In this document: piece after piece, positions 1-58,782 of the stretch
Layout of the letters: every line of letters begins with the position of its first letter
Numbering within the stretch: position 1 is the first letter of the stretch
Origin: an uncultured Bacteroidales bacterium
GTDB taxonomy: Bacteria > Bacteroidota > Bacteroidia > Bacteroidales > WCHB1-69
Reading direction: 5' to 3'
NCBI GenBank assembly: GCA_900316305.1
Contig: ONCM01000012.1
Location: forward strand, 1-58,782
DNA: 58,782 bases
The notes under the pieces: generated by a model
What the model was told of the DNA's origin: nothing
The model's input: only the letters and a program-made list of their open reading frames with translations
Databases searched by the model: none
Translations under genes and position numbers: made by a program

Positions 1-519
1 GACGATTTGTTTGTTCAAATCGGGATCGTAAGGCATGGGGTGACGCACGGCGACCACTCTGAAGCCCATTCCAACGAGGTATTCGATGATCTTACGGGAA
101 GTCTGAGACTTACCGCAACCCGTACGGGTAGCACCGACAGCGATGACGGGCTTTTTGGATTTCACCATGGTGTCCTTCGGGCCCATGAGCCAGAAGTTAG
201 CGCCAGCAGCGTTCACGATAGCGCTGATGCCCATGACGTATGCGTAAGGTTTGTCGCTGTATGCGAACACGCAATCGTCAACGTCGAATTCCTTGATCAG
301 TTCGGCCAACTTGGACTCGGGATAGATACGGATACCCTTCGGGTAGAGATCTTCACCAGCCAGTTCCTTCGGATACATACGGTCGTCGATGCCGGGGATT
401 TGCTCAGCGGTGAAAGCCACCACATTGTAGTTCTTGTTGTGACGGAAGAAGGTGTTGAAGTTGTGGAAGTCACGACCTGCAGCACCAATGATGATCACAT
501 TTCTAACTTTTTTTCTCAT
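1..519 (-). CDS. Cyclic 2,3-diphosphoglycerate synthetase-like P-loop protein (3' end outside window)
   Basis: The first 173 residues are present and the frame is open to the window edge, so the C-terminal part is missing. The N-terminus MRKKVRNVIIIGAAGRDFHN and a second glycine-rich P-loop, GATRTGCGKS (about residues 129-138), match the Bacteroidota proteins annotated as cyclic 2,3-diphosphoglycerate synthetase or GTPase, usually about 440 residues. In archaea that enzyme makes the intramolecular anhydride of 2,3-diphosphoglycerate; the role in Bacteroidota is not established, so the name is by homology only. The start at 519 is the first ATG of the conserved N-terminus and lies 64 bases downstream of a TACCTTTG box. 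Confidence 0.8.
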   Translation of the reverse strand, partial: MRKKVRNVIIIGAAGRDFHNFNTFFRHNKNYNVVAFTAEQIPGIDDRMYPKELAGEDLYPKGIRIYPESKLAELIKEFDVDDCVFAYSDKPYAYVMGISAIVNAAGANFWLMGPKDTMVKSKKPVIAVGATRTGCGKSQTSRKIIEYLVGMGFRVVAVRHPMPYDPDLNKQIV

Positions 520-582
520 AAATTTTTAATTTTTTTGAGGTTTATTAAAATGAATTAGAGTTTCACTCATTTTTTGCGGGTG

Positions 583-590
583 CAAAGGTA
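583..590 (-). promoter_or_regulatory. Bacteroidota -7 box TACCTTTG
   Basis: On the minus strand the octamer TACCTTTG fits the Bacteroidota consensus TAnnTTTG and sits about 64 bases upstream of the start at 519. No clear TTG -33 element was found. Confidence 0.6.
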
Positions 591-665
591 TAATTTTTTT
601 TCATACGGAGCATGTCTGTGGATTTTTTTTGAAAAAAAAGGCACAGCCCTGCGGCCATGCCCTTT

Positions 666-707
666 AGTTTCAGGTTTCAGGTTTCAGGTTTCAGGTTTCA
701 GGTTTCA
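666..707. repeat. Heptamer array, unit GGTTTCA x6
   Basis: Six tandem 7-mers (AGTTTCA then five GGTTTCA) with no spacer. The last unit contains the stop codon of the FISUMP gene (705-707). Confidence 0.95.
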
Positions 708-3700
708 GTTCTTCACGCAGCGGACGGAGAAGGCCGTTTCCTTATCTTCTTTATAAGAACTTACCATTTCTTGTGAAAACGACAAATAATAAACCCAAGC
801 TTTGTTATCTTCAGGTGTGGAAGTCCAGAAATTAGCGCTTTGTCCATAACCATCGAATGTGGTTTTCCAATAGCCTGCCGGGAAAGCGGAGAAGCCGGTG
901 GTATTTGTCTTTGCAATATTTCCCCTGTCGCTGCCCACCGCGCAATACTTTTCTTCGTGAGCCCAAGCATAAATAGTTTCCTCGCTTTGGTTTGTAAAAT
1001 GATGGGTACCAGCCAATGCCTTGGCAATAAAGGTGGGTTCTTCATCGTCACACCAGTAACCACTTTGTCTGCCCATATAGGTGATCAGTTGATCCCACTC
1101 CGCTTGAGTCGGCACATGCCAGCCTGCGGGACAGAGCATGCCCCCTTCCACCGCATACCAGTTGTAGTACATACCGTAGATGGAGTCCGTGAAGTGCTCG
1201 GCCACGGCAGGACGATACAGCGAGGCTGTTGCCGACGACGCATCTTGATTCTCGGGAATCGCGTCACCGTTGCGGAACTTGGTAGTGCGCAGATTGGTCT
1301 TAGTCCAACACTGATCGCCGATCATCACCGTCTCGTAGCGGTTGTCGTCGACATCGATTATCTTGGAGGTACCGCAGGAGAACGCCTGGGGACCAGTCAC
1401 CGGCTCATCCCTCAAACAGCGGACCGAACGACCATATTTCAAGGCATCATACGCAAGGGCCACCACATCATACGTGACAAATCCAAGACGGAAGAAATAT
1501 CCCGTGGAATCTGAACCTGGTTGCGTGGAAGAAGACCAGAAGTGGGCATCTTTACCCGGATCAAATTCGCGTCCACCCAAACCCGTAACGGTATCTATGT
1601 TACCGCCAAGATTATCGTACCAAGCGCCAGCTGGGATGGCGGAGAAATAGGTGGCGTCGTTAAGATAGTCCGGATCCTGATATTGCGGGCTGCAGGGTCT
1701 GGGAACGGGATCATTATTAATAGTATATGTTACGGGGGGCGTTTCAACATTAAACCAGAAATTCCGGGAAGCTACTGCCTTGGCCAAATTAGAATTGTCG
1801 TTGTCGCACCAATATTCGGGATGCACTTTCAGATAACCTATGAGATCTTTCCAATCGTTCGTATCCGGCACATGCCAGCCCTCGGGACAGAGGTTGTCAC
1901 CAATGGTGGCATATCCGTTGTAGTAGAAACCAAAGATGGAGTCCGGAACGGTAGCCAGTTTTACAATGCTGTCGGTGCTTTTATCTGTAGCGCTCAACCG
2001 ATAGTATGCAGGCTCCGTTGTCCCAATCTGATTAGAAATAGTACTGCCGTCACGATATTTCGTAGTGCGCAGGTTGGTCTTGGCCCAGCATTGGCTACCA
2101 ACCACGACCGTCTGGTAAAGATTGCCATCAGTGTCGGTCATGTTGCCGCAGGAGACTTCCGGATGGTTGGGGGTGGTGAAGGAGAGCTCCTCGCCATAGA
2201 CGGTCCTGTTGTCGTATTTGATGAACGCCTTATATTCGTATTTGGTGTTTGGTATAATGCCGTTGAACGTATAGGTCAACGCCGTGTCGTCACCAGAGAG
2301 TCTCACGGTGTATTCGTACCCTCCGTGGCTCTTCTTCCATACAAACCCTTGCTCCGTTATTTCCACATGGTTGGGATTGTGGACCGTTCCGTAAACCTTG
2401 GCCGACGTCAGCGTGATGTCTGTTACGCTATCTGTCGTGACGGAAGCGATAGGCGTGGTGAATGTTTTCCAACTACCGTATGAGGTTTTGTAACCGTACT
2501 TAATATAAGCTTTGTAGCGGTAACTGGTGTTTGGCAGAAGATTCGTAAGAGTAGCGGTCAATTCCGCACCTTCAACAACCATTTCGAATTCTTGGTCATC
2601 TGTGTTTTTCTTCCACACAAAGCCCATCTGCGTTATGGACACATCGTCAGGATTGGTGACAGTGCCATTGAGTTTGGCTGAATTGAAGGTGACATTTGTG
2701 GCGTAATCGGTTTTAACGGTAGGATCCTCTAAAATATGATACTCAATGTCCTTGACGCAGCGAACAGACAGGAGATAGTCCTTTGGATTCGTATAATTTT
2801 GCAAATCAGCCAAATATTTTGAAACAACATAGTATTTGGCGAAATTATCTTCTGAGGGCATTGCCGTCCAAAAATAGGCAACAATACTGTCCCATATCGG
2901 GGAATGTTTACCATAGAGAAGATAACCGGCAGGAACAGCGGAAAAACCAGAGGTATTATTATTCTCCGGATTTTTGCCTACTGAGCAGTCATCAGTATTA
3001 GGATACCATAACAAGCTATCCGCCAACGTTTTGGCAATATAGGTCGGATTAGATCCACAGTAATCGTAAGTTCCCAGATAGTTCTTGAGCATCGTCCAAT
3101 CATTTTCGTTAGAAACATGCCAACCCTCAGGACAAAGCTTGCTGTCACCCGTATCAGCGGCAGCATACCAGTTGTAGTAAAAGCCAAATGTGGAGTCTGG
3201 AAAAGTCTGGGTGTAGTCAGGAGAAATGCGGGAGAAGGAAGCGGACGAGAATTGGTCGGGATCGACATCCTCCGGAATCATTTTGCCGTTGCGGAACTTG
3301 GTAGTACGCAGGTTGGTCTTGGTCCAGCACAGCTCGCCGATCTGCACGGTCTCATATTTGTTGCCGCTGGAATCAATCATCTTGGAAGTGCCGCAAGTGA
3401 AGATTTCGGGTTCGGGTTGTGGTTGAGGCTGCGGTTGAGGTTGCGGCTGCGGTTCAGTATCCACAGGAAGCTCGCCGCCGTCTTTGACGCAGCGCACACT
3501 CGCACTGATATTCCCGAAATCCTGTACGCGGACAATCTCGTTGCAGTAGTACATCATCTTGTACATGGCGGGCTGGGGTACGCCGCCCGTTGTATCGATA
3601 GCCCAGAGATAACCTTCCGTGAGCATATTCTCGAAACGACCGGTCGTGCCGTTGCGCAAACCCGAAGCGTCCCAAGAGAAGCCCGTGCCATTGCCGCCAC

Positions 3701-4109
3701 CGTTGATCCAGCCGGTATTGTTGCGCAATTCCGCTGCCGCATAGTGGGATTTCACATAATCGAACAGCGTTGTCGTGGGCAGACTCCAGCCTTCAGGACA
3801 GAGACCCTGCATAGCAGCCGTCTCGTCGTAGAGTCGTCCGTAGGCAGCCACATTTCCGGCCTCATCTGGAAACTGCGAACTCTGGTAAGCATACACGTTG
3901 CCGGAGGTTACGACCGAGGTCGCCGTCAGGTTCTTGCTCATCCAGCAGTGACCGGCAAACGTCACGACCGGATACGAGATATTGTCGCCATCAGACACGG
4001 TTTCGTCGCAAACCGGAGTGTTCCCGGCATTTCCTTGCGCCTGCACATCCAAAATGTTAAAAACTGATGCACAGGCAATTAAAAAAGCAATAATATAAGA
4101 TTTTCTCAT
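705..4109 (-). CDS. Exported four-domain FISUMP surface protein
   Basis: A 1134-residue protein starting with a signal peptide (MRKSYIIAFLIACASVFN..VQAQ). An in-frame ATG 63 bases further upstream would put residues before the signal peptide, so 4109 is preferred. It carries four Fibrobacter succinogenes major paralogous (FISUMP) domains: about residues 35-212, 232-458, 653-903 and 905-1134. Each has a CW.K.NL motif near its start, a LCPEGWHVP-like motif, and ends in SVRC(V/L)K or RD. A Pro-Gln linker (about 213-231) separates the first two. Between the second and third are two fibronectin-type-III-like repeats with NT.Y.YKA.IKY. No T9SS tail is visible. The family is found on cell surfaces of Bacteroidota and Fibrobacteres; its function is unknown. 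It is divergent from the lipoprotein gene at 4441. Confidence 0.85.
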   Translation of the reverse strand: MRKSYIIAFLIACASVFNILDVQAQGNAGNTPVCDETVSDGDNISYPVVTFAGHCWMSKNLTATSVVTSGNVYAYQSSQFPDEAGNVAAYGRLYDETAAMQGLCPEGWSLPTTTLFDYVKSHYAAAELRNNTGWINGGGNGTGFSWDASGLRNGTTGRFENMLTEGYLWAIDTTGGVPQPAMYKMMYYCNEIVRVQDFGNISASVRCVKDGGELPVDTEPQPQPQPQPQPQPEPEIFTCGTSKMIDSSGNKYETVQIGELCWTKTNLRTTKFRNGKMIPEDVDPDQFSSASFSRISPDYTQTFPDSTFGFYYNWYAAADTGDSKLCPEGWHVSNENDWTMLKNYLGTYDYCGSNPTYIAKTLADSLLWYPNTDDCSVGKNPENNNTSGFSAVPAGYLLYGKHSPIWDSIVAYFWTAMPSEDNFAKYYVVSKYLADLQNYTNPKDYLLSVRCVKDIEYHILEDPTVKTDYATNVTFNSAKLNGTVTNPDDVSITQMGFVWKKNTDDQEFEMVVEGAELTATLTNLLPNTSYRYKAYIKYGYKTSYGSWKTFTTPIASVTTDSVTDITLTSAKVYGTVHNPNHVEITEQGFVWKKSHGGYEYTVRLSGDDTALTYTFNGIIPNTKYEYKAFIKYDNRTVYGEELSFTTPNHPEVSCGNMTDTDGNLYQTVVVGSQCWAKTNLRTTKYRDGSTISNQIGTTEPAYYRLSATDKSTDSIVKLATVPDSIFGFYYNGYATIGDNLCPEGWHVPDTNDWKDLIGYLKVHPEYWCDNDNSNLAKAVASRNFWFNVETPPVTYTINNDPVPRPCSPQYQDPDYLNDATYFSAIPAGAWYDNLGGNIDTVTGLGGREFDPGKDAHFWSSSTQPGSDSTGYFFRLGFVTYDVVALAYDALKYGRSVRCLRDEPVTGPQAFSCGTSKIIDVDDNRYETVMIGDQCWTKTNLRTTKFRNGDAIPENQDASSATASLYRPAVAEHFTDSIYGMYYNWYAVEGGMLCPAGWHVPTQAEWDQLITYMGRQSGYWCDDEEPTFIAKALAGTHHFTNQSEETIYAWAHEEKYCAVGSDRGNIAKTNTTGFSAFPAGYWKTTFDGYGQSANFWTSTPEDNKAWVYYLSFSQEMVSSYKEDKETAFSVRCVKN

Positions 4110-4135
4110 ATAGGTAACGGTTCTGAAAAAACGCG

Positions 4136-4143
4136 CGAAAGTA
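4136..4143 (-). promoter_or_regulatory. Possible -7 box TACTTTCG
   Basis: TACTTTCG on the minus strand is a one-base variant of TAnnTTTG, 27 bases upstream of the start at 4109. A TTG lies 17 bases further upstream, an acceptable -33 spacing. Confidence 0.4.
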
Positions 4144-4194
4144 TAAAAAATGCAAATTTGCAATCGCCTCACTTTTCACATTTTATTAACCGTT

Positions 4195-4222
4195 GTAGAG
4201 ACGTTTCATGAAACGTCTCTAC
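4195..4222. repeat. 28-bp palindrome, core TTTCATGAAA
   Basis: Perfect palindrome: GTAGAGACGTTTCA followed by its exact reverse complement. It lies in the 331-base gap between two divergent genes and is identical over all 28 bases to the copy inside the rhamnosidase gene at 44519. The rest of the gap (4223-4387) is AT-rich with short degenerate repeats and no gene. Confidence 0.97.
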
Positions 4223-4387
4223 CCTCACGCGCACACGACCTTGGGTATCATCATATCCGTTATTCACGAGTTGCAACAGCTTTTTGTCGCATCCAGATTC
4301 TAAATTAAACACAAATTACCACGAATCACCCACGAATCCCCCATAATTATTCATCATTTATAATTCATCATTCTACATAAAAAATTG

Positions 4388-4395
4388 TACCTTTG
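4388..4395 (+). promoter_or_regulatory. -7 box TACCTTTG
   Basis: Matches TAnnTTTG, 46 bases upstream of the ATG at 4441. No clear TTG -33. Confidence 0.65.
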
Positions 4396-4440
4396 CAGCC
4401 TCAAAAGATCATTATCATTCTTCCTATAAACGTTAAAAAA

Positions 4441-5868
4441 ATGCACAAACGAATCCAAAACACAGTCATGCTGCTCTTTGCGGCAGTTGCAATCCTCTCC
4501 TCAACATCTTGTGAAAAAAAGCCAACGACGGACAATCAGGATGCCATCATGGTGAATGTTGCCGCGCTCTACGATGAATTGGGCATTCGCAATGAGATGG
4601 CTCAGATGCTGGCCAACGGCAGCTGTGTCATTACCGACACATTGCTCATCTACGATGCCTCTGGTCGATTGGTATCGAAACTCGGAGCCGAAAGCAACAG
4701 TCTGAAACCCCTGACTTTCAACGCTGAAGGATTGTCTGATGGCAATTACACCCTCGTCCTTTGGCAGACAGCCCGCAGTAGTTCGGGCGACAGGGGATGG
4801 AGACTCACCGGCGAGGAACAACTCTCCACCGCCATTCTTAACCAGTTGCACAGCCCATTGGACTATATCTTCTCGGCCGGTTACGCCTCGACCACCGTTG
4901 CCACCGAGGGCGGCAAGCTGGTACCCACGCTCACGCCCATGGCCATCGGCTCCATAGTGGACATGCGTGTTGACAACCTTTCGGTGTCGCCCGCCAACAC
5001 AGCCCTATCTCTATGGGGCACAAATTACAACTATTACACAGGCATTCGCCTCTCGCCCGCCGTTGATGAGAGCGTTCGCTACTATACCAGCCCCGACAGC
5101 TCCCTTTCAGGCCGCATAGCGCAAGTTCCTGTGGATCAAAATAATGGTAAATTTTTCACCCTCTATCATGGAAAAGAAATCTACCTCGAACTTTGGGTTG
5201 ACAAAGGAACTAGTGAAAAATATGTCACCTTCATTGATGCACCTTTCAATATCGGCAGTCATGCAGTCTGCTACCTCGACATGAGCCGCAGCATTTGGCA
5301 GCCACCCTACTTCGGGAGCGAGGGAGGTTTCGCAGCCTGGAAAGCCGATCGTGACGCAGGTATACTCGTCACAGACCCTCTGTTGCAATGGGGTTGTAAC
5401 TACACTGACGTACAGCAGCATATGAGTGCCAAAAATTGGTGGGATTGGGGTAGTTATGAATTCGAGTTCTGGGAAGATCCTTTCCAGAGCTGGCACATCT
5501 GGTACTCAGTGTCACCAGCCGCATTGACCGAGCAGTACCTCTTCGAAACGGAGAACGGCCAAAACCTGCGCTATGTGGTCTGTTACTGCTGGGACGAAAC
5601 TGTCCCCCTCACGATGCGCGACAACTTGCTTCAGCATCAAGGTTTCCAAAGTGCAGGCACCACTACGATTTGGGGTGACTCCTTTAGCCGCTTCCTCTCC
5701 GCAGATGGCCAGACCGAGGCTCTGACCACCGTTGATGACGAGGGCTACTGGTTTATTATCTATCGCCCTGTTTCAAGCAAAATGAAAGCCGGTGGTTCAT
5801 TCCGCGCCATCCGACCCCAATGGAGTTCAAGAACTCGTTTCAATCAAAAAATAAGATTCAAGAAATAG
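4441..5868 (+). CDS. Lipoprotein, possibly FimB/Mfa2-like
   Basis: A 475-residue protein. The start at 4441 is chosen because it gives a lipoprotein signal peptide ending in SSTSC followed by EKK. The early segment (V.ALYDELG, then ITDTLLIYDASGRLV at about residues 60-75, then LPDGNYTLVLW-like strands) resembles the first beta-sandwich of FimB/Mfa2 fimbrial anchor proteins, but the rest shows no motif I can place, so this is a weak assignment. It is probably outer-membrane anchored. Only 16 bases separate it from the LRR gene at 5885, so the two are likely cotranscribed from the TACCTTTG box at 4388. Confidence 0.6.
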   Translation: MHKRIQNTVMLLFAAVAILSSTSCEKKPTTDNQDAIMVNVAALYDELGIRNEMAQMLANGSCVITDTLLIYDASGRLVSKLGAESNSLKPLTFNAEGLSDGNYTLVLWQTARSSSGDRGWRLTGEEQLSTAILNQLHSPLDYIFSAGYASTTVATEGGKLVPTLTPMAIGSIVDMRVDNLSVSPANTALSLWGTNYNYYTGIRLSPAVDESVRYYTSPDSSLSGRIAQVPVDQNNGKFFTLYHGKEIYLELWVDKGTSEKYVTFIDAPFNIGSHAVCYLDMSRSIWQPPYFGSEGGFAAWKADRDAGILVTDPLLQWGCNYTDVQQHMSAKNWWDWGSYEFEFWEDPFQSWHIWYSVSPAALTEQYLFETENGQNLRYVVCYCWDETVPLTMRDNLLQHQGFQSAGTTTIWGDSFSRFLSADGQTEALTTVDDEGYWFIIYRPVSSKMKAGGSFRAIRPQWSSRTRFNQKIRFKK

Positions 5869-5884
5869 AAAGGACTTAACACCA

Positions 5885-7315
5885 ATGAAAAAAGCATTAT
5901 TCGCATTGGCCATCTTTGCGATGGCGACGCTGGGCGCGAAAGCCCAGGATTCTGTTTTCAGCTATGCCTATCAGGGCAACACGCTGTACTACATCATCAA
6001 CTCGGTGGGCAATGCCATTGTGGTGCCGCCGCTGTGGCCGGATTACGACGAGCCGAACGACGCTACGTGGACTGGCTACACCGAGCCGTCGGGAGCCGTG
6101 GTGGTGCCCGACTCGGTACCTTTCGGCGGCACGATGCATACCGTCACTGAGGTGGGGCACGACGCGTTCTACCACTGCGAGCTGGTAACCTCTATCACGC
6201 TGCCCGCCTCCGTCACCACCTTCGGCGAGTACGCCTTCGGCAAGTGCTACAGCCTGACCTCATTCACTGTCCCAGAGGGTGCCACCGAATTGTCTAGCCG
6301 GTGCTTTTGGAATGACACGCTGCTCGCGTCGGTCACTCTCCCCTCGACCCTCGAGCAAATCAACTACAAGGCTTTCTACAATTGCAAAAACCTCCAGTCC
6401 ATATCCCTTCCTGATGGTTTGACAAGTATTGGCAACCAGGCTTTCTACGGATGTACGGGACTCCAGTCTTTGTCATTCCCTAATGGCCTGACAACTCTTG
6501 GCAATGCCGCCTTTTATGAATGCAGCAATCTTCTGTCTGTTGACATTCCTGGAAGCGTGAGCGTTATTGACGAGTGGTGTTTTAGCAAATGCAGCAATCT
6601 CGCCTCCGTCACCCTGCACGAAGGCACGGAAACCATCGGATATTGTGCCTTCAGAGAATGCACAAGCCTTACCACCATCAACTACCCCTCAACACTGAAG
6701 GAAATAGGCGATTATTCATTCCAGTACGACAGTCTGCTCGCTATTCCCCTTATTCTACCGGAAAGCCTCACCTATTTGGGACTTTTGGCATACGGAGATT
6801 GCCATAGCATTGTCACGGCGAGTCTGCCTGGATCGTTAGGAGAAGTTCCTGGTGAATTGTTTTATGGCTGCAGATCCCTTTCGACGGTCACCCTCGGAGA
6901 TGGTATTTGTTTTATCGGTGAGCAAGCTTTTAATCACTGCCCGAATATTGACACCATCTTTGTGAAGAGTGCATATCCTCCCGATATGGGTTCTCCCACA
7001 GACAGCACCTTCTTCACGTATAATTCTACCGTTGTCGTCCCCTGTGGTACCAGAAATGTATATCTCGCTTATCTAGGTTGGAGTGAGTTCGCAGAAATCA
7101 TTGAGGACTGCGGCAATGGAATTGACGAGTATGATGCTCCAGATATCAACATTTATGCCACCGATGGCCGTATCATCGTCGAGGGTGCCGAAGGCGAAAC
7201 CGTCAGCATTTTCGACATCAATGGCAGAAGCGTCCGCAACAGCAACTTGCCTAACGGTGTTTATTTCGTCATAGTCGGCAACCGTCCGGCAAAGAAAGTC
7301 GTGATGATACGATAA
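5885..7315 (+). CDS. BspA-like leucine-rich repeat protein with T9SS tail
   Basis: A 476-residue secreted protein with signal peptide MKKALFALAIFAMATLGAKAQ. Residues about 80-370 hold roughly a dozen LRR_5 (BspA/TpLRR) repeats of 23-24 residues, pattern F..C..L.S..LP..L..IG..AF..C. The last about 70 residues (INIYATDGRIIVEGAEG then VSIFDINGRSV, LPNGVYFV, KKVVMIR) form a type-A T9SS C-terminal sorting domain, so the protein should be exported across the outer membrane and attached to the surface. BspA-type LRR proteins of oral and gut Bacteroidales bind host proteins or other bacteria; the partner here is unknown. Confidence 0.88.
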   Translation: MKKALFALAIFAMATLGAKAQDSVFSYAYQGNTLYYIINSVGNAIVVPPLWPDYDEPNDATWTGYTEPSGAVVVPDSVPFGGTMHTVTEVGHDAFYHCELVTSITLPASVTTFGEYAFGKCYSLTSFTVPEGATELSSRCFWNDTLLASVTLPSTLEQINYKAFYNCKNLQSISLPDGLTSIGNQAFYGCTGLQSLSFPNGLTTLGNAAFYECSNLLSVDIPGSVSVIDEWCFSKCSNLASVTLHEGTETIGYCAFRECTSLTTINYPSTLKEIGDYSFQYDSLLAIPLILPESLTYLGLLAYGDCHSIVTASLPGSLGEVPGELFYGCRSLSTVTLGDGICFIGEQAFNHCPNIDTIFVKSAYPPDMGSPTDSTFFTYNSTVVVPCGTRNVYLAYLGWSEFAEIIEDCGNGIDEYDAPDINIYATDGRIIVEGAEGETVSIFDINGRSVRNSNLPNGVYFVIVGNRPAKKVVMIR

Positions 7316-7322
7316 CGTTTAA

Positions 7323-7351
7323 GTAGAGCCGTCATAATACGGCAGCTCTAC
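7323..7351. repeat. Diverged member of the 28-bp palindrome family
   Basis: GTAGAGCCG...GGCAGCTCTAC, a 29-base imperfect inverted repeat starting 7 bases after the stop of the LRR gene. It may act as a 3'-end hairpin. Confidence 0.7.
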
Positions 7352-7377
7352 GGTGTGTGACATACATAAAAAAAACA

Positions 7378-7385
7378 TATCTTTG
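7378..7385 (+). promoter_or_regulatory. -7 box TATCTTTG
   Basis: Good TAnnTTTG match 37 bases upstream of the pckA start. Confidence 0.7.
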
Positions 7386-7421
7386 CAACCTCGAAAAATA
7401 ATTATCAAACCCCAATAAAAT

Positions 7422-9044
7422 ATGAAAGACTTAAGAGCAGAATTGCAAGCCCTGGGCGTGGAAAACCCCGTTGAGATTTACCACAATTTGTCTTACGACG
7501 AACTGTATAAACATGAGACCAACCCCGCACTGACGGGCTATGAGAAGGCCTACCTGACCAAGTCGGGCGCCCTTTCGGTCGATACCGGTATCTTCACCGG
7601 CCGCTCGCCCAAAGACAAATACATTGTGAAGGACGAGAACACGAAGGACAACGTGTGGTGGTACGACCCCAACAAGAAGGGCTCCGACAACAAGCCCATT
7701 GACCACAAGACCTGGGAGCATTTCCGCGTGCTCTGCCAGAAGCAGCTTTCCGGCAAGAAGGTGTATGTGATGGACGGCTACTGCGGCGCCAACGAGAACT
7801 CCCGCATGAAGGTGCGCTTCGTGTCGGAGGTAGCTTGGCAAGCCCACTTCGTGAAGAACATGTTCATCCGTCCCTCTGAAGAGGAACTCGCCGACTTCGA
7901 GCCCGACTTCGTGGTGCTGAACGCCGGCAAGACCACCAACCCCGACTGGAAGGAGATGGGGCTGAACAGCGAGGTCTTCGTGGCCTTCAACCTGACGGAG
8001 CGCATGGCCCTCATCGGCGGCACCTGGTACGGCGGCGAGATGAAGAAGGGTATCTTCTCCGTGATGAACTACTTCCTGCCGCTTAACGGTATGGCCGCCA
8101 TGCACTGCTCGGCCAACGAAGGCAAGAACGGCGACACCGCCATCTTCTTCGGCCTCTCCGGCACCGGCAAGACGACCCTCTCCACCGACCCGAACCGCGC
8201 CCTCATCGGCGACGACGAGCACGGCTGGGACGACAACGGCGTCTTCAACTTCGAGGGTGGCTGCTATGCAAAATGTATCAACCTCAGTGAGGAGAAAGAA
8301 CCCGACATCTTCCACGCCATCAAGCGTGACGCTTTGTTGGAGAACCTTGTGGTGGATGCCGAAGGCAACATCGATTTCAACTCCGCCGAGAAAACCGAGA
8401 ACACGCGTGTCTCCTACCCCATCTACCATATTAATAATATAGTACGTCCGATTTCCCGCGGCACCCATCCGAGCAAGATCATCTTCCTCTCCGCCGACGC
8501 TTTCGGTGTGCTGCCTCCTGTTTCCATCCTCAACAAGGAGCAGACCATGTACTATTACTTAAGCGGTTATACAGCCAAACTGGCTGGCACCGAGCGTGGC
8601 ATCGTGACCCCGCAGCCGACCTTCTCCTCCTGCTTCGGCGCAGCTTTCCTGTTGCTGCACCCCACGAAATATGCTGAGGAGTTAGCTAAGAAGCTCGAAG
8701 AGCACAACGCAACGGCTTACCTGGTGAACACCGGCTGGGCTGGTGGCGGTTACGGCGTCGGTGAGCGCATCTCCCTGAAGGCCACCCGTGCCATCATCAC
8801 GGCCATTCTCAACGACGAGCTCAAGAGCTGCGAAACCGAGATCGTGAAACCCTTCAACTTGGTGATTCCCAAGCACGTCACCGGCGTGGATGACAACATC
8901 CTGAATCCCGAGAACAGCTGGGCAGACAAAGCCGCCTTCAAGAAGAACGCCGACGAGCTGGCCGCAGCCTTCATCAAGAACTTCGCCAACTTCAGCGACA
9001 CCGAGCAAGGCAAGGCATTGATCCCGTTCGGCCCGCAAATCTAA
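7422..9044 (+). CDS. pckA: Phosphoenolpyruvate carboxykinase (ATP)
   Basis: A 540-residue protein, the usual length for ATP-dependent PEP carboxykinase (EC 4.1.1.49), a cytoplasmic enzyme interconverting oxaloacetate + ATP and PEP + CO2 + ADP. Visible are the P-loop [11 protein letters not shown] (about residue 244), the metal/nucleotide segment [20 protein letters not shown] (about 265-285), and [11 protein letters not shown] near the N-terminus. In fermentative Bacteroidales it often works in the CO2-fixing direction towards succinate or propionate; that is an inference. It is read from the TATCTTTG box at 7378. Its stop codon is the first triplet of a heptamer array that runs to the pepE start. 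Confidence 0.97.
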
Positions 9045-9076
9045 ACCTTAAACCCTAAACCTTAAACCTTAAACTC
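9042..9076. repeat. Heptamer array, unit TAAACCT x5
   Basis: Five 7-mers. The first begins with the TAA stop of pckA and the last ends one base before the ATG of pepE. Confidence 0.95.
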
Positions 9077-9077
9077 T

Positions 9078-9836
9078 ATGAAACTATTACTGATAAGCAA
9101 TTCAACCAACTACAAAGAGCCCTACCTGGGCTGGTGCCAGCCGCTGATCGCAGAATTCCTGCAGGGCACGGCTGACGAAATCCTGTTCGTCCCTTACGCT
9201 GGCGTGGATGTAGGCGGCAAGGTCTATCCCGAAAGCTACGACAGCTACACGGCCCGCGTGCGCGGCGTGTTTGAGAAGTTCGGCAAGAAGGTGGTCTCCG
9301 TGCACGAGGTCAGCGACCCCGTGGCGGCGGTCAACAACGCCAAGTTCATCATGGTGGGCGGCGGCAACACCTTCCATCTGGTGGCCGAGCTGCACCGCAA
9401 CAAGCTCATCAAGCCCATCCGCCGCAAGGTGATGGAGGGCACACCCTACATGGGCTGGAGCGCAGGTTCCAATGTGGCTTGCCCGACGCTCTGCACTACT
9501 AACGACATGCCCATCGTGATGCCCGAGAGCTTTGATTGTTTCGACCTCGTGCCGTTCCAGATCAACCCGCACTACATCGACCCGTACCCGGAAGCTATTA
9601 ATGACAGCATCCGTCACGGCGGCGAGACTCGTCAGGTGCGTCTGAACGAATATCTGGCGGTGAACAAGGAGAAGACCGTCGTCGGTCTGCGCGAAGGAAC
9701 CGCCCTCTGGATCGAGAACGAGCGCATCACCCTCAAGGGCACGCGCAACATGATTGTCCTCCGTTACGGCAAAGAGCCCGAAGAGATCGTTCCCGGCACC
9801 GTCTTCGGTTACGACATCGTGCCATGCCACGTGTAA
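9078..9836 (+). CDS. pepE: Dipeptidase E (peptidase S51, alpha-aspartyl dipeptidase)
   Basis: A 252-residue cytoplasmic serine peptidase that hydrolyses Asp-X dipeptides. The N-terminus SNSTNYKEPYLGW is typical of the family. The nucleophile elbow GWSAGS gives Ser128; the segment FQINPHYIDPY carries the His of the triad. The glycine-rich GGGNTFHL loop (about residues 94-101) forms the oxyanion region. The protein is slightly longer than the E. coli enzyme (229 residues). It lies 33 bases after pckA with only a heptamer array between, and is followed by a strong terminator. Confidence 0.93.
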   Translation: MKLLLISNSTNYKEPYLGWCQPLIAEFLQGTADEILFVPYAGVDVGGKVYPESYDSYTARVRGVFEKFGKKVVSVHEVSDPVAAVNNAKFIMVGGGNTFHLVAELHRNKLIKPIRRKVMEGTPYMGWSAGSNVACPTLCTTNDMPIVMPESFDCFDLVPFQINPHYIDPYPEAINDSIRHGGETRQVRLNEYLAVNKEKTVVGLREGTALWIENERITLKGTRNMIVLRYGKEPEEIVPGTVFGYDIVPCHV

Positions 9837-9860
9837 CAGAATTGTTTCCGTTATAAACCT

Positions 9861-9900
9861 AAAGCGGGCGGTCCGAAGCACTTCGAACCGCCCGCTTTTC
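9861..9900. terminator. Rho-independent terminator, probably bidirectional
   Basis: AAAGCGGGCGGT pairs with ACCGCCCGCTTT around a loop that itself contains GAAG/CTTC. It is 24 bases after the pepE stop and just beyond the stop of the convergent gene at 9916. Confidence 0.85.
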
Positions 9901-9915
9901 TAATGTTTAATATCA

Positions 9916-10377
9916 TTATCGCAATGCGTCTTTCACATATTCTATCAGCTTTTTGATGTTGGTCCTCCCATACAGCCAAATCACCCGTTCTTTATCCCCC
10001 AATCTACTCACCACCACAAAATTGGAGCATCCTTGCGCATCTTTTTCCGAAGCGCAGATTTTCAACAAGTAGTCTTCCTCGGCGAGTTCAAAAACGATAT
10101 TGAACTTCTCCATCGACTTGCGGATGTCCTGGTTGAACTTCTTGTATTTGTGGGACTTAGGTTTCGCATCGCAGGAGAGGATCTTCACGAAAGAGGCGTT
10201 GTGTGCGATGAGGTTCAGCCAAACGGGTTTCTGTTCGCCGTACTCGAACTTTTCGAAATGGCGTTTGTGACCGTACTTCTTGAACAGCTTCTCCATGTCG
10301 GCGGACTGGGCGAAAACACTGCAGGAGAGGCTGACAAAGAGCAGCATCAATCCCATTATTGACCATCTGTTTTTCAT
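9916..10377 (-). CDS. Small exported protein, DUF4252-like
   Basis: A 153-residue protein with an N-terminal signal peptide (MKNRWSIMGLMLLFVSLSCSVFAQ). The mature part has the layout of DUF4252: a short helix with FKKYG, strands with 'LIAHNASFVKILSCD' and 'VVVSRLGDKERVIWLYGRTNI', and a C-terminal helix IKKLIEYVKDAL. The function of DUF4252 is not known. A Cys within the signal peptide (LSCSVFAQ) could make it a lipoprotein, but the AQ cleavage site fits signal peptidase I better. It is convergent with pepE. No -7 box was seen upstream. Confidence 0.65.
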   Translation of the reverse strand: MKNRWSIMGLMLLFVSLSCSVFAQSADMEKLFKKYGHKRHFEKFEYGEQKPVWLNLIAHNASFVKILSCDAKPKSHKYKKFNQDIRKSMEKFNIVFELAEEDYLLKICASEKDAQGCSNFVVVSRLGDKERVIWLYGRTNIKKLIEYVKDALR

Positions 10378-10460
10378 CTTACCTTAATTTTATGTGAAAA
10401 CAGCGTATAGGACGGTTTTATTGTCTTATAGTTTAATTTTTTAGGAAAGGTAAATTTTGT

Positions 10461-10516
10461 TGTTTCAAGTTTCAAGTTTCAGGTTGACAATTGCCTTTTG
10501 CCTATTGCCTGTTGCC
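10461..10516. repeat. Composite heptamer array, AGTTTCA then TATTGCC, 8 units
   Basis: Eight uninterrupted 7-mers: three of the AGTTTCA type, one hybrid, four of the TATTGCC type. It occupies part of the 257-base divergent gap 10378-10634 and ends just before the promoter of the M16 gene; an ATTG inside it is 19 bases upstream of the -7 box. Confidence 0.93.
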
Positions 10517-10526
10517 TAAAAAATAC

Positions 10527-10534
10527 TATCTTTG
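10527..10534 (+). promoter_or_regulatory. -7 box TATCTTTG with ATTG -33
   Basis: TATCTTTG preceded by ATTG at 10504-10507 (19-base spacer), the latter supplied by the heptamer array. It is about 100 bases upstream of the M16 start. Confidence 0.65.
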
Positions 10535-10634
10535 CCGCCGATTTAAAATTTTTTGTAGTTTTTTGAAACTAATTGCGTCTAAGGAAAAAAACGTCAAAAG
10601 GAAATACTATAGTTATCAATAAAAACAAACGTTT

Positions 10635-13463
10635 ATGAAAAAAGTATTTTTGTTTATCCTGGCCATCTTCTGTGCGTTGGCAGTCTTCGCGCAGAAAGGT
10701 GACCTGAACCTGAACGATCCCATCAAAGCGGATCCGAATGTAACCATAGGCAAGCTGGACAATGGTCTGACCTACTACATTCGCAAGAACACCTATCCGA
10801 AGAACCGTGTGGAGTTCCGTCTCGCGGTGAATGCCGGCTCCAACCAGGAGAACGACAACCAGCAAGGTCTGGCTCACTTCACCGAGCACATGGCCTTCAA
10901 CGGTATCGAGGGTTTCCCGAGCAACAGCGTAGTCGATCACTTGCGCAGCAAGGGCGTGGTGTTCGGTGCTGACCTCAACGCTTACACCAGCTTCGACGAG
11001 ACGGTCTATATGATCCCCATGCCGCTCGACGATCCCAACAACATCGACCTCGGTCTCAAAATCCTCCGTGGTTGGGCCGCCGGTCTGCTCTACGACAACA
11101 AGGAGATTGACGAGGAGCGCGGTGTCATCATCGAGGAATACCGCCTCGGTCTCGGTGCCGACGACCGTATGCGCAAGGAGTACTGGCCGGTCCTCATGAA
11201 GGACTCCCGTTACGCTGAGCGTATGCCCATTGGTAAGCTCGACATTCTGCAAACCTTTGATTACCAAGTCATCAAGGATTTCTATCACGATTGGTACCGC
11301 CCTGATTTGCAGGCCGTCATCGTGGTGGGTGACATTGACGTGAAGGATGTGGAAGCCAAGATCAAGACGATGTTCGGCAACATTCCCGCCAAGCAGAACC
11401 CCAGAAAGAAAGAGACTTACGGCATCGGTGCCAACAAGGAACCGCTCGTGGCTGTCTGCACGGACAAAGAAGCTACCGGCAACTCCGTGATGCTTATCCG
11501 TAAGCACAAACACACCCCGATGAAGACCATCGGCGACTTCCGCGATCAACTCTGCATCGACCTCTACAACACCATGTATGACGCACGCTTCTCCGAAATG
11601 ACCCAGGATCCGAAATGCCCGTTCTTGGGTGCCAATGCCGGTTACGGTGATTTCATCGGCAACACCGATGCTTACGCAGCCGAAGCTATGGCTAAGGAAA
11701 ACCGCATTCCCGAAGCTCTTCGCGTGCTCCTGCAAGAGGACTACCGCGTGTTGAAATATGGTTTCCTGCAGACTGAACTCGACCGCGCCAAAGAAGAACT
11801 GTTAGAGCGCTACGACAAAGCTGCCAAGGAGGCTGACAAGACCGAATCCGCCCGTTTCGCCGTCCAATACATCAACAACTTCCTGCGCCAAGACCCCATC
11901 CCGGGTGCAAAACGTGAGAACACCTACGCCAAGAAACTCATCGAAGGCATCACCTTGGAAGAAGTCAACGCTTTGGCCAAGAATTGGGTTACGGAAGACA
12001 ATATGGTGGCCATCATCACCGCTCCTGACAAAGACGGTGTGAAAGTGCCTTCCCAAGACGAAATCCTTTCCATCCTGAAAGACAAGTCTTTAGCTAACGT
12101 CCAACCCTACGTGGACACCTACAAAGATCAGGAAATCCTCGAAAAGGAGACCCTGAAACCCGGTAAGATCACCTCTGTGGAGAAAATCGACGCTGTGGAT
12201 GCCGAAAAGTGGACCCTTTCCAACGGAATCACCGTTTATCTGAAGAAAACCGACTATAAGAACGATGAAATCCTCTTCAGCGCCAGCAGTAAGGGTGGTA
12301 AATCCCTCTATCCTGTGAAAGATCTGGCTTCCGCCGATTTCGCTGCCGAGATTATCGACCGTGGCGGTATCGCTGGTTTGGACTACAATTCTTTGATGAA
12401 GAAGATGAAAGGTAAAAATGTGGGCGTTTCTCCTGAAATCGGCCTGTTGACGGAAAGTTTCGACGGTTCTTCTTCCCCGAAAGATCTGGAATTCTTCTTC
12501 CAATACCTCAATGCTTTCTTCACCAACCCGCGCATCGATCCTAACGCTTTCGAACTGGTGATGGACGAGACCCGCGAGGGTATCAAGATGCTTCAGGCAC
12601 AACCGATGTACAAGTTCTTAGGCCAGCTGATCGAAGCCGCTTACAATCACGATCCTTATATGAAACAGATGTTCTCCTACGATGAGGATTATATAAAACA
12701 AGCCAACTTCGACCGCGCCGTAGAGATCTACAAAGAGCGTTTCGCCAACCCCGCCGACTTCAACTTCTACTTCGTGGGTAACTACGATGAAAAACAGATG
12801 AAGGAATTTGTGGAACTTTATCTCGGCTCTATGAATACCCAACCCAACAAGAAAGAGAACTACAACCTCAATGTCTTGAAACCGCGTCCCGACAAGGCCA
12901 CCACTCAAACCGTCTATGCCGGTACGGAAGAGCAAGGTTGGATGGGCATGTACATCACCAACCCGATTGATTGGAGCTATCGTAACTCCATCATCACCAG
13001 CATGATCGGTGAAGCTTTGGACATCCAGTTCGTGCGCATCGTGCGTGAGAAGATGGGCGATGTCTATTCCCCGATGGTCAGCATGCACGCTTCCAAGCTG
13101 CCGAAACCCGAGTTGACCCTGATGATCCTCCTGGGTTGTGACCCTGTGAAGACTGACAAACTGGCCGACGCCAGCCTCAAGATACTCAACGACTTCAAAG
13201 CTAAAGGTCCGGACAAAAAGACCATGGAGCTGGTCAAGAAACAGATGCTGAGCACCCGCGCCAAGAACATCCAGACCAACAGTTTCTGGATGAGCTACAT
13301 CAGCGGCAAAGTCAATCAAGGTGAGGAACTTATCGCTCCTTCCGAATATGACAACATCGTCAATTCCGTCACGAAGAAAGAGATGGTCGAGTTCATGAAG
13401 AAATACTTCAAACCCGAAATCTACACGCGTGCTGACATGCACCCGACGACGATGCAGAAATAA
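10635..13463 (+). CDS. Exported M16 family zinc metallopeptidase (double-length)
   Basis: A 942-residue protein with signal peptide MKKVFLFILAIFCALAVFAQ. The inverted zinc motif HFTEH (HxxEH, His81-Glu84-His85) is followed about 76 residues later by the acidic segment EIDEERG, which supplies the third ligand. The length matches two M16 halves in one chain: an active N-terminal half and an inactive C-terminal half (from about residue 505, KWTLSNGITVYLKKTD). Related Bacteroidota proteins are periplasmic peptidases acting on peptides or small proteins; the substrate is unknown. It is followed by a 28-base hairpin. Confidence 0.92.
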   Translation: MKKVFLFILAIFCALAVFAQKGDLNLNDPIKADPNVTIGKLDNGLTYYIRKNTYPKNRVEFRLAVNAGSNQENDNQQGLAHFTEHMAFNGIEGFPSNSVVDHLRSKGVVFGADLNAYTSFDETVYMIPMPLDDPNNIDLGLKILRGWAAGLLYDNKEIDEERGVIIEEYRLGLGADDRMRKEYWPVLMKDSRYAERMPIGKLDILQTFDYQVIKDFYHDWYRPDLQAVIVVGDIDVKDVEAKIKTMFGNIPAKQNPRKKETYGIGANKEPLVAVCTDKEATGNSVMLIRKHKHTPMKTIGDFRDQLCIDLYNTMYDARFSEMTQDPKCPFLGANAGYGDFIGNTDAYAAEAMAKENRIPEALRVLLQEDYRVLKYGFLQTELDRAKEELLERYDKAAKEADKTESARFAVQYINNFLRQDPIPGAKRENTYAKKLIEGITLEEVNALAKNWVTEDNMVAIITAPDKDGVKVPSQDEILSILKDKSLANVQPYVDTYKDQEILEKETLKPGKITSVEKIDAVDAEKWTLSNGITVYLKKTDYKNDEILFSASSKGGKSLYPVKDLASADFAAEIIDRGGIAGLDYNSLMKKMKGKNVGVSPEIGLLTESFDGSSSPKDLEFFFQYLNAFFTNPRIDPNAFELVMDETREGIKMLQAQPMYKFLGQLIEAAYNHDPYMKQMFSYDEDYIKQANFDRAVEIYKERFANPADFNFYFVGNYDEKQMKEFVELYLGSMNTQPNKKENYNLNVLKPRPDKATTQTVYAGTEEQGWMGMYITNPIDWSYRNSIITSMIGEALDIQFVRIVREKMGDVYSPMVSMHASKLPKPELTLMILLGCDPVKTDKLADASLKILNDFKAKGPDKKTMELVKKQMLSTRAKNIQTNSFWMSYISGKVNQGEELIAPSEYDNIVNSVTKKEMVEFMKKYFKPEIYTRADMHPTTMQK

Positions 13464-13489
13464 CCTTTCCCTTTTCGGAAAAAATCAAT

Positions 13490-13517
13490 GTAGAGCCGTG
13501 CTACAGCGCGGCTCTAC
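13490..13517. repeat. 28-base hairpin of the GTAGAG family
   Basis: GTAGAGCCG/CGGCTCTAC arms with a 10-base core. Folded as RNA, pairing continues through one T:G wobble and three more pairs. It lies 27 bases after the M16 stop and upstream of the kdsA promoter; a 3'-end role is possible. Confidence 0.85.
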
Positions 13518-13533
13518 GTGTTTTAAAAAAGAT

Positions 13534-13541
13534 TATCTTTG
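13534..13541 (+). promoter_or_regulatory. -7 box TATCTTTG
   Basis: TAnnTTTG match 21 bases upstream of the kdsA ATG. Confidence 0.68.
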
Positions 13542-13561
13542 CAGCCTTAAAATTGTAACGT

Positions 13562-14374
13562 ATGATTCCAGATATTCTCGGCACTTCCTATGCCGGAAAC
13601 AACAATTTCTTCCTCATTGCAGGTCCCTGTGTGGTGGAGGGCGAGGAGATCACCCTGCGTATTGCCCGCGAAATCAAGGCTATATGCGAAGAGCTCGACA
13701 TTCCTTTCTGCTTCAAGGCATCCTACAAGAAGGCGAACCGTTCGTCGCTGCGCTCCTTCACCGGCATCGGCAACGAGGAGGCGTTGGCAGTGCTCCGCAC
13801 CGTCAAGGAGGAATTGCACGTGCCCATCGTGACGGACATCCACACGGAAGAGGAGGCTGCTTGGGCCGCACAAGTCGCTGATGTGCTGCAGATTCCTGCG
13901 TTTCTCTGTCGGCAGACCGATCTGCTGGTCGCGGCAGCCAAGACGGGTCGCACCGTCAACATCAAGAAAGGGCAGTTCATGTCGCCCGAGGCCATGTCCA
14001 ACGCGGTTGAGAAGGTGCGAGAGGCCGGCAACCCGCGCGTGATGCTCACCGAGCGCGGCACCTGCTTCGGCTATCAGGATCTGGTGGTCGATTTCCGCGG
14101 CGTTAAGGCCATGCAACAGAATCATTGTCCGGTAGTCCTCGACTGCACCCACTCGCTGCAGCAGCCCAACCAGCCCTCCGGGGTCACGGGTGGCCGTCCC
14201 GACCTCATCGAGACCATCGCCAAGGCTGGTGTCGCCGTTGGCTTCGACGGCCTCTTCATGGAGACCCACCCCGAACCTGCCAAAGCCCTCTCAGACGGTG
14301 CCAACATGCTCCCGTTACACGAACTCAAACCGCTACTCACCAAACTCATCCGTATCCGCCAATCTATAATATAA
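13562..14374 (+). CDS. kdsA: 3-deoxy-8-phosphooctulonate (KDO-8-P) synthase
   Basis: A 270-residue cytoplasmic enzyme (EC 2.5.1.55) that condenses PEP with arabinose-5-phosphate, the first step in making KDO for lipopolysaccharide. Family marks are FLIAGPCVVEGEE at the N-terminus, FKASYKKANRSS, TDIHTEEEA, the QTDLL and KKGQFMSPE segments, and DCTHSLQQP near the C-terminus. The length is about 10 residues short of the E. coli enzyme, all at the ends. It begins a same-strand gene run that continues with an envelope glycosyltransferase-like protein. Confidence 0.96.
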   Translation: MIPDILGTSYAGNNNFFLIAGPCVVEGEEITLRIAREIKAICEELDIPFCFKASYKKANRSSLRSFTGIGNEEALAVLRTVKEELHVPIVTDIHTEEEAAWAAQVADVLQIPAFLCRQTDLLVAAAKTGRTVNIKKGQFMSPEAMSNAVEKVREAGNPRVMLTERGTCFGYQDLVVDFRGVKAMQQNHCPVVLDCTHSLQQPNQPSGVTGGRPDLIETIAKAGVAVGFDGLFMETHPEPAKALSDGANMLPLHELKPLLTKLIRIRQSII

Positions 14375-14383
14375 TTCCAAAAA

Positions 14384-14436
14384 GGGCTGAAAGCCCGACC
14401 TATGCCAACCTAGGGTGAGCGCTAGCGAGCCCTAGG
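14384..14436. repeat. Two-hairpin intergenic repeat-like element
   Basis: A first hairpin GGGCT-GAA-AGCCC (14384-14396), a spacer of about a dozen bases, and a second interrupted hairpin with CCTAGGG/CCCTAGG outer arms and a CGC/GCG inner stem (14409-14436). The layout is like the 74-bp elements at 51786 and 52450. From memory, similar GGGCTGAAAGCCC repeats occur in Bacteroidales genomes; not checked. Confidence 0.75.
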
Positions 14437-14452
14437 AAAATCAACAAAAACA

Positions 14453-16516
14453 ATGAAAAGAATCCACCGAATCATCATCATCGCATTAGCACTCCTGTGC
14501 TACGCCAACACCCTCACCCTCCACTATGCGCTGGACGACCGCATGGTCATTCTGGAGAGCAAATACACCCTCAGGGGCGGATGGGAATCCGTGAAAGCCA
14601 TCTTTACCGAAGACACCTTCTCTGGGTACTTCGGGGCAGAGAACTCCATCGTGGCCGGTGGCCGCTACCGTCCGATGTCACAATTGACATTTATGATTGA
14701 AACACAGCTTTTTGGGAAGAATATCCAAGAGAGAATTGGCGATTTGGAAGACTATTACAACCTGCACAATGCTGAACACGAGCAGTATTTTTACGAAACG
14801 CCCCTACCTTTCGTCAACCACCTCATGAACTTGCTCTATTTCATTCTGTTATGTCTGCTGCTCTACGAAGTGTTGTCCAAGATCTTCCCGCAACATGAGG
14901 GTTCGAAATGGTTTCAGTCGCTGACTTTCATTGCAATGGTGCTGTACACGGTGCACCCCATCCATACGGAGGTGGTCGCCAACGTCAAAGGCCGCGACGA
15001 GATTTTCGCTATGCTCGGTTCCGTTATTGCTCTGTGGTGCTCCCTCAAATATGTCGATACTCGAAAATGGTACTGGCTGGTGATCAGTCTTCTGGCATTC
15101 ACCTTTGGCATCTTTTCGAAAGAAAACACCATCACCTTCTTGGCGGTGGTGCCGCTCGCTCTTTACTACTACCAAAACGAAAACAAACGCACCGCCGACT
15201 ACTTCATCACCCTGATACCCTTGCTGTTAGGCAGCGTCTTTTTCATCTGGGCACGTTATAAGGTACTCGGCAGCATGATGCCGCCGGACACGACCAGCAA
15301 TATCCTCAACAACCCATACGTCCACTCCACACGGGCGCAACAGATTGCCACAGTACTGATTACCTGGGGCATCTACCTCAAATTGCTCTTCTTCCCCCAC
15401 CCGCTCACCCACGACTATTACCCGCACCAAATTGCCATCACCGACTTCAGCAACCCATTGGTTTGGGTGATTCTCATCGGCTGCATCGCCTTGGTGGTTT
15501 ACGGCATCTGGAACTTGAAGAAAAAGAGCGTGCCCGCGTTCGGCATTCTCTACTTCATCATCACCTTTTCCATCGTTTCCAACCTGCTCTTCAACCTGGG
15601 CACCTTCATGAACGAGCGTTTCCTCTTCATGCCCTCCATCGGATTTACGTTGTTGGTGGGTTGGTGGCTCTACCGCTTGAGCATGGCGTCCGCACCTGCC
15701 CTGCAAAAGACGGCCGTGGGGGTGACCTCCGCTATCTGTCTGCTGTTCGGTATCAAGACCTTCGTGCGTAACTTCACCTGGATGGACGATTTCACGCTCT
15801 TCCTAACGGATGTAAAGACCTCCGACAACAGTATCAAATGTAACATTTCCGCAGGCGGTAGCTGTTTGCAAATCTGGAAGAAAAGTCACAAGGACCGCGA
15901 CAAACGCGATGCTTACCGCTATCTGGAAAAGGCGCTGAAACTCGATGACCACGCGCTGAACGCCTACCTACTGCTCAGTGAGTTAGCCTATCTGGACGAA
16001 AATCCCGACCTGGCGTTTCAGGCCGCCCGCAACGCCACACTTATTGACCCCGAAAACCCGCAAGGCAGGAATCTGCTGGAGATGGCCACCAATTCGCAAA
16101 AGGCGCACGAACTTGACCCTGTCAACGAGCTGCTCAACCAAGGGAAGGTCGATGAGGCTTGGCAGGAAGTCAACAGGATTCTGGAGAAAGACCCCGACAA
16201 CATCGTGGCCAAGAACGTGAGAGGCAACGTGTTGGGTCGTGGATATGGCCGTCTGGACGATGCCATCAAGGTGTTTGAGGAGATTGTGGCCGAGCACCCC
16301 GATTTCTCCAGTTCATGGGAAAACATGGGCATCTGCTACGCCATCAAACGTGACTTCGCCAATGCCGAACGCTGTCTCCTCCACGCCCTCGAACTCTCCC
16401 CAGACAACGACAACATCAAGCTGAACCTCTACTACATGTATCAAGAGAAAGGAGACCTGGCCGAAGCCGAAAAGTACAAGCCAGAGAGCCTCCCCCAGCA
16501 GGCTATCACCAAATAA
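14453..16516 (+). CDS. TMTC-like multi-spanning membrane protein with C-terminal TPR
   Basis: A 687-residue protein. Residues about 1-440 are a polytopic membrane domain of roughly ten or more hydrophobic segments. The first extracytoplasmic loop has a DD pair (Asp28-Asp29, in HYALDDR), as in GT-C fold glycosyltransferases, followed by YRPMSQLT. Residues about 475-680 are tetratricopeptide repeats (A.RYLEKALKLD, DDAIKVFEEIVAEHPD, NAERCLLHALELSPDN). This order matches eukaryotic TMTC O-mannosyltransferases and related bacterial proteins. A protein or envelope glycosyltransferase role is inferred; acceptor and donor are unknown. It is 21 bases from the next gene, so probably cotranscribed. Confidence 0.8.
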   Translation: MKRIHRIIIIALALLCYANTLTLHYALDDRMVILESKYTLRGGWESVKAIFTEDTFSGYFGAENSIVAGGRYRPMSQLTFMIETQLFGKNIQERIGDLEDYYNLHNAEHEQYFYETPLPFVNHLMNLLYFILLCLLLYEVLSKIFPQHEGSKWFQSLTFIAMVLYTVHPIHTEVVANVKGRDEIFAMLGSVIALWCSLKYVDTRKWYWLVISLLAFTFGIFSKENTITFLAVVPLALYYYQNENKRTADYFITLIPLLLGSVFFIWARYKVLGSMMPPDTTSNILNNPYVHSTRAQQIATVLITWGIYLKLLFFPHPLTHDYYPHQIAITDFSNPLVWVILIGCIALVVYGIWNLKKKSVPAFGILYFIITFSIVSNLLFNLGTFMNERFLFMPSIGFTLLVGWWLYRLSMASAPALQKTAVGVTSAICLLFGIKTFVRNFTWMDDFTLFLTDVKTSDNSIKCNISAGGSCLQIWKKSHKDRDKRDAYRYLEKALKLDDHALNAYLLLSELAYLDENPDLAFQAARNATLIDPENPQGRNLLEMATNSQKAHELDPVNELLNQGKVDEAWQEVNRILEKDPDNIVAKNVRGNVLGRGYGRLDDAIKVFEEIVAEHPDFSSSWENMGICYAIKRDFANAERCLLHALELSPDNDNIKLNLYYMYQEKGDLAEAEKYKPESLPQQAITK

Positions 16517-16537
16517 AACACTGATATAAAATTATTT

Positions 16538-17254
16538 ATGGCAAAAAAGAAAAATACGGATCAAATTATCTCGCTGGACGCATTCGGCAGTGCCAAGGAC
16601 TACTGGCTTTGCTGGGTAAAGTCCCCGCTGCCGCATTTTTCCTTTGCCGCCAGCGTACAGCAACATTTCAAATTCCCCTGTTCCTTTATCGGAAACATCC
16701 TGCTGGACGACGTGCACGAAGACCTCGCATTCCCTATGTACTACATGTCCTTCAGCGAGGAATTTGACATTAACTTAGTGATTCTCAGCAACCACGTCAC
16801 CGCCCCCACCGAAATCTCCATGGGCGAACAGAATCCGCTGTTGGGCGGACTCCTGTTCGAGGACGAGTACTATCTGTTCAACAAACAAGGACTTACCAAA
16901 ATCCCATTTTCTTACCCGATGGCCGACTACGTGCTATTGCTTTCCGCCGACAAACAAGTTGATATTGAGGACTATGCAAAACTATTGCCGTCGATTCCCA
17001 ATATTCAGGTTGTTTGTCAGGACACGCCTCAAAACATCGCACAGAGTCAGAAAAAAAGCAAGAACGTGCTCGATTTCCTGCAGTATCTGTTTTACGAATC
17101 GGAAGCCTACGTCAAGGATTTGCGCCGTCGGAGACTGTTCAAGAAGTTGCACAACAAGATGTCGGTGGCGGAGTCCAACTACATCAAACTCAGATTCCCA
17201 GTTGAAGACAATCGCGTGATTGTCAGCGATTTATTACGAAGAGAAGATTACTAA
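16538..17254 (+). CDS. IPExxxVDY-like family protein
   Basis: A 238-residue protein, no signal peptide. The segments KDYWLCWVK (residues 20-28) and KIPFSYPMADYVLLLS (121-136) resemble the two hallmark stretches of the Bacteroidota IPExxxVDY family, whose function is unknown. The exact signature is degenerate here (IPFSYPMADY). A further 80 residues of charged, helical sequence (QSQKKSKNVLDFL.., DLRRRRLFKKLHN) extend beyond the usual family length of about 150. It is 15 bases upstream of the truncated TcdA gene. Confidence 0.55.
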   Translation: MAKKKNTDQIISLDAFGSAKDYWLCWVKSPLPHFSFAASVQQHFKFPCSFIGNILLDDVHEDLAFPMYYMSFSEEFDINLVILSNHVTAPTEISMGEQNPLLGGLLFEDEYYLFNKQGLTKIPFSYPMADYVLLLSADKQVDIEDYAKLLPSIPNIQVVCQDTPQNIAQSQKKSKNVLDFLQYLFYESEAYVKDLRRRRLFKKLHNKMSVAESNYIKLRFPVEDNRVIVSDLLRREDY

Positions 17255-17269
17255 CCCCAAAGCCGCATC

Positions 17270-17785
17270 ATGACCCAAGAATTCCCCATATTTGACCGTA
17301 CCGAACGGCTGATCTCCATCAATCCCGACGCGGAAATCACCGCCCTGTCGCAGGTCTATACAGCTGAAACCGCCGACAACTTCCATCTGGAGGACTACGA
17401 TGTCGTGATTGACGCCATCGACAGTCTCACCCCGAAGGCACACCTCATCCTGCACGCCTCCCGACTGCCCGTCACGCTGCTCTCGTCCATGGGTTCCGCC
17501 CTCAAGCTCGACCCCACCAAGATCAAAGTCGCCGAGTTCTGGAAGGTTCAGTACTGTCCGCTGGCCCGCGCCCTGCGCAAGAAGTTCAAGCACTGGCAGA
17601 AATTCCCCGAACGGAAATTCCTGTGCGTCTATTCCCCGGAAGTACTGGACAATCTGAGCGAAAGCGCCGTGGAGGATACCACACCGGACGAATTCCACAA
17701 GGTGCAGGTAAACGGTACGGTGGCGCATGTAACGGCGATATTTGGGTTTATGCTGGCGGGACTGGCGATACAATGTAGAATGTAG
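17270..17785 (+). CDS. TcdA/ThiF-family protein lacking the N-terminal nucleotide-binding half
   Basis: A 171-residue protein. From RLISINPDAEITAL onward it aligns by eye with the tRNA threonylcarbamoyladenosine dehydratase (TcdA) family: YDVVIDAIDSLTPK, LLSSMGSALKLDPTKIKVAEFWKV, CPLARALRKKFK, and a hydrophobic C-terminus VTAIFGFMLAGLAI. Intact members have about 85-95 more residues at the N-terminus with the GxGGVG ATP-binding loop, DxD and the NRQ region. These are absent, and the preceding gene ends only 15 bases upstream, so they are not hidden in another frame. It is probably a remnant without adenylating activity, though the frame is open. The stop codon lies in a heptamer array. Confidence 0.75.
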   Translation: MTQEFPIFDRTERLISINPDAEITALSQVYTAETADNFHLEDYDVVIDAIDSLTPKAHLILHASRLPVTLLSSMGSALKLDPTKIKVAEFWKVQYCPLARALRKKFKHWQKFPERKFLCVYSPEVLDNLSESAVEDTTPDEFHKVQVNGTVAHVTAIFGFMLAGLAIQCRM

Positions 17786-17806
17786 AATGCAGAATTATGA
17801 ATAGAA
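17772..17806. repeat. Heptamer array, unit AATGTAG x5 (degenerate)
   Basis: AATGTAG, AATGTAG, AATGCAG, AATTATG, AATAGAA. It includes the stop of the TcdA-like gene (17783-17785) and the ATG of the M1 gene (17797). Confidence 0.85.
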
Positions 17807-20106
17807 CAATCGTATTATTATCTCTGTTGCTGGTCTGGATGGCCAGCGGATTCGCGCAGCAACGTACGGATTCCGTGCACGTGGCGCATTACGACCTGCA
17901 CTTGTCGGTCGTGGATTTCTCGAGCCATGTCATTGACGGCTACACCGACCTCACCGTAGTGTCGAAGGTCGGCAACCTCACACAGGTGCGGCTCGACCTG
18001 ATGGCGCTGACCACCGACTCGGTGTTCGTCAACGGGGCACCCGCTACGTTCTCACATGTCGGGCAATCGCTAAACGTGCCCGTGCCATCAATGCAGAGCG
18101 GTGACACGGTGCTCGTTCAGGTGCACTATCACGGCGTTCCCGCCCACGATGGCACGTTCGGCGGCTTCTACTACAACGGCCAATACGCTTACAATGTGGG
18201 AGTTGCTCTTAACGACATTCCACACGCTTACGGCCGTTGCTGGTTCCCTTGTATGGACGAGTTCACCGACAAATCCTCCTACAGCATCCACATCCGCACT
18301 GAGAATGGGAAACGGGCTATCTGCAACGGACTGCTCACCGATTCACTGACCCTAGCCGACAACACACGGCTCTGGTCGTGGCAGCTTGACGAACCAATCC
18401 CCACCTATCTGGTCAACATGGCGGTAGGCAACTACCTCTGCTACGCTGACACCTTCCACGGCATGGAGAAGGTCATCCCCATCGAAATATACGCTAAACC
18501 TGACATTTACACCAACATTCCGGCCTCTTTTGTACACTTAAAGGAGGTCTTGCACCAATACGAGTCACATTTCGGACCTTACCGGTGGCCGCGCGTAGGT
18601 TACGTCTGTGTGGCCATGACCGGCGGTGCCATGGAGCACGCCACCAACATTTCGCTGCCCAATGCAGCGGTCAATGGGACGCTCTACTACGAAGGCACCA
18701 TCATGCACGAGCTCTTCCACCATTGGTTCGGCGATCTCATCACCTGCGAACGCCCTGAGGAGATGTGGATCAACGAAGGCTTTGCCGACTACTCCGAAGC
18801 GATGATCTCAGAATGGCTTTACAACACAGAAGATTTTGATGCTTACGCTTATACCATCCGTAGTGAGCATACCTCCACGTTACAGAATATAGTCAAGCGG
18901 GACGGCGGGCTTTACGCCCTCGACAATGTGCCGCAAGCCTACACATACGGGATGCACTCCTACCAAAAAGGCGGACAGGTCATCCACACGCTGCGCAACT
19001 ATATGGGAGATTCGCTGTTTTTCAGCAGTTTGAAACAATTGTTGACGCATTATGCTTACCAAAACATCAATTCCGAGGAATTCTTCACCTATCTAACACA
19101 GATTTCGGGCATGAATCTGATGAATTTCTATGAAGACTGGATACATCAGCCCGGATTCCTGGACTTTGACGTGGAACAGATCAACAACCACGGTTGTGGC
19201 ATCTTCTCCGTGGTGGTACGTCAGAACGGCTATGGCACCACGCATCTCGGCACCGAAGTTCCTGTCGATATCACTTTCGTATCCGAAAATATGGAACTCT
19301 ACACGGTAGAGAATCAGCCCGTAAGCGGTGACACCACCGAGCTGATGCTCTATGCACCGTTCACCCCCGCTTTTGTCATCCTCGACCATCACGGCAAGCT
19401 GGCGGACGCTACCATCGACGACACGAAAAAAGTGGCCGCCACCGGTAACATCAGTTTTGAGGAGACCTCCTGCACGGCGCAAATCACCCAGATTTCCGAC
19501 ACCGCCCTGATTCACGTCGAGCATCACTATGTAGCTCCTGTGGCGCCGTCCCCGCTGCCCGAAGGTTACCACCAATTTTCGCAAACACACTATTGGACTG
19601 TCAATTATGCTGGGTCTAACCCCGATGGCGTATGGAAGTTCAAACTCATCCGGAGCACCGGACAACTGGATGCCGACTTGTTCACCAACGGCAACACTCT
19701 TGATAATTTGAAGCTGATGTACCGTCCCAACGGCAATTCCGATTGGACACCCGTTCCCTACACTCGCAGCGGAACACCATATAACGCCACCATCTCCACC
19801 TTGGATCTAATGCCAGGACAATACTGCTTTGCCATGGCGGATGAGAGCGTGTCCGTGGATGATCCCAACAAGGTGCGACTGGGCATCCACCCCAACCCCG
19901 CCACACAATCCTTCACACTAATGACAGACGCATCCAAGGCCGACAAAGCCGTGGTTTTCGACTCCCTTGGCCGTAAGGTAAAAACGGTGAAAATCAACAG
20001 CAACAGCCAGCTGGTTGATGTCAACAACCTGCCCGCCGGCAACTACATTGTGGTATTATATCACAAGGGGAAGTCTGTGGCGAGAACGATGTTGGTGAAA
20101 CGATGA
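17797..20106 (+). CDS. T9SS-exported M1 family metallopeptidase
   Basis: A 769-residue protein with a signal peptide (MNRTIVLLSLLLVWMASGFAQ). The gluzincin zinc site is HELFH (His304, His308) followed after 18 residues by Glu327 in WINEGFADY. The exopeptidase motif GAMEN reads GAMEH (about residue 278), a change at a residue that normally helps bind the substrate N-terminus. The tail (GIHPNPATQSFTL, VVFDSLGRKV, LPAGNYIVVLYHKG, ARTMLVKR) is a type-A T9SS sorting domain. It should release N-terminal residues from extracellular peptides, feeding the amino acid fermentation implied by kamDE. Its stop codon is in the repeat at 20102. Confidence 0.9.
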   Translation: MNRTIVLLSLLLVWMASGFAQQRTDSVHVAHYDLHLSVVDFSSHVIDGYTDLTVVSKVGNLTQVRLDLMALTTDSVFVNGAPATFSHVGQSLNVPVPSMQSGDTVLVQVHYHGVPAHDGTFGGFYYNGQYAYNVGVALNDIPHAYGRCWFPCMDEFTDKSSYSIHIRTENGKRAICNGLLTDSLTLADNTRLWSWQLDEPIPTYLVNMAVGNYLCYADTFHGMEKVIPIEIYAKPDIYTNIPASFVHLKEVLHQYESHFGPYRWPRVGYVCVAMTGGAMEHATNISLPNAAVNGTLYYEGTIMHELFHHWFGDLITCERPEEMWINEGFADYSEAMISEWLYNTEDFDAYAYTIRSEHTSTLQNIVKRDGGLYALDNVPQAYTYGMHSYQKGGQVIHTLRNYMGDSLFFSSLKQLLTHYAYQNINSEEFFTYLTQISGMNLMNFYEDWIHQPGFLDFDVEQINNHGCGIFSVVVRQNGYGTTHLGTEVPVDITFVSENMELYTVENQPVSGDTTELMLYAPFTPAFVILDHHGKLADATIDDTKKVAATGNISFEETSCTAQITQISDTALIHVEHHYVAPVAPSPLPEGYHQFSQTHYWTVNYAGSNPDGVWKFKLIRSTGQLDADLFTNGNTLDNLKLMYRPNGNSDWTPVPYTRSGTPYNATISTLDLMPGQYCFAMADESVSVDDPNKVRLGIHPNPATQSFTLMTDASKADKAVVFDSLGRKVKTVKINSNSQLVDVNNLPAGNYIVVLYHKGKSVARTMLVKR

Positions 20107-20243
20107 AAGACGATGAATTAGCGATGAATTAGCGATGAACAACGATGAACAACGATAAATTAACGATGAATTAACGATGAACAACGATGAAATGAATACG
20201 GTGTTCATCGTCCATTCATCGTCCATTCATCGTCCATTCATCG
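20102..20243. repeat. 10-11-bp tandem repeats with inverted arm
   Basis: About eight units of GATGAATTAGC/GATGAACAAC type followed by three units of TTCATCGTCCA on the opposite orientation, so the two halves can pair (GATGAA with TTCATC). It starts at the M1 stop codon and fills most of the gap to cstA. Confidence 0.9.
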
Positions 20244-20278
20244 CAAAAAAGGGAAATCCTTCCGAATCCCCATAAATT

Positions 20279-21703
20279 TTATTCACGTGTCTTTTTAAAA
20301 AACAGCCATGCCGTGCTGGCCGTGCAGACCGCAGCGAGGATGTATCCTAACGTTCTGGGGATGAAAAATCCGAAGAATGTGGAGGAAACGAACATGAAGC
20401 TGACCGTGACCATCGTCATGAAGAGCGCCGGAAGGAGCGAAATCCAGTAATAGGGTTTCTCCTTGTTTTGGCGTAGATAGACGGTGACCGCCCACAGCGT
20501 AAAGGCGGCAAGCATCTGGTTGGCCCAGGAGAAATACTGCCAGATGACCTGGAAGCCGCTTGGCGAAGCGAGGCTGAAGACCAACAGTCCGCCGGTGACG
20601 AGGAACAGCGGGATGGCAATCCACAATCTTTTGCTGATACTTCTTTGCTCCAAGTGCATGAAGTCGGCCACGATGAGACGGGCGGAACGCAAGGCCGTGT
20701 CACCGGAAGTGACCGCCGCGCTGATGACACCCAATATCGTAATGACCGCAATGATGGTCGGGAACCAAGTGTTGGCGATGTGGCCCACCATAGCGGGACC
20801 GCTCTTGGCCTGCAACGCCGCGTCGGAGTGGTAGAAATAGGCGGCAGCGGCAGCCCATATCAGGGCAACGATACCCTCCACAATCATAGCTCCGTAGAAA
20901 ATATGCCGTCCCTGGCGCTCGTTGGTCATGCAACGCGCCACCAAGGTCGATTGTGTGGCGTGGAAGCCCGACACCGCACCGCACGCGATGCTGATGAACA
21001 TCATCGGAAAGATGGGATTCGTGGCCGCCTGCGGATGACGGTTCTGTAGGCCGCTCCAAATTTCGGGAATTTCCGGCTGAAAAATGGCAAATGCGACCAC
21101 AATGGCCACCGCCATGCCCATAAGCAGGAAACCGAATATAGGATAGATTCTGCCAATCACCTTGTCAATAGGCAACAATGTGGCTATCAAATAGTAAGCC
21201 AAGATAATCACCACCCAGACATAGACACTCATATTGGGGGTGAACTGCGTCTGCAAGAGCTGCGCGGGCGTGTTCACGAAGACCACACCGACGAGCACCA
21301 TCAGCAGCACCATGAAGCCGCGCATGAACTGTTTAACCCCGTTGCCGAGATATTTGCCATGCGTTTCGGGAAGGCTGCAGCCATTATCACGGAGAGAAAT
21401 CATGCCGGAGAGGTAGTCGTGGACCGCACCACCGAAGATGCAACCGAAAACAATCCAAAGATAGGAGGCCGTGCCGAACTGCGCCCCCATGATAGCGCCG
21501 CAGATCGGACCCACGCCTGCGATATTCAGAAATTGAATCAGGAAAAGCTTCCAAGGCTTCATCGGAACGTAATCGACCCCGTCGGCCATTGTCTGCGCGG
21601 GCGTTTTACGGTTTTCATCAATTCCGAATACCCGTTCCACGAAACGGCCGTAGAAGAGGTATCCGAGGATAAGTAATGCTAATGCGATACAGAATGTTAT
21701 CAT
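20279..21703 (-). CDS. cstA: CstA-family peptide/pyruvate carrier
   Basis: A 474-residue integral membrane protein with more than ten hydrophobic segments. The N-terminus (LILGYLFYGRFVERVFGID, then TPAQTMADGVDYVPMKPWKLF, FLNIAGVGPICGAIMGAQFG) and FGGAVHDYLSGMISLR are hallmarks of the carbon starvation protein A family, which includes peptide and pyruvate transporters. E. coli CstA has about 700 residues; the shorter form lacking the C-terminal extension is common in Bacteroidota. A role in peptide or pyruvate uptake is inferred. It has its own promoter at 21747 and is divergent from the TonB receptor gene. Confidence 0.9.
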   Translation of the reverse strand: MITFCIALALLILGYLFYGRFVERVFGIDENRKTPAQTMADGVDYVPMKPWKLFLIQFLNIAGVGPICGAIMGAQFGTASYLWIVFGCIFGGAVHDYLSGMISLRDNGCSLPETHGKYLGNGVKQFMRGFMVLLMVLVGVVFVNTPAQLLQTQFTPNMSVYVWVVIILAYYLIATLLPIDKVIGRIYPIFGFLLMGMAVAIVVAFAIFQPEIPEIWSGLQNRHPQAATNPIFPMMFISIACGAVSGFHATQSTLVARCMTNERQGRHIFYGAMIVEGIVALIWAAAAAYFYHSDAALQAKSGPAMVGHIANTWFPTIIAVITILGVISAAVTSGDTALRSARLIVADFMHLEQRSISKRLWIAIPLFLVTGGLLVFSLASPSGFQVIWQYFSWANQMLAAFTLWAVTVYLRQNKEKPYYWISLLPALFMTMVTVSFMFVSSTFFGFFIPRTLGYILAAVCTASTAWLFFKKTRE

Positions 21704-21707
21704 AACT

Positions 21708-21735
21708 TTGGCTATTGGCTGTTGGCTATTGCCTT
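21708..21735. repeat. Heptamer array, unit TTGGCTA x4
   Basis: TTGGCTA, TTGGCTG, TTGGCTA, TTGCCTT, starting four bases from the cstA ATG, within its 5' leader. Confidence 0.88.
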
Positions 21736-21746
21736 AAAATCGGCTG

Positions 21747-21754
21747 CAAAAATA
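21747..21754 (-). promoter_or_regulatory. -7 box TATTTTTG for cstA
   Basis: TAnnTTTG match on the minus strand, 44 bases upstream of the cstA start. Confidence 0.55.
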
Positions 21755-21794
21755 GTTTTTTTATTCGGATGTTGTTTCGTCCATATAATTTTTG

Positions 21795-21802
21795 TATTTT
21801 TG
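21795..21802 (+). promoter_or_regulatory. -7 box TATTTTTG with TTG -33
   Basis: TATTTTTG with TTG at 21772-21774 (20-base spacer), 70 bases upstream of the TonB receptor start. Confidence 0.6.
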
Positions 21803-21871
21803 TCACTTGTATTTTTATGGTTTCCACTGCATTATAAGCGGACCTCTATTGTTGTTATAATCACGTAGATA

Positions 21872-24800
21872 ATGAAGCATATTTTACCTTTTTCAGACTT
21901 GAAAAGCAGTCATCTCATGGGCATTTTGCTGTCCGTTCTCATTCTTTTCAGCGGATTGACTGTTTCAGCACAGATCACCAGTTCTTCCATCATCGGAAAC
22001 GTCAGCGACGGAAATAATCCGATACCGGATGCCGTGGTAACTATCCTGCACGAGCCGAGCGGCATCCCCTATTACGGCATCACGAACAACAGGGGCAACT
22101 ACGTGATTGCCAACGTCATGGCTGGCGGTCCCTACGTCGTTCGGGTGGAACGACTCAACTACAAGACGATGATAATCAAGGATGTGGAGGTCGCTTTGGG
22201 CGAAGATGCTATTGTGGATGTGGTGCTCACCCCCTCATCCGTGCATTTGGAAGAGATCACCATTTTTGGCGACGGTCTGAACTCTCCAATGAACTCCAAC
22301 CGTTCGGGGGCAGGCATACAGCTCAATTCCCAAACCATTGAAGCAATACCCAATGTGAACCGCAGCCTGTATGATGTCCTGAGGCTCACTCCGCAAGGTA
22401 TCGCCACGGATGCCGGCATGTCTATCGGCGGCGGCAACTACCGTTCTTCCGCCGTCTGCGTGGATGGTGCAGACTTCAACAATGCTTTCGGTATTGGCTC
22501 CAGCTTGCCGGCAGGCGGCACCCCCGTCTCCTTAGAGGCTATCGACCAGCTCAGTGTCATGATCACCCCCTTCAGCGTAGTCCACAGTGGTTTCCTAGGC
22601 AGTTCCATCAACATGGTCACCAAGAAAGGCTCCAACAAATGGCACGGATCTGTTTACAATTACTTTACCAACAGTGATTTAAGAGGAAAACGAATAGGGA
22701 ACGATTTATTAACCACACCCAGGACGCTCGACAACACGACGGGTCTGACCGTAAGCGGTCCCATCGTCAAGAACAAACTTTTCTTCTTCTTCAATGCCGA
22801 ATACTCGGTGGATCAGGATATTGTCTCCACCAACAAGGCCCGTCCCAACGAAAACTTCGAATACGGCGGCAGCACCGGCTTCAACCGGCCCACCTACGAT
22901 CAGATGACAACAATCAGCGAATTCCTGAATCAGCGTTTCGGATACCAAGCCGGGCGTTTCGACCCGTACACCGTCAGCACGCCTGACTACAAACTCTTCG
23001 GTCGTATCGACTGGCATATCAACGACTACAACACGTTTCTTGTGCGTGTCAGCCACACCCACACCGCCTTCCCAGAGGGCGTATCCAGTTCGGTGAGTCC
23101 GTTGGGTGGCACCCTCCTCAACGTAGTTTCTTCCGACGGAGAGACCTACTCGGTGAACCGCTACAGCCAAGGACGTAATTCCATGTATTCACTGCCTTTC
23201 GAGGCCTCAAATTACAATCAAATCATGAATTTCACCACTGTTGCTGCCGAACTGAACACCCGACTGTTTAACGACAAGGGTAGCAACACGGCGCGTATCA
23301 CCTGGTCACTCCAGGACGAGCCCCGCACTTCCTCAAGCACCATCTTCCCGACTGTCGATATTCTGGAGCCTTATTATGATGAAAACGGCGACAAGCAGTT
23401 GGCCTTTTTCACCACTTTTGGTTATGATCCTTTCACCTTCGGCAACCTTCGCAGGGTCAACACGGTCATTATCACAGACGAATTTACCTACAAGACGGGT
23501 ATCCACTCCATCCTCGCGGGTGCGCAGATCCAGCAAGACCGCGTGAAGAACGGCTTCATGCAGGGTGGTGCCGGCTGGTATATCTATGATTCCTGGCAGT
23601 CGTTCTTGGATGACATCAACGGTGTGGAGGATGCCGGTCCGGCCATGTTCATGATCACCCACGCCAACTCCTCCACTCCCGAGAAGCAGGCATACGCCGT
23701 CTTCGACCACAGCCAGCTCTCCCTCTATGCAGAAGATGACATCTCCTTCAGCAAATTCTTCCATCTGACGGCCGGCCTGCGCATAGAGATGCCTGTTGTC
23801 CGTTTCCTTTATGACAACCGTAATGCCGAATTCGACATGATAGCGCAGACCCATCCCAACAGCTCCTACGCCGGCAAGAGCACCGCCGACGTACCGCACA
23901 TCGACTTCCATTTCTCTCCGCGCATTGGTTTCAACTGGGACATCACCCACGAGCGTAAGCTCATCCTCCGTGGAGGTACCGGTCTCTTCACTGGCCGCAT
24001 CCCCAACGTATGGCTTGTCAGCGCCATCACCAACTCCAACTGTATTCAATACCAATACATCGCCAACACGAGCACGGAGGCACGCGTCATCAACTTCCAC
24101 GACAACTACGTGGACATCATCCAAGACATCCATTCCGGACAGCCTTACAACAGACAGCGCAACCTTGCAGCGCCCACCAACGCCACCATTCTGGCCAGAG
24201 ACCTGCGCATGCCCACGGCCTGGAAATCTTCCATCGCGTTGGATTATAACATGCCTGGCGACGTGAAGGCCACTTTTGAGGCGATCTATTCTCTCAACCT
24301 CAACGAGGTCTATGCCTCCATGCTGGGATACACGGAAGACGGCACCGTGCAGCTGCCCGGCGAGCCCGAAGCGCGCACCCACTATACGAGCGAGAACATC
24401 TACAACAGCGAAAACAGCAGAATGTCCGGCTACTACCTGCATAACGAGAAGAAGCTACACGGACAATACCTCGCCTTGACAGCCCAGTTGCAGAAGAACT
24501 TCAAATTCGGTCTCGACTTGATGGCCGCCTACACCTTCAGCTACGCCAACAACATCTCGGACGGCGCGGGCGACCAAGTGTCATCCTTCGCCAACACCGC
24601 CAACAGGAACGGCTGCAACACCCCTGAGATCGGCTATTCCGCCTTTGTGGCACCGCACCGTGTGATTGCCGCCATCGGTTACACCATCAAAGAGGGAGAA
24701 CATACCGCCACGAAACTCGGTCTTTTCTACGAAGGCCACCACGCTGGTATCTACAACGGGCAGTACATCACCCGCTACTCCTTCCTCATGAATAACGTTA

Positions 24801-25234
24801 GCGGACTTACCGCCCCGCAGCTGATGTACATCCCCACTACTGAAGAATTGGCCTCTATGCCGTTCTCGAGCGAAGAGAACCGCGAGGCATTCGAAGAGTT
24901 CATTGCCAGCGATCCTTACCTGAGCAAGCATCGTGGGGAATACTCCAAACGCAACGGCGGCAAGGCTCCATGGCTCAACCTCATCAATTTCCGGATTTCA
25001 CAGGAGATCTATTTCAACATCGCCGGTCGCAGACAGACCCTCGATGTAGGACTGGACCTCAACAACCTTGCCAACCTCCTCAATCCCAAGTGGGGAGCCC
25101 TGCAGGTGCTCGACAACGACGAGATATTGCAATATAAGGACAATACCTACACCTACACCTCCTCCAAATGGGCGTTGTATAACAATATCTCCTCCACGTG
25201 GCAGATTTTGTTCCACTTGAGGTATTCGTTTTAA
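21872..25234 (+). CDS. Oar-like TonB-dependent outer membrane receptor
   Basis: A 1120-residue protein with a signal peptide ending LTVSAQ. It has a carboxypeptidase-regulatory-like domain (about residues 35-125: IIGNVSDGNNPIPDAVVTI, NNRGNYVIANVMAGGPYVV), a plug domain (about 130-260, with VNRSLYDVLRLTPQG and INMVTKKGSN) and a long beta-barrel ending in the outer membrane signature LFHLRYSF. The overall size and the TNNRGNY and SGFLGSSINMVTKKG segments match the Oar-type family of Bacteroidota and myxobacteria. The ligand is unknown; there is no adjacent SusD, so it is not a canonical Sus polysaccharide system. It ends at a shared terminator with the SUMF1-fold gene. Confidence 0.9.
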   Translation: MKHILPFSDLKSSHLMGILLSVLILFSGLTVSAQITSSSIIGNVSDGNNPIPDAVVTILHEPSGIPYYGITNNRGNYVIANVMAGGPYVVRVERLNYKTMIIKDVEVALGEDAIVDVVLTPSSVHLEEITIFGDGLNSPMNSNRSGAGIQLNSQTIEAIPNVNRSLYDVLRLTPQGIATDAGMSIGGGNYRSSAVCVDGADFNNAFGIGSSLPAGGTPVSLEAIDQLSVMITPFSVVHSGFLGSSINMVTKKGSNKWHGSVYNYFTNSDLRGKRIGNDLLTTPRTLDNTTGLTVSGPIVKNKLFFFFNAEYSVDQDIVSTNKARPNENFEYGGSTGFNRPTYDQMTTISEFLNQRFGYQAGRFDPYTVSTPDYKLFGRIDWHINDYNTFLVRVSHTHTAFPEGVSSSVSPLGGTLLNVVSSDGETYSVNRYSQGRNSMYSLPFEASNYNQIMNFTTVAAELNTRLFNDKGSNTARITWSLQDEPRTSSSTIFPTVDILEPYYDENGDKQLAFFTTFGYDPFTFGNLRRVNTVIITDEFTYKTGIHSILAGAQIQQDRVKNGFMQGGAGWYIYDSWQSFLDDINGVEDAGPAMFMITHANSSTPEKQAYAVFDHSQLSLYAEDDISFSKFFHLTAGLRIEMPVVRFLYDNRNAEFDMIAQTHPNSSYAGKSTADVPHIDFHFSPRIGFNWDITHERKLILRGGTGLFTGRIPNVWLVSAITNSNCIQYQYIANTSTEARVINFHDNYVDIIQDIHSGQPYNRQRNLAAPTNATILARDLRMPTAWKSSIALDYNMPGDVKATFEAIYSLNLNEVYASMLGYTEDGTVQLPGEPEARTHYTSENIYNSENSRMSGYYLHNEKKLHGQYLALTAQLQKNFKFGLDLMAAYTFSYANNISDGAGDQVSSFANTANRNGCNTPEIGYSAFVAPHRVIAAIGYTIKEGEHTATKLGLFYEGHHAGIYNGQYITRYSFLMNNVSGLTAPQLMYIPTTEELASMPFSSEENREAFEEFIASDPYLSKHRGEYSKRNGGKAPWLNLINFRISQEIYFNIAGRRQTLDVGLDLNNLANLLNPKWGALQVLDNDEILQYKDNTYTYTSSKWALYNNISSTWQILFHLRYSF

Positions 25235-25240
25235 GGGATA

Positions 25241-25270
25241 AAAAAAACTCCGCAATTGCGGAGTTTTTTT
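25241..25270. terminator. Bidirectional rho-independent terminator
   Basis: Perfect stem ACTCCGCAA/TTGCGGAGT flanked by A7 and T8 runs, between convergent genes. Its T-run overlaps the TAA stop of the minus-strand gene at 25270-25272. Confidence 0.92.
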
Positions 25271-26112
25271 TACTTGCTTTTCGGCACCAGCGCCACTCTG
25301 AACCCACAATCTTCGTAGCGGGAGTGGATGCTGCCGCGGTCGCGGGTGGCACAACGGTGATAAGGGGGACCGTAATTCCAACTGCCTCCACGTTGCACGC
25401 GGTAGGTGGTCTCCTGATCGTTCTTCGGATTATTCCAGTCGGCGTTTTCCGCGTAATAGTTCTCGTCGAACCAGTCGGCGCACCACTCCCAGACATTGCC
25501 GCTCATATCGAAGAGTCCCAACTCGTTGGCGCCCTTGATGCGAACGTCATGGGTGCGCTGATTACTATTGCCATAAAACCAAGAAACCTTCATGATGTCG
25601 TTGTCGCCGGAATAGAGGGTGCTGGCGCTTTTCAGACCGCCGCGGGCGGCATATTCCCACTGTGCCTCAGTAGGCAGGGCAAAACGATAACCCTGCGGCA
25701 GTTCCGCAGCCAAGTATTTGTTCAGCCGAATGACGAAACGCTGACACTCCTCCCAACTCACACGCTCCACAGGCAGAGTGTTGCCCTTCCAGTAGCTCGG
25801 GTTGTTGTCGTGCCCCATCACCGCCATCCACAACGCCTGTGTCACCTCCGTTTCTCCAATGTAGTAATCCGGCAATGTAACGGTATGCACGGGCGTTTCT
25901 CTTGCTGCGCAACTATCATCGCGATCTTCTTTGCAGCCCAGCTGCATCTCCCCACCCTTCACAAACACCATCTTCAAGGGGATATGTTTCACGGTGAACA
26001 CATGGTTGCCCGTGCCTTGCGTTTGCGCCGACAATACGCCCGCAAAAGAGAGCATCAAGGCAAAAAGGCCCATAGCGACCATTTTCCACTGCTTCGATAA
26101 TATACTTTTCAT
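25270..26112 (-). CDS. Exported SUMF1/FGE-fold protein without catalytic cysteines
   Basis: A 280-residue protein starting at MKSILSKQW; an ATG 42 bases upstream would add residues ahead of the signal peptide and overlap the promoter. After the signal peptide (..GVLSAQ) comes one formylglycine-generating-enzyme (SUMF1) domain: FVKGGEMQLGC, VTLPDYYIGETEVTQALW, PVERVSWEECQRF, ALPTEAQWEYAARGG, GLFDMSGNVWEWCADW, RGGSWNY, CGFRVAL. In true FGE the RGGS segment is followed by the active-site Cys pair; here it reads YGPPYHRC, lacking Cys at both expected positions, so sulfatase activation is unlikely. Similar domains serve as binding or structural modules in Bacteroidota surface proteins. Confidence 0.85.
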   Translation of the reverse strand: MKSILSKQWKMVAMGLFALMLSFAGVLSAQTQGTGNHVFTVKHIPLKMVFVKGGEMQLGCKEDRDDSCAARETPVHTVTLPDYYIGETEVTQALWMAVMGHDNNPSYWKGNTLPVERVSWEECQRFVIRLNKYLAAELPQGYRFALPTEAQWEYAARGGLKSASTLYSGDNDIMKVSWFYGNSNQRTHDVRIKGANELGLFDMSGNVWEWCADWFDENYYAENADWNNPKNDQETTYRVQRGGSWNYGPPYHRCATRDRGSIHSRYEDCGFRVALVPKSK

Positions 26113-26143
26113 TGTTCTTCTGTCAATATAATAAAACAAACGG

Positions 26144-26151
26144 CAAAGATA
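26144..26151 (-). promoter_or_regulatory. -7 box TATCTTTG
   Basis: Minus-strand TAnnTTTG, 32 bases upstream of the start at 26112. Confidence 0.68.
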
Positions 26152-26190
26152 CAAAAATTACGGACACTCTGAATATCTCAGAATTAATCG

Positions 26191-29100
26191 CTATAAGACT
26201 AAGAGAAATCCCTTGATGATATGCTCAGTTCCCCTATAATCATAGTAGTACAACAGCACAGCATAGACATTGTTGTAGAGTATTTCACCATTCACGGAAC
26301 CATCCCACTTGAAATGGATATCATTGCTCTGAAATACCAGCGTGCCCCAGCGGTTGTAAATAAGCACCTCTTTGAAGACAATATCCCCATGATAATAAAG
26401 CTGGAAATAATCATTCATCCCATCCTCATTGGAAGGAGTGATCGTGTTCGGGATATAGAGATTTCCCTGCCCGAAATAGAGGTGCGGCAAAAAGATCTGC
26501 TCTATCGTGGAACAGGCCTCATCTGTGACCATCACGTAATAATAGCCGGAGTCCAAATCTTCTATGGAATGATATCCATAGTACTGCGGCAACGGATTGT
26601 TCATGGAGTTCAAGAACCACTCAATCGTATAGTTGCCATAACTGCTGGGCACATCAATATCGATACTTCCATCGTGGCCGTTGATAGGTGCCAACGCGCT
26701 GGTCACGGAGATTTGCGGAGGCGGAATATTAACGATCTCTATACCTTCTAAACTGCTGGTGCACCCCAACGCATCGGTCACCGTCACAGAATAGACTCCC
26801 TCCTGCAGATTTTGGATTTCAGGGGCGTTCCCTTCGCCTGAAGACCAATGGTACTGGTAAGGCGGATACTCCGACAAGACCTGCAGCTCTATGGAGCCGT
26901 TACCTTGCCCACAACTTTCGTTGGTGAGCTCCGACACGACAATAACCGGTGACGGGGCCACCTCCACCACGACGCTGTCCGTAAGCGTGCAAAAATGGTT
27001 GTCCGCACGATAAATGTACGTGGTCGTCACTTGCGGAGACACCCAAATTTGGGCACTGTCAGGAGCGGTAATAATGGAGCCTTCCGGAACAGAAGACCAC
27101 TGGTAATCAAAGGCATAATCGCTGAACGCGTGTACCGACAGTGTATCGCCAGAACAGACCAAATTGGCCGCACTCAGCATAAATACAGGGTACGGGATCA
27201 CCACAATGGTATCGAAAACTGTTTTAGCACATGAGGTGCTGTTATTATACGCCCAAATGGAATAGGTGGCATCGGTTTGAGGAGAAACGGTAATCTGACT
27301 GGCCGTGCTGCCCGTGCTCCAGTAATGCTGGTCAACAGCCCCCACATACCACAGTGTCACGCTGTCACCCACGCAGATGGTGTCCTTGTCGTGATGTATC
27401 GTCAGCGTATAATCCGGCTGCACCGTCACCGTGGTCGAGACGGTTGTGATACAGTCGTGGACATCGGTGGAACTCACTGAATAGGTGGTCGTTTGCTCAG
27501 GAGTAACATACTGGCTGTTGCCTTGGAACCCATCATTCCAAATGTAGTTCCAACTGCCACTGACGGTGATGTCCAACCCAGCCCCGTAACAGAGGGTTGT
27601 GTCTGGCGTGATCTGCAACGGCAGCGGTTCATAGACCGGCACCACAAAATGGGTGGAATCCACACAGCCGTATGCGTTGGTCATCACAGCGGTGTACACG
27701 GTGGTGGCATCCGGCATCACCCACGTGGTCGTGTTGTTGATCTGAACAAAATCGGAGGTATCCGTCCAGACATAATTTGCATTCGTCAACAATGTCAGCA
27801 CAACGGTGTCGCCGGGACAGACCGTTCCGGAAGTCCCTGATATGGTACCTGTCGGCAACGGTCGAATGGTAACATGCGCCGTATCGGTCGAATGGCACAG
27901 CGCGGAAGTGTATCCTGTCAGCACAAAATCCTCGTCTGTGACATGGGTCACCGTAATAGACTGGGCCGTTTGGCCTGTGCTCCATTGGTAGAGATCCGCA
28001 TTGCCGATCGCGGTCAATGTCACCGTCTGCCCGTAACACAGGACGCTATCACTGCTGAGGATACCCACCTGCGGCAGAGGAAGTACATTGACCGTGAAGG
28101 TGCCCGACGTTTGGCAACCGAAAGCGTTAGTGACAACCGCCGAATAGGTGGCGGTATCTTGCGGGGAGACCCCGATATTGGACGATGTTTCGCCCGTGCT
28201 CCACACGACACCACCTCCCGGTTCGAGTTGGACGGAGAGCGTCGCCGTATCATGCAAGCAGAGGTATGGCACCGAACTGGAAATTGTCGCATCCGGATTG
28301 TCCATTCGCACAATTTCGCGAGTGATAGACGAGTGACAACCGGCCGTCGTATTGAAGGCCGTCAGCGTGTAAGCTGTTGTGGACGTAGGATATACGGTGA
28401 TGATGGAGTCTGTGCTCCCCGTGTTCCACAAGTAGTTATCCCCAGCACCGTACGCAATCAGCGTGACGGCATTGTCCTCAATGCAGAAGGTGTCCCTCGA
28501 AGCCACGATGTGCAGATCGAAGGCGGGGAAGACCGTCACGGAAAAGCTGTCCGCCGCCACACAGCCGTACTGGTTGGTACCCGTGACGCTATACGAGGTC
28601 GTGTTCAACGACGGATAAACCGTCCGGAAATCATTGGTGGATCCGTCTTCCCACACGTAATAGGTGGCGCCGCTGACGCGGAACGTGAACGGATCGCTTT
28701 CGCACAGCACCGTGTCAGCCGGCATAACCAACTCCGGCAACGGATAAACGGAAACGGAATAGGTCATCGTGTCGCGACATCCATGCTCGTTGGTGACATA
28801 AACGGTATAGTCAGTATTCGTTGTGAGAGTCACCGTCACTGCCGAATCCGACATTTCCGACAATCCAGTGCTGGGAACCCACTCACAGTGGTTGTTACCG
28901 GAAGTTCTTAAAACGCTGGGTGTATTGAAGCATACTGCATTAGCACCAATGATGGAATCGACCGGAGGAACATGGACGGTGTTGACCATGAGGGTATCAC
29001 GGCTGACGCAATGATTCAAGTCGGTTCCCACCACCACATACTGGGTGCCCATGACCGGAACCACGGTATAAGTGCTGCCAACGCCCACCATCTGGTCGTC

Positions 29101-32100
29101 CGCGAACCAGATGTACTGGCTGGCGCCCGTAGCCGTCATAACTGCTTCCATGCCCTGACAGGGAATTTGCGGATAAACGGAGGCTATGACGTTCGGAACC
29201 GGATAGACCACCACCGTCGTCGTATCAAACGCGTGGCAAACCACCTCGTCAACCGTGTAATATCCCTCTATGATGTATTCCGTGGTCGTGTCGGGAGAGA
29301 CAAACGCGACATTCTGGCTGGCAGTCATGGAGGCATCCGTCGGATACGAGTTCCAATGATATTCGGTGCCCGCAATATTGCTTTGCGCCACCACGCCCAA
29401 GAACTGGCTGCCATCATGACACAAATAGCCGGGCGAGGAGGTTTGGAGTGTTAAATCTGGTAGCGGATGCACCATAATCGCAATAGGAAGCGTGTCTTTA
29501 CAACCCAACCCATCGGTAGCGATCACCTGATAGAAAACCTCGACAGCCTCTGTGGTGACGAGTTGCATCCGATCCCCTTCAAAGAAGGTATTGTCCAAAT
29601 CCGCCCCATACCATGCATATTGCGCAGCACCGGACAGAGAGATTTCGAGGCTGTCACCCAGACACGCCGCTGCCGGCGCATCGGAGGCGGCTATCGGGGA
29701 AGGGTACACCACAACGATAGCGGAATCCACCGTATAACACCCTGTAATTCCATCACTTGCCTTAACGCGGTAAGTGGTGGTGACCGGCGGGGTCGCAACC
29801 AACAAGTTCGAATTATTGCCCTCCGTCGGGGAGATGCTGCTGCTCCACGAATAATGCGAAGCATTGGACTGGGCGGTCAGCTGAACAGGGAAACCGTAGC
29901 AAACCGCTGTGTCTGAAACCGATATACTCAAGGTCGGGTGTTCGTTGGTCTGCAAGTTGTAATACGCCGTATCCACACAGCCTCTCGCATTGTATCCCAC
30001 CAGCATATAGGAGGCCGGCCCGGTCGGCACCACCGTCAGGGAACGTTGGGTGGAGATAACCACCGTCGGGTTATCCATATTATACCAAAAATGGTGACTA
30101 CCGCCCTGAGCCGTCAGGGTAATGGTGTCGTTCAGGCAGACTCCCCCACCCGACGAGGTGACATCAATCTGGAGATTCGGCAGCGAGTCCACCACGAATG
30201 GGATGGCCATCACCGACGTGCAGTTAAAGCCGTTCAGAATGCCCTGCACAACGAAAGTGTCGATATAGCCGGTAATGCTCGGTTCGGGAACCACCTTGGC
30301 CTCCGCCCCGCCCTGCGGGATGAGATGCGGATGAGGTTGCCATTGGTACGCATCGGCACCGGACACGGCAATCAACCCCGAATCATTGGCGCAAATGGAC
30401 GGTGGAATAGAGACCACATTCAGCTGCGGCACCGGATAGACCATCACCAGCACACTGTCAACCGCCTCGCAAGGAATTTCCAGAAATTCATCGGAAGCGG
30501 TGGCATAAAACCACGTCGGGGCGATGATATTGGAGCGGGTGATGGAATAGGTGGTGTCCAACGTGTTCCACACGATATGGTTGAAAGTACCCGTCGCCTG
30601 AATCGTGAAAGTATCCAAAGCGCAGATGGTGTCCAACGGAAGCACCTGTAACTGCAATTCCGGCGCAGAGATCACATCCAAGGCCACACTGCGCGTCCCC
30701 AAACAGCCGTTGACATCCGTTCCCGTCACCGAATAAGTCGTCTGGTTTCCAGGAGTCAAATGCACGCTCGCACCCGTCTGTCCGTCGCTCCAAACATATT
30801 GCGACGCCCCAGACGCTGTAATCAAATACGAACCTCGGTCACAGAACTGAGACACCCCATTGGTATTGATAGTGACCACGGGAATTTCGTGGATGACCAT
30901 CCCTTTAGACAACGAGATCCGGCAATTATGCGCATTCACGACATCCACCGTATAAGTTTGCGGCTGAGAAGGATAATCCCAAACCGAGGGATTGTTCTTT
31001 TGATCCTGTGAAATCGGCTGATGCCAATAATATTGATACTGTCCTGTCGTACTCAGATAGAGGGTATCACCCCGGCATAATGACGACGGGCCGAAGATGG
31101 TGTCTCTGGGTAGCGCATAAACCATGATTTCCGTCTGTTTGACCCGCTGACACCCTCTAACATCCACAATTGCCAACGACAAAGTGTCCACATAATCCTC
31201 CGCCACATCTTGCAACGGCGAATAGAAGAAAGAATAGGTTCCAGAAGGCAGATTCGGATAGTTCCAAACATATTGAACATCCGTAAACACCGGTGTCACG
31301 TTCACAGCGAGCGAATCCCCATAACAGAGGGCATCTCCCACCTGCAACGTGAAATCCATCGGCAACTCATTCACCACTACGGTGTAACCCAACGTTTTCT
31401 CGCAGTGGTATTCCGAATAACCCGTCACTGAATAGGTCGTAAGTGCCTGCGGATAAAGTACTAACGTGGTGGCGCTATCACCGGTGGACCAATGATACGA
31501 AACCGCATCGCCCACCAGCGTCAAGGTGAGAGAATCGCCCAGACAGATGGTATCGCGGGCTGACTCAATATGGAAATCCGGCCAAGGATAGACAAACAAC
31601 GTGTCATAAACGGTACGGGAGCAGTTGGTGGCGGGATTGGCGGCACTGAGCGAGACCACCGTGGTGCTGTCCGTCAATAGAGAGAAGGTGGAAAAGGAAA
31701 CGGACGAATTCCCGTTCCAATGATAATTCTCACCGCCATGCGCAGAGAAGACCACGGTCGTATTCGGACATACGGAGTCGGCAGAAGCGGTGATGGAGAG
31801 GTCGAAATATGGGATCACGCTCACTTTGACGGAATCCGTGGCGAAACACTCCAAATAGTCATACACCATCACGCGATAAGTGGTGGTGTCGTCCGGCGAA
31901 ACCCAAATGCTCTCCGTCGTACTATGCTGGGCATCGTCCCAAAGGAAATGAGCACCCCCACTGGCCGTCAAGGCAATCGTGTCACCCCGACAAATGGTGG
32001 TGTCCTGCGTGATCTGAGGCTGCGGGAAAGCATAGACAAAGATGGAGAAATGGGCGGTATCCCAACACCCGTACTCATTGTCGTAGGCCACTGAATACGC

Positions 32101-35100
32101 AGTCGTTTGCGCGGGCGTGACAAACATCGTGTCGCCCAAAGCGTTGTGATGGACACCATCGTTCAGCCACTGGTAGTGGGAAGCCGTTCCGGAGAGGACA
32201 ATAGTGTCGCTCATCCCCACACAGATGCTGTCATTGGAAACGACTTCGGGATCCGGCAGGGGTTTCAAATACAAGGAGACATAATCCGTAATCGTACATC
32301 CGTGTTCATCAAAGGATTGCACATAGTAGGTGGAATTGGCTTCCGGCGACACCACTCTTACTGGCGATGTGCTGCCGTCCTCCCAAGCCCACGTCACATC
32401 ACCCGAAGCAACGACGGTGAGCGTGCTTTGCTGGTGCGGACAAATGGTGTCGGGGAAGGCCGTCAGGGTAATATCCGGATGCGGGAAGACCTCAACCGGG
32501 AACGCCACCGTCGTGTCACAACCGTTGGGGTGGAACGCGCTGAAATAGATGGTTGTGGAGGTATCGGGTACATACCGCAACACGGTACCCGTCCCAATCA
32601 CCGTGGAATCGCCCTCCACCATCCATTGAAAGGTGTAATTGCCGTCCATCAGCACCACCGCCACCAACGTCACCGTATCCTGCGCACACACCATTCCCGT
32701 CGAGTAGGTCTCCAAAATCACGGGGTGCGGCAACACGTTGACGTGAATGACCGCCGAGCTTCGACAAGGGCAACCGTTGGTATCAGTACCAAAGACCACA
32801 TAATCTGTGCCTATCCTTGGCGCAACCTGCACCGAATCCATGCTTCCCTGCGCAATGGTGTGCGCCTCGGGTCTCGTAAAATGATCAAGACTCGTATAGT
32901 AGAAACGGTAAGTACAGTTGTCCGTAATGACCGAGTCTATAAAAGCGGTGTCCTGCAATTGCCATGATTCAATTGTAAAGCTCGCCATCGTTGGCGGACA
33001 AGTTTTAGTGACATTATATCTCCCATTGTAACTCGGCGTGTTACGAATCAGATTAAGAAAAGTAGTTTTATTCAGCATTGACGCGGAAGAATGCGTCACC
33101 ACGCTATCCCAGTGTATCGTATCAATGCGCTGCCAGGTGTATTGGTTGATGCCCTCGACATGCAGCCAGATACTGTCGCCCAAGCAGATGGTCTCATTTT
33201 GCTCGTACTCAAGGTCCGGCAGCATATTGATAAGGGATGAGATCGTGTCCGATGCCTTACACCCATGCGAATTCGTACCGGTCACGTAATAGGCATTGTT
33301 CTGGGTGGGATAGATGGTGACGGAAGTGAGCGGTTGATGGCTGTTGGGGAAAGGCTGCAATGACAACGAATCACTCCACTGGTAAATATTCGCCCCATGC
33401 GCAGTAAGAGTCATGGGAAGGCTTTCGCAAGAGACAATCTGTGACGTATCCATCCCATTGTAGGTGATATAGACGTGCGGGATGGTGTCGATCACGATGT
33501 GGAGGATGGCGCGCGCCAACGAGTGGCCCTCGGTCCAAACATCCAGAATCACGTATCCCGGTTCTGTCAGAGGCTGGGTCTCAAAACAGCCGGTCAAGTT
33601 ATCCACCGCTGCGTACGAGTAGTAGATATTGGTATCGTTCAATACGGCGGTGGAGTCCAGCGGGAAGGTCCATACGGAATCGAACTGGTAGGAAGTTTTC
33701 CAGATCATCTGTCGCCAAGCGGTCACATTCTCCGGAAAACTATAGCAAATATTGGCCTTATTCCCATAACACACCCGCATCTCGCTCTCGTGAACGATGA
33801 GATGGCAACTGCAATCGGTGTCGATGTACGCCCCGTCCGGCACATACAACGTGTCGGTATTGAAGTTGAAGTTCATCTGATGGTCGCCTAATGTCACAAA
33901 ATAAGGATAGCAAAACGTGTTGCTATACACGATGTCCATGTCGTTTTCACCTGAACCTTGATCGTTTGAACAGGCCGATAGCACCGAAATGGTGAAAAAA
34001 TAGCACTCGTTGGGATTCAGATTCGTTGCTACCACGGATGTGTCCAGCGTACTTCCTTCTTGCACGTAAGTGGAGTCCGTAGTGTAAAGTGTCCAATTAT
34101 ATACAATTTCATTGCCCTCTGCTGGATGCCAAGTCAGCAATGCTGAAGTATCGCTCACCATGCTTCCAAGCAAGTCGGTAGGCATTCCTGGATTCATACA
34201 ACACTTGGCCATCAATTCCAACCCCGTAAGCGTACAGGAAGAATCCGATTGCATACGCAAGGTAATAGGCTGGTTAACCACTGCAGACATGAAAATAGGA
34301 TTATCCTCACTGCCCAATTGTTGTTGACCGACAATCGTGTCGTGGGGAATAAGATTCGGGGTTTGGGAATAATTACCATTGTAAATAAATAAAGTATCCC
34401 CTTCCTGCAACTTGCACGACCCCCACAGCTTCATTTTGGAAGTCTCATCCCCTGGATAGAGCACCAAAAAACCATTTTCATTATTGGAATAGTCACCACT
34501 GGCATTATAATTGACATCGCCCAAACCAGAATCATAAATATAATGAATGGCATCATCGCAAGGTAAAGTATCCACTGTACTATATCGTCCCCAAACTATA
34601 AATAAGTTTGAGTCGGGAGCTGCCAATTGGTCATATCTCAAATACAACAAATCTGAATTACATGCACAAAAGTCTCCTTCTGTGTCCAATCCGTTATCTC
34701 CGCGAGTGATCATCACTCCAACAGTGCCTGTATAATTCGCCTTCCATGCCAATCCAGCGGCGGCGCATCCATATATTCCAGGACGAACGTGCGTTGAAGA
34801 TTGTGAGACAACCGCTGAAGTTTGATAATCGTCATAAAATAACGTAATTTTGGTTCTAAACTGGTTGCCCCCTATTGTAGGAACATTACTATTGTTATGA
34901 CTGATATCTGTATTCCATTCGTAAATACCCCCAGCTTCTACATGAAACCGATATATCCAACCACATTGGATGATCAAAGTATCACCATAATAACGACCCA
35001 GATATTGATTATTATCATCAAATATATTATCGTCATACATCAGGGCATTAAAATCATGGACAATGCTGTCAATTTGGGAAGCAGGTGGAGCTGGGCACGG

Positions 35101-35193
35101 ATATGGTGTACATGGGCCTGTCACCTGAGCAAATACAGTTATCTTTGCTGTAAGTACAATTACGGCCAGAACGAATAATTTCAGAAACTTCAT
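26191..35193 (-). CDS. Giant T9SS adhesin with Ig/PKD-like repeats and type-B tail
   Basis: A 3000-residue secreted protein. Start 35193 gives the signal peptide MKFLKLFVLAVIVLTAKITVFAQ; an earlier in-frame ATG would bury it. Order: unique N-terminal domain (to about 180), CUB-like domain (about 190-320), fibronectin III-like domain (about 325-410), then from about 500 to 2750 a long series of 80-95-residue Ig/PKD-like modules with the pattern IC.GD...LTA.G...Y.W..G......V.P..TT.Y.V......GC. One SprB-like repeat follows (about 2752-2820: NESCGQGNGSI, YHWSSG, GVYSVTVTDALGC). The last 95 residues (IPNTITPSNEDGMND, IYNRWGTLVF, WDG, VYAVLLYYYDYRG) are the gliding-motility/type-B T9SS sorting domain. 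Role: surface adhesin or filament, inferred. Confidence 0.9.
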   Translation of the reverse strand: MKFLKLFVLAVIVLTAKITVFAQVTGPCTPYPCPAPPASQIDSIVHDFNALMYDDNIFDDNNQYLGRYYGDTLIIQCGWIYRFHVEAGGIYEWNTDISHNNSNVPTIGGNQFRTKITLFYDDYQTSAVVSQSSTHVRPGIYGCAAAGLAWKANYTGTVGVMITRGDNGLDTEGDFCACNSDLLYLRYDQLAAPDSNLFIVWGRYSTVDTLPCDDAIHYIYDSGLGDVNYNASGDYSNNENGFLVLYPGDETSKMKLWGSCKLQEGDTLFIYNGNYSQTPNLIPHDTIVGQQQLGSEDNPIFMSAVVNQPITLRMQSDSSCTLTGLELMAKCCMNPGMPTDLLGSMVSDTSALLTWHPAEGNEIVYNWTLYTTDSTYVQEGSTLDTSVVATNLNPNECYFFTISVLSACSNDQGSGENDMDIVYSNTFCYPYFVTLGDHQMNFNFNTDTLYVPDGAYIDTDCSCHLIVHESEMRVCYGNKANICYSFPENVTAWRQMIWKTSYQFDSVWTFPLDSTAVLNDTNIYYSYAAVDNLTGCFETQPLTEPGYVILDVWTEGHSLARAILHIVIDTIPHVYITYNGMDTSQIVSCESLPMTLTAHGANIYQWSDSLSLQPFPNSHQPLTSVTIYPTQNNAYYVTGTNSHGCKASDTISSLINMLPDLEYEQNETICLGDSIWLHVEGINQYTWQRIDTIHWDSVVTHSSASMLNKTTFLNLIRNTPSYNGRYNVTKTCPPTMASFTIESWQLQDTAFIDSVITDNCTYRFYYTSLDHFTRPEAHTIAQGSMDSVQVAPRIGTDYVVFGTDTNGCPCRSSAVIHVNVLPHPVILETYSTGMVCAQDTVTLVAVVLMDGNYTFQWMVEGDSTVIGTGTVLRYVPDTSTTIYFSAFHPNGCDTTVAFPVEVFPHPDITLTAFPDTICPHQQSTLTVVASGDVTWAWEDGSTSPVRVVSPEANSTYYVQSFDEHGCTITDYVSLYLKPLPDPEVVSNDSICVGMSDTIVLSGTASHYQWLNDGVHHNALGDTMFVTPAQTTAYSVAYDNEYGCWDTAHFSIFVYAFPQPQITQDTTICRGDTIALTASGGAHFLWDDAQHSTTESIWVSPDDTTTYRVMVYDYLECFATDSVKVSVIPYFDLSITASADSVCPNTTVVFSAHGGENYHWNGNSSVSFSTFSLLTDSTTVVSLSAANPATNCSRTVYDTLFVYPWPDFHIESARDTICLGDSLTLTLVGDAVSYHWSTGDSATTLVLYPQALTTYSVTGYSEYHCEKTLGYTVVVNELPMDFTLQVGDALCYGDSLAVNVTPVFTDVQYVWNYPNLPSGTYSFFYSPLQDVAEDYVDTLSLAIVDVRGCQRVKQTEIMVYALPRDTIFGPSSLCRGDTLYLSTTGQYQYYWHQPISQDQKNNPSVWDYPSQPQTYTVDVVNAHNCRISLSKGMVIHEIPVVTINTNGVSQFCDRGSYLITASGASQYVWSDGQTGASVHLTPGNQTTYSVTGTDVNGCLGTRSVALDVISAPELQLQVLPLDTICALDTFTIQATGTFNHIVWNTLDTTYSITRSNIIAPTWFYATASDEFLEIPCEAVDSVLVMVYPVPQLNVVSIPPSICANDSGLIAVSGADAYQWQPHPHLIPQGGAEAKVVPEPSITGYIDTFVVQGILNGFNCTSVMAIPFVVDSLPNLQIDVTSSGGGVCLNDTITLTAQGGSHHFWYNMDNPTVVISTQRSLTVVPTGPASYMLVGYNARGCVDTAYYNLQTNEHPTLSISVSDTAVCYGFPVQLTAQSNASHYSWSSSISPTEGNNSNLLVATPPVTTTYRVKASDGITGCYTVDSAIVVVYPSPIAASDAPAAACLGDSLEISLSGAAQYAWYGADLDNTFFEGDRMQLVTTEAVEVFYQVIATDGLGCKDTLPIAIMVHPLPDLTLQTSSPGYLCHDGSQFLGVVAQSNIAGTEYHWNSYPTDASMTASQNVAFVSPDTTTEYIIEGYYTVDEVVCHAFDTTTVVVYPVPNVIASVYPQIPCQGMEAVMTATGASQYIWFADDQMVGVGSTYTVVPVMGTQYVVVGTDLNHCVSRDTLMVNTVHVPPVDSIIGANAVCFNTPSVLRTSGNNHCEWVPSTGLSEMSDSAVTVTLTTNTDYTVYVTNEHGCRDTMTYSVSVYPLPELVMPADTVLCESDPFTFRVSGATYYVWEDGSTNDFRTVYPSLNTTSYSVTGTNQYGCVAADSFSVTVFPAFDLHIVASRDTFCIEDNAVTLIAYGAGDNYLWNTGSTDSIITVYPTSTTAYTLTAFNTTAGCHSSITREIVRMDNPDATISSSVPYLCLHDTATLSVQLEPGGGVVWSTGETSSNIGVSPQDTATYSAVVTNAFGCQTSGTFTVNVLPLPQVGILSSDSVLCYGQTVTLTAIGNADLYQWSTGQTAQSITVTHVTDEDFVLTGYTSALCHSTDTAHVTIRPLPTGTISGTSGTVCPGDTVVLTLLTNANYVWTDTSDFVQINNTTTWVMPDATTVYTAVMTNAYGCVDSTHFVVPVYEPLPLQITPDTTLCYGAGLDITVSGSWNYIWNDGFQGNSQYVTPEQTTTYSVSSTDVHDCITTVSTTVTVQPDYTLTIHHDKDTICVGDSVTLWYVGAVDQHYWSTGSTASQITVSPQTDATYSIWAYNNSTSCAKTVFDTIVVIPYPVFMLSAANLVCSGDTLSVHAFSDYAFDYQWSSVPEGSIITAPDSAQIWVSPQVTTTYIYRADNHFCTLTDSVVVEVAPSPVIVVSELTNESCGQGNGSIELQVLSEYPPYQYHWSSGEGNAPEIQNLQEGVYSVTVTDALGCTSSLEGIEIVNIPPPQISVTSALAPINGHDGSIDIDVPSSYGNYTIEWFLNSMNNPLPQYYGYHSIEDLDSGYYYVMVTDEACSTIEQIFLPHLYFGQGNLYIPNTITPSNEDGMNDYFQLYYHGDIVFKEVLIYNRWGTLVFQSNDIHFKWDGSVNGEILYNNVYAVLLYYYDYRGTEHIIKGFLLVL

Positions 35194-35256
35194 ATCAAAA
35201 AAGGCAAATTTCACGTCCGTTTTTTCATCAATTTGGACTTCGAACGAACGATTCTG

Positions 35257-35264
35257 CAAAAATA
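35257..35264 (-). promoter_or_regulatory. -7 box TATTTTTG for the giant adhesin
   Basis: Minus-strand TATTTTTG, 64 bases upstream of the start at 35193, with a TTG about 16 bases further upstream. Confidence 0.55.
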
Positions 35265-35316
35265 AACATTTTCAGAATTCCAACCTCTTTTTATTAATTT
35301 TTTGTTACTTGTTCAG

Positions 35317-35351
35317 CCAAAACAAAAATGGGGAGCCACCACGAGCTCCCC
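35317..35351 (-). terminator. Rho-independent terminator of the nfeD-floA operon
   Basis: GGGGAGC/GCTCCCC stem followed on the minus strand by ATTTTTGTTTT. It lies 30 bases beyond the stop at 35381. Confidence 0.8.
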
Positions 35352-35354
35352 AAA

Positions 35355-35389
35355 AACTACTAATTTCTAACTACTAACTGCTAACTCAT
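35355..35389. repeat. Heptamer array, unit AACTACT x5
   Basis: AACTACT, AATTTCT, AACTACT, AACTGCT, AACTCAT. It covers the stop codon and last codons of the gene ending at 35381. Confidence 0.85.
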
Positions 35390-36148
35390 CTTCGCTCTCC
35401 CGTCTTTCTTCCCCACAACTTTCTCGCCTCGCGCATTCATTGCCTTAAGCTCAGTGATGAGAAAATCGCGAAGAGTTGTGGCAGTCTTTTCCACACGCTC
35501 ATACTGGATATTTTCCAGAAGATGGTCGCCACCTTCAGAGATAAAGTCAACGGTGACAAGGGTGTACAAACGATTGTCATCGATGGGATTGCCCTGCACG
35601 GTGATTTCCACCGGCTTTTTCTGTTTATAGACGATGGTCGCACCAGCATACGGGGCGTTAAACTGGTCGGTGAATCGTCCTAATGCCTTCTTCAACTCAC
35701 TGCCTTTCAATACGATAAAGGTCAAGTAATTGTCAAACGGAGAGATGCGATAGATATCCCCCACCGTCACATTGCCGCCGGGCATGGAGGTACGGATGCC
35801 GCCGAAGTTGAGCATGGAAAGATCCAAGTTGTCGAACGCAGTGTCTTTGATATACTTAGAAGCCTCATTCAACAGCAAGTCCGTCAAGAAGTTGGAGAGC
35901 GGGCTTTCAGGCGCGAAGGACTCCAATTCGGCATCCGTGTGCGCGATCACGACCTGCATCTGTTTGTCCATCTGCCGCCGTTTCTTCTCCACATATTTGG
36001 ACAACTTCGGGTCGATTTTGGCATCATACGTGGAATCCAGCCGCACCACCTCGTATTTGTACTGATACTTCGGCTTAGAAACATTTTGAGCATAACTGAC
36101 AACAGTTATGCTCAAAATGATAATGGTAAACAGACTTTTGATATTCAT
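35381..36148 (-). CDS. 5'-nucleotidase C-terminal domain protein
   Basis: A 255-residue exported protein (signal peptide [21 protein letters not shown]). The mature part is the substrate-binding 5_nucleotid_C domain: PLSNFLTDLLLNEA, LDLSMLNFGGIRTSMPGGNVTVGDIYRISPFDN, LKGSELKKAL, LYTLVTVDFISEGGDHL. The N-terminal metallophosphoesterase domain is absent. In Bacteroidota the two domains are often encoded as separate neighbouring genes, but no phosphoesterase gene is next to it here. Its start codon overlaps the stop of floA by one base (TAATG), indicating translational coupling. Confidence 0.85.
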   Translation of the reverse strand: MNIKSLFTIIILSITVVSYAQNVSKPKYQYKYEVVRLDSTYDAKIDPKLSKYVEKKRRQMDKQMQVVIAHTDAELESFAPESPLSNFLTDLLLNEASKYIKDTAFDNLDLSMLNFGGIRTSMPGGNVTVGDIYRISPFDNYLTFIVLKGSELKKALGRFTDQFNAPYAGATIVYKQKKPVEITVQGNPIDDNRLYTLVTVDFISEGGDHLLENIQYERVEKTATTLRDFLITELKAMNARGEKVVGKKDGRAKMS

Positions 36149-37134
36149 TAGTCTATCTTTTTAGTAGGATTATGGCCGCCTTGCCCCATCTTGCTGATAC
36201 CATCTCGCATGGAGGTGTCGGCTTTGATGTTTTCGAGCTTGTAATAGTCCATCACACCGAGGTTGCCGCTACGGAAAGCTTCCGCGAGGGCTTTCGGGAC
36301 CTCTGCCTCGGCGAGGATAACTTGGGCACGGGCCTCCTGAGCCTTGGCTTTCATCTCCTGCTCCTGAGCCACAGCCATGGCTCTGCGCTCCTCAGCTTTC
36401 GCCTGTGCGATGTTCTTGTCGGCGTTGGCCTGGTCCATCTGCAGCATAGCACCGATATTCTTACCCACATCCACATCCGCGATGTCGATGGAAAGGATTT
36501 CGAAGGCCGTACCAGAGTCCAAACCCTTGGTTAACACAAGCTTGGAGATGGAATCGGGATTCTCCAGCACCTGTTTATGGGTGTCGGCGGAACCGATGGC
36601 GGAGACGATACCCTCACCCACACGGGCGATAATGGTTTCTTCGCCGGCACCACCCACCAACTGGCGGATGTTCGTGCGCACAGTCACTCTCGCCTTGGCA
36701 ATCAGCTGAATACCATCCTTGGCAACAGCCGCGACGGGAGGCGTGTTGATGACCTTCGGGTTCACAGAGGTCTGGATAGCTTCCAAGACGTTACGACCGG
36801 CCAGGTCAATGGCAGTGGCCGACTTGAAATCAAGGGAGATATTGGCCTTGTCGGCGGCAATCAGCGCGCTGACCACCGGCTTCACATGACCGCCGGCCAG
36901 ATAGTGGGCCTCCAGCTGGTCACGGTTGATGTCGATGCCCGCCTTCGAAGCGGTAATCATGGAACTGACAATCATATCCGGCGGAACGCGACGCCAGCGC
37001 ATCAGGATAAGCTGCACTAAAGAGACGTGGACGCCATTCAGAAGGGCGTTGAACCACAGGCGCAAGGGCACCATCCAGAAGAAGAGGATGACGAGCGCCA
37101 GAACAATAACAATGGTGATAATTGTTTGAGGCAT
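36148..37134 (-). CDS. floA: Flotillin-like protein FloA
   Basis: A 328-residue membrane-associated scaffold protein of the UPF0365/FloA family. It has one N-terminal hydrophobic segment (residues 3-25), then conserved [57 protein letters not shown] and the SPFH-type core, followed by an Ala/Glu-rich helical stretch ([28 protein letters not shown]). FloA forms membrane microdomains in Bacillus with NfeD partners. The upstream nfeD gene fits this pairing, and the downstream gene overlaps by one base. Confidence 0.94.
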
Positions 37135-37140
37135 AATGTA

Positions 37141-37611
37141 TTAATTTTGATGAATAATATCTACGATAACTTTGCTTCCTTCAATCTTATGAATCACGAT
37201 GGGCGTGTTCTCATCAATGAAACCCTGCATGGAAACCACCTCGGTTTCCGTGTCGCCAAACAGTCCGGTACCCGTCGGGGCGAGCCGCGAAATGGCCACT
37301 CCTTCCATGCCTTCCTGCAATTTGGACTCATCTACTTCGTTCATCTTGCTGTCGATCTGCGTGTTAAGCTGCAGCTTCCGCCACGTCTTCGATCGCATCA
37401 TCAGCCAGAACGAGCCGAGGGTGATGATGGCCGTCAGCACCAAGGTAATGATGCCCACGGTCGTACCAAACTGCACAAACGACGTGACCACGCCCCCAAT
37501 CATGCAGAGCACACCGAGGATGGCCACCACACCGCCCGGGATGACCAAAAAGTCGAGGATCATCAGGACGATGCCGAGGAGGATGAGGAGGATGAGACTT
37601 ATGTAACCCAT
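37141..37611 (-). CDS. NfeD-like membrane protein, flotillin partner
   Basis: A 156-residue protein with about three or four hydrophobic segments (residues 1-75) and a C-terminal OB-fold-type domain (EGMEGVAISRLAPTGTGLFGDTETEVVSMQGFIDENTPIVIHKIEG). This is the short, protease-less NfeD form that accompanies flotillins. It is six bases upstream of floA, so they form an operon. No clear -7 box was seen in front of it. Confidence 0.88.
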   Translation of the reverse strand: MGYISLILLILLGIVLMILDFLVIPGGVVAILGVLCMIGGVVTSFVQFGTTVGIITLVLTAIITLGSFWLMMRSKTWRKLQLNTQIDSKMNEVDESKLQEGMEGVAISRLAPTGTGLFGDTETEVVSMQGFIDENTPIVIHKIEGSKVIVDIIHQN

Positions 37612-37616
37612 TATTT

Positions 37617-37669
37617 CAATTATGAATTATGAATTATGAATTAATGAATAATTAATGATGAATAATTAA
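37617..37669. repeat. Heptamer array, unit GAATTAT x4 plus AT-rich tail
   Basis: CAATTAT, GAATTAT, GAATTAT, GAATTAA, followed by a duplicated TGAATAATTAA-like tail. It starts six bases upstream of the nfeD start. Confidence 0.85.
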
Positions 37670-37693
37670 GGGGTTAGGTGGTTATTGGGGAAT

Positions 37694-37721
37694 GTAGAGA
37701 CGTTGCGCGCAACGTCTCTAC
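37694..37721. repeat. 28-bp palindrome, core TTGCGCGCAA
   Basis: GTAGAGACGTTGCG plus its exact reverse complement, seven bases beyond the tyrS stop (37729) and upstream of nfeD. Confidence 0.97.
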
Positions 37722-37728
37722 AAAGGGG

Positions 37729-39015
37729 TTATACGAATTTTACAATATAATAGTTCTTTTTGCCTTTTTGCACGAGGACGTATTTGCCGTTGAGGAGGTC
37801 GTCTTTGGTGACGATCTTGTCCTCTTTCACCTTGGTCTTATTGATGGCAACGCCGTTGTCTTTCAACATTCTGCGGGCTTCGCCGTTGGAGTTGAAGACT
37901 TGGGTATGTTTGGCGAGGAAATCGACCACGCCGCAGGTTTCGTCGAGGACGGACATCGGCACTTCGAATTGCGGAACACCCTCAAAGACAGAGAGGAACA
38001 TCTCCTCGGAGAGGGCGGCGAGGTTTTCGGCGGTACCTTTGCCGAAGAGGATTTCGGAGGCGTTCACGGCCGCGTCATAGTCCTCCTGCGAGTGCACGCG
38101 CACGGTAAGGTCTTTGGCGAGAGCCTTTTGCAGAATACGCAAATGCGGTTCAGCATCGTGCTGACGCTCCATCTCCTCAATTTCCTCCTTCGTGAAGTGG
38201 GTGAAGATACGGATGTAGCGCTTGCTGTCGTCGTCAGAGCAGTTGAGCCAGAACTGGTAGAAGGCGTACGGGGAGGTGCGGGCAGGGTCAAGCCAGACGT
38301 TGCCCTTCTCGGTCTTGCCGAACTTGCCGCCGTCAGCCTTGGTGATGAGCGGACAGGTGAGTGCGTAAGCCTCGCCGTTGAGCATACGACGGATGAGTTC
38401 CGTGCCGGTGGTGATGTTACCCCATTGGTCGGAGCCGCCCATCTGCACCTTGCAGTTCTCGGTTTGGTAGAGATGCAGGAAATCGTAGCCCTGCACCAAC
38501 TGGTAAGAAAATTCGGTGAACGACATGCCGTCGCCCTCGCCGTTAAGACGTTTCTTCACGGAGTCTTTAGCCATCATATAGTTGACGGTCAGGTGCTTGC
38601 CTACATCACGGATGAAGCCTAAGAAGGAGAACTTGCTCATCCAGTCGTAGTTGTTGACCAGCAGTGCGGCGTTGGGTTCCTTGCTGTCGAAGTCGAGGAA
38701 CTTGCTCAGCTGCTTCTTGATGCACTCTTGGTTGTGGCGTAACGTAGCCTCATCGAGGAGGTTACGTTCCTGGCTCTTGCCGGAGGGGTCACCAATCATG
38801 CCGGTGGCACCGCCAAGCAGGGCGATGGGCCGGTGTCCGCAACGCTGCAGGTGCGACAACATCATGATGCCCACCAAATGGCCAATATGTAATGAATCCG
38901 CCGTCGGGTCGATGCCCAAATAGACGGAGCAAACTTCTTTGTTAAACAACTCTTCGGTTCCGGGCATGATATCATGCAACATGCCGCGCCATCTCAATTC
39001 TTGTACAAAATTCAT
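37729..39015 (-). CDS. tyrS: Tyrosyl-tRNA synthetase
   Basis: A 428-residue class I aminoacyl-tRNA synthetase (EC 6.1.1.1), the usual bacterial length. The ATP-binding HIGH motif is in [18 protein letters not shown] (about residues 33-50); the KMSKS-equivalent is KFGKTEKG (about 230). Also visible are [21 protein letters not shown] for tyrosine recognition, and a C-terminal S4-type RNA-binding domain ([16 protein letters not shown]). No promoter was identified; it may be cotranscribed with the lipoprotein gene upstream at 39522. Confidence 0.97.
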
Positions 39016-39026
39016 CTTTTTTTAAA

Positions 39027-39068
39027 GGTTATTGGTTATAGGTTATGGGTTATTGATTTTGGGTTACG
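39027..39068. repeat. Heptamer array, unit GGTTATT x6
   Basis: GGTTATT, GGTTATA, GGTTATG, GGTTATT, GATTTTG, GGTTACG, just upstream of the tyrS start. Confidence 0.88.
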
Positions 39069-39090
39069 TGGGGATGTAACGCATAAGTTC

Positions 39091-39125
39091 ATTCTACATT
39101 CTACATTCTTCATTCTACATTCTTC
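39091..39125. repeat. Heptamer array, unit ATTCTAC x5
   Basis: ATTCTAC, ATTCTAC, ATTCTTC, ATTCTAC, ATTCTTC, ending four bases before the stop of the lipoprotein gene at 39130. Confidence 0.9.
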
Positions 39126-39129
39126 ATTG

Positions 39130-39522
39130 TTACGGCAAAACGAGGGTGACTTTCCACTCATCATTTTCCTTAAGAAGATCCCAATGGTCTTCGCGGGGCA
39201 CGTCGTTGAGGGTGACTTTGGTAGTGCAGGAGGCAGTGGAGTCGGTCAGATTATTCACTGTGGTACTTACGAACACTACCTTGTTATTTTTAAGTTCTTC
39301 CAGTTTCTCCTGCTGATCCTTCATGGCATTCTGCATGGTTTTTACCGCCGCCTGGGACTTTTTGGTGGTATATTCATACATGTGGGGGAAGTCAGCCGTA
39401 TAAAAAGCCTTCGCAAATGATTCAGTGACTGCTTCCGGAGTGTTTTTCTTCTTGTTGTTCTGGCAGGAGAGCCCTAACATACAAACACCCGCCAATAAAA
39501 GAATCCAAATTCTACGTTTCAT
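39130..39522 (-). CDS. Small lipoprotein, DUF4878-like
   Basis: A 130-residue protein. The start at 39522 gives a lipoprotein signal peptide MKRRIWILLLAGVCMLGLSC followed by QNNKKKN. The mature part looks like a DUF4878/NTF2-like fold: PEAVTESFAKAFYTADFPHMYEYTT, then strands ending TTKVTLNDVPREDHWDLLKENDEWKV. Function unknown. A TATCTTTG box lies 28 bases upstream. Confidence 0.75.
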   Translation of the reverse strand: MKRRIWILLLAGVCMLGLSCQNNKKKNTPEAVTESFAKAFYTADFPHMYEYTTKKSQAAVKTMQNAMKDQQEKLEELKNNKVVFVSTTVNNLTDSTASCTTKVTLNDVPREDHWDLLKENDEWKVTLVLP

Positions 39523-39549
39523 ATATTCCTTTGTTTTTATTTCAAACGG

Positions 39550-39557
39550 CAAAGATA
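39550..39557 (-). promoter_or_regulatory. -7 box TATCTTTG
   Basis: Minus-strand TAnnTTTG, 28 bases upstream of the lipoprotein start; possibly also serves tyrS. Confidence 0.7.
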
Positions 39558-39592
39558 CAATTTATTCGGAATGGTTGGCATTGTTGGAAAAA

Positions 39593-39627
39593 CTTTGACC
39601 GTTGACCATTGGCCATTGACTGTTGAC
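39593..39627. repeat. Heptamer array, unit CATTGAC x5
   Basis: CTTTGAC, CGTTGAC, CATTGGC, CATTGAC, TGTTGAC. Its last base is the first base of the ettA stop codon region (39627-39629). Confidence 0.88.
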
Positions 39628-41306
39628 TATATGACGGTGATTTTCTTATAACGAATCCGCTTCGGGGCTTCGTTACCGAGGCGCATCTTCTTGTTCTCCT
39701 CGTACTCGGTGTAGCTGCCTTCGTAGAAATAGACCTGCGAGTCGCCCTCGAAGGCCAGAATATGGGTGCAGATGCGGTCGAGGAACCAGCGGTCGTGGGA
39801 GATGACCACAGCACAGCCCGCGAAGTTCTCCAAGCCCTCCTCCAGTGCACGTAACGTATTGACATCGATGTCGTTGGTAGGCTCGTCCAACAGCAAAACG
39901 TTGGCCTCCGACTTCAACGTCAATGCCAGATGCAGACGGTTGCGCTCACCGCCGGAGAGCACGCCGGCCTTCTTGCTCTGGTCGGTGCCGCTGAAGTTGA
40001 ACCGCGACAGGTACGCCCGCGAGTTGATGAGTCGTCCACCCATCATGATCTGCTCGTTGCCCTCAGAGACCACCTCCCAGACGCTCTTTTCGGGGTCGAT
40101 GACGGTGTGTTGCTGATCCACATAGCCCACTTTCACCGTCTCGCCGACCTTGAAATCGCCACTATCGGGCTTCTCCAGTCCCATGATGAGGCGGAAGAGC
40201 GTGGTCTTGCCCGCACCGTTTGGACCGATGACGCCCACAATGCCGTTGGGCGGCAGGTTGAAGTTCAGGTCATCGAACAACAGCTTGTCGCCGAAGGCCT
40301 TACGCACATGGCACGCCTCGATGACGTTGTTGCCCAACCGCGGACCGTTGGGGATGAAAATCTGCAGTTTTTCCTCTTTTTCTTTCACATCCTCGTTGAG
40401 GAGTTTGTCATACGCATTCAGACGAGCCTTCGACTTGGCGTGACGCGCCTTCGGGGCCATGCGCACCCACTCTAACTCGCGCTCCAACGTCTTCATGCGC
40501 TTGCTCTCCTGCTTCTGCTCCATCGCGAGACGGTTGGCTTTCTGCTCCAACCACGAACTGTAGTTGCCTTGCCACGGGATGCCCTCGCCACGGTCAAGCT
40601 CGAGAATCCAACCGGCCACGTGATCGAGGAAGTAGCGGTCGTGAGTGACCGCGATAACCGTGCCCTTATATTGCTGTAAGTGAGCCTCTAACCACTCCAC
40701 CGACTCGGCATCGAGGTGGTTGGTGGGCTCGTCCAAAAGGAGGATGTCGGGTTCTGTAAGCAGCAGGCGGCAGAGAGCCACACGACGACGCTCGCCTCCG
40801 GAGAGGTTCTTGGCGGGCGTGTCACCGTCAGGACAGCGCAAGGCGTCCATGGCGCGTTCCAACTTCGAATCAAGCTCCCACGCATCGTACTGCTCAATGA
40901 GGTCCGTCAGTTCGCCCTGGCGCTCAATGAGCTTGTTCATTTCGTCGTCGCTCATCGGCTCCGAAAACTTCATGTTCACCTCCTCGTATTCCTTCAAAAT
41001 ATCGACAATGGGCTGCACGCCCTGCATCACCACCTCCTTGACGGTGAGGTTGTCGTCGATCTGCGGTTCTTGCGGCAGGTATCCCACCGAGTAGCCCGGC
41101 GAGAAGACCACCTCGCCCTGGTAGGACTTGTCAAGCCCGGCGATGATCTTCAGCAGCGAGGATTTACCGGCGCCGTTGAGGCCCAGCACGCCGATCTTCG
41201 CTCCGTAAAAGAAGGAGAGGTATATGTTTTTAAGCACTTGTTTTTGCGGCGGATACGTCTTGCTGACGTTCACCATGGAGAAGATGATTTTTTTGTCGTC
41301 GGCCAT
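39627..41306 (-). CDS. ettA: ABC-F translational throttle protein EttA
   Basis: A 559-residue cytoplasmic ABC-F ATPase with two nucleotide-binding domains and no membrane domain. Walker A motifs are GLNGAGKSS (about residue 42) and GPNGAGKTT (about 360); signatures LSGGERRRV and LSGGERNRL; Walker B regions LLDEPTNHLDAESVEWLE and LLDEPTNDIDVNTLRALE. The length and the arm region match EttA, which binds the ribosomal E site and gates elongation in response to the ATP/ADP ratio. A TATCTTTG box lies 62 bases upstream of the start. Confidence 0.95.
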   Translation of the reverse strand: MADDKKIIFSMVNVSKTYPPQKQVLKNIYLSFFYGAKIGVLGLNGAGKSSLLKIIAGLDKSYQGEVVFSPGYSVGYLPQEPQIDDNLTVKEVVMQGVQPIVDILKEYEEVNMKFSEPMSDDEMNKLIERQGELTDLIEQYDAWELDSKLERAMDALRCPDGDTPAKNLSGGERRRVALCRLLLTEPDILLLDEPTNHLDAESVEWLEAHLQQYKGTVIAVTHDRYFLDHVAGWILELDRGEGIPWQGNYSSWLEQKANRLAMEQKQESKRMKTLERELEWVRMAPKARHAKSKARLNAYDKLLNEDVKEKEEKLQIFIPNGPRLGNNVIEACHVRKAFGDKLLFDDLNFNLPPNGIVGVIGPNGAGKTTLFRLIMGLEKPDSGDFKVGETVKVGYVDQQHTVIDPEKSVWEVVSEGNEQIMMGGRLINSRAYLSRFNFSGTDQSKKAGVLSGGERNRLHLALTLKSEANVLLLDEPTNDIDVNTLRALEEGLENFAGCAVVISHDRWFLDRICTHILAFEGDSQVYFYEGSYTEYEENKKMRLGNEAPKRIRYKKITVI

Positions 41307-41309
41307 TTT

Positions 41310-41358
41310 GGTTTAAGGTTTAAAGTTTAAGGTTTAACGGTTAAAGGTTAGAAGTTAA
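41310..41358. repeat. Heptamer array, unit GGTTTAA x7
   Basis: Seven units grading from GGTTTAA to AAGTTAA, beginning three bases upstream of the ettA ATG. Confidence 0.93.
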
Positions 41359-41367
41359 AATGAGGTG

Positions 41368-41375
41368 CAAAGATA
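41368..41375 (-). promoter_or_regulatory. -7 box TATCTTTG for ettA
   Basis: Minus-strand TAnnTTTG; the ettA leader between it and the start is almost entirely a heptamer array. Confidence 0.68.
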
Positions 41376-41384
41376 CATTTTTTT

Positions 41385-41468
41385 ACCATTGACCATTGAC
41401 TGTTGACCATTTTATTCATCATTCATAATTCATCATTCATAATTCTACATTCTTCATTCTTCATTAAA
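41385..41468. repeat. Composite heptamer array of 12 units
   Basis: Twelve uninterrupted 7-mers that change from ACCATTG type to CATTCAT/AATTCAT type to CATTCTT type. It fills the space between the divergent ettA and pepD promoters. Confidence 0.93.
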
Positions 41469-41476
41469 AAAATTTG

Positions 41477-41484
41477 TACCTTTG
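41477..41484 (+). promoter_or_regulatory. -7 box TACCTTTG for pepD
   Basis: TAnnTTTG match 40 bases upstream of the pepD ATG. Confidence 0.68.
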
Positions 41485-41523
41485 CCCCCGCAAATTTGAT
41501 GTATCATTAAAAAAGAAAAAAAT

Positions 41524-42978
41524 ATGAACGAAGAAATGCTCAACCTGAAACCCGCGAAGGTTTTCTATTATTTCAATGAAATCACCAAGATCCCGCGCCC
41601 GTCGAAGCGCGAGGAGAAAATGTCGCTGTGGCTGGAGGAGACCGGCAAGAAGCTGGGCCTTGAAACCAAGCGCGACAAAGTGGGCAACGTACTGATTTCC
41701 AAGCCCGCAACGCCCGGCAAGGAGAACGTCACCCCTGTGGTGCTGCAGGCCCACATGGACATGGTGTGCGAGAAGAACAACGACAAGGTGTTCGACTTTG
41801 ACAAAGACGCCATCGAGACCTACATCGACGGCGAATGGCTGAAGGCCAAAGGCACCACCCTCGGTGCTGACGACGGCATCGGAGTGGCTATGGCGCTGGC
41901 CGTTCTCGACGACAACGAGCTGCAACACGGCCCCATCGAGTGCCTCTTCACCATCGACGAGGAGACCGGTCTCACCGGCGCGAAGGCTGTGGAAGCCGGC
42001 TTCATGCAGGGCAAGATGCTCCTCAACCTCGACTCCGAAGATGAAGGACAGTTCTTCATCGGATGCGCCGGCGGACAAGACACCGTGGCCACCCTACCCT
42101 GCGAGTATGAACCCGTGGAGAAGGGCTTCGAATTCTTCAAGGTGGAGGTCAAAGGTCTGCAAGGCGGACACAGCGGAGACGACATCAACAAGGGACGCGG
42201 CAACGCCGTGAAGCTCCTCGCCCGCATCCTCTGGAACTCCTACAGCTACCACGACCTGCGCGTGGCCGACATCAACGCCGGCAATCTGCGCAATGCCATC
42301 GCCCGCGAAGGCTACGCTATTGTGGCTGTGCCGAAGGAGGAGATTGAGGGCTGGAAAGCTTACCTCGCCGAAATGGACAAAACCTACAAGGCCGAATTCC
42401 ACACCACCGACCCCGGCGTTACCGTGACCGTGGAACCCGCCCCTGCCGTCAAGGAGGTCTTCGAGGAGACCTTCCAAATCGACGTGCTCAACGCGCTCAT
42501 CGTCTGCCCACACGGCGTGGCCGCCATGTCGCAAGACATCCCCGGCTTCGTGGAAACCTCCACCAACCTCGCCTCTGTGAAGGTGGTGGACGGCAACGTG
42601 GTGTTCACCACCAGCCAACGTAGCTCCGTGGAGTCGAAGAAAGCAGCCATCGTCGATAAGGTGTCCACCACCTTCTGGATGATCGGTGCCGACGTGGAGA
42701 ACTCCGACGGCTATCCCGGCTGGAACCCCAACCCCAACTCCGAAGCCGTGCGCGTGCTCACCGAAGCCTACCGCAACCTCTTCCACAAAGACCCGCAGGT
42801 GCTGGCCATCCACGCCGGTCTGGAATGCGGTCTCTTCTCCGAAAAGTACCCCGACATGGACATGGTCTCCTTTGGACCCACCCTCCGCGGCGTCCACTCT
42901 CCCGACGAAAAACTCGAAATCAAGACGGTGCAGATGTGCTGGGATTTGATGGTTGAGTTCTTCAAATTACTGAAATAA
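41524..42978 (+). CDS. pepD: Aminoacyl-histidine dipeptidase (beta-Ala-His/Xaa-His dipeptidase, M20C)
   Basis: A 484-residue cytoplasmic zinc dipeptidase, same length as E. coli PepD. Family marks: FYYFNEITKIPRPSKREEKMS, metal ligand HMDMVCEKN (QAHMDMV, about residue 78), GTTLGADDGIGVAMALAV (bridging Asp), FTIDEETGLTGA (catalytic/metal Glu pair) and NLDSEDEGQFFIGCAGG. It cleaves Xaa-His and other dipeptides, consistent with peptide-based growth. It is followed by a 28-bp palindrome and a terminator. Confidence 0.95.
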   Translation: MNEEMLNLKPAKVFYYFNEITKIPRPSKREEKMSLWLEETGKKLGLETKRDKVGNVLISKPATPGKENVTPVVLQAHMDMVCEKNNDKVFDFDKDAIETYIDGEWLKAKGTTLGADDGIGVAMALAVLDDNELQHGPIECLFTIDEETGLTGAKAVEAGFMQGKMLLNLDSEDEGQFFIGCAGGQDTVATLPCEYEPVEKGFEFFKVEVKGLQGGHSGDDINKGRGNAVKLLARILWNSYSYHDLRVADINAGNLRNAIAREGYAIVAVPKEEIEGWKAYLAEMDKTYKAEFHTTDPGVTVTVEPAPAVKEVFEETFQIDVLNALIVCPHGVAAMSQDIPGFVETSTNLASVKVVDGNVVFTTSQRSSVESKKAAIVDKVSTTFWMIGADVENSDGYPGWNPNPNSEAVRVLTEAYRNLFHKDPQVLAIHAGLECGLFSEKYPDMDMVSFGPTLRGVHSPDEKLEIKTVQMCWDLMVEFFKLLK

Positions 42979-42996
42979 TAGACTTAAGACGTGTTT

Positions 42997-43024
42997 GTAG
43001 AGACGCAAAATTTTGCGTCTCTAC
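42997..43024. repeat. 28-bp palindrome, core CAAAATTTTG
   Basis: GTAGAGACGCAAAA plus its exact reverse complement, 18 bases after the pepD stop. Confidence 0.97.
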
Positions 43025-43035
43025 CGAAACCACTT

Positions 43036-43057
43036 GGGGAACTCGGAAGGGTTCCCC
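43036..43057 (+). terminator. Hairpin terminator after pepD
   Basis: GGGGAAC/GTTCCCC stem followed by ATTTTCG. The T-run is short. Confidence 0.65.
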
Positions 43058-43095
43058 ATTTTCGTTGGTCACAAGGTATGAGATTATCAGGTTAA

Positions 43096-43123
43096 CAGCC
43101 AAAGGCCAATAGCCAATAGCCAA
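43096..43123. repeat. Heptamer array, unit TAGCCAA x4
   Basis: CAGCCAA, AGGCCAA, TAGCCAA, TAGCCAA, ending six bases before the -7 box of the rhamnosidase gene. Confidence 0.9.
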
Positions 43124-43129
43124 ATTTTG

Positions 43130-43137
43130 TATCTTTG
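43130..43137 (+). promoter_or_regulatory. -7 box TATCTTTG
   Basis: TAnnTTTG match 20 bases upstream of the ATG at 43157. Confidence 0.7.
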
Positions 43138-43156
43138 CCGCTGATTATTTGTGATT

Positions 43157-45961
43157 ATGAGAAAATTGATCCTTTTTGTCATTATCCTTACCGCATTTTC
43201 GGGCAGCAGCATTTTCGGGCAGGTCTCTATTTCGCATGCGACCGTCGAGTATCAGGACGGGTCGCAGCCGTTGGTCACCAATGTGCCGCGGTTCAGCTGG
43301 CGCTACGAGACGGACGATTCTATCAATCGATGGGTCATTCCGACTAACGTGAAACAGACCTCCTACCGCATCATTGTGGCCTCCACCCGCGAAAATGCCG
43401 AAAAGAACATCGGCGACCTTTGGGACACCAAGACCATTGCCTCCAACCGGATGCTGCTCATCCCCTACGAAGGCAAACCGCTACACAGCCGCGACAAGGC
43501 CTATTGGAAAGTCATCACCTCTACAACCCGCTATGAAATCACGGAAGTAACACACACGACATACTCCAGAGTGAACGAATATAAATCTTTAGATACCGTA
43601 ACCCGCGTCAGATTCATCGAGAGCGACATCAACACTTTCGAAATCAGCCTCTTGGATAGCACCGATTGGAAAGCCAAATGGATTGGCGGCGACTTCTACA
43701 ACGACGACATTCATGGAAATACCCGCATCGCGTCGCGCCACCTACGCAAAGAATTTTCCCTGACCAAAAACATCCGCGAAGCGAGGCTCTATGTCAGCGG
43801 ATTAGGACAATACAGTGCCTACCTCAACGGCAAAGAGGTCGCGCCCGAAGAGATTCTCAAACCCGCCCTTTCCCACTACACCAAGCGGGTCTATTTCAAC
43901 GCCTACGATGTCACCGACATGCTCCAAAAGGGCAATAATGCTGTCGGGATCATACTGGCGGGAGGCCGCTACACCACCGTCCGCTACGACACGACCGAGA
44001 TGGAATGGGGCGGACTGACGCATGCCATGCACTACGGCACCCCACGACTGCTACTGCAACTGGAGGTGACCTACACAGACGGTTCCAAAGAACTGATTGT
44101 CAGTGACAAAAGTTGGAAAATCACCGACAAGGGACCCATCTGCAAAAGCAACGAGTTCGACGGGGAGACTTACAACGATCGGTACAATCTCGGCAACTGG
44201 ACATCCACGGGTTACAACGACAAATCTTGGTACCCCGCCAGAGTGGTGGAAGCGCCTGGAGGCAAACTCGTGCCACAGCCCAACCCCAACATCAAAGTGC
44301 AGGATACGCTACGACCGATGGCAATGTTTCGTAAGGGCGATGCCTGGATTTTGGATATGGGACAAAACATGGTGGGTTATTTGCAATTACAGATGCGGAA
44401 CTTACATCCAGGAGATACGGTGACGTTACGCTTCGCCGAGCTCCTCAAACCCGACAGCACTCTCTACATCGATAATTTGCGTAGTGCAGAGGCCACCGAT
44501 AGGTATATTGTTTCGTATGTAGAGACGTTTCATGAAACGTCTCTACGACAATGGCATCCGATGTTCACCTACCACGGGTTCCGTTACGTGGAGATTACCG
44601 GTCTACGCGGAAAACCGAATATCAGTGATTTCCAAGGACTTGTGTTCTACGATGAGATGGCCACCACCGGCAGCTTCGAATGTTCCAACGAGATCATGAA
44701 TGCCGTCTATCGCAACGCCTACTGGGGCATTCGGAGCAACTACCGCTCGATGCCCACCGACTGTCCGCAACGCGACGAACGGATGGGTTGGACTGGCGAT
44801 CGCACCACGGGAACCTATGGCGAATCGTACATCTTCAACAACTATCGGCTCTACGAAAAATGGCTCTACGACGGCGAGGACAGCCAGTGGGAGAACGGTT
44901 CCCTGTCGGATGTCTGGCCTCCCTATTGGCGGCGCTACACCGACAACATGACCTGGCCGGGCGCGTTCATCACCGTGGCCGATATGCTCTACACCCGCTA
45001 CGGCGACCTCGAAATCATCCGCAAACACTACCCCGCCATGAAAAAGTGGATGTTGCACATGAAAGGAACATACGGTCAAGACGGTGTCATCACCCGCGAC
45101 TGTTACGGCGACTGGTGCGTGCCACCGGAGTCGCTGGAGCTAATCCACTCCAATGACCCGCGCCGCCACACCGAAGGGGGATCCATCTCCACCCCGTTCT
45201 ACTGCCACCTTTGCGACCTGATGGCAAAATTTGCCGATCTTCTGGAGCTACCCGACGACGCAGCCTACTTCCGTTTCGACAAACGGTTCACCGCCAACAG
45301 CTACCACGACCAATTCTTCGACTACGCCACCGCCTCCTACGACAACGGCAGCGTGACGGCCAACCTGCTGCCGCTCACATTCGGCATGGTGCCGGAAGAG
45401 TGGGATTCTATCGTCTTCAGCAACATCATCAACAAGACCGAAAAGGAGTTCGACGGGCACGTTTCTACCGGTGTGGTGGGCATACAACAGTTGATGCGCA
45501 CGCTCACGGAACGCGGGCGCAGCGACTTAGCGCTGAAAATTGCCACCAATGACACCTACCCGAGTTGGGGCTACATGGTGCGCAACGGCGCGACCACCAT
45601 CTGGGAGCTCTGGAACGGCAACACCGGCGACCCCGCGATGAACTCCGGCAACCATGTCATGCTCCTCGGCGACCTCATCCTCTGGGAATACGAATACCTC
45701 GGCGGCATCCGCGCCTTGGAACCGGGCTACAGCAAAATCCAGCTAAAGCCCTATTTCATTGAAGGATTGGAATTTGTAAACTGCAGCTACGAGTCCGTTT
45801 CCGGCCGCATCGTAAGCCAATGGACCCGTCACGGAAACCTACTGGAATGGAACTTCCAAATCCCCGCCAACACCACAGCAGAAGTATGGGTTCCGACCGC
45901 AAACGGTTACGAAATAAAGACTTACGGAAGCGGTTTACACGTAGTACGAATCAAAGAGTAG
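43157..45961 (+). CDS. Exported alpha-L-rhamnosidase (GH78)
   Basis: A 934-residue protein; ATG 43157 is preferred over the GTG two codons earlier and opens a signal peptide (MRKLILFVIILTAFSG..IFGQ). Bacterial rhamnosidase N-terminal beta domains (SRHLRKEFSL, ARLYVSGLGQYSAYLNGK) are followed by FTYHGFRYVEITG, the GH78 hallmark MPTDCPQRDERMGWTGD (about residues 531-547), and an (alpha/alpha)6 catalytic domain with GDWCVPP and WELWNGNTGDPAMNSGNH. It removes terminal rhamnose from glycans or glycosides. Codons 455-464 are a 28-bp intergenic-type palindrome that adds about six residues compared with the usual spacing before W-x-P-x-FTYHGF. Confidence 0.92.
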   Translation: MRKLILFVIILTAFSGSSIFGQVSISHATVEYQDGSQPLVTNVPRFSWRYETDDSINRWVIPTNVKQTSYRIIVASTRENAEKNIGDLWDTKTIASNRMLLIPYEGKPLHSRDKAYWKVITSTTRYEITEVTHTTYSRVNEYKSLDTVTRVRFIESDINTFEISLLDSTDWKAKWIGGDFYNDDIHGNTRIASRHLRKEFSLTKNIREARLYVSGLGQYSAYLNGKEVAPEEILKPALSHYTKRVYFNAYDVTDMLQKGNNAVGIILAGGRYTTVRYDTTEMEWGGLTHAMHYGTPRLLLQLEVTYTDGSKELIVSDKSWKITDKGPICKSNEFDGETYNDRYNLGNWTSTGYNDKSWYPARVVEAPGGKLVPQPNPNIKVQDTLRPMAMFRKGDAWILDMGQNMVGYLQLQMRNLHPGDTVTLRFAELLKPDSTLYIDNLRSAEATDRYIVSYVETFHETSLRQWHPMFTYHGFRYVEITGLRGKPNISDFQGLVFYDEMATTGSFECSNEIMNAVYRNAYWGIRSNYRSMPTDCPQRDERMGWTGDRTTGTYGESYIFNNYRLYEKWLYDGEDSQWENGSLSDVWPPYWRRYTDNMTWPGAFITVADMLYTRYGDLEIIRKHYPAMKKWMLHMKGTYGQDGVITRDCYGDWCVPPESLELIHSNDPRRHTEGGSISTPFYCHLCDLMAKFADLLELPDDAAYFRFDKRFTANSYHDQFFDYATASYDNGSVTANLLPLTFGMVPEEWDSIVFSNIINKTEKEFDGHVSTGVVGIQQLMRTLTERGRSDLALKIATNDTYPSWGYMVRNGATTIWELWNGNTGDPAMNSGNHVMLLGDLILWEYEYLGGIRALEPGYSKIQLKPYFIEGLEFVNCSYESVSGRIVSQWTRHGNLLEWNFQIPANTTAEVWVPTANGYEIKTYGSGLHVVRIKE
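44519..44546. repeat. 28-bp palindrome inside the rhamnosidase coding sequence
   Basis: Identical in all 28 bases to the intergenic copy at 4195. It begins exactly at a codon boundary and encodes VETFHETSL plus the first base of Arg464. Confidence 0.97.
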
Positions 45962-45995
45962 GCTATTGACTATTGACCATTGACTGTTAACCATT
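45961..45995. repeat. Heptamer array, unit GACTATT x5, bridging two convergent genes
   Basis: GGCTATT, GACTATT, GACCATT, GACTGTT, AACCATT. It runs from the last base of the rhamnosidase stop into the stop codon of the convergent Na/Pi gene, filling the whole 32-base gap. Confidence 0.92.
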
Positions 45996-47673
45996 AAGGT
46001 ACTAAGTCTTTGATGGTGTTGCCGACGTTGATCAAGTGGTCGCCGACACGTTCGGAGTTCTGTGCCAGAGAGAGATACTCGGCACCGACGGCGGGACTGC
46101 AGGTGCCTTCGGTCAGGCGGCGGATATGGTTGCGTTCCATCTCTTCGGTCAAATCATCTATCTGATCCTCAATGGTTAACGCACGTCCCAAAGCTTCCCT
46201 ATCTTTATTATGGTAGGCCTGCATCACCTCCGCATAGAGGTTGTTTACCAATTGTTCCATCTGCAGGATTTCACCAACAGCCTCTTGCGAGAATGCGGCA
46301 TCCTGTTCTTTCAAAGAAGTGGCATATTCCACGATGTTTTCGGCATAGTCACCGACACGTTCGAGATCGCTGACGGTGCGGATGGTGGAGCTCAGATAGC
46401 GTTGGTCGTAGCTGCTAAAGTTGTTTTCCGACAGAGCGATGGAGTAACGTAACAACTCCTTATTCAAGTAGTTAAGATCATCTTCTGTCTGTCGAAACTC
46501 TTCCGTCTCCGAGAAATCCATCGTGGTGATCGTCTTGATGGCGCGACGGAAATTGGTGATGGCCATCTCGGCCATATTCTCGATTTCAGTCTTGAACTGG
46601 CGCAAGGCGACCGCCGGAGTGCTCAACATGGACGGGTCGAGGTATTTGAGACGAGGCCGCTCTTCGGGAACATCCGTCCTTTCGGGAACGAGGCGGCATG
46701 CGGTGCTTACCAACACATTGGTCAACGGCAGCGCAATCAACATGGTACATACATTAAAGAAGGTATGGAACATGGCAAGCTGCAACTGCGGAGCGCTCGG
46801 GAACCAACGTTCGAAGAGGGTACCATAGCTCCACGCGCCAGCCGTCGTAATGCGCAAAATCAAAGCCAAAAACATGAATATCACCACACCCATCACATTG
46901 AAAATAAGGTGGATGAGCGCGGTTCGTTTGGCGTTAATGCCGCTGGTCATACCTGCAATCATCGCCACCACACACGAACCGATGTTGGAGCCCAAGGTGA
47001 GGTATATACCTTGGGTGAGGTTGATGAGACCCGTGACCACCATGGTGATGGCAATGGAGGTCATGACGGACGAAGATTGGATGATGGCGGTCAGCAAAGC
47101 ACCGACAATGACTAACAATATCGGATTGCTGACGCTGGCCAGCATAGTTTTAATCTCTGGAAGGGCCGCAAAATCGTCCATAGCCGACGCCATCATGCTC
47201 AAACCCACGAACAGCATACCGAAGCCGGTGAGGATACCGCCGGTCTGCTTTCCCTTGTCGGTTTTGGAAAATAGGGAGATAAAAGCGCCAATACCTGCAA
47301 ATGCGGCAAAGATAATGGTGGTGGAGATGCCTCCGTTGCCGAACATACCCAAGGCGACCAATTGCGCAGTCACCGTAGTACCGATGTTAGAACCGTAGAT
47401 GATGGTGGCCGCCTGCGTGAGACTCATGATGCCCACGTTCACGAAACCGATCACCATCACGGTGACGGCACCGCTGCTCTGGATGGCCGCTGTGCCCAGA
47501 AGACCGATACCGACGCCGACCCACTTGTTGTCACCCGTTTTCGCAAAAAGATGCCTGAGTTTGCGGCTGCTCGCGGACTCCAGGTTGTTACTCATCGTCT
47601 GACAGGCCACGAGGAAAACCCCTATGCCCGCCGTCAACGTCAATATCGCAATAAGCACACTTGTTAAATCCAT
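45994..47673 (-). CDS. Na/Pi cotransporter with C-terminal PhoU domain
   Basis: A 559-residue membrane protein. MDLTSVLIA at 47673 is chosen as start because 15 extra upstream residues would be non-membrane and overlap the promoter. Two inverted Na/Pi repeats carry the QSS motifs (TAAIQSSGAVTVMVIGF; TAIIQSSSVMTSIAI) and GSNIGTTVTAQ / GSNIGSCVVAM. From about residue 340 there is a PhoU-like helical domain (NMAEMAITNFRRAI, VSDLERVGDYAENIVEY, NSERVGDHLINVGNTI). It imports phosphate with sodium, or exports it; the PhoU domain suggests regulation by phosphate status. Confidence 0.93.
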   Translation of the reverse strand: MDLTSVLIAILTLTAGIGVFLVACQTMSNNLESASSRKLRHLFAKTGDNKWVGVGIGLLGTAAIQSSGAVTVMVIGFVNVGIMSLTQAATIIYGSNIGTTVTAQLVALGMFGNGGISTTIIFAAFAGIGAFISLFSKTDKGKQTGGILTGFGMLFVGLSMMASAMDDFAALPEIKTMLASVSNPILLVIVGALLTAIIQSSSVMTSIAITMVVTGLINLTQGIYLTLGSNIGSCVVAMIAGMTSGINAKRTALIHLIFNVMGVVIFMFLALILRITTAGAWSYGTLFERWFPSAPQLQLAMFHTFFNVCTMLIALPLTNVLVSTACRLVPERTDVPEERPRLKYLDPSMLSTPAVALRQFKTEIENMAEMAITNFRRAIKTITTMDFSETEEFRQTEDDLNYLNKELLRYSIALSENNFSSYDQRYLSSTIRTVSDLERVGDYAENIVEYATSLKEQDAAFSQEAVGEILQMEQLVNNLYAEVMQAYHNKDREALGRALTIEDQIDDLTEEMERNHIRRLTEGTCSPAVGAEYLSLAQNSERVGDHLINVGNTIKDLVP

Positions 47674-47707
47674 CGAAAAAACTTTTCGGCAATTTAATAT
47701 GAGGCCG

Positions 47708-47715
47708 CAAAGATA
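47708..47715 (-). promoter_or_regulatory. -7 box TATCTTTG
   Basis: Minus-strand TAnnTTTG, 35 bases upstream of the start at 47673. Confidence 0.7.
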
Positions 47716-47752
47716 CAAAAATTATGATACGCCCCGACGCGAAAATTCGATA

Positions 47753-48172
47753 TCAGGAACGACGGAATTTGTGGAAATCCGACGCATCCCACGATTGGTA
47801 CAGCAGGATGTGGTGGATTTCGTTGATAATCATGATAAAGAGACGTAAGTCGTTGTCCGCGAACCATTTGATAGCCTCCGTTTCCTTCCGGCAGGCAGCC
47901 GCGAACAACGACAGGAACTTGCAATTGTACTTCTCCAGCCATTCAATGGCCGCATCTTCATTGTCGATGGCGTTGCTCAATATCGCAAACTCCGGGTAAC
48001 CGTTCTCCAACAGCCACTGCAATGCGGCCTCGTTAGAATGGATCGCCGACGCCAACGCCTCAAGCTCGCAATACCCGTTGTTCATCAGGAAATCGCTGAA
48101 CTTCCGATCGCCCTCCAAGCTTTTGAGGAAGGCCATCAACACCTTGGGGTCATAATCCAGTAAGGATTTCAT
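47753..48172 (-). CDS. Unknown protein with 25-residue helical repeats
   Basis: A 139-residue cytoplasmic-looking protein I do not recognise. From about residue 28 it shows about four repeats of exactly 25 residues, pattern (W/F)L..NGY.E...L..AI...E.A(I/L), for example from WLLENGYPEF to DAAIE and from WLEKYNCKF to TEAIK. The repeats are predicted amphipathic helices, somewhat like ankyrin or HEAT-type repeats but not matching either. No -7 box was found upstream. Confidence 0.6.
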   Translation of the reverse strand: MKSLLDYDPKVLMAFLKSLEGDRKFSDFLMNNGYCELEALASAIHSNEAALQWLLENGYPEFAILSNAIDNEDAAIEWLEKYNCKFLSLFAAACRKETEAIKWFADNDLRLFIMIINEIHHILLYQSWDASDFHKFRRS

Positions 48173-48227
48173 TTGAGCATATCGAAACTTTTGAGAGAAT
48201 CGTACGTTTTGAGCTTATTTCGTTAAT

Positions 48228-48255
48228 AATGTACAATGTACAATGAACAATGTAC
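48228..48255. repeat. Heptamer array, unit AATGTAC x4
   Basis: AATGTAC, AATGTAC, AATGAAC, AATGTAC. It is inverted relative to the array at 48295, so the two can pair across a 39-base loop. Confidence 0.9.
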
Positions 48256-48294
48256 ATTGTGATCATCGCAGTTTGGCTGCATTCACCGTGTCAT

Positions 48295-48329
48295 CATTGT
48301 ACATTATACATTGTACATTGTTCATTGTT
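48295..48329. repeat. Heptamer array, unit CATTGTA x5 (inverted partner)
   Basis: CATTGTA, CATTATA, CATTGTA, CATTGTT, CATTGTT. The last units contain the glnS stop codon (48322-48324). Confidence 0.9.
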
Positions 48330-49953
48330 TCAGGCTCACCGTCTTATTGAACACCAACTTCTCCTCGCTCGAATCCGGATCGCAGTAGAAATAGCCGATG
48401 CGTTCGAACTGGAAGTGCTTGATGGTGGAGGCTTTCTCGTAGGTGAGACCCTCTTCCACCCAAGCTTGCTTGATTTCCAGGGAGTTGGGATTCAAGTTGT
48501 CGAGGAAGGTCTGGCCCTCTTCACAGTTGTCGGGATCGGGCACACTGAAGAGGCGGTCGAAGAGGCGCACCTCAGCGGCTTTGGAGTGCTTCACGGGCAC
48601 CCAGTGAATGGTCGCCTTCACCTTGCGGTTGCTGTCGGGCATACCGCTCTTGGTCAACGGATCGTAGGTGCAGTGAATTTCGGTGATCTCGCCGTTCTCG
48701 TCCTTGACAATATGCGTGCACTTGATGATGTAGGCGTATTTCAGACGCACCTCGCGGTCGATGGAGAGGCGATAGAATTTCTTGTCGGCATTCTCGCGGA
48801 AGTCGGCGCGCTCGATCCACAACTCCTTGGCAAACGGGATCTTACGGGTTCCTGCGCTCTCGTCTTCGGGGTTGTTGACAGCATCCATCATCTCGACCTG
48901 ATCCTCAGGATAGTTGTCGATGATGAGCTTCACCGGGTCGAGGACGGCCATCGTGCGGATGGCGGTCTTGTTAAGATCCTCGCGGGCGCAGAACTCTAAC
49001 AGGGAAACGTCAATGATGTTGTCGCGCTTGGCCACACCAACGGTCTCGGCGAAATTACGGATGGCGGCCGGCGTATAACCTCTACGGCGCAAACCACAGA
49101 TGGTAGGCATGCGCGGGTCGTCCCAACCTCTAACATAGTTTTCCTTAACGAGTTGCAGCAATTTGCGCTTACTCATGATGGTGTAGTTGAGATTCAGACG
49201 TGCAAACTCGATTTGCTGCGGGTGATGGATGTGCAACGCCTCGCAGAACCAGTCGTAGAGCGGACGGTGCACCTCGAACTCTAACGTGCAGATGGAGTGC
49301 GTGATGCCCTCGATGGAGTCGCTCTGTCCGTGCGCGAAGTCGTACATCGGGTAGATGCACCACTTGTTGCCGGTGCGGTGGTGTTCGGCGTGCAGGATGC
49401 GGTACATGATGGGGTCGCGGAAGTGCATGTTGGGCGATGCCATGTCGATTTTGGCGCGAAGCACGCGGCTGCCGTCCGGGAACTCACCCGCCTTCATGCG
49501 ACGGAACAGGTCGAGGTTCTCCTCCACGCTGCGGTTGCGGTACGGACTCTCCGTGCCGGGTGCAGTAGGCACTCCCCTACCCTTGCTGATCTCCTCCTGC
49601 GTCTGGTCATCGACATACGCGAGACCGTCCTGAATGAGCTGCTCGGCCCACAGGTAGAGCTGGTCGAAGTAGTCGGAAGCGTAGTATTCCGCCGCCCATT
49701 GGAAGCCCAGCCACTTGATGTCCTCGCGGATGGAGTCCACATATTCGGTGTCTTCCTTCACGGGATTCGTGTCGTCAAAGCGGAGGTTGGTCTTTCCGCC
49801 ATATTTCTGAGCAACACCGAAGTTCAAACAGATGGACTTGGCGTGGCCGATATGCAAGTAACCGTTCGGCTCTGGTGGGAATCTTGTTTGTACTCTGCCA
49901 TCGTTCTTCCGGTTTTGAATGTCTTCTTCGATAATTTGCTCAATGAAATTCAT
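48322..49953 (-). CDS. glnS: Glutaminyl-tRNA synthetase
   Basis: A 543-residue class I synthetase (EC 6.1.1.18), close to the 554 residues of E. coli GlnRS. The HIGH motif is in [21 protein letters not shown] (about residues 25-45), KMSKS is [11 protein letters not shown] (about 260), and [19 protein letters not shown] is the GlnRS-specific segment following HIGH. Presence of glnS implies direct Gln-tRNA charging. A TATCTTTG box lies 37 bases upstream. Confidence 0.96.
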
Positions 49954-49989
49954 ATTTTTAGGGTTTTAAGGTGTTAAAAAAACAAGCTG

Positions 49990-49997
49990 CAAAGATA
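49990..49997 (-). promoter_or_regulatory. -7 box with pattern TATCTTTG for glnS
   Basis: Minus-strand TAnnTTTG, 37 bases upstream of the glnS start. Confidence 0.68.
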
Positions 49998-50025
49998 GTA
50001 TTTTTTCGGAATTGTTGCAAAAATA

Positions 50026-50053
50026 AGTTTAAGGTTGAGGGTTTAAGGTTTAA
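50026..50053. repeat. Heptamer array, unit GGTTTAA x4
   Basis: AGTTTAA, GGTTGAG, GGTTTAA, GGTTTAA, between the divergent glnS and kamD genes; same unit family as 41310. Confidence 0.88.
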
Positions 50054-50090
50054 TGGAACACTTGTCGTAACATTCTCGTATGCCAAAAAC

Positions 50091-50111
50091 CATAAACCTT
50101 AAACTATAAAC
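50091..50111. repeat. Heptamer array, unit CTTAAAC x3 (inverted)
   Basis: CATAAAC, CTTAAAC, TATAAAC: the reverse-complement orientation of the array at 50026. Confidence 0.75.
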
Positions 50112-50127
50112 ATATTCGATAATTTTG

Positions 50128-50135
50128 TATTTTTG
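50128..50135 (+). promoter_or_regulatory. -7 box TATTTTTG for kamD
   Basis: TAnnTTTG match 46 bases upstream of the kamD ATG. Confidence 0.55.
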
Positions 50136-50180
50136 CCGTTTTATTTTAGGTAAAATATACATTAATATAAAAGGTAAACT

Positions 50181-51740
50181 ATGACAGAAAAATCGAAACT
50201 CGGACTGGATTTTACGAAGGTGGCTGCCGCGAAGCAGCTAGCGAAACAGATTGCAGACCAGGTTCAGGAGTTTGTGGACGGTTACACCACTGTGACCGTG
50301 GAGCGTACCCTTTGCCGTCTGATCGGTATTGACGATGTGGACGAGAACGGCGTGCCGCTTCCCAACCGTGTGGTGGACGCCCTCTTGGAGGCCGGCGTGC
50401 TGAGTCAGGGCGTGCTCTACTTCATGGGCAACGCCATCTTGGAAACGGGCGCCAACCCGCAGGAGATTGCGGAGCGCATCTCCCGCAACGAGCTGAACGT
50501 CACCTCCCTGCCCCTGCATCCGCTGCCGGAAATCCAAAAGGCAATTCAGCCCTACATTGAGCAGTGCCTCACCCGCATCAAGGGTAATGTGGCCAAACGT
50601 AACGAATATCTGAACACCATCGGCGAGGGTCCGAAACCGTACCTCTACATCATCGTCGCCACGGGCAACATCTATGAAGATGTCGTCCAAGCGCAGGCTG
50701 GTGCCCGCCAGGGTGCGGACGTCATCGCCGTGATCCGTACCACCGGACAAAGCCTCTTGGACTATGTGCCTTACGGCGCGACCACCGAGGGCTTCGGCGG
50801 CACCTTCGCCACCCAAGAGAACTTCCGCATCATGCGTAAGGCTCTGGACGAGGTCGGAGAGGAACAAGGCCGTTACATCCGCTTATGTAACTACTGTTCA
50901 GGACTTTGTATGCCGGAAATCGCGGCTATGGGTGCTCTGGAGCGTCTCGACGTGATGTTGAACGACGCCCTCTACGGCATCCTCTTTCGCGACATCAACC
51001 CGCAGCGTACGCTCATCGACCAGTATTTCTCCCGTATCATCAACGGCTATGCCGGCGTCATCATCAACACCGGTGAGGACAACTACCTGACCACCGCCGA
51101 CGCCGTGGAGGCCGCCCACACCGTGCTCGCCTCCGACCTCATCAACGAGCAGCTGGCATTGTTGGCCGCTCTTCCTGAGGAGCAAATGGGCTTGGGTCAC
51201 GCTTTCGAAATGGACCCGATGTTGGAAAACGGCTTCCTGTTGGAGCTCGCACAGGCGCAGATGACCCGCGAAATTTTCCCGAAAGCCACGCTGAAGTACA
51301 TGCCGCCGACCAAATTCATGACCGGCAACATCTTCCGCGGCCACATCCAGGATGCGCTTTTCAACATTATCGGTATCTGGACGCACCAAGGCATCCAACT
51401 GCTGGGTATGCCCACCGAGGCCATCCACACGCCGTTCATGAGCGACCGTTACCTCTCCATCGAGAACGCCCGCTACATCTTCAACGACATGCGCAGCATT
51501 GGTGAGGAGATGGAATTCCGCGAAGGCGGCATCTGCCGTGAGCGCGCCAAGACCGTCCTCAACAACGCCATCGAATTGCTGCAGGAGATCGTCAACGAAG
51601 GTCTCTTCACCGCTTTGGAGAAGGGTATCTTCGGCGACGTGAAGCGTCCGAAGGACGGTGGCAAGGGTCTCGCCGGCGTGGTCACCAAAGGCGAAAATTA
51701 CTTCAACCCATTTATTAAGATGATGAAAGAAAGATGGTAA
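50181..51740 (+). CDS. kamD: D-lysine 5,6-aminomutase alpha subunit
   Basis: A 519-residue protein, the usual length of the alpha (KamD) subunit of adenosylcobalamin- and PLP-dependent lysine 5,6-aminomutase (EC 5.4.3.3), which moves the terminal amino group of D-lysine or beta-lysine in lysine fermentation to acetate and butyrate. Recognisable stretches are YTTVTVERTLCRLIGID, GVLYFMGNAILETG, VIRTTGQSLLDYVPYGATTEG and LGMPTEAIHTPFMSDR. The alpha subunit forms the TIM barrel holding substrate and part of the cofactor sites. kamE lies downstream after one intervening gene. Its stop codon opens a heptamer array. Other pathway genes (kamA, kdd, kce, kal) are not in the window. Confidence 0.95.
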   Translation: MTEKSKLGLDFTKVAAAKQLAKQIADQVQEFVDGYTTVTVERTLCRLIGIDDVDENGVPLPNRVVDALLEAGVLSQGVLYFMGNAILETGANPQEIAERISRNELNVTSLPLHPLPEIQKAIQPYIEQCLTRIKGNVAKRNEYLNTIGEGPKPYLYIIVATGNIYEDVVQAQAGARQGADVIAVIRTTGQSLLDYVPYGATTEGFGGTFATQENFRIMRKALDEVGEEQGRYIRLCNYCSGLCMPEIAAMGALERLDVMLNDALYGILFRDINPQRTLIDQYFSRIINGYAGVIINTGEDNYLTTADAVEAAHTVLASDLINEQLALLAALPEEQMGLGHAFEMDPMLENGFLLELAQAQMTREIFPKATLKYMPPTKFMTGNIFRGHIQDALFNIIGIWTHQGIQLLGMPTEAIHTPFMSDRYLSIENARYIFNDMRSIGEEMEFREGGICRERAKTVLNNAIELLQEIVNEGLFTALEKGIFGDVKRPKDGGKGLAGVVTKGENYFNPFIKMMKERW

Positions 51741-51779
51741 TTCATAATTCAGAATTATGAATTATGAATTATGAATATT
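51738..51779. repeat. Heptamer array, TAATTCA/GAATTAT, 6 units
   Basis: TAATTCA twice, GAATTAT three times, GAATATT. The first unit begins with the TAA stop of kamD. It is directly followed by the 74-bp element. Confidence 0.92.
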
Positions 51780-51785
51780 AATTAT

Positions 51786-51859
51786 GAATAATTCCTTGAG
51801 CAGTCTCGAAGAGACAAGATTTTAATAACCCCACACAAGGCGATAGCCGCAGTGTGGGG
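51786..51859 (+). repeat. 74-bp two-hairpin element, copy 1
   Basis: Hairpin 1 is GTCTC-GAA-GAGAC (within CTTG...CAAG); after the spacer ATTTTAATAA, hairpin 2 is CCCCACAC/GTGTGGGG enclosing GGC-GATA-GCC. It ends 21 bases before the ATG at 51881. A second copy is at 52450. Confidence 0.93.
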
Positions 51860-51880
51860 TCCCACAAAAGAAGACATATT

Positions 51881-52420
51881 ATGGACATAGACAATCTCCC
51901 AGTTGGAACAAGAGTAAGCCACGAGAAATACGGCGAAGGCGTCGTCAGTCAGAACAACGCGCTGACCTACAAGATCATTTTCGTGCGCGGCGGTGAAATG
52001 GAGTTTTCCAAGTCCGCTGTGGCGCTGGATGTGCTTGAAGAGAACGACGTTGAGGACGACACCCCGAAGCTCAACATCCGCGAGTTCAAGCAGGTGCTGA
52101 CGCAAATCCTGACCCAGTACAACGGCATCGAACACAAGGTCGAGCTGGGCAAGAAATGGCAAGGCGGCACCATGATTCTGCAGCCCGCCAACAAGGATTT
52201 AGCCCCCAAGGAGATCCCCGTGGAGACCTTCTTCCACAAGATCGTCATGATGCGCGACCGTCTGCGCGTGCTCGAACAGAACATCAACAGCAGCAACTCG
52301 CTCACCGACGAGGAGAAAGTCAACCTCCAGCAGTACATCTCCCGCATCTACGGCAGCATGACCTCGTTTAACGTGCTGTTTGAGAACAAGGAGGACTACT
52401 TTGTGGGAGTTAGAAGTTAG
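51881..52420 (+). CDS. Conserved unknown protein between kamD and kamE
   Basis: A 179-residue protein starting MDIDNLPVGTRVSHEKYGEGVV; the ATG 27 bases earlier would extend into the hairpin element. The first about 55 residues resemble a small tudor/CarD-like beta barrel (GTRVSHEKYGEGVVS, YKIIFVRGGEMEF). The rest is helical (EIPVETFFHKIVMMRDRLRVLEQ, LTDEEKVNLQQYISRIYGSM) and, from memory, resembles a widespread Bacteroidales family of unknown function. It is flanked by two copies of a 74-bp element and by heptamer arrays, so its place in the kam operon may be secondary. I assign no function. Confidence 0.7.
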   Translation: MDIDNLPVGTRVSHEKYGEGVVSQNNALTYKIIFVRGGEMEFSKSAVALDVLEENDVEDDTPKLNIREFKQVLTQILTQYNGIEHKVELGKKWQGGTMILQPANKDLAPKEIPVETFFHKIVMMRDRLRVLEQNINSSNSLTDEEKVNLQQYISRIYGSMTSFNVLFENKEDYFVGVRS

Positions 52421-52434
52421 TAGTTAGCAGTTAG
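52407..52434. repeat. Heptamer array, unit TAGTTAG x4
   Basis: GAGTTAG, AAGTTAG, TAGTTAG, CAGTTAG. It includes the stop codon of the unknown gene (52418-52420). Confidence 0.9.
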
Positions 52435-52449
52435 CAGTTTTTTTCGAGA

Positions 52450-52522
52450 GAATAATTCCTTGAGCAGTCTCGAAGAGACAAGATTTTAATAACCCCACAC
52501 AAGGCGAAGCCGCAGTGTGGGG
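52450..52522 (+). repeat. 74-bp two-hairpin element, copy 2 (73 bp)
   Basis: Differs from copy 1 only in the inner loop (GGC-GAA-GCC instead of GGC-GATA-GCC); all stems are identical. It ends 42 bases upstream of the kamE start. Confidence 0.93.
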
Positions 52523-52564
52523 GCAACAACAAAAACAAACAACAAACAATTAAAAACTGAAACA

Positions 52565-53353
52565 ATGAGTGGTGGATTATATTCAATGGATCAAAAGGAC
52601 TTTGATCAGACCTTAGACCTAACCAAGGTGAAGCCTTACGGTGACACCATGAACGACGGCAAGACGCAGCTGAGCTTCACATTGCCGGTGCCTTGCGGCG
52701 ACGAAGCCGTGGAGGCTGCCAAGCAGCTGCTGAAGAAGATGGGCTTTGACAACCCGCAAGTCGTTTACTTTAAAGAACTTACAGACGGATTTACCTTCGT
52801 AAACTGCTACGGTGCCTGCACGCACACGGTGGATTACACGACCATCCACGTGCCGAAGGTGGAATCCACGGTGTGGTCGATGCAGGAAACGGACGACTTC
52901 ATCCGTGAGCACATAGGCCGCAAGATCGTGGTGATTGGCGCCAGCACGGGTACCGACGCGCACACCGTGGGCATCGATGCCATCATGAACATGAAAGGCT
53001 ACGCAGGTCACTATGGCATTGAGCGTTACGACATGTTCGACGCGCTCAACATGGGCAGTCAGATTCCGAACGAGGAGTTCATCGCGAAGGCCGTGGAGCT
53101 GCACGCCGATGCATTGCTAGTCTCCCAGACGGTGACCCAGAAGGACGTGCACATCCAGAACCTCACCGAGCTCATTGAAATGCTCGAAGCAGAGGGCTTG
53201 CGCGACAAGATGATCGTCGTGTGCGGCGGTCCGCGTATTACCCACGAGCTGGCCAAGGAGCTGGGTTACGATGCCGGTTTCGGTGCCAACACCTACGCCG
53301 ACGACGTCGCCTCCTACATTGCACAGGAGCTCGACCGGCGGATGAACGGCTAA
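52565..53353 (+). CDS. kamE: D-lysine 5,6-aminomutase beta subunit
   Basis: A 262-residue protein. Start 52565 is chosen because the 16 upstream in-frame codons are a translation of the AC-rich leader. The C-terminal Rossmann B12-binding domain has the DxHxxG motif DAHTVG with His133, the lower cobalt ligand, and Lys144 eleven residues later, the same numbers as His133/Lys144 (PLP Schiff base) in the structurally characterised clostridial enzyme. The N-terminal about 95 residues form the dimerisation domain. With KamD it makes the D-lysine 5,6-aminomutase holoenzyme. It is followed by a heptamer array and a terminator. Confidence 0.96.
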   Translation: MSGGLYSMDQKDFDQTLDLTKVKPYGDTMNDGKTQLSFTLPVPCGDEAVEAAKQLLKKMGFDNPQVVYFKELTDGFTFVNCYGACTHTVDYTTIHVPKVESTVWSMQETDDFIREHIGRKIVVIGASTGTDAHTVGIDAIMNMKGYAGHYGIERYDMFDALNMGSQIPNEEFIAKAVELHADALLVSQTVTQKDVHIQNLTELIEMLEAEGLRDKMIVVCGGPRITHELAKELGYDAGFGANTYADDVASYIAQELDRRMNG

Positions 53354-53356
53354 CGA

Positions 53357-53384
53357 TAGTTAGCAGTTAGTAGTTAGAAGTTAG
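53357..53384. repeat. Heptamer array, unit TAGTTAG x4
   Basis: TAGTTAG, CAGTTAG, TAGTTAG, AAGTTAG, then a partial unit, immediately after the kamE stop. Same unit family as 52407. The rest of the 315-base gap to 53669 holds a terminator, two -7 boxes and a possible tiny ORF. Confidence 0.9.
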
Positions 53385-53390
53385 TAGTTT

Positions 53391-53418
53391 AAGGGGAATC
53401 GGAGTGGTTCCCCTTTTT
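53391..53418 (+). terminator. Rho-independent terminator after kamE
   Basis: AAGGGGAA/TTCCCCTT stem followed by TTT, 38 bases after the kamE stop. Confidence 0.85.
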
Positions 53419-53463
53419 CGTTGCCTTTTGCCTAAAAAATATTATTTCTTATTAAAAAAATTG

Positions 53464-53471
53464 TATCTTTG
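53464..53471 (+). promoter_or_regulatory. -7 box TATCTTTG (first of two)
   Basis: TAnnTTTG match in an AT-rich stretch, 46 bases upstream of a 33-codon ORF at 53517. Confidence 0.6.
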
Positions 53472-53516
53472 CCGCCAGAACAAAATAATAAACAAACCTA
53501 TTGAAATTTAATATTT

Positions 53517-53618
53517 ATGGAAGCAAAAGAAAGTGATCCGTTAAAAACAAACCGCCTTTTATTTATTATATATACATTATTTTTTATTATTTGGAAAATT
53601 GTATCTTTGCCATTTTAG
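53517..53618 (+). CDS. Possible 33-residue membrane peptide
   Basis: ATG to TAG frame with a charged N-terminus (MEAKESDPLKTNR) and a single hydrophobic segment (LLFIIYTLFFIIW). It has its own TATCTTTG box upstream, but its last codons overlap the second TATCTTTG box, and AT-rich DNA easily gives such hydrophobic frames. Low confidence. Confidence 0.25.
   Translation: MEAKESDPLKTNRLLFIIYTLFFIIWKIVSLPF
53602..53609 (+). promoter_or_regulatory. -7 box TATCTTTG for the second giant adhesin
   Basis: TAnnTTTG match 60 bases upstream of the ATG at 53669. Confidence 0.65.
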
Positions 53619-53668
53619 CAAAAAGCGAAACAAGGAGATTGTTAATTTGTGCAAAAGGTTGGTTATTA

Positions 53669-56600
53669 ATGAGATATAAATCACATATATTCCACATAAG
53701 GTATAGATTCGTATGCCTGCTACTGTTGTTTATGGCGTTAGCAGCGAGAGGTTTTGGGCAAAACAACTGTTCAAACGACCATCCCATCTTCATGTCAACA
53801 TGGACTCCCGCTCCTGCATGCGCCGGTGACACCATCACTTTCACGGTCGGTTACGAGTCAGAAGACACCTTGGTGATTGCACCGAAAGAGCCCGTAGAGG
53901 AATCGCATGGGCTCTTTATCCCAGACCCTTACTGCACGGACGGCACAGACGAAGGATGCACGCATCAATCCACCATTCACTATTCCGGATATGAAGGAAA
54001 TGTTACGGACACCAGCATCCTCTATGTCAGACTGAATCTCGAACATGACAACGCCAGTACAATCTACATTCGTCTGCGTTGTCCTGACTCAACAACAGCT
54101 ACTATATTGAAATTTGGAGACGTGGAGAATCTGGACTACTGCACCAATTCCATTCCTAATGAAGACAGAGGATGGGACGGCGTCCCCGAATCGGAAGTGG
54201 CAGATCAATACACATTGTTTGGCGTTGCCTCGACATATTCTGACAACTGTTTTGTTGACACACCTATACCAGGAGGTGCTTGGAACTACTGCTGGTCCAA
54301 CCACAACAATTACACATACGCTTCATCTGGTGTTATCTATTCAACTTCGAACACCACCATCTATCCTGACGTTTTCGACTCTTCCAACGTTGCACTTGGG
54401 GTGCAATTTTATCATCCCGACGAGTCTTTTTCCGTCCTAAACGGATGTCCTATCAATGGAGACTGGACGATAGAAATCATTGCCGGCACTTCAGACGGAT
54501 CTTCGGGTTTCCTTCACGACTGGGAAATTGTCTTCAGCGAGCCGCACACCGGGGATAATGGCGGAGTGGAGGAGATGGCAGTATTGTTCACCCCGGGCGG
54601 CGCGGTTGATTCCGATTTCTCGTATAACAGTGCGGACACGTCTTTTACTTACATTACACCGACGGACATCACCCAAGACCTTACATTTGAACGAACTTTG
54701 CAGTTCTACAACTCATTAACCCATTGTTACTACGATACGACCATTACCTTCACCGTTTTGGCTCCGACAGTTTATCCCCCTGAAACTGTATACGTCTGTG
54801 AGGGTTCTTCCATCCCGTTGGATGCCGGTGCTTGCGTTCAGAACAGGATGATGCAGAGCTTCGGGTTTATTGACCAGTTCGGCGACGAGTGGCACTCATG
54901 GATGCATGGGCACAACGGGCCGGGGAACGTGGAGGTGGACTCCTTCCCAGAGTTCGTGGAGGCGTTGTGGCAGTTCCCTATCCGCACGAAGGTGTTTCCG
55001 GCGGGCGGGAAGGTAAAGTTGGGGACCTCCAATCGCACAACCGGTAGCATGACTTCCCTCCCGATGAGCCTGCAAAACGCTTTCGATGTGACAGTGCGCG
55101 CCAAAGGTTGGGGAGCGGAGCCGGGCACCGGTGCCACCCCGAAAAAGACCAGAGTGAACGTGATTGTGGACAAAGACCAGCTCTCGCAGCAGATCCAAAG
55201 TTTCGAGACGAGTCCTACCTACTACTGGCCAGGTGACGACGCCTACCAAGACTACACTTTGTCGTTCAACGGCGCGACCATCGCCTCCACCATCACGGTG
55301 GAGACCGTCAAAGCCAACCCTGCCACTGCGTACGACACACGGCTCTTCTTGGAGTCCGTATCGGCCTCCAATGAGATCGGGGGGTGCACCTATCAATGGA
55401 GCTTCAACGGCACCCTTATGCCGGATTCCATTTCCCAGCAGATATCGGTCACCCAAGCGGGCACCTACACCGTAACGGTGGATCCTCACAACGGCGACTG
55501 TCCGTGGGTGAAGACCTTCGAAGTGGTGGTGGTTCCGCCGCCGGTGGTGAGCATAAGCGGGGACGCCGTGGTTTGCGAAGGCGACACTGTAACGCTTACC
55601 GCATCCCCTACTGGGAGCGAGTACCAATACCATTGGAGCTACCAAGGAAAGACCACTCCTTCCATTCAGAAGCCCCTGTATGAAACGACAACCTTCACCG
55701 TAACCGTAACCGATGCCCACGGTTGTTCCGGGGAAGCATCTTTCTCCGTTACGGTTCCAACAAGTCATTCAAAGACAGACATGATAGCCGCTTGTGAGCA
55801 GCTTGAATATCACGGTCAAATCTATACTGAATCCGGCATCACAGAGCATATTCCTTCCGAATCAAACCATTCCGGGTGTCCAGACACGTTATACACGCTC
55901 AATCTGGTCATTTACCACAATTCCGACACGGTCGTGTATGACACCGCCTGTGCCAGCTACGTATGGCATAAACCCGACGGAGACACGACGATTACAACAA
56001 GCGGCGTTTACACCAAAACATTTCCTGCATTACACGCACATCCGGACAATCCCTCCAGCGTGGCGGTTTGTGATTCGACGGTGGAGTTGAATCTGACGGT
56101 GTATCCGACGTATCAGGTTACGATAGACTCAGCACGGTGTTATGGTCCCCCCATCGTTTTCAATGAACATTCATACAGTAATCCAGGACATTATATTGAC
56201 ACCGCACGCTATTTAACCAGTTCGGGATGTGACAGCCTGATCATTTTTAATCTTACCATCTATCCTGAAGTAAGTGACACCATTTATGACCATGTTTGTG
56301 AGGGAGAGTCTTATTTCAGTCCTCTTTTCGGCACAATACCAGCCTCACAGACCTCGCTCCCTCACAGTGTAGTTATAAACTATCAAGGTTGTTACGAAAG
56401 GCGTGTCCTTCTTCTTACTGTCAATCATCCTACAACGGGCATTGATGAGCAGACGGCCTGCGATTCTTTCACTTGGATTGACGGGGAGACATACACCGAA
56501 AGCAACTACACTGCCACGCATACTCTGACCAATGCGGCGGGTTGCGACTCCGTGGTCACGCTCCATCTGACGTTGACCCAAACCCCAACGCTCACCGTCT

Positions 56601-58782
56601 GCAACGACATGGTGGTGGAAGCGGGTGACACCGTCCAGCTCTCTGTTTCCGGTGCCAACCATTACCAATGGTTCCCGACGGAAGGGCTGTCGGATCCCTA
56701 TTCCGCGACTCCGTTGGCATTCCCTACGCAAACGACCTATTATCACGTAATCGGATACTCGGAACCGTTTGAGCAGAACAATTTGGTCATTAATGGGGAT
56801 TTTGAGGAAGCTCCCAATTTCACAACAGCTTACAACTACATTGAAACCCCAACCAACAACCAACTAGGGCCAGGCAACTTCACTATCAACACAGATGCTT
56901 ACAATGTGTGGCAGCAAAACGGTCACATGTACGGGTACAATGGTAGCGGAACGTTCATGATTGTGGACGGTGCATTGACTTCGAAAACAGTGTGGAGTGA
57001 AACAATCAATGTGGAGCCCAACACTCTATATAACTTTTCCGCACAGGTGGTCTCATTGAGTCTCCCTGACAAGCCCAAAGCGCAGCTGCAGTTCGAAGTG
57101 AACGGAGTACAACTTGGGCCGATTTTTGAGGCTCCGGCCACATCTTACCAATGGGAGAAATTTCAGGATTACTGGAACAGCGGAAACAGCACTTCCGCCA
57201 CCATCAAGATTGTGAACCATAACACCGGTCAGCAAGGCAACGATTTCGGGTTGGACCACATTGTTTTTGTCCCGCTGACGGAGGAGACGAGTTGTCAGTC
57301 GGAGGATTCGGTGTTGGTGACGGTTATTTACCGAGACACGGTGGAGATTGCCATTTGCCAAGGCGAGAGCTATGTGATCAACGGTCACAGCTACACTACA
57401 CCTGGTCTCTACACCGACACCCTGACCGCGGCCAACGGGTGCGACAGCATTGTTGTGAGTGATTTGGCGGTAAATAATCCAGCGCACACCGCCGTCACCG
57501 TGACCGAGTGCGAAAGCTACACCTGGACCGGCGGCGACGGTCAGACCTACACCACTTCCGGCGACCACACGTACTCGCACGAGGACGCTCACGGCTGCAC
57601 ACAGGTCGATACCCTGCATTTGACCATCAACAACCCGACACACGCCGCTATCACCGAGAGTGCTTGCGGCAGCTACATCTGGAACGGCACCGAATACACC
57701 ACTTCCGGCGAATACACTTACAGTCACCAGGATGACAACGGTTGCACGCAGGTGGATACTCTGCACTTGTCTATTAACAATCCGACGCACACCGCCGTCA
57801 CCGAGAGTGCTTGCGGTAGCTTCATGTGGAACGGCACCGAATACACCACCAGCGGCGAATACACCTTCAGCCATCTGGATGACAACGGTTGCACGCAGGT
57901 GGATACGCTGCACCTGACTATCAACAATCCTGTGCATACCGCTATCACCGAAAGCGCTTGCGGTAGCTTCATGTGGAACGGCACCGAATACACCACCAGC
58001 GGCGAATACACCTTCAGCCATCTGGATGACAACGGTTGCACGCAGGTCGATACGTTGCATTTGACGATTAACAACCCGACACACACCGCCGTCACAGAGA
58101 GCGCCTGCGGCAGTTACACGTGGAACGGCACCGATTACACCACCAGCGGCGAGTACACCTATAGTCATCTGGATGACAATGGTTGCACGCAAGTGGACAC
58201 GTTGCACTTGACCATCAACAACCCAACGCACACCGCTATCACCGAAAGCGCTTGCGGCAGTTTCACGTGGAACGGCACCGAGTACACCATCAGCGGCGAG
58301 TACACTTACAGCCATCTGGATGACAACGGTTGCACGCAGGTCGATACGCTGCACCTGACGATCAACAACCCGACTCACACCACCGTCACCGAGAGTGCCT
58401 GCGGCAGCTTCGTTTGGAACGGCACTGAGTATACCACCACCGGCGACTACACCTTCAGCCATCTGGATGACAACGGTTGCACGCAGGTCGATACCTTGCA
58501 CCTGACCATTAACAATCCGACGCACACCGCCGTCACAGAGAGCGCCTGCGGTAGCTACATCTGGAACGGCACAGAGTACACGACCAGTGGCGACTATACC
58601 TTCAGCCATCTGGATGACAACGGTTGCACGCAAGTGGATACCCTACACTTGACGATTAACAATCCGACTCACACCACCGTCACCGAGAGTGCCTGCGGCA
58701 GCTACATCTGGAACGGCACCGAGTACACCACTTCCGGCGAATACACTTACAGTCACCAGGATGACAATGGTTGTACGCAGGT
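53669..58782 (+). CDS. Giant repeat adhesin (3' end outside window)
   Basis: The frame is open from ATG 53669 to the window edge (1704 codons). Signal peptide: MRYKSHIFHIRYRFVCLLLLFMALAARGFGQ. Residues about 155-290 look like a proprotein-convertase P-like/lectin domain (GCPINGDWTIEIIAGTSDG, LHDWEIVFSEP). Ig/PKD-like modules follow (VVCEGDTVTLTASPTGSEYQYHWSY at about 630), then shorter modules of the type CDSFTWIDGETYTESNYTATHTL..CDSVVTLHLTL, a galactose-binding-like domain (about 1037-1210, NLVINGDFEEA to GLDHIVFVP), and from residue 1269 tandem 49-residue modules. This is typical of T9SS-exported adhesins whose sorting domain would be further downstream; that domain is not visible here. Confidence 0.85.
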   Translation, partial: MRYKSHIFHIRYRFVCLLLLFMALAARGFGQNNCSNDHPIFMSTWTPAPACAGDTITFTVGYESEDTLVIAPKEPVEESHGLFIPDPYCTDGTDEGCTHQSTIHYSGYEGNVTDTSILYVRLNLEHDNASTIYIRLRCPDSTTATILKFGDVENLDYCTNSIPNEDRGWDGVPESEVADQYTLFGVASTYSDNCFVDTPIPGGAWNYCWSNHNNYTYASSGVIYSTSNTTIYPDVFDSSNVALGVQFYHPDESFSVLNGCPINGDWTIEIIAGTSDGSSGFLHDWEIVFSEPHTGDNGGVEEMAVLFTPGGAVDSDFSYNSADTSFTYITPTDITQDLTFERTLQFYNSLTHCYYDTTITFTVLAPTVYPPETVYVCEGSSIPLDAGACVQNRMMQSFGFIDQFGDEWHSWMHGHNGPGNVEVDSFPEFVEALWQFPIRTKVFPAGGKVKLGTSNRTTGSMTSLPMSLQNAFDVTVRAKGWGAEPGTGATPKKTRVNVIVDKDQLSQQIQSFETSPTYYWPGDDAYQDYTLSFNGATIASTITVETVKANPATAYDTRLFLESVSASNEIGGCTYQWSFNGTLMPDSISQQISVTQAGTYTVTVDPHNGDCPWVKTFEVVVVPPPVVSISGDAVVCEGDTVTLTASPTGSEYQYHWSYQGKTTPSIQKPLYETTTFTVTVTDAHGCSGEASFSVTVPTSHSKTDMIAACEQLEYHGQIYTESGITEHIPSESNHSGCPDTLYTLNLVIYHNSDTVVYDTACASYVWHKPDGDTTITTSGVYTKTFPALHAHPDNPSSVAVCDSTVELNLTVYPTYQVTIDSARCYGPPIVFNEHSYSNPGHYIDTARYLTSSGCDSLIIFNLTIYPEVSDTIYDHVCEGESYFSPLFGTIPASQTSLPHSVVINYQGCYERRVLLLTVNHPTTGIDEQTACDSFTWIDGETYTESNYTATHTLTNAAGCDSVVTLHLTLTQTPTLTVCNDMVVEAGDTVQLSVSGANHYQWFPTEGLSDPYSATPLAFPTQTTYYHVIGYSEPFEQNNLVINGDFEEAPNFTTAYNYIETPTNNQLGPGNFTINTDAYNVWQQNGHMYGYNGSGTFMIVDGALTSKTVWSETINVEPNTLYNFSAQVVSLSLPDKPKAQLQFEVNGVQLGPIFEAPATSYQWEKFQDYWNSGNSTSATIKIVNHNTGQQGNDFGLDHIVFVPLTEETSCQSEDSVLVTVIYRDTVEIAICQGESYVINGHSYTTPGLYTDTLTAANGCDSIVVSDLAVNNPAHTAVTVTECESYTWTGGDGQTYTTSGDHTYSHEDAHGCTQVDTLHLTINNPTHAAITESACGSYIWNGTEYTTSGEYTYSHQDDNGCTQVDTLHLSINNPTHTAVTESACGSFMWNGTEYTTSGEYTFSHLDDNGCTQVDTLHLTINNPVHTAITESACGSFMWNGTEYTTSGEYTFSHLDDNGCTQVDTLHLTINNPTHTAVTESACGSYTWNGTDYTTSGEYTYSHLDDNGCTQVDTLHLTINNPTHTAITESACGSFTWNGTEYTISGEYTYSHLDDNGCTQVDTLHLTINNPTHTTVTESACGSFVWNGTEYTTTGDYTFSHLDDNGCTQVDTLHLTINNPTHTAVTESACGSYIWNGTEYTTSGDYTFSHLDDNGCTQVDTLHLTINNPTHTTVTESACGSYIWNGTEYTTSGEYTYSHQDDNGCTQ
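57473..58782 (+). repeat. 147-bp in-frame tandem repeats (49 residues each)
   Basis: One divergent 156-bp unit (57473) is followed by units starting at 57629, 57776, 57923, 58070, 58217, 58364 and 58511, and a partial one at 58658 cut by the window end. Each encodes NNPTHTAVTESACGS..WNG, EYTTSGEYT, DDNGCTQVDTLHLTI with few changes. Units are nearly identical at DNA level. Confidence 0.95.

Follow-up and report, generated by a model that had tools for sequence, protein, structure and literature searches.

What places tandem repeats of exactly seven base pairs at one gene boundary after another, and why do the repeated units differ between sites and between related genomes? The window analyzed here, a stretch of 58,782 nucleotides from an uncultured Bacteroidales bacterium, raises this question with 21 such arrays, for which a first-pass annotation suggested a dedicated process that makes or spreads heptamers. 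The nearest named relatives of the host are themselves uncultured Bacteroidales, ruminant-derived in many cases, and the host is probably an uncultured rumen species. Heptamer arrays are on record from several phyla, but no mechanism is generally accepted. With 40 genomes in the genus, distant members that carry different heptamers, and differences at the same gene edges, the origin of the period becomes testable: it could be set by a polymerase, by inter-site copying, or by a seven-base reader in untranslated regions.

Genome Sample and Repeat Detection

The genome under study is denoted G000 and other G-numbers denote its congeners (40 genomes in the genus set). The G000 sample comprised 858,782 bp, namely the window plus 800 kb taken as 20-kb stretches, and covered 26% of the genome on nine contigs. 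Completeness was 97% for G000 and 99% for G028. Arrays were called by TRF, with periods 4 to 13 counted, and genes were called with a home-made codon model that placed some starts too far downstream. Ortholog counts were limited to fetched loci; because many of these were chosen near one locus, the 502 ortholog pairs, 203 of which involve 44 genes whose stop carries an array, are non-independent.

Enrichment of Period-7 Arrays Between Genes

TRF identified 220 period-7 arrays in the G000 sample, compared to 34 with period 11, 32 with period 12, 29 with period 10, 28 with period 8, 22 with period 6, 15 with period 9, 14 with period 13, 8 with period 5, and 2 with period 4. Five dinucleotide shuffles of the same 858,782 bp gave 1–3 period-7 arrays each. 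Both the excess over shuffled sequence and the predominance over 5-, 6-, and 8-bp arrays that the first-pass annotation looked for beyond the window therefore extend to the sampled 26% of the genome. Similarly, 163 period-7 arrays fell in the 408 intergenic regions that were 60 bp or longer, compared to 0–3 in ten shuffles. Within the window, exact self-matches that ran for 10 bp or more numbered 11 at period 7, 11 at period 14 (a multiple of 7), and at most three at any other period up to 30.

The placement between genes also held in the larger sample, with 216 of the 220 arrays lying outside called genes and many extending into the final bases of the upstream gene. Approximately a third of intergenic regions of at least 30 bp (156/482) contained an array, and extrapolation yields ~840 arrays per genome. 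Array density per 100 kb was 26–28 in G000 and G028 and 13–16 in G012 and G026. An array-free clade, hinted at by two groups in early counts, received no support: 35 of the 37 congeners sampled (up to 40 kb each) had at least one array. The arrays thus exhibit the head-to-tail excess at 7 bp and the dispersal mainly between genes that define intergenic heptanucleotide SSRs or STRRs, and their unit number differs between related genomes, as in the tyrosyl-tRNA synthetase leader and at other sites. Phase variation through repeats that interrupt the coding frame of contingency genes does not describe a set in which 4 of 220 arrays are in genes.

Arrays in the Window

All 21 array starts listed previously coincide with TRF period-7 rows; extra adjacent period-7 rows were identified at 10490, 41414, and 51752, and weak ones at 52525, 53559, and 56850. 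TRF copy numbers in the window ranged from 2.1 to 7.4, such that the 3–12 units reported previously are too high for the window, although arrays of 11 and 12 units occur elsewhere in G000.

Many of these arrays abut or overlap stop codons. An array of six CTGAAAC units (665–712, minus strand) lies at the stop of gene 705–4109 (minus) and includes its stop codon TGA, and (TAAACYN)n (9041–9078, plus) fills the gap from the stop of gene 7422–9044 to the start of gene 9078–9836. (CATTCTN)n (17768–17796, minus) spans the stop of gene 17270–17785 (plus), where the sense unit GTAGAAT contains the stop codon TAG, and a second array of this family (39087–39131, plus) lies at the stop of gene 39130–39480 (minus). 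(TTGACCN)n (39593–39620, plus) is located at the stop of an ABC-F gene (39627–41306, minus), and this site has different units or none in congeners. (ATTGACY)n (45961–45995, plus) begins at the stop of gene 43157–45961 (plus), between convergent genes. An inverted pair of the CATTGTA family has its left arm at 48225–48260 (minus) and its right arm at 48295–48330 (plus), the latter at the stop of gene 48322–49953 (minus). (TAACTNC)n is present at the stop of gene 35381–36148 (minus) at 35355–35387 (plus; sense AGT-TAG-CAGTTAG), at the stop of gene 51881–52420 (plus) at 52406–52440 (minus; sense AGT-TAG-TAGTTAGCAG), and directly after the stop of gene 52586–53353 (plus) at 53357–53389 (minus), and the ortholog of this last stop carries the TACAATG family in G028 (locus L234). 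An ATTCATA-family array (51738–51789, minus) runs from the stop of gene 50181–51740 (plus); its orthologous stop has a TAACTNC array in locus L122 and none in G028 (L234).

Other arrays precede starts or occupy divergent regions. (TTGAAAC)n (10460–10486, minus) lies in a divergent intergenic region and is adjoined by (ATTGCCT)n (10490–10518, plus). (AGCCAAN)n (21707–21731, minus) lies at the start of gene 20279–21703 (minus), a site with TTGGCTN-related units and more repeats in G028 and G009 and with none in G003. (ATTCATA)n (37614–37663, minus) is upstream of gene 37141–37611 (minus), and at least seven congeners carry other heptamers in the orthologous gap, which is just 6–10 bp long in four others. 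A TAACC element composed of TAACCNA units (39022–39066, minus) is located upstream of a tyrosyl-tRNA synthetase gene (Pfam PF00579) and ends ~10 bases before a longer start of that gene at 39015; the coding stretch from this position is conserved in relatives, and the start is probably 39015 rather than the called 38982. (TAAACCT)n (41309–41359, minus) ends a few bases ahead of the start of the ABC-F gene, (ATTGACC)n (41385–41411, plus) lies in a divergent region, and a composite array at 41412–41466 (plus) comprises ATTCATN and then CATTCTN units. (AGCCAAT)n (43097–43125, plus) is directly upstream of a conserved TTTTGTATCTTTGCCGC stretch, and its site has AGCCAAA units in G036 and TTTACGG-type units in G032. 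One further divergent region contains both (TTAAACC)n (50027–50053, minus) and (CCATAAA)n (50083–50111, plus). No Rfam family was detected at gathering score in the window.

Unit Families and the TAACC Element

Unit families that recur in both orientations, as first described for the window, were also identified in the G000 sample, where about ten families, derived from the very arrays that they classify and each with one or two variable positions, cover most arrays and 24 of 216 arrays fit none. The chance of two arrays sharing a canonical unit was 0.047–0.117 within a genome, compared to 0.0053, 0, 0.032, and 0.045 between G000 and G012, G026, G028, and G006, respectively; more distant congeners carry different units. 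The TAACTNC pattern was detected in 28 of 296 genomes of the phylum, including G000 (a reversed control pattern was detected in 16), and is therefore not peculiar to this group. Among the matches listed, most TAACTNC arrays of other Bacteroidota consist of a single variant throughout and occupy one or a few loci.

Arrays of the TAACC type have a defined structure, TTCAA-(TAACCNA)3-TAACC-ATTA, and share end sequences but not outer flanks. The left end was TCAA in 21/27, 20/25, and 4/7 arrays of G000, G028, and G006, respectively, and the right end was ATTA in 13/27, 18/25, and 4/7. The unit number was four in 17/28 arrays of G000, 22/28 of G028, 4/7 of G006, and 6/14 of other congeners. Fourteen of 20 start-facing copies end 6–14 nt ahead of the called start. 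Ahead of tyrosyl-tRNA synthetase the array is kept in G006 and G021 with altered unit number and order, and not in G036; overall, TAACC was retained at the closest ortholog in just 3 of 12 genes. The 20 genes behind the element have mixed functions (three encode aminoacyl-tRNA synthetases) and it is seldom kept in orthologs, and a regulon was therefore rejected.

In none of eight families did neighboring units resemble each other significantly more than shuffled units did, and those of TAACCNA were less alike (0.119 vs. 0.262, P = 0.0015), which counts against recent unit-by-unit slippage. Strings of variable bases common to several loci, expected if arrays were pasted, give mixed support: these exceeded the shuffled expectation for CATTGAC (22 vs. 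9.2) and for TAAACNN (27 vs. 7.7, inflated by within-array likeness) and fell below it for TAACTNC (173 vs. 257).

Strand and Stop Codon Register at Gene Edges

Between tandem genes, 78 of 165 arrays touch a stop compared to 33.5 expected, and arrays at gene ends frequently include the stop codon. Strand was consistent with edge at stops and starts, respectively, in 31/31 and 6/6 arrays for TAACTNC, 12/12 and 3/3 for NAGCYAA, 8/8 and 1/1 for CATTCTN, and 5/6 and 12/12 for TAACCNA. When scored by base composition, G/T pointed outward at stops in 68/97 arrays of G000, 29/41 of G028, 11/20 of G012, 3/7 of G026, and 5/9 of G006. Outward G+T after stops was 0.47–0.50 in array-free gaps, i.e., without skew, and generic base skew was rejected as the cause of orientation at stops. 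Before starts, array-free gaps have a mild skew of 0.55–0.58 in the first 20 nt, and the strand rule at starts is therefore partly generic. Same-family neighbors within one gap were inverted in 12 cases and direct in none, compared to 5.95 inverted expected.

Stop codon register was observed in G000 (40/110 vs. 13/548), in pooled congeners (32/117 vs. 33/1047), and in other Bacteroidales (10/24 vs. 23/758), with none in G006 (0/8); it was also observed at period 8 (4/9) and period 10 (3/7), and is partly geometric because an array that overlaps a stop must match it. Backup stop codons in all frames were rejected as an explanation because the signal is weak (84 sense vs. 70 antisense of 118 arrays). 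The promoter-like motif TAnnTTTG lay upstream of 8 of 55 start-edge arrays and downstream of one, and the other 46 were without it in the gap. A model in which double-strand breaks are extended by a G/T strand growing outward was dropped because it fails to predict an array at the edge that it points away from.

Differences in Units at Orthologous Sites

Array presence persists at orthologous stops (15/44 vs. 8/115; Fisher, 5e-5). Where both stops have arrays, the units differed at two or more positions in 23 of 27 pairs, and orthologous units were no closer than re-paired units (mean difference 2.96 vs. 3.01, P = 0.44), which argues against in-place drift. Another family was present at 22 of 25 orthologous stops when each family was entered once per gene (18 genes) and unnamed units were taken as different; a recount of stops with both units in named families yielded 11 of 14 that differ. 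Stop codon agreement with array-free orthologs was 0.43 for array genes (35 genes), below the comparison value of 0.60 (110 genes). At matching sites, species thus differ through the gain, loss, and unit switching of arrays, as the alignment proposed in the first-pass annotation was designed to reveal.

Given that orthologous stops keep arrays with other units and that TAACC is a defined element, these comparisons of sequence suggest that entire arrays are replaced and that arrays are copied within the genome. What looks like replacement could also result from separate loss and regain events at gaps prone to arrays. Whole arrays change in part of the intergenic sequence, and this turnover bears on the prediction of promoters and terminators and affects intergenic comparison among these genomes.

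Relationship to Known Heptamer Repeats

Heptanucleotide repeats of cyanobacteria (Calothrix, Nostoc, and Microcystis) are termed STRRs. Like these and the long SSRs of Mrazek (2007, as cited in PMC4679880), the arrays have a period of 7, are intergenic, and form several families; unlike that class, they have conserved ends, one to two variable positions per family, a strand set by the edge, and differing orthologous units. Cyanothece strains differ by indels mostly in 7-nt increments (PMC4679880). Direct repeats of TAACTGA are known from Beggiatoaceae, cyanobacteria, and five Bacteroidetes (MacGregor, 2015; PMC4679880), and the last include Paludibacter propionicigenes, a member of the Bacteroidales, such that the absence of a precedent in this order, as supposed in the first-pass annotation, does not stand. 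In BOGUAY, TAACTGA repeats are intergenic, mostly directly upstream of starts, and forward, and related heptamers are rare; one Flexibacter set is reversed after a stop (PMC4679880). A strand rule set by the edge is not universal, because orientation is mixed in a Microcystis sample (6 forward, 8 reverse; PMC4679880). Both systems are intergenic heptamers, although MacGregor's comprises one heptamer and that of G000 about ten families. TAACTGA direct repeats numbered zero in 858 kb of G000 and four in 220 kb of G012.

The G-quadruplex-forming GGGAATC and GGGGAYT repeats of Xanthomonas and Nostoc (Rehm, 2015; PMC4692102) are likewise dispersed and intergenic, prefer four units, occur as inverted pairs (70 and 75 in two Xanthomonas genomes), have a strand that depends on the edge (coding after stops, non-coding before starts), and vary in length and sequence between related genomes. 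Unlike those repeats, none of the ten unit patterns identified here requires a G-tract of at least three in every unit, although some variants have one (TAACCCA accounts for 14/75 TAACCNA units). The available part of PMC4692102 mentions neither replacement by other families, as suggested here, nor stop codon register. The P6b region of the Nostoc tRNA-Leu intron has two seven-nucleotide repeat motifs, and PMC4476775 describes exchange of the entire region for the other class, as arrays seem to be replaced here; P6b is a single intron site with two classes, whereas hundreds of gene edges and many classes are involved in the present case. Collectively, heptamer arrays are already known, including in Bacteroidales, and the new part is the swapping of units at fixed gene edges.

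Origin of the Arrays

Observed directly in these genomes are period-7 specificity, edge position, a strand set by the edge in the main families, shared ends, unit concentration, and unit differences between orthologs. With moderate confidence, we interpret the arrays as STRR-type intergenic heptanucleotide elements with birth by slippage, some copying within the genome, quick turnover, and purifying selection on placement. New arrays would be born by 7-bp tandem duplication through polymerase slippage, and some may then be copied non-allelically by ectopic gene conversion, template switching, or a putative mobilizer, with arrays predicted to turn over quickly. Purifying selection would clear arrays from coding sequence, and selection may retain arrays placed and phased so that a stop codon remains at the gene end and the next start is preceded by an A/C-rich leader; effects on expression, if any, would be secondary. 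Counting against this reading, the frequent four units of TAACC and the 31/31 strand choice of TAACTNC at stops appear to reflect selection rather than neutrality; the other strand also offered a TAA stop. No copying agent for the arrays was identified, which counts against the copying step.

Selection could instead be primary. In this view, an RNA-binding protein that recognizes the repeats (MacGregor suggested ribosomal protein S1 or a cold-shock protein) would bind the A/C-rich leaders before starts, and heptamers downstream of stops would serve as insulators or terminators or provide stops in all frames. The conserved ends, common four-unit length, and spacing of TAACC ahead of starts, the strand tied to the edge in four families, the absence of G/T skew after stops in array-free gaps, and the excess of inverted pairs are all consistent with such elements. 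However, the low retention of TAACC in orthologs and the mixed functions behind it, all-frame stops that are barely more common in sense, the weaker orientation by base composition, and the few arrays preceded by TAnnTTTG leave this alternative possible but doubtful. Independent slippage at each site without exchange, with the period reflecting a polymerase footprint (Mrazek et al., 2007), is unlikely. In its favor, heptanucleotides reportedly outnumber all other long-SSR categories in most genomes (Mrazek, 2007, as cited in PMC4679880), the footprint idea is restated in PMC4679880 and PMC4692102, TAACTNC forms mostly pure runs, as slippage would produce, in the listed matches from other Bacteroidota, and TAACC before tyrosyl-tRNA synthetase changed its units in place in two congeners. 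Shared ends at unlinked loci, within-genome unit concentration, and the lack of likeness between neighboring units are nevertheless not expected from it.

The period-7 excess, the switching at the same sites, and the concentration of units within a genome indicate that something makes or spreads heptamers, and this part of the initial claim stands; the dedicated writer is not supported. A template-directed writer, whether telomerase-like or akin to reverse transcriptase defense systems, might produce the defined start and end sequences, preferred unit number, and whole-array switching, which resemble templated synthesis. Yet RVT_1 (PF00078) had no match in G000 or G028 and any match in only 9 of 40 congeners, which makes a reverse transcriptase unlikely and rejects it as far as PF00078 reaches, and periods 8, 10, 11, and 12 also form smaller array sets; we consider such a writer highly improbable. 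We regard spread by a mobilizer of short elements, such as the REP-associated tyrosine transposases (Y1_Tnp), as equally improbable. Y1_Tnp matches were identified in 36 of 40 congeners, with four in G000, and G034, which has no match, has no array in its 20-kb sample. In contrast, arrays are present without a match in G011 (2 in 19.5 kb), G033 (1 in 14.3 kb), and G002 (1 in 4.6 kb), assemblies that are 90, 94, and 79% complete, respectively, and G020 has matches and no array in 20 kb. REP/RAYT elements are short palindromic elements beside a Y1_Tnp gene; the heptamer unit patterns are not palindromes.

A broader version, in which a dedicated process remains active at stop codons and leaders, writes species-specific heptamers over gene edges, and supplants old arrays with new ones of defined start, unit number, and end, seems quite unlikely; if true, each lineage would recast many untranslated regions in its own heptamer vocabulary. 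Loss of mismatch repair was also rejected as a cause, as MutS_V was present in all six genomes tested.

Enrichment of Heptamer Arrays in Intergenic DNA

The first-pass annotation listed 21 or more intergenic arrays across the window, each built of 7-bp units, and suggested a dedicated process that makes or spreads heptamers. Tandem Repeats Finder returned a period-7 row at all 21 array starts, and a count of exact self-matching runs of 10 bp or longer across the window gave 11 for period 7 and 11 for its multiple, period 14, with a maximum of three for each other period up to 30. The genome was further sampled as 40 stretches of 20 kb drawn from eight contigs, which together with the window comprise 858,782 bp. 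The first 400 kb of this sample contained 63 intergenic and 7 coding exact runs of period 7; intergenic runs of every other period up to 24 numbered at most seven, except for period 14 (12), and a dinucleotide shuffle of these 400 kb yielded zero exact runs of period 7. Over the full 858,782 bp, a mismatch-tolerant detector identified 220 period-7 arrays, as compared to 1 to 3 in five shuffles and 2 to 34 for each of the other periods from 4 to 13. Two comparisons that the annotation had proposed, with shuffled sequence beyond the window and with other array periods, uphold the excess. Of these arrays, 216 of 220 were outside any gene; one or more occurred in 156 of the 482 intergenic regions that are 30 bp or longer, and extrapolation to the whole genome suggests about 840 arrays.

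Ten families, each with a unit pattern that has one or two variable positions, cover most arrays. Among 216 arrays, these were TAACTNC (50), TAACCNA (26), NAGCYAA (24), CATTGAC (19), ATTCATN (19), TAAACNN (17), TGAAACY (17), CATTCTN (14), TACAATG (4), and AGGCAAN (2), with 24 fitting none of them. End sequences tend to be common to the arrays of a family, while the outer flanking DNA is unrelated. The clearest case is TTCAA-(TAACCNA)3-TAACC-ATTA: TCAA is at the left end of 21/27 TAACC arrays in the genome of the window (G000), 20/25 in congener G028, and 4/7 in congener G006, and ATTA is at the right end of 13/27, 18/25, and 4/7, respectively. Four units were present in 17/28 TAACC arrays of G000, 22/28 of G028, 4/7 of G006, and 6/14 in other congener samples. 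In gaps with both families, the TAAACNN array preceded the TAACCNA array on the same strand (7/7).

At 20099-20243, the window also contains two successive 11-bp arrays, the first of AACGATGAATT and the second, in inverted orientation, of TTCATCGTCCA, and TTCATCG-type 11-bp stretches are present in other gaps; period-11 arrays of any unit number 34 in 858 kb.

Position and Orientation at Gene Edges

The placement of 165 arrays between same-direction genes was compared to uniform placement in 1000 trials. In 78 cases the array touched or overlapped the upstream stop codon (33.5 expected; trial maximum 50), in 43 it ended no more than 13 nt before the following start (31.8 expected; trial maximum 49), and in 41 it was more than 13 nt from either edge (75 expected).

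Among arrays near one single gene edge, strand is set by that edge. TAACTNC reads GNAGTTA outward at 31/31 stops and 6/6 starts, and strand likewise follows the edge in NAGCYAA (12/12 stops, 3/3 starts), CATTCTN (8/8, 1/1), TAACCNA (5/6, 12/12), TAAACNN (2/2, 2/2), and ATTCATN (7/8, 4/6). CATTGAC reads ATTGACC outward at 9/11 stops, TGAAACY reads CTGAAAC at 5/5 stops and the complement at its single start, and TACAATG occurs in both orientations (2 to 1). As judged by G+T content, the outward strand was G/T at starts in G000 (29/34), congeners G028 (26/26), G012 (2/2), G026 (5/5), and G006 (2/3), other congeners (11/14), and other Bacteroidales (8/13); the corresponding counts at stops were 68/97, 29/41, 11/20, 3/7, 5/9, 30/43, and 16/24. 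The rule therefore holds firmly at starts and, in G000, for the main families, and is weak at stops in other genomes. Gaps without arrays show no G/T skew after stops.

In arrays at stops, the stop triplet of the gene itself often belongs to the repeat (e.g., AGT-TAG-CAGTTAG, CAT-TGA-CCATTGACC, and AAC-TGA-AACCTGAAAC). The stop was identical to the triplet 7 nt downstream in 40/110 G000 genes with an array there versus 13/548 without, in 32/117 versus 33/1047 in congeners (0/8 array genes in G006), and in 10/24 versus 23/758 in other Bacteroidales. TAG was the stop in 49/110 array genes versus 104/548 array-free genes. The register is partly geometric, since an array overlapping a stop has to keep a stop at that spot; stops were also repeated in register in arrays of period 8 (4/9) and period 10 (3/7).

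Distribution and Turnover Among Relatives

The closest relatives of the ABC-F protein encoded in the window were from uncultured Bacteroidales genomes sampled from goat, sheep, yak, buffalo, and other ruminant guts, as well as horse faeces and lakes. The genus comprises 40 genomes, including G000, and of 37 congeners, each sampled over up to 40 kb, 35 had at least one period-7 array. Some other Bacteroidales also carry period-7 arrays, a few of these with 8-bp or 11-bp arrays. Arrays of period 8 are frequent at some sampled loci (nine at L174, five at L128) and arrays of period 11 at others (seven at L147, eight at L148), and the preferred period may thus differ among lineages.

Alignment of orthologous gaps, another check that had been proposed, revealed that arrays are gained, lost, and switched in unit between species. 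Below the tyrosyl-tRNA synthetase gene (37729-39015), the units are ATTCATA in G000, GGTTATN in G036, GATTTGC in G032, GGAATTA in G026, and of GGGTTAA types in G039, and four congeners have a gap of 6-10 bp without an array. Across 46 syntenic gaps, G000 and its closest relative both had an array in 13 (unit distance of 0 or 1 in 4 of these), G000 alone in 15, the relative alone in 3, and neither in 15. The stop of the closest ortholog had an array for 15/44 genes with an array in G000 versus 8/115 without. Where both orthologous stops had arrays, the family differed in 22/25 entries, and in 11 of these 22 at least one of the two units belongs to none of the named families; units differed at two or more positions in 23/27 pairs and were no closer than re-paired units (mean 2.96 versus 3.01, P = 0.44). 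The chance that two arrays have a common canonical unit is 0.047-0.117 within one genome; between G000 and better-matching congeners it is 0.032 (G028) and 0.045 (G006), and for more distant ones 0.0053 (G012) and 0 (G026).

Origin of the Arrays and Relation to Known Repeats

Because site presence outlasts sequence, units are shared within genomes, and the same ends occur at unlinked loci, the most likely explanation is that arrays would be born by 7-bp duplication and then copied between intergenic sites by a putative route, with rapid turnover and with purifying selection acting at gene edges. The test for copying, a comparison of strings of variable bases common to different loci, gave a mixed result that counts against this step. 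Simple slippage alone would generate units that resemble their neighbours, but neighbouring units lack such likeness, and a reverse transcriptase that writes heptamers is unlikely, given that RVT_1 (PF00078) had no match in G000 or G028.

A selected function in untranslated regions is a serious rival to duplication and copying, given the TAACC element, an array of TAACCNA units with one copy upstream of the tyrosyl-tRNA synthetase gene, and the strict strand preference seen in the main families. However, only 3 of the 12 closest orthologs retain the TAACC element, and the 20 genes that follow such elements have mixed functions. By Pfam, three of these 20 encode aminoacyl-tRNA synthetases: one class II HGTP type (locus L072, 18395-19903), one leucyl (locus L076, 13595-16432), and the tyrosyl enzyme of the window.

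Heptamer arrays are a kind of repeat already known. The annotation knew of no description for Bacteroidales, yet MacGregor (2015; PMC4679880) reports arrays of TAACTGA in Beggiatoaceae, in cyanobacteria, and in five Bacteroidetes, among them Paludibacter, a member of the Bacteroidales. The same paper describes mixed TAACTGA orientation in a Microcystis sample; TAACTGA, the heptamer of the marine Beggiatoaceae, is among the units used by congener G012. According to two further papers, GGGAATC arrays preferentially have four units, form inverted pairs, and share the edge orientation of G000 arrays (Rehm, 2015; PMC4692102), and whole 7-nt repeat regions were replaced in the Nostoc tRNA-Leu intron (Kaasalainen, 2015; PMC4476775). 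The literature searched, which included few subscription papers and was accessible in part, yielded no account of genome-specific heptamer vocabularies that change at orthologous gene edges or of a stop codon as a repeat element.

Other features were also observed. Intergenic palindromic stretches of TAGAGACGCAAAATTTTGCGTCTCTA type, at 37690-37725 and 42998-43025, recur in gaps of relatives and are possibly REP-like, based on Y1_Tnp matches. The largest of the listed reading frames (3022 codons) is at 26191-35259 on the minus strand, and 147-bp tandem repeats with a 441-bp superperiod, at 57591-58782, are within a large reading frame that reaches the contig end.
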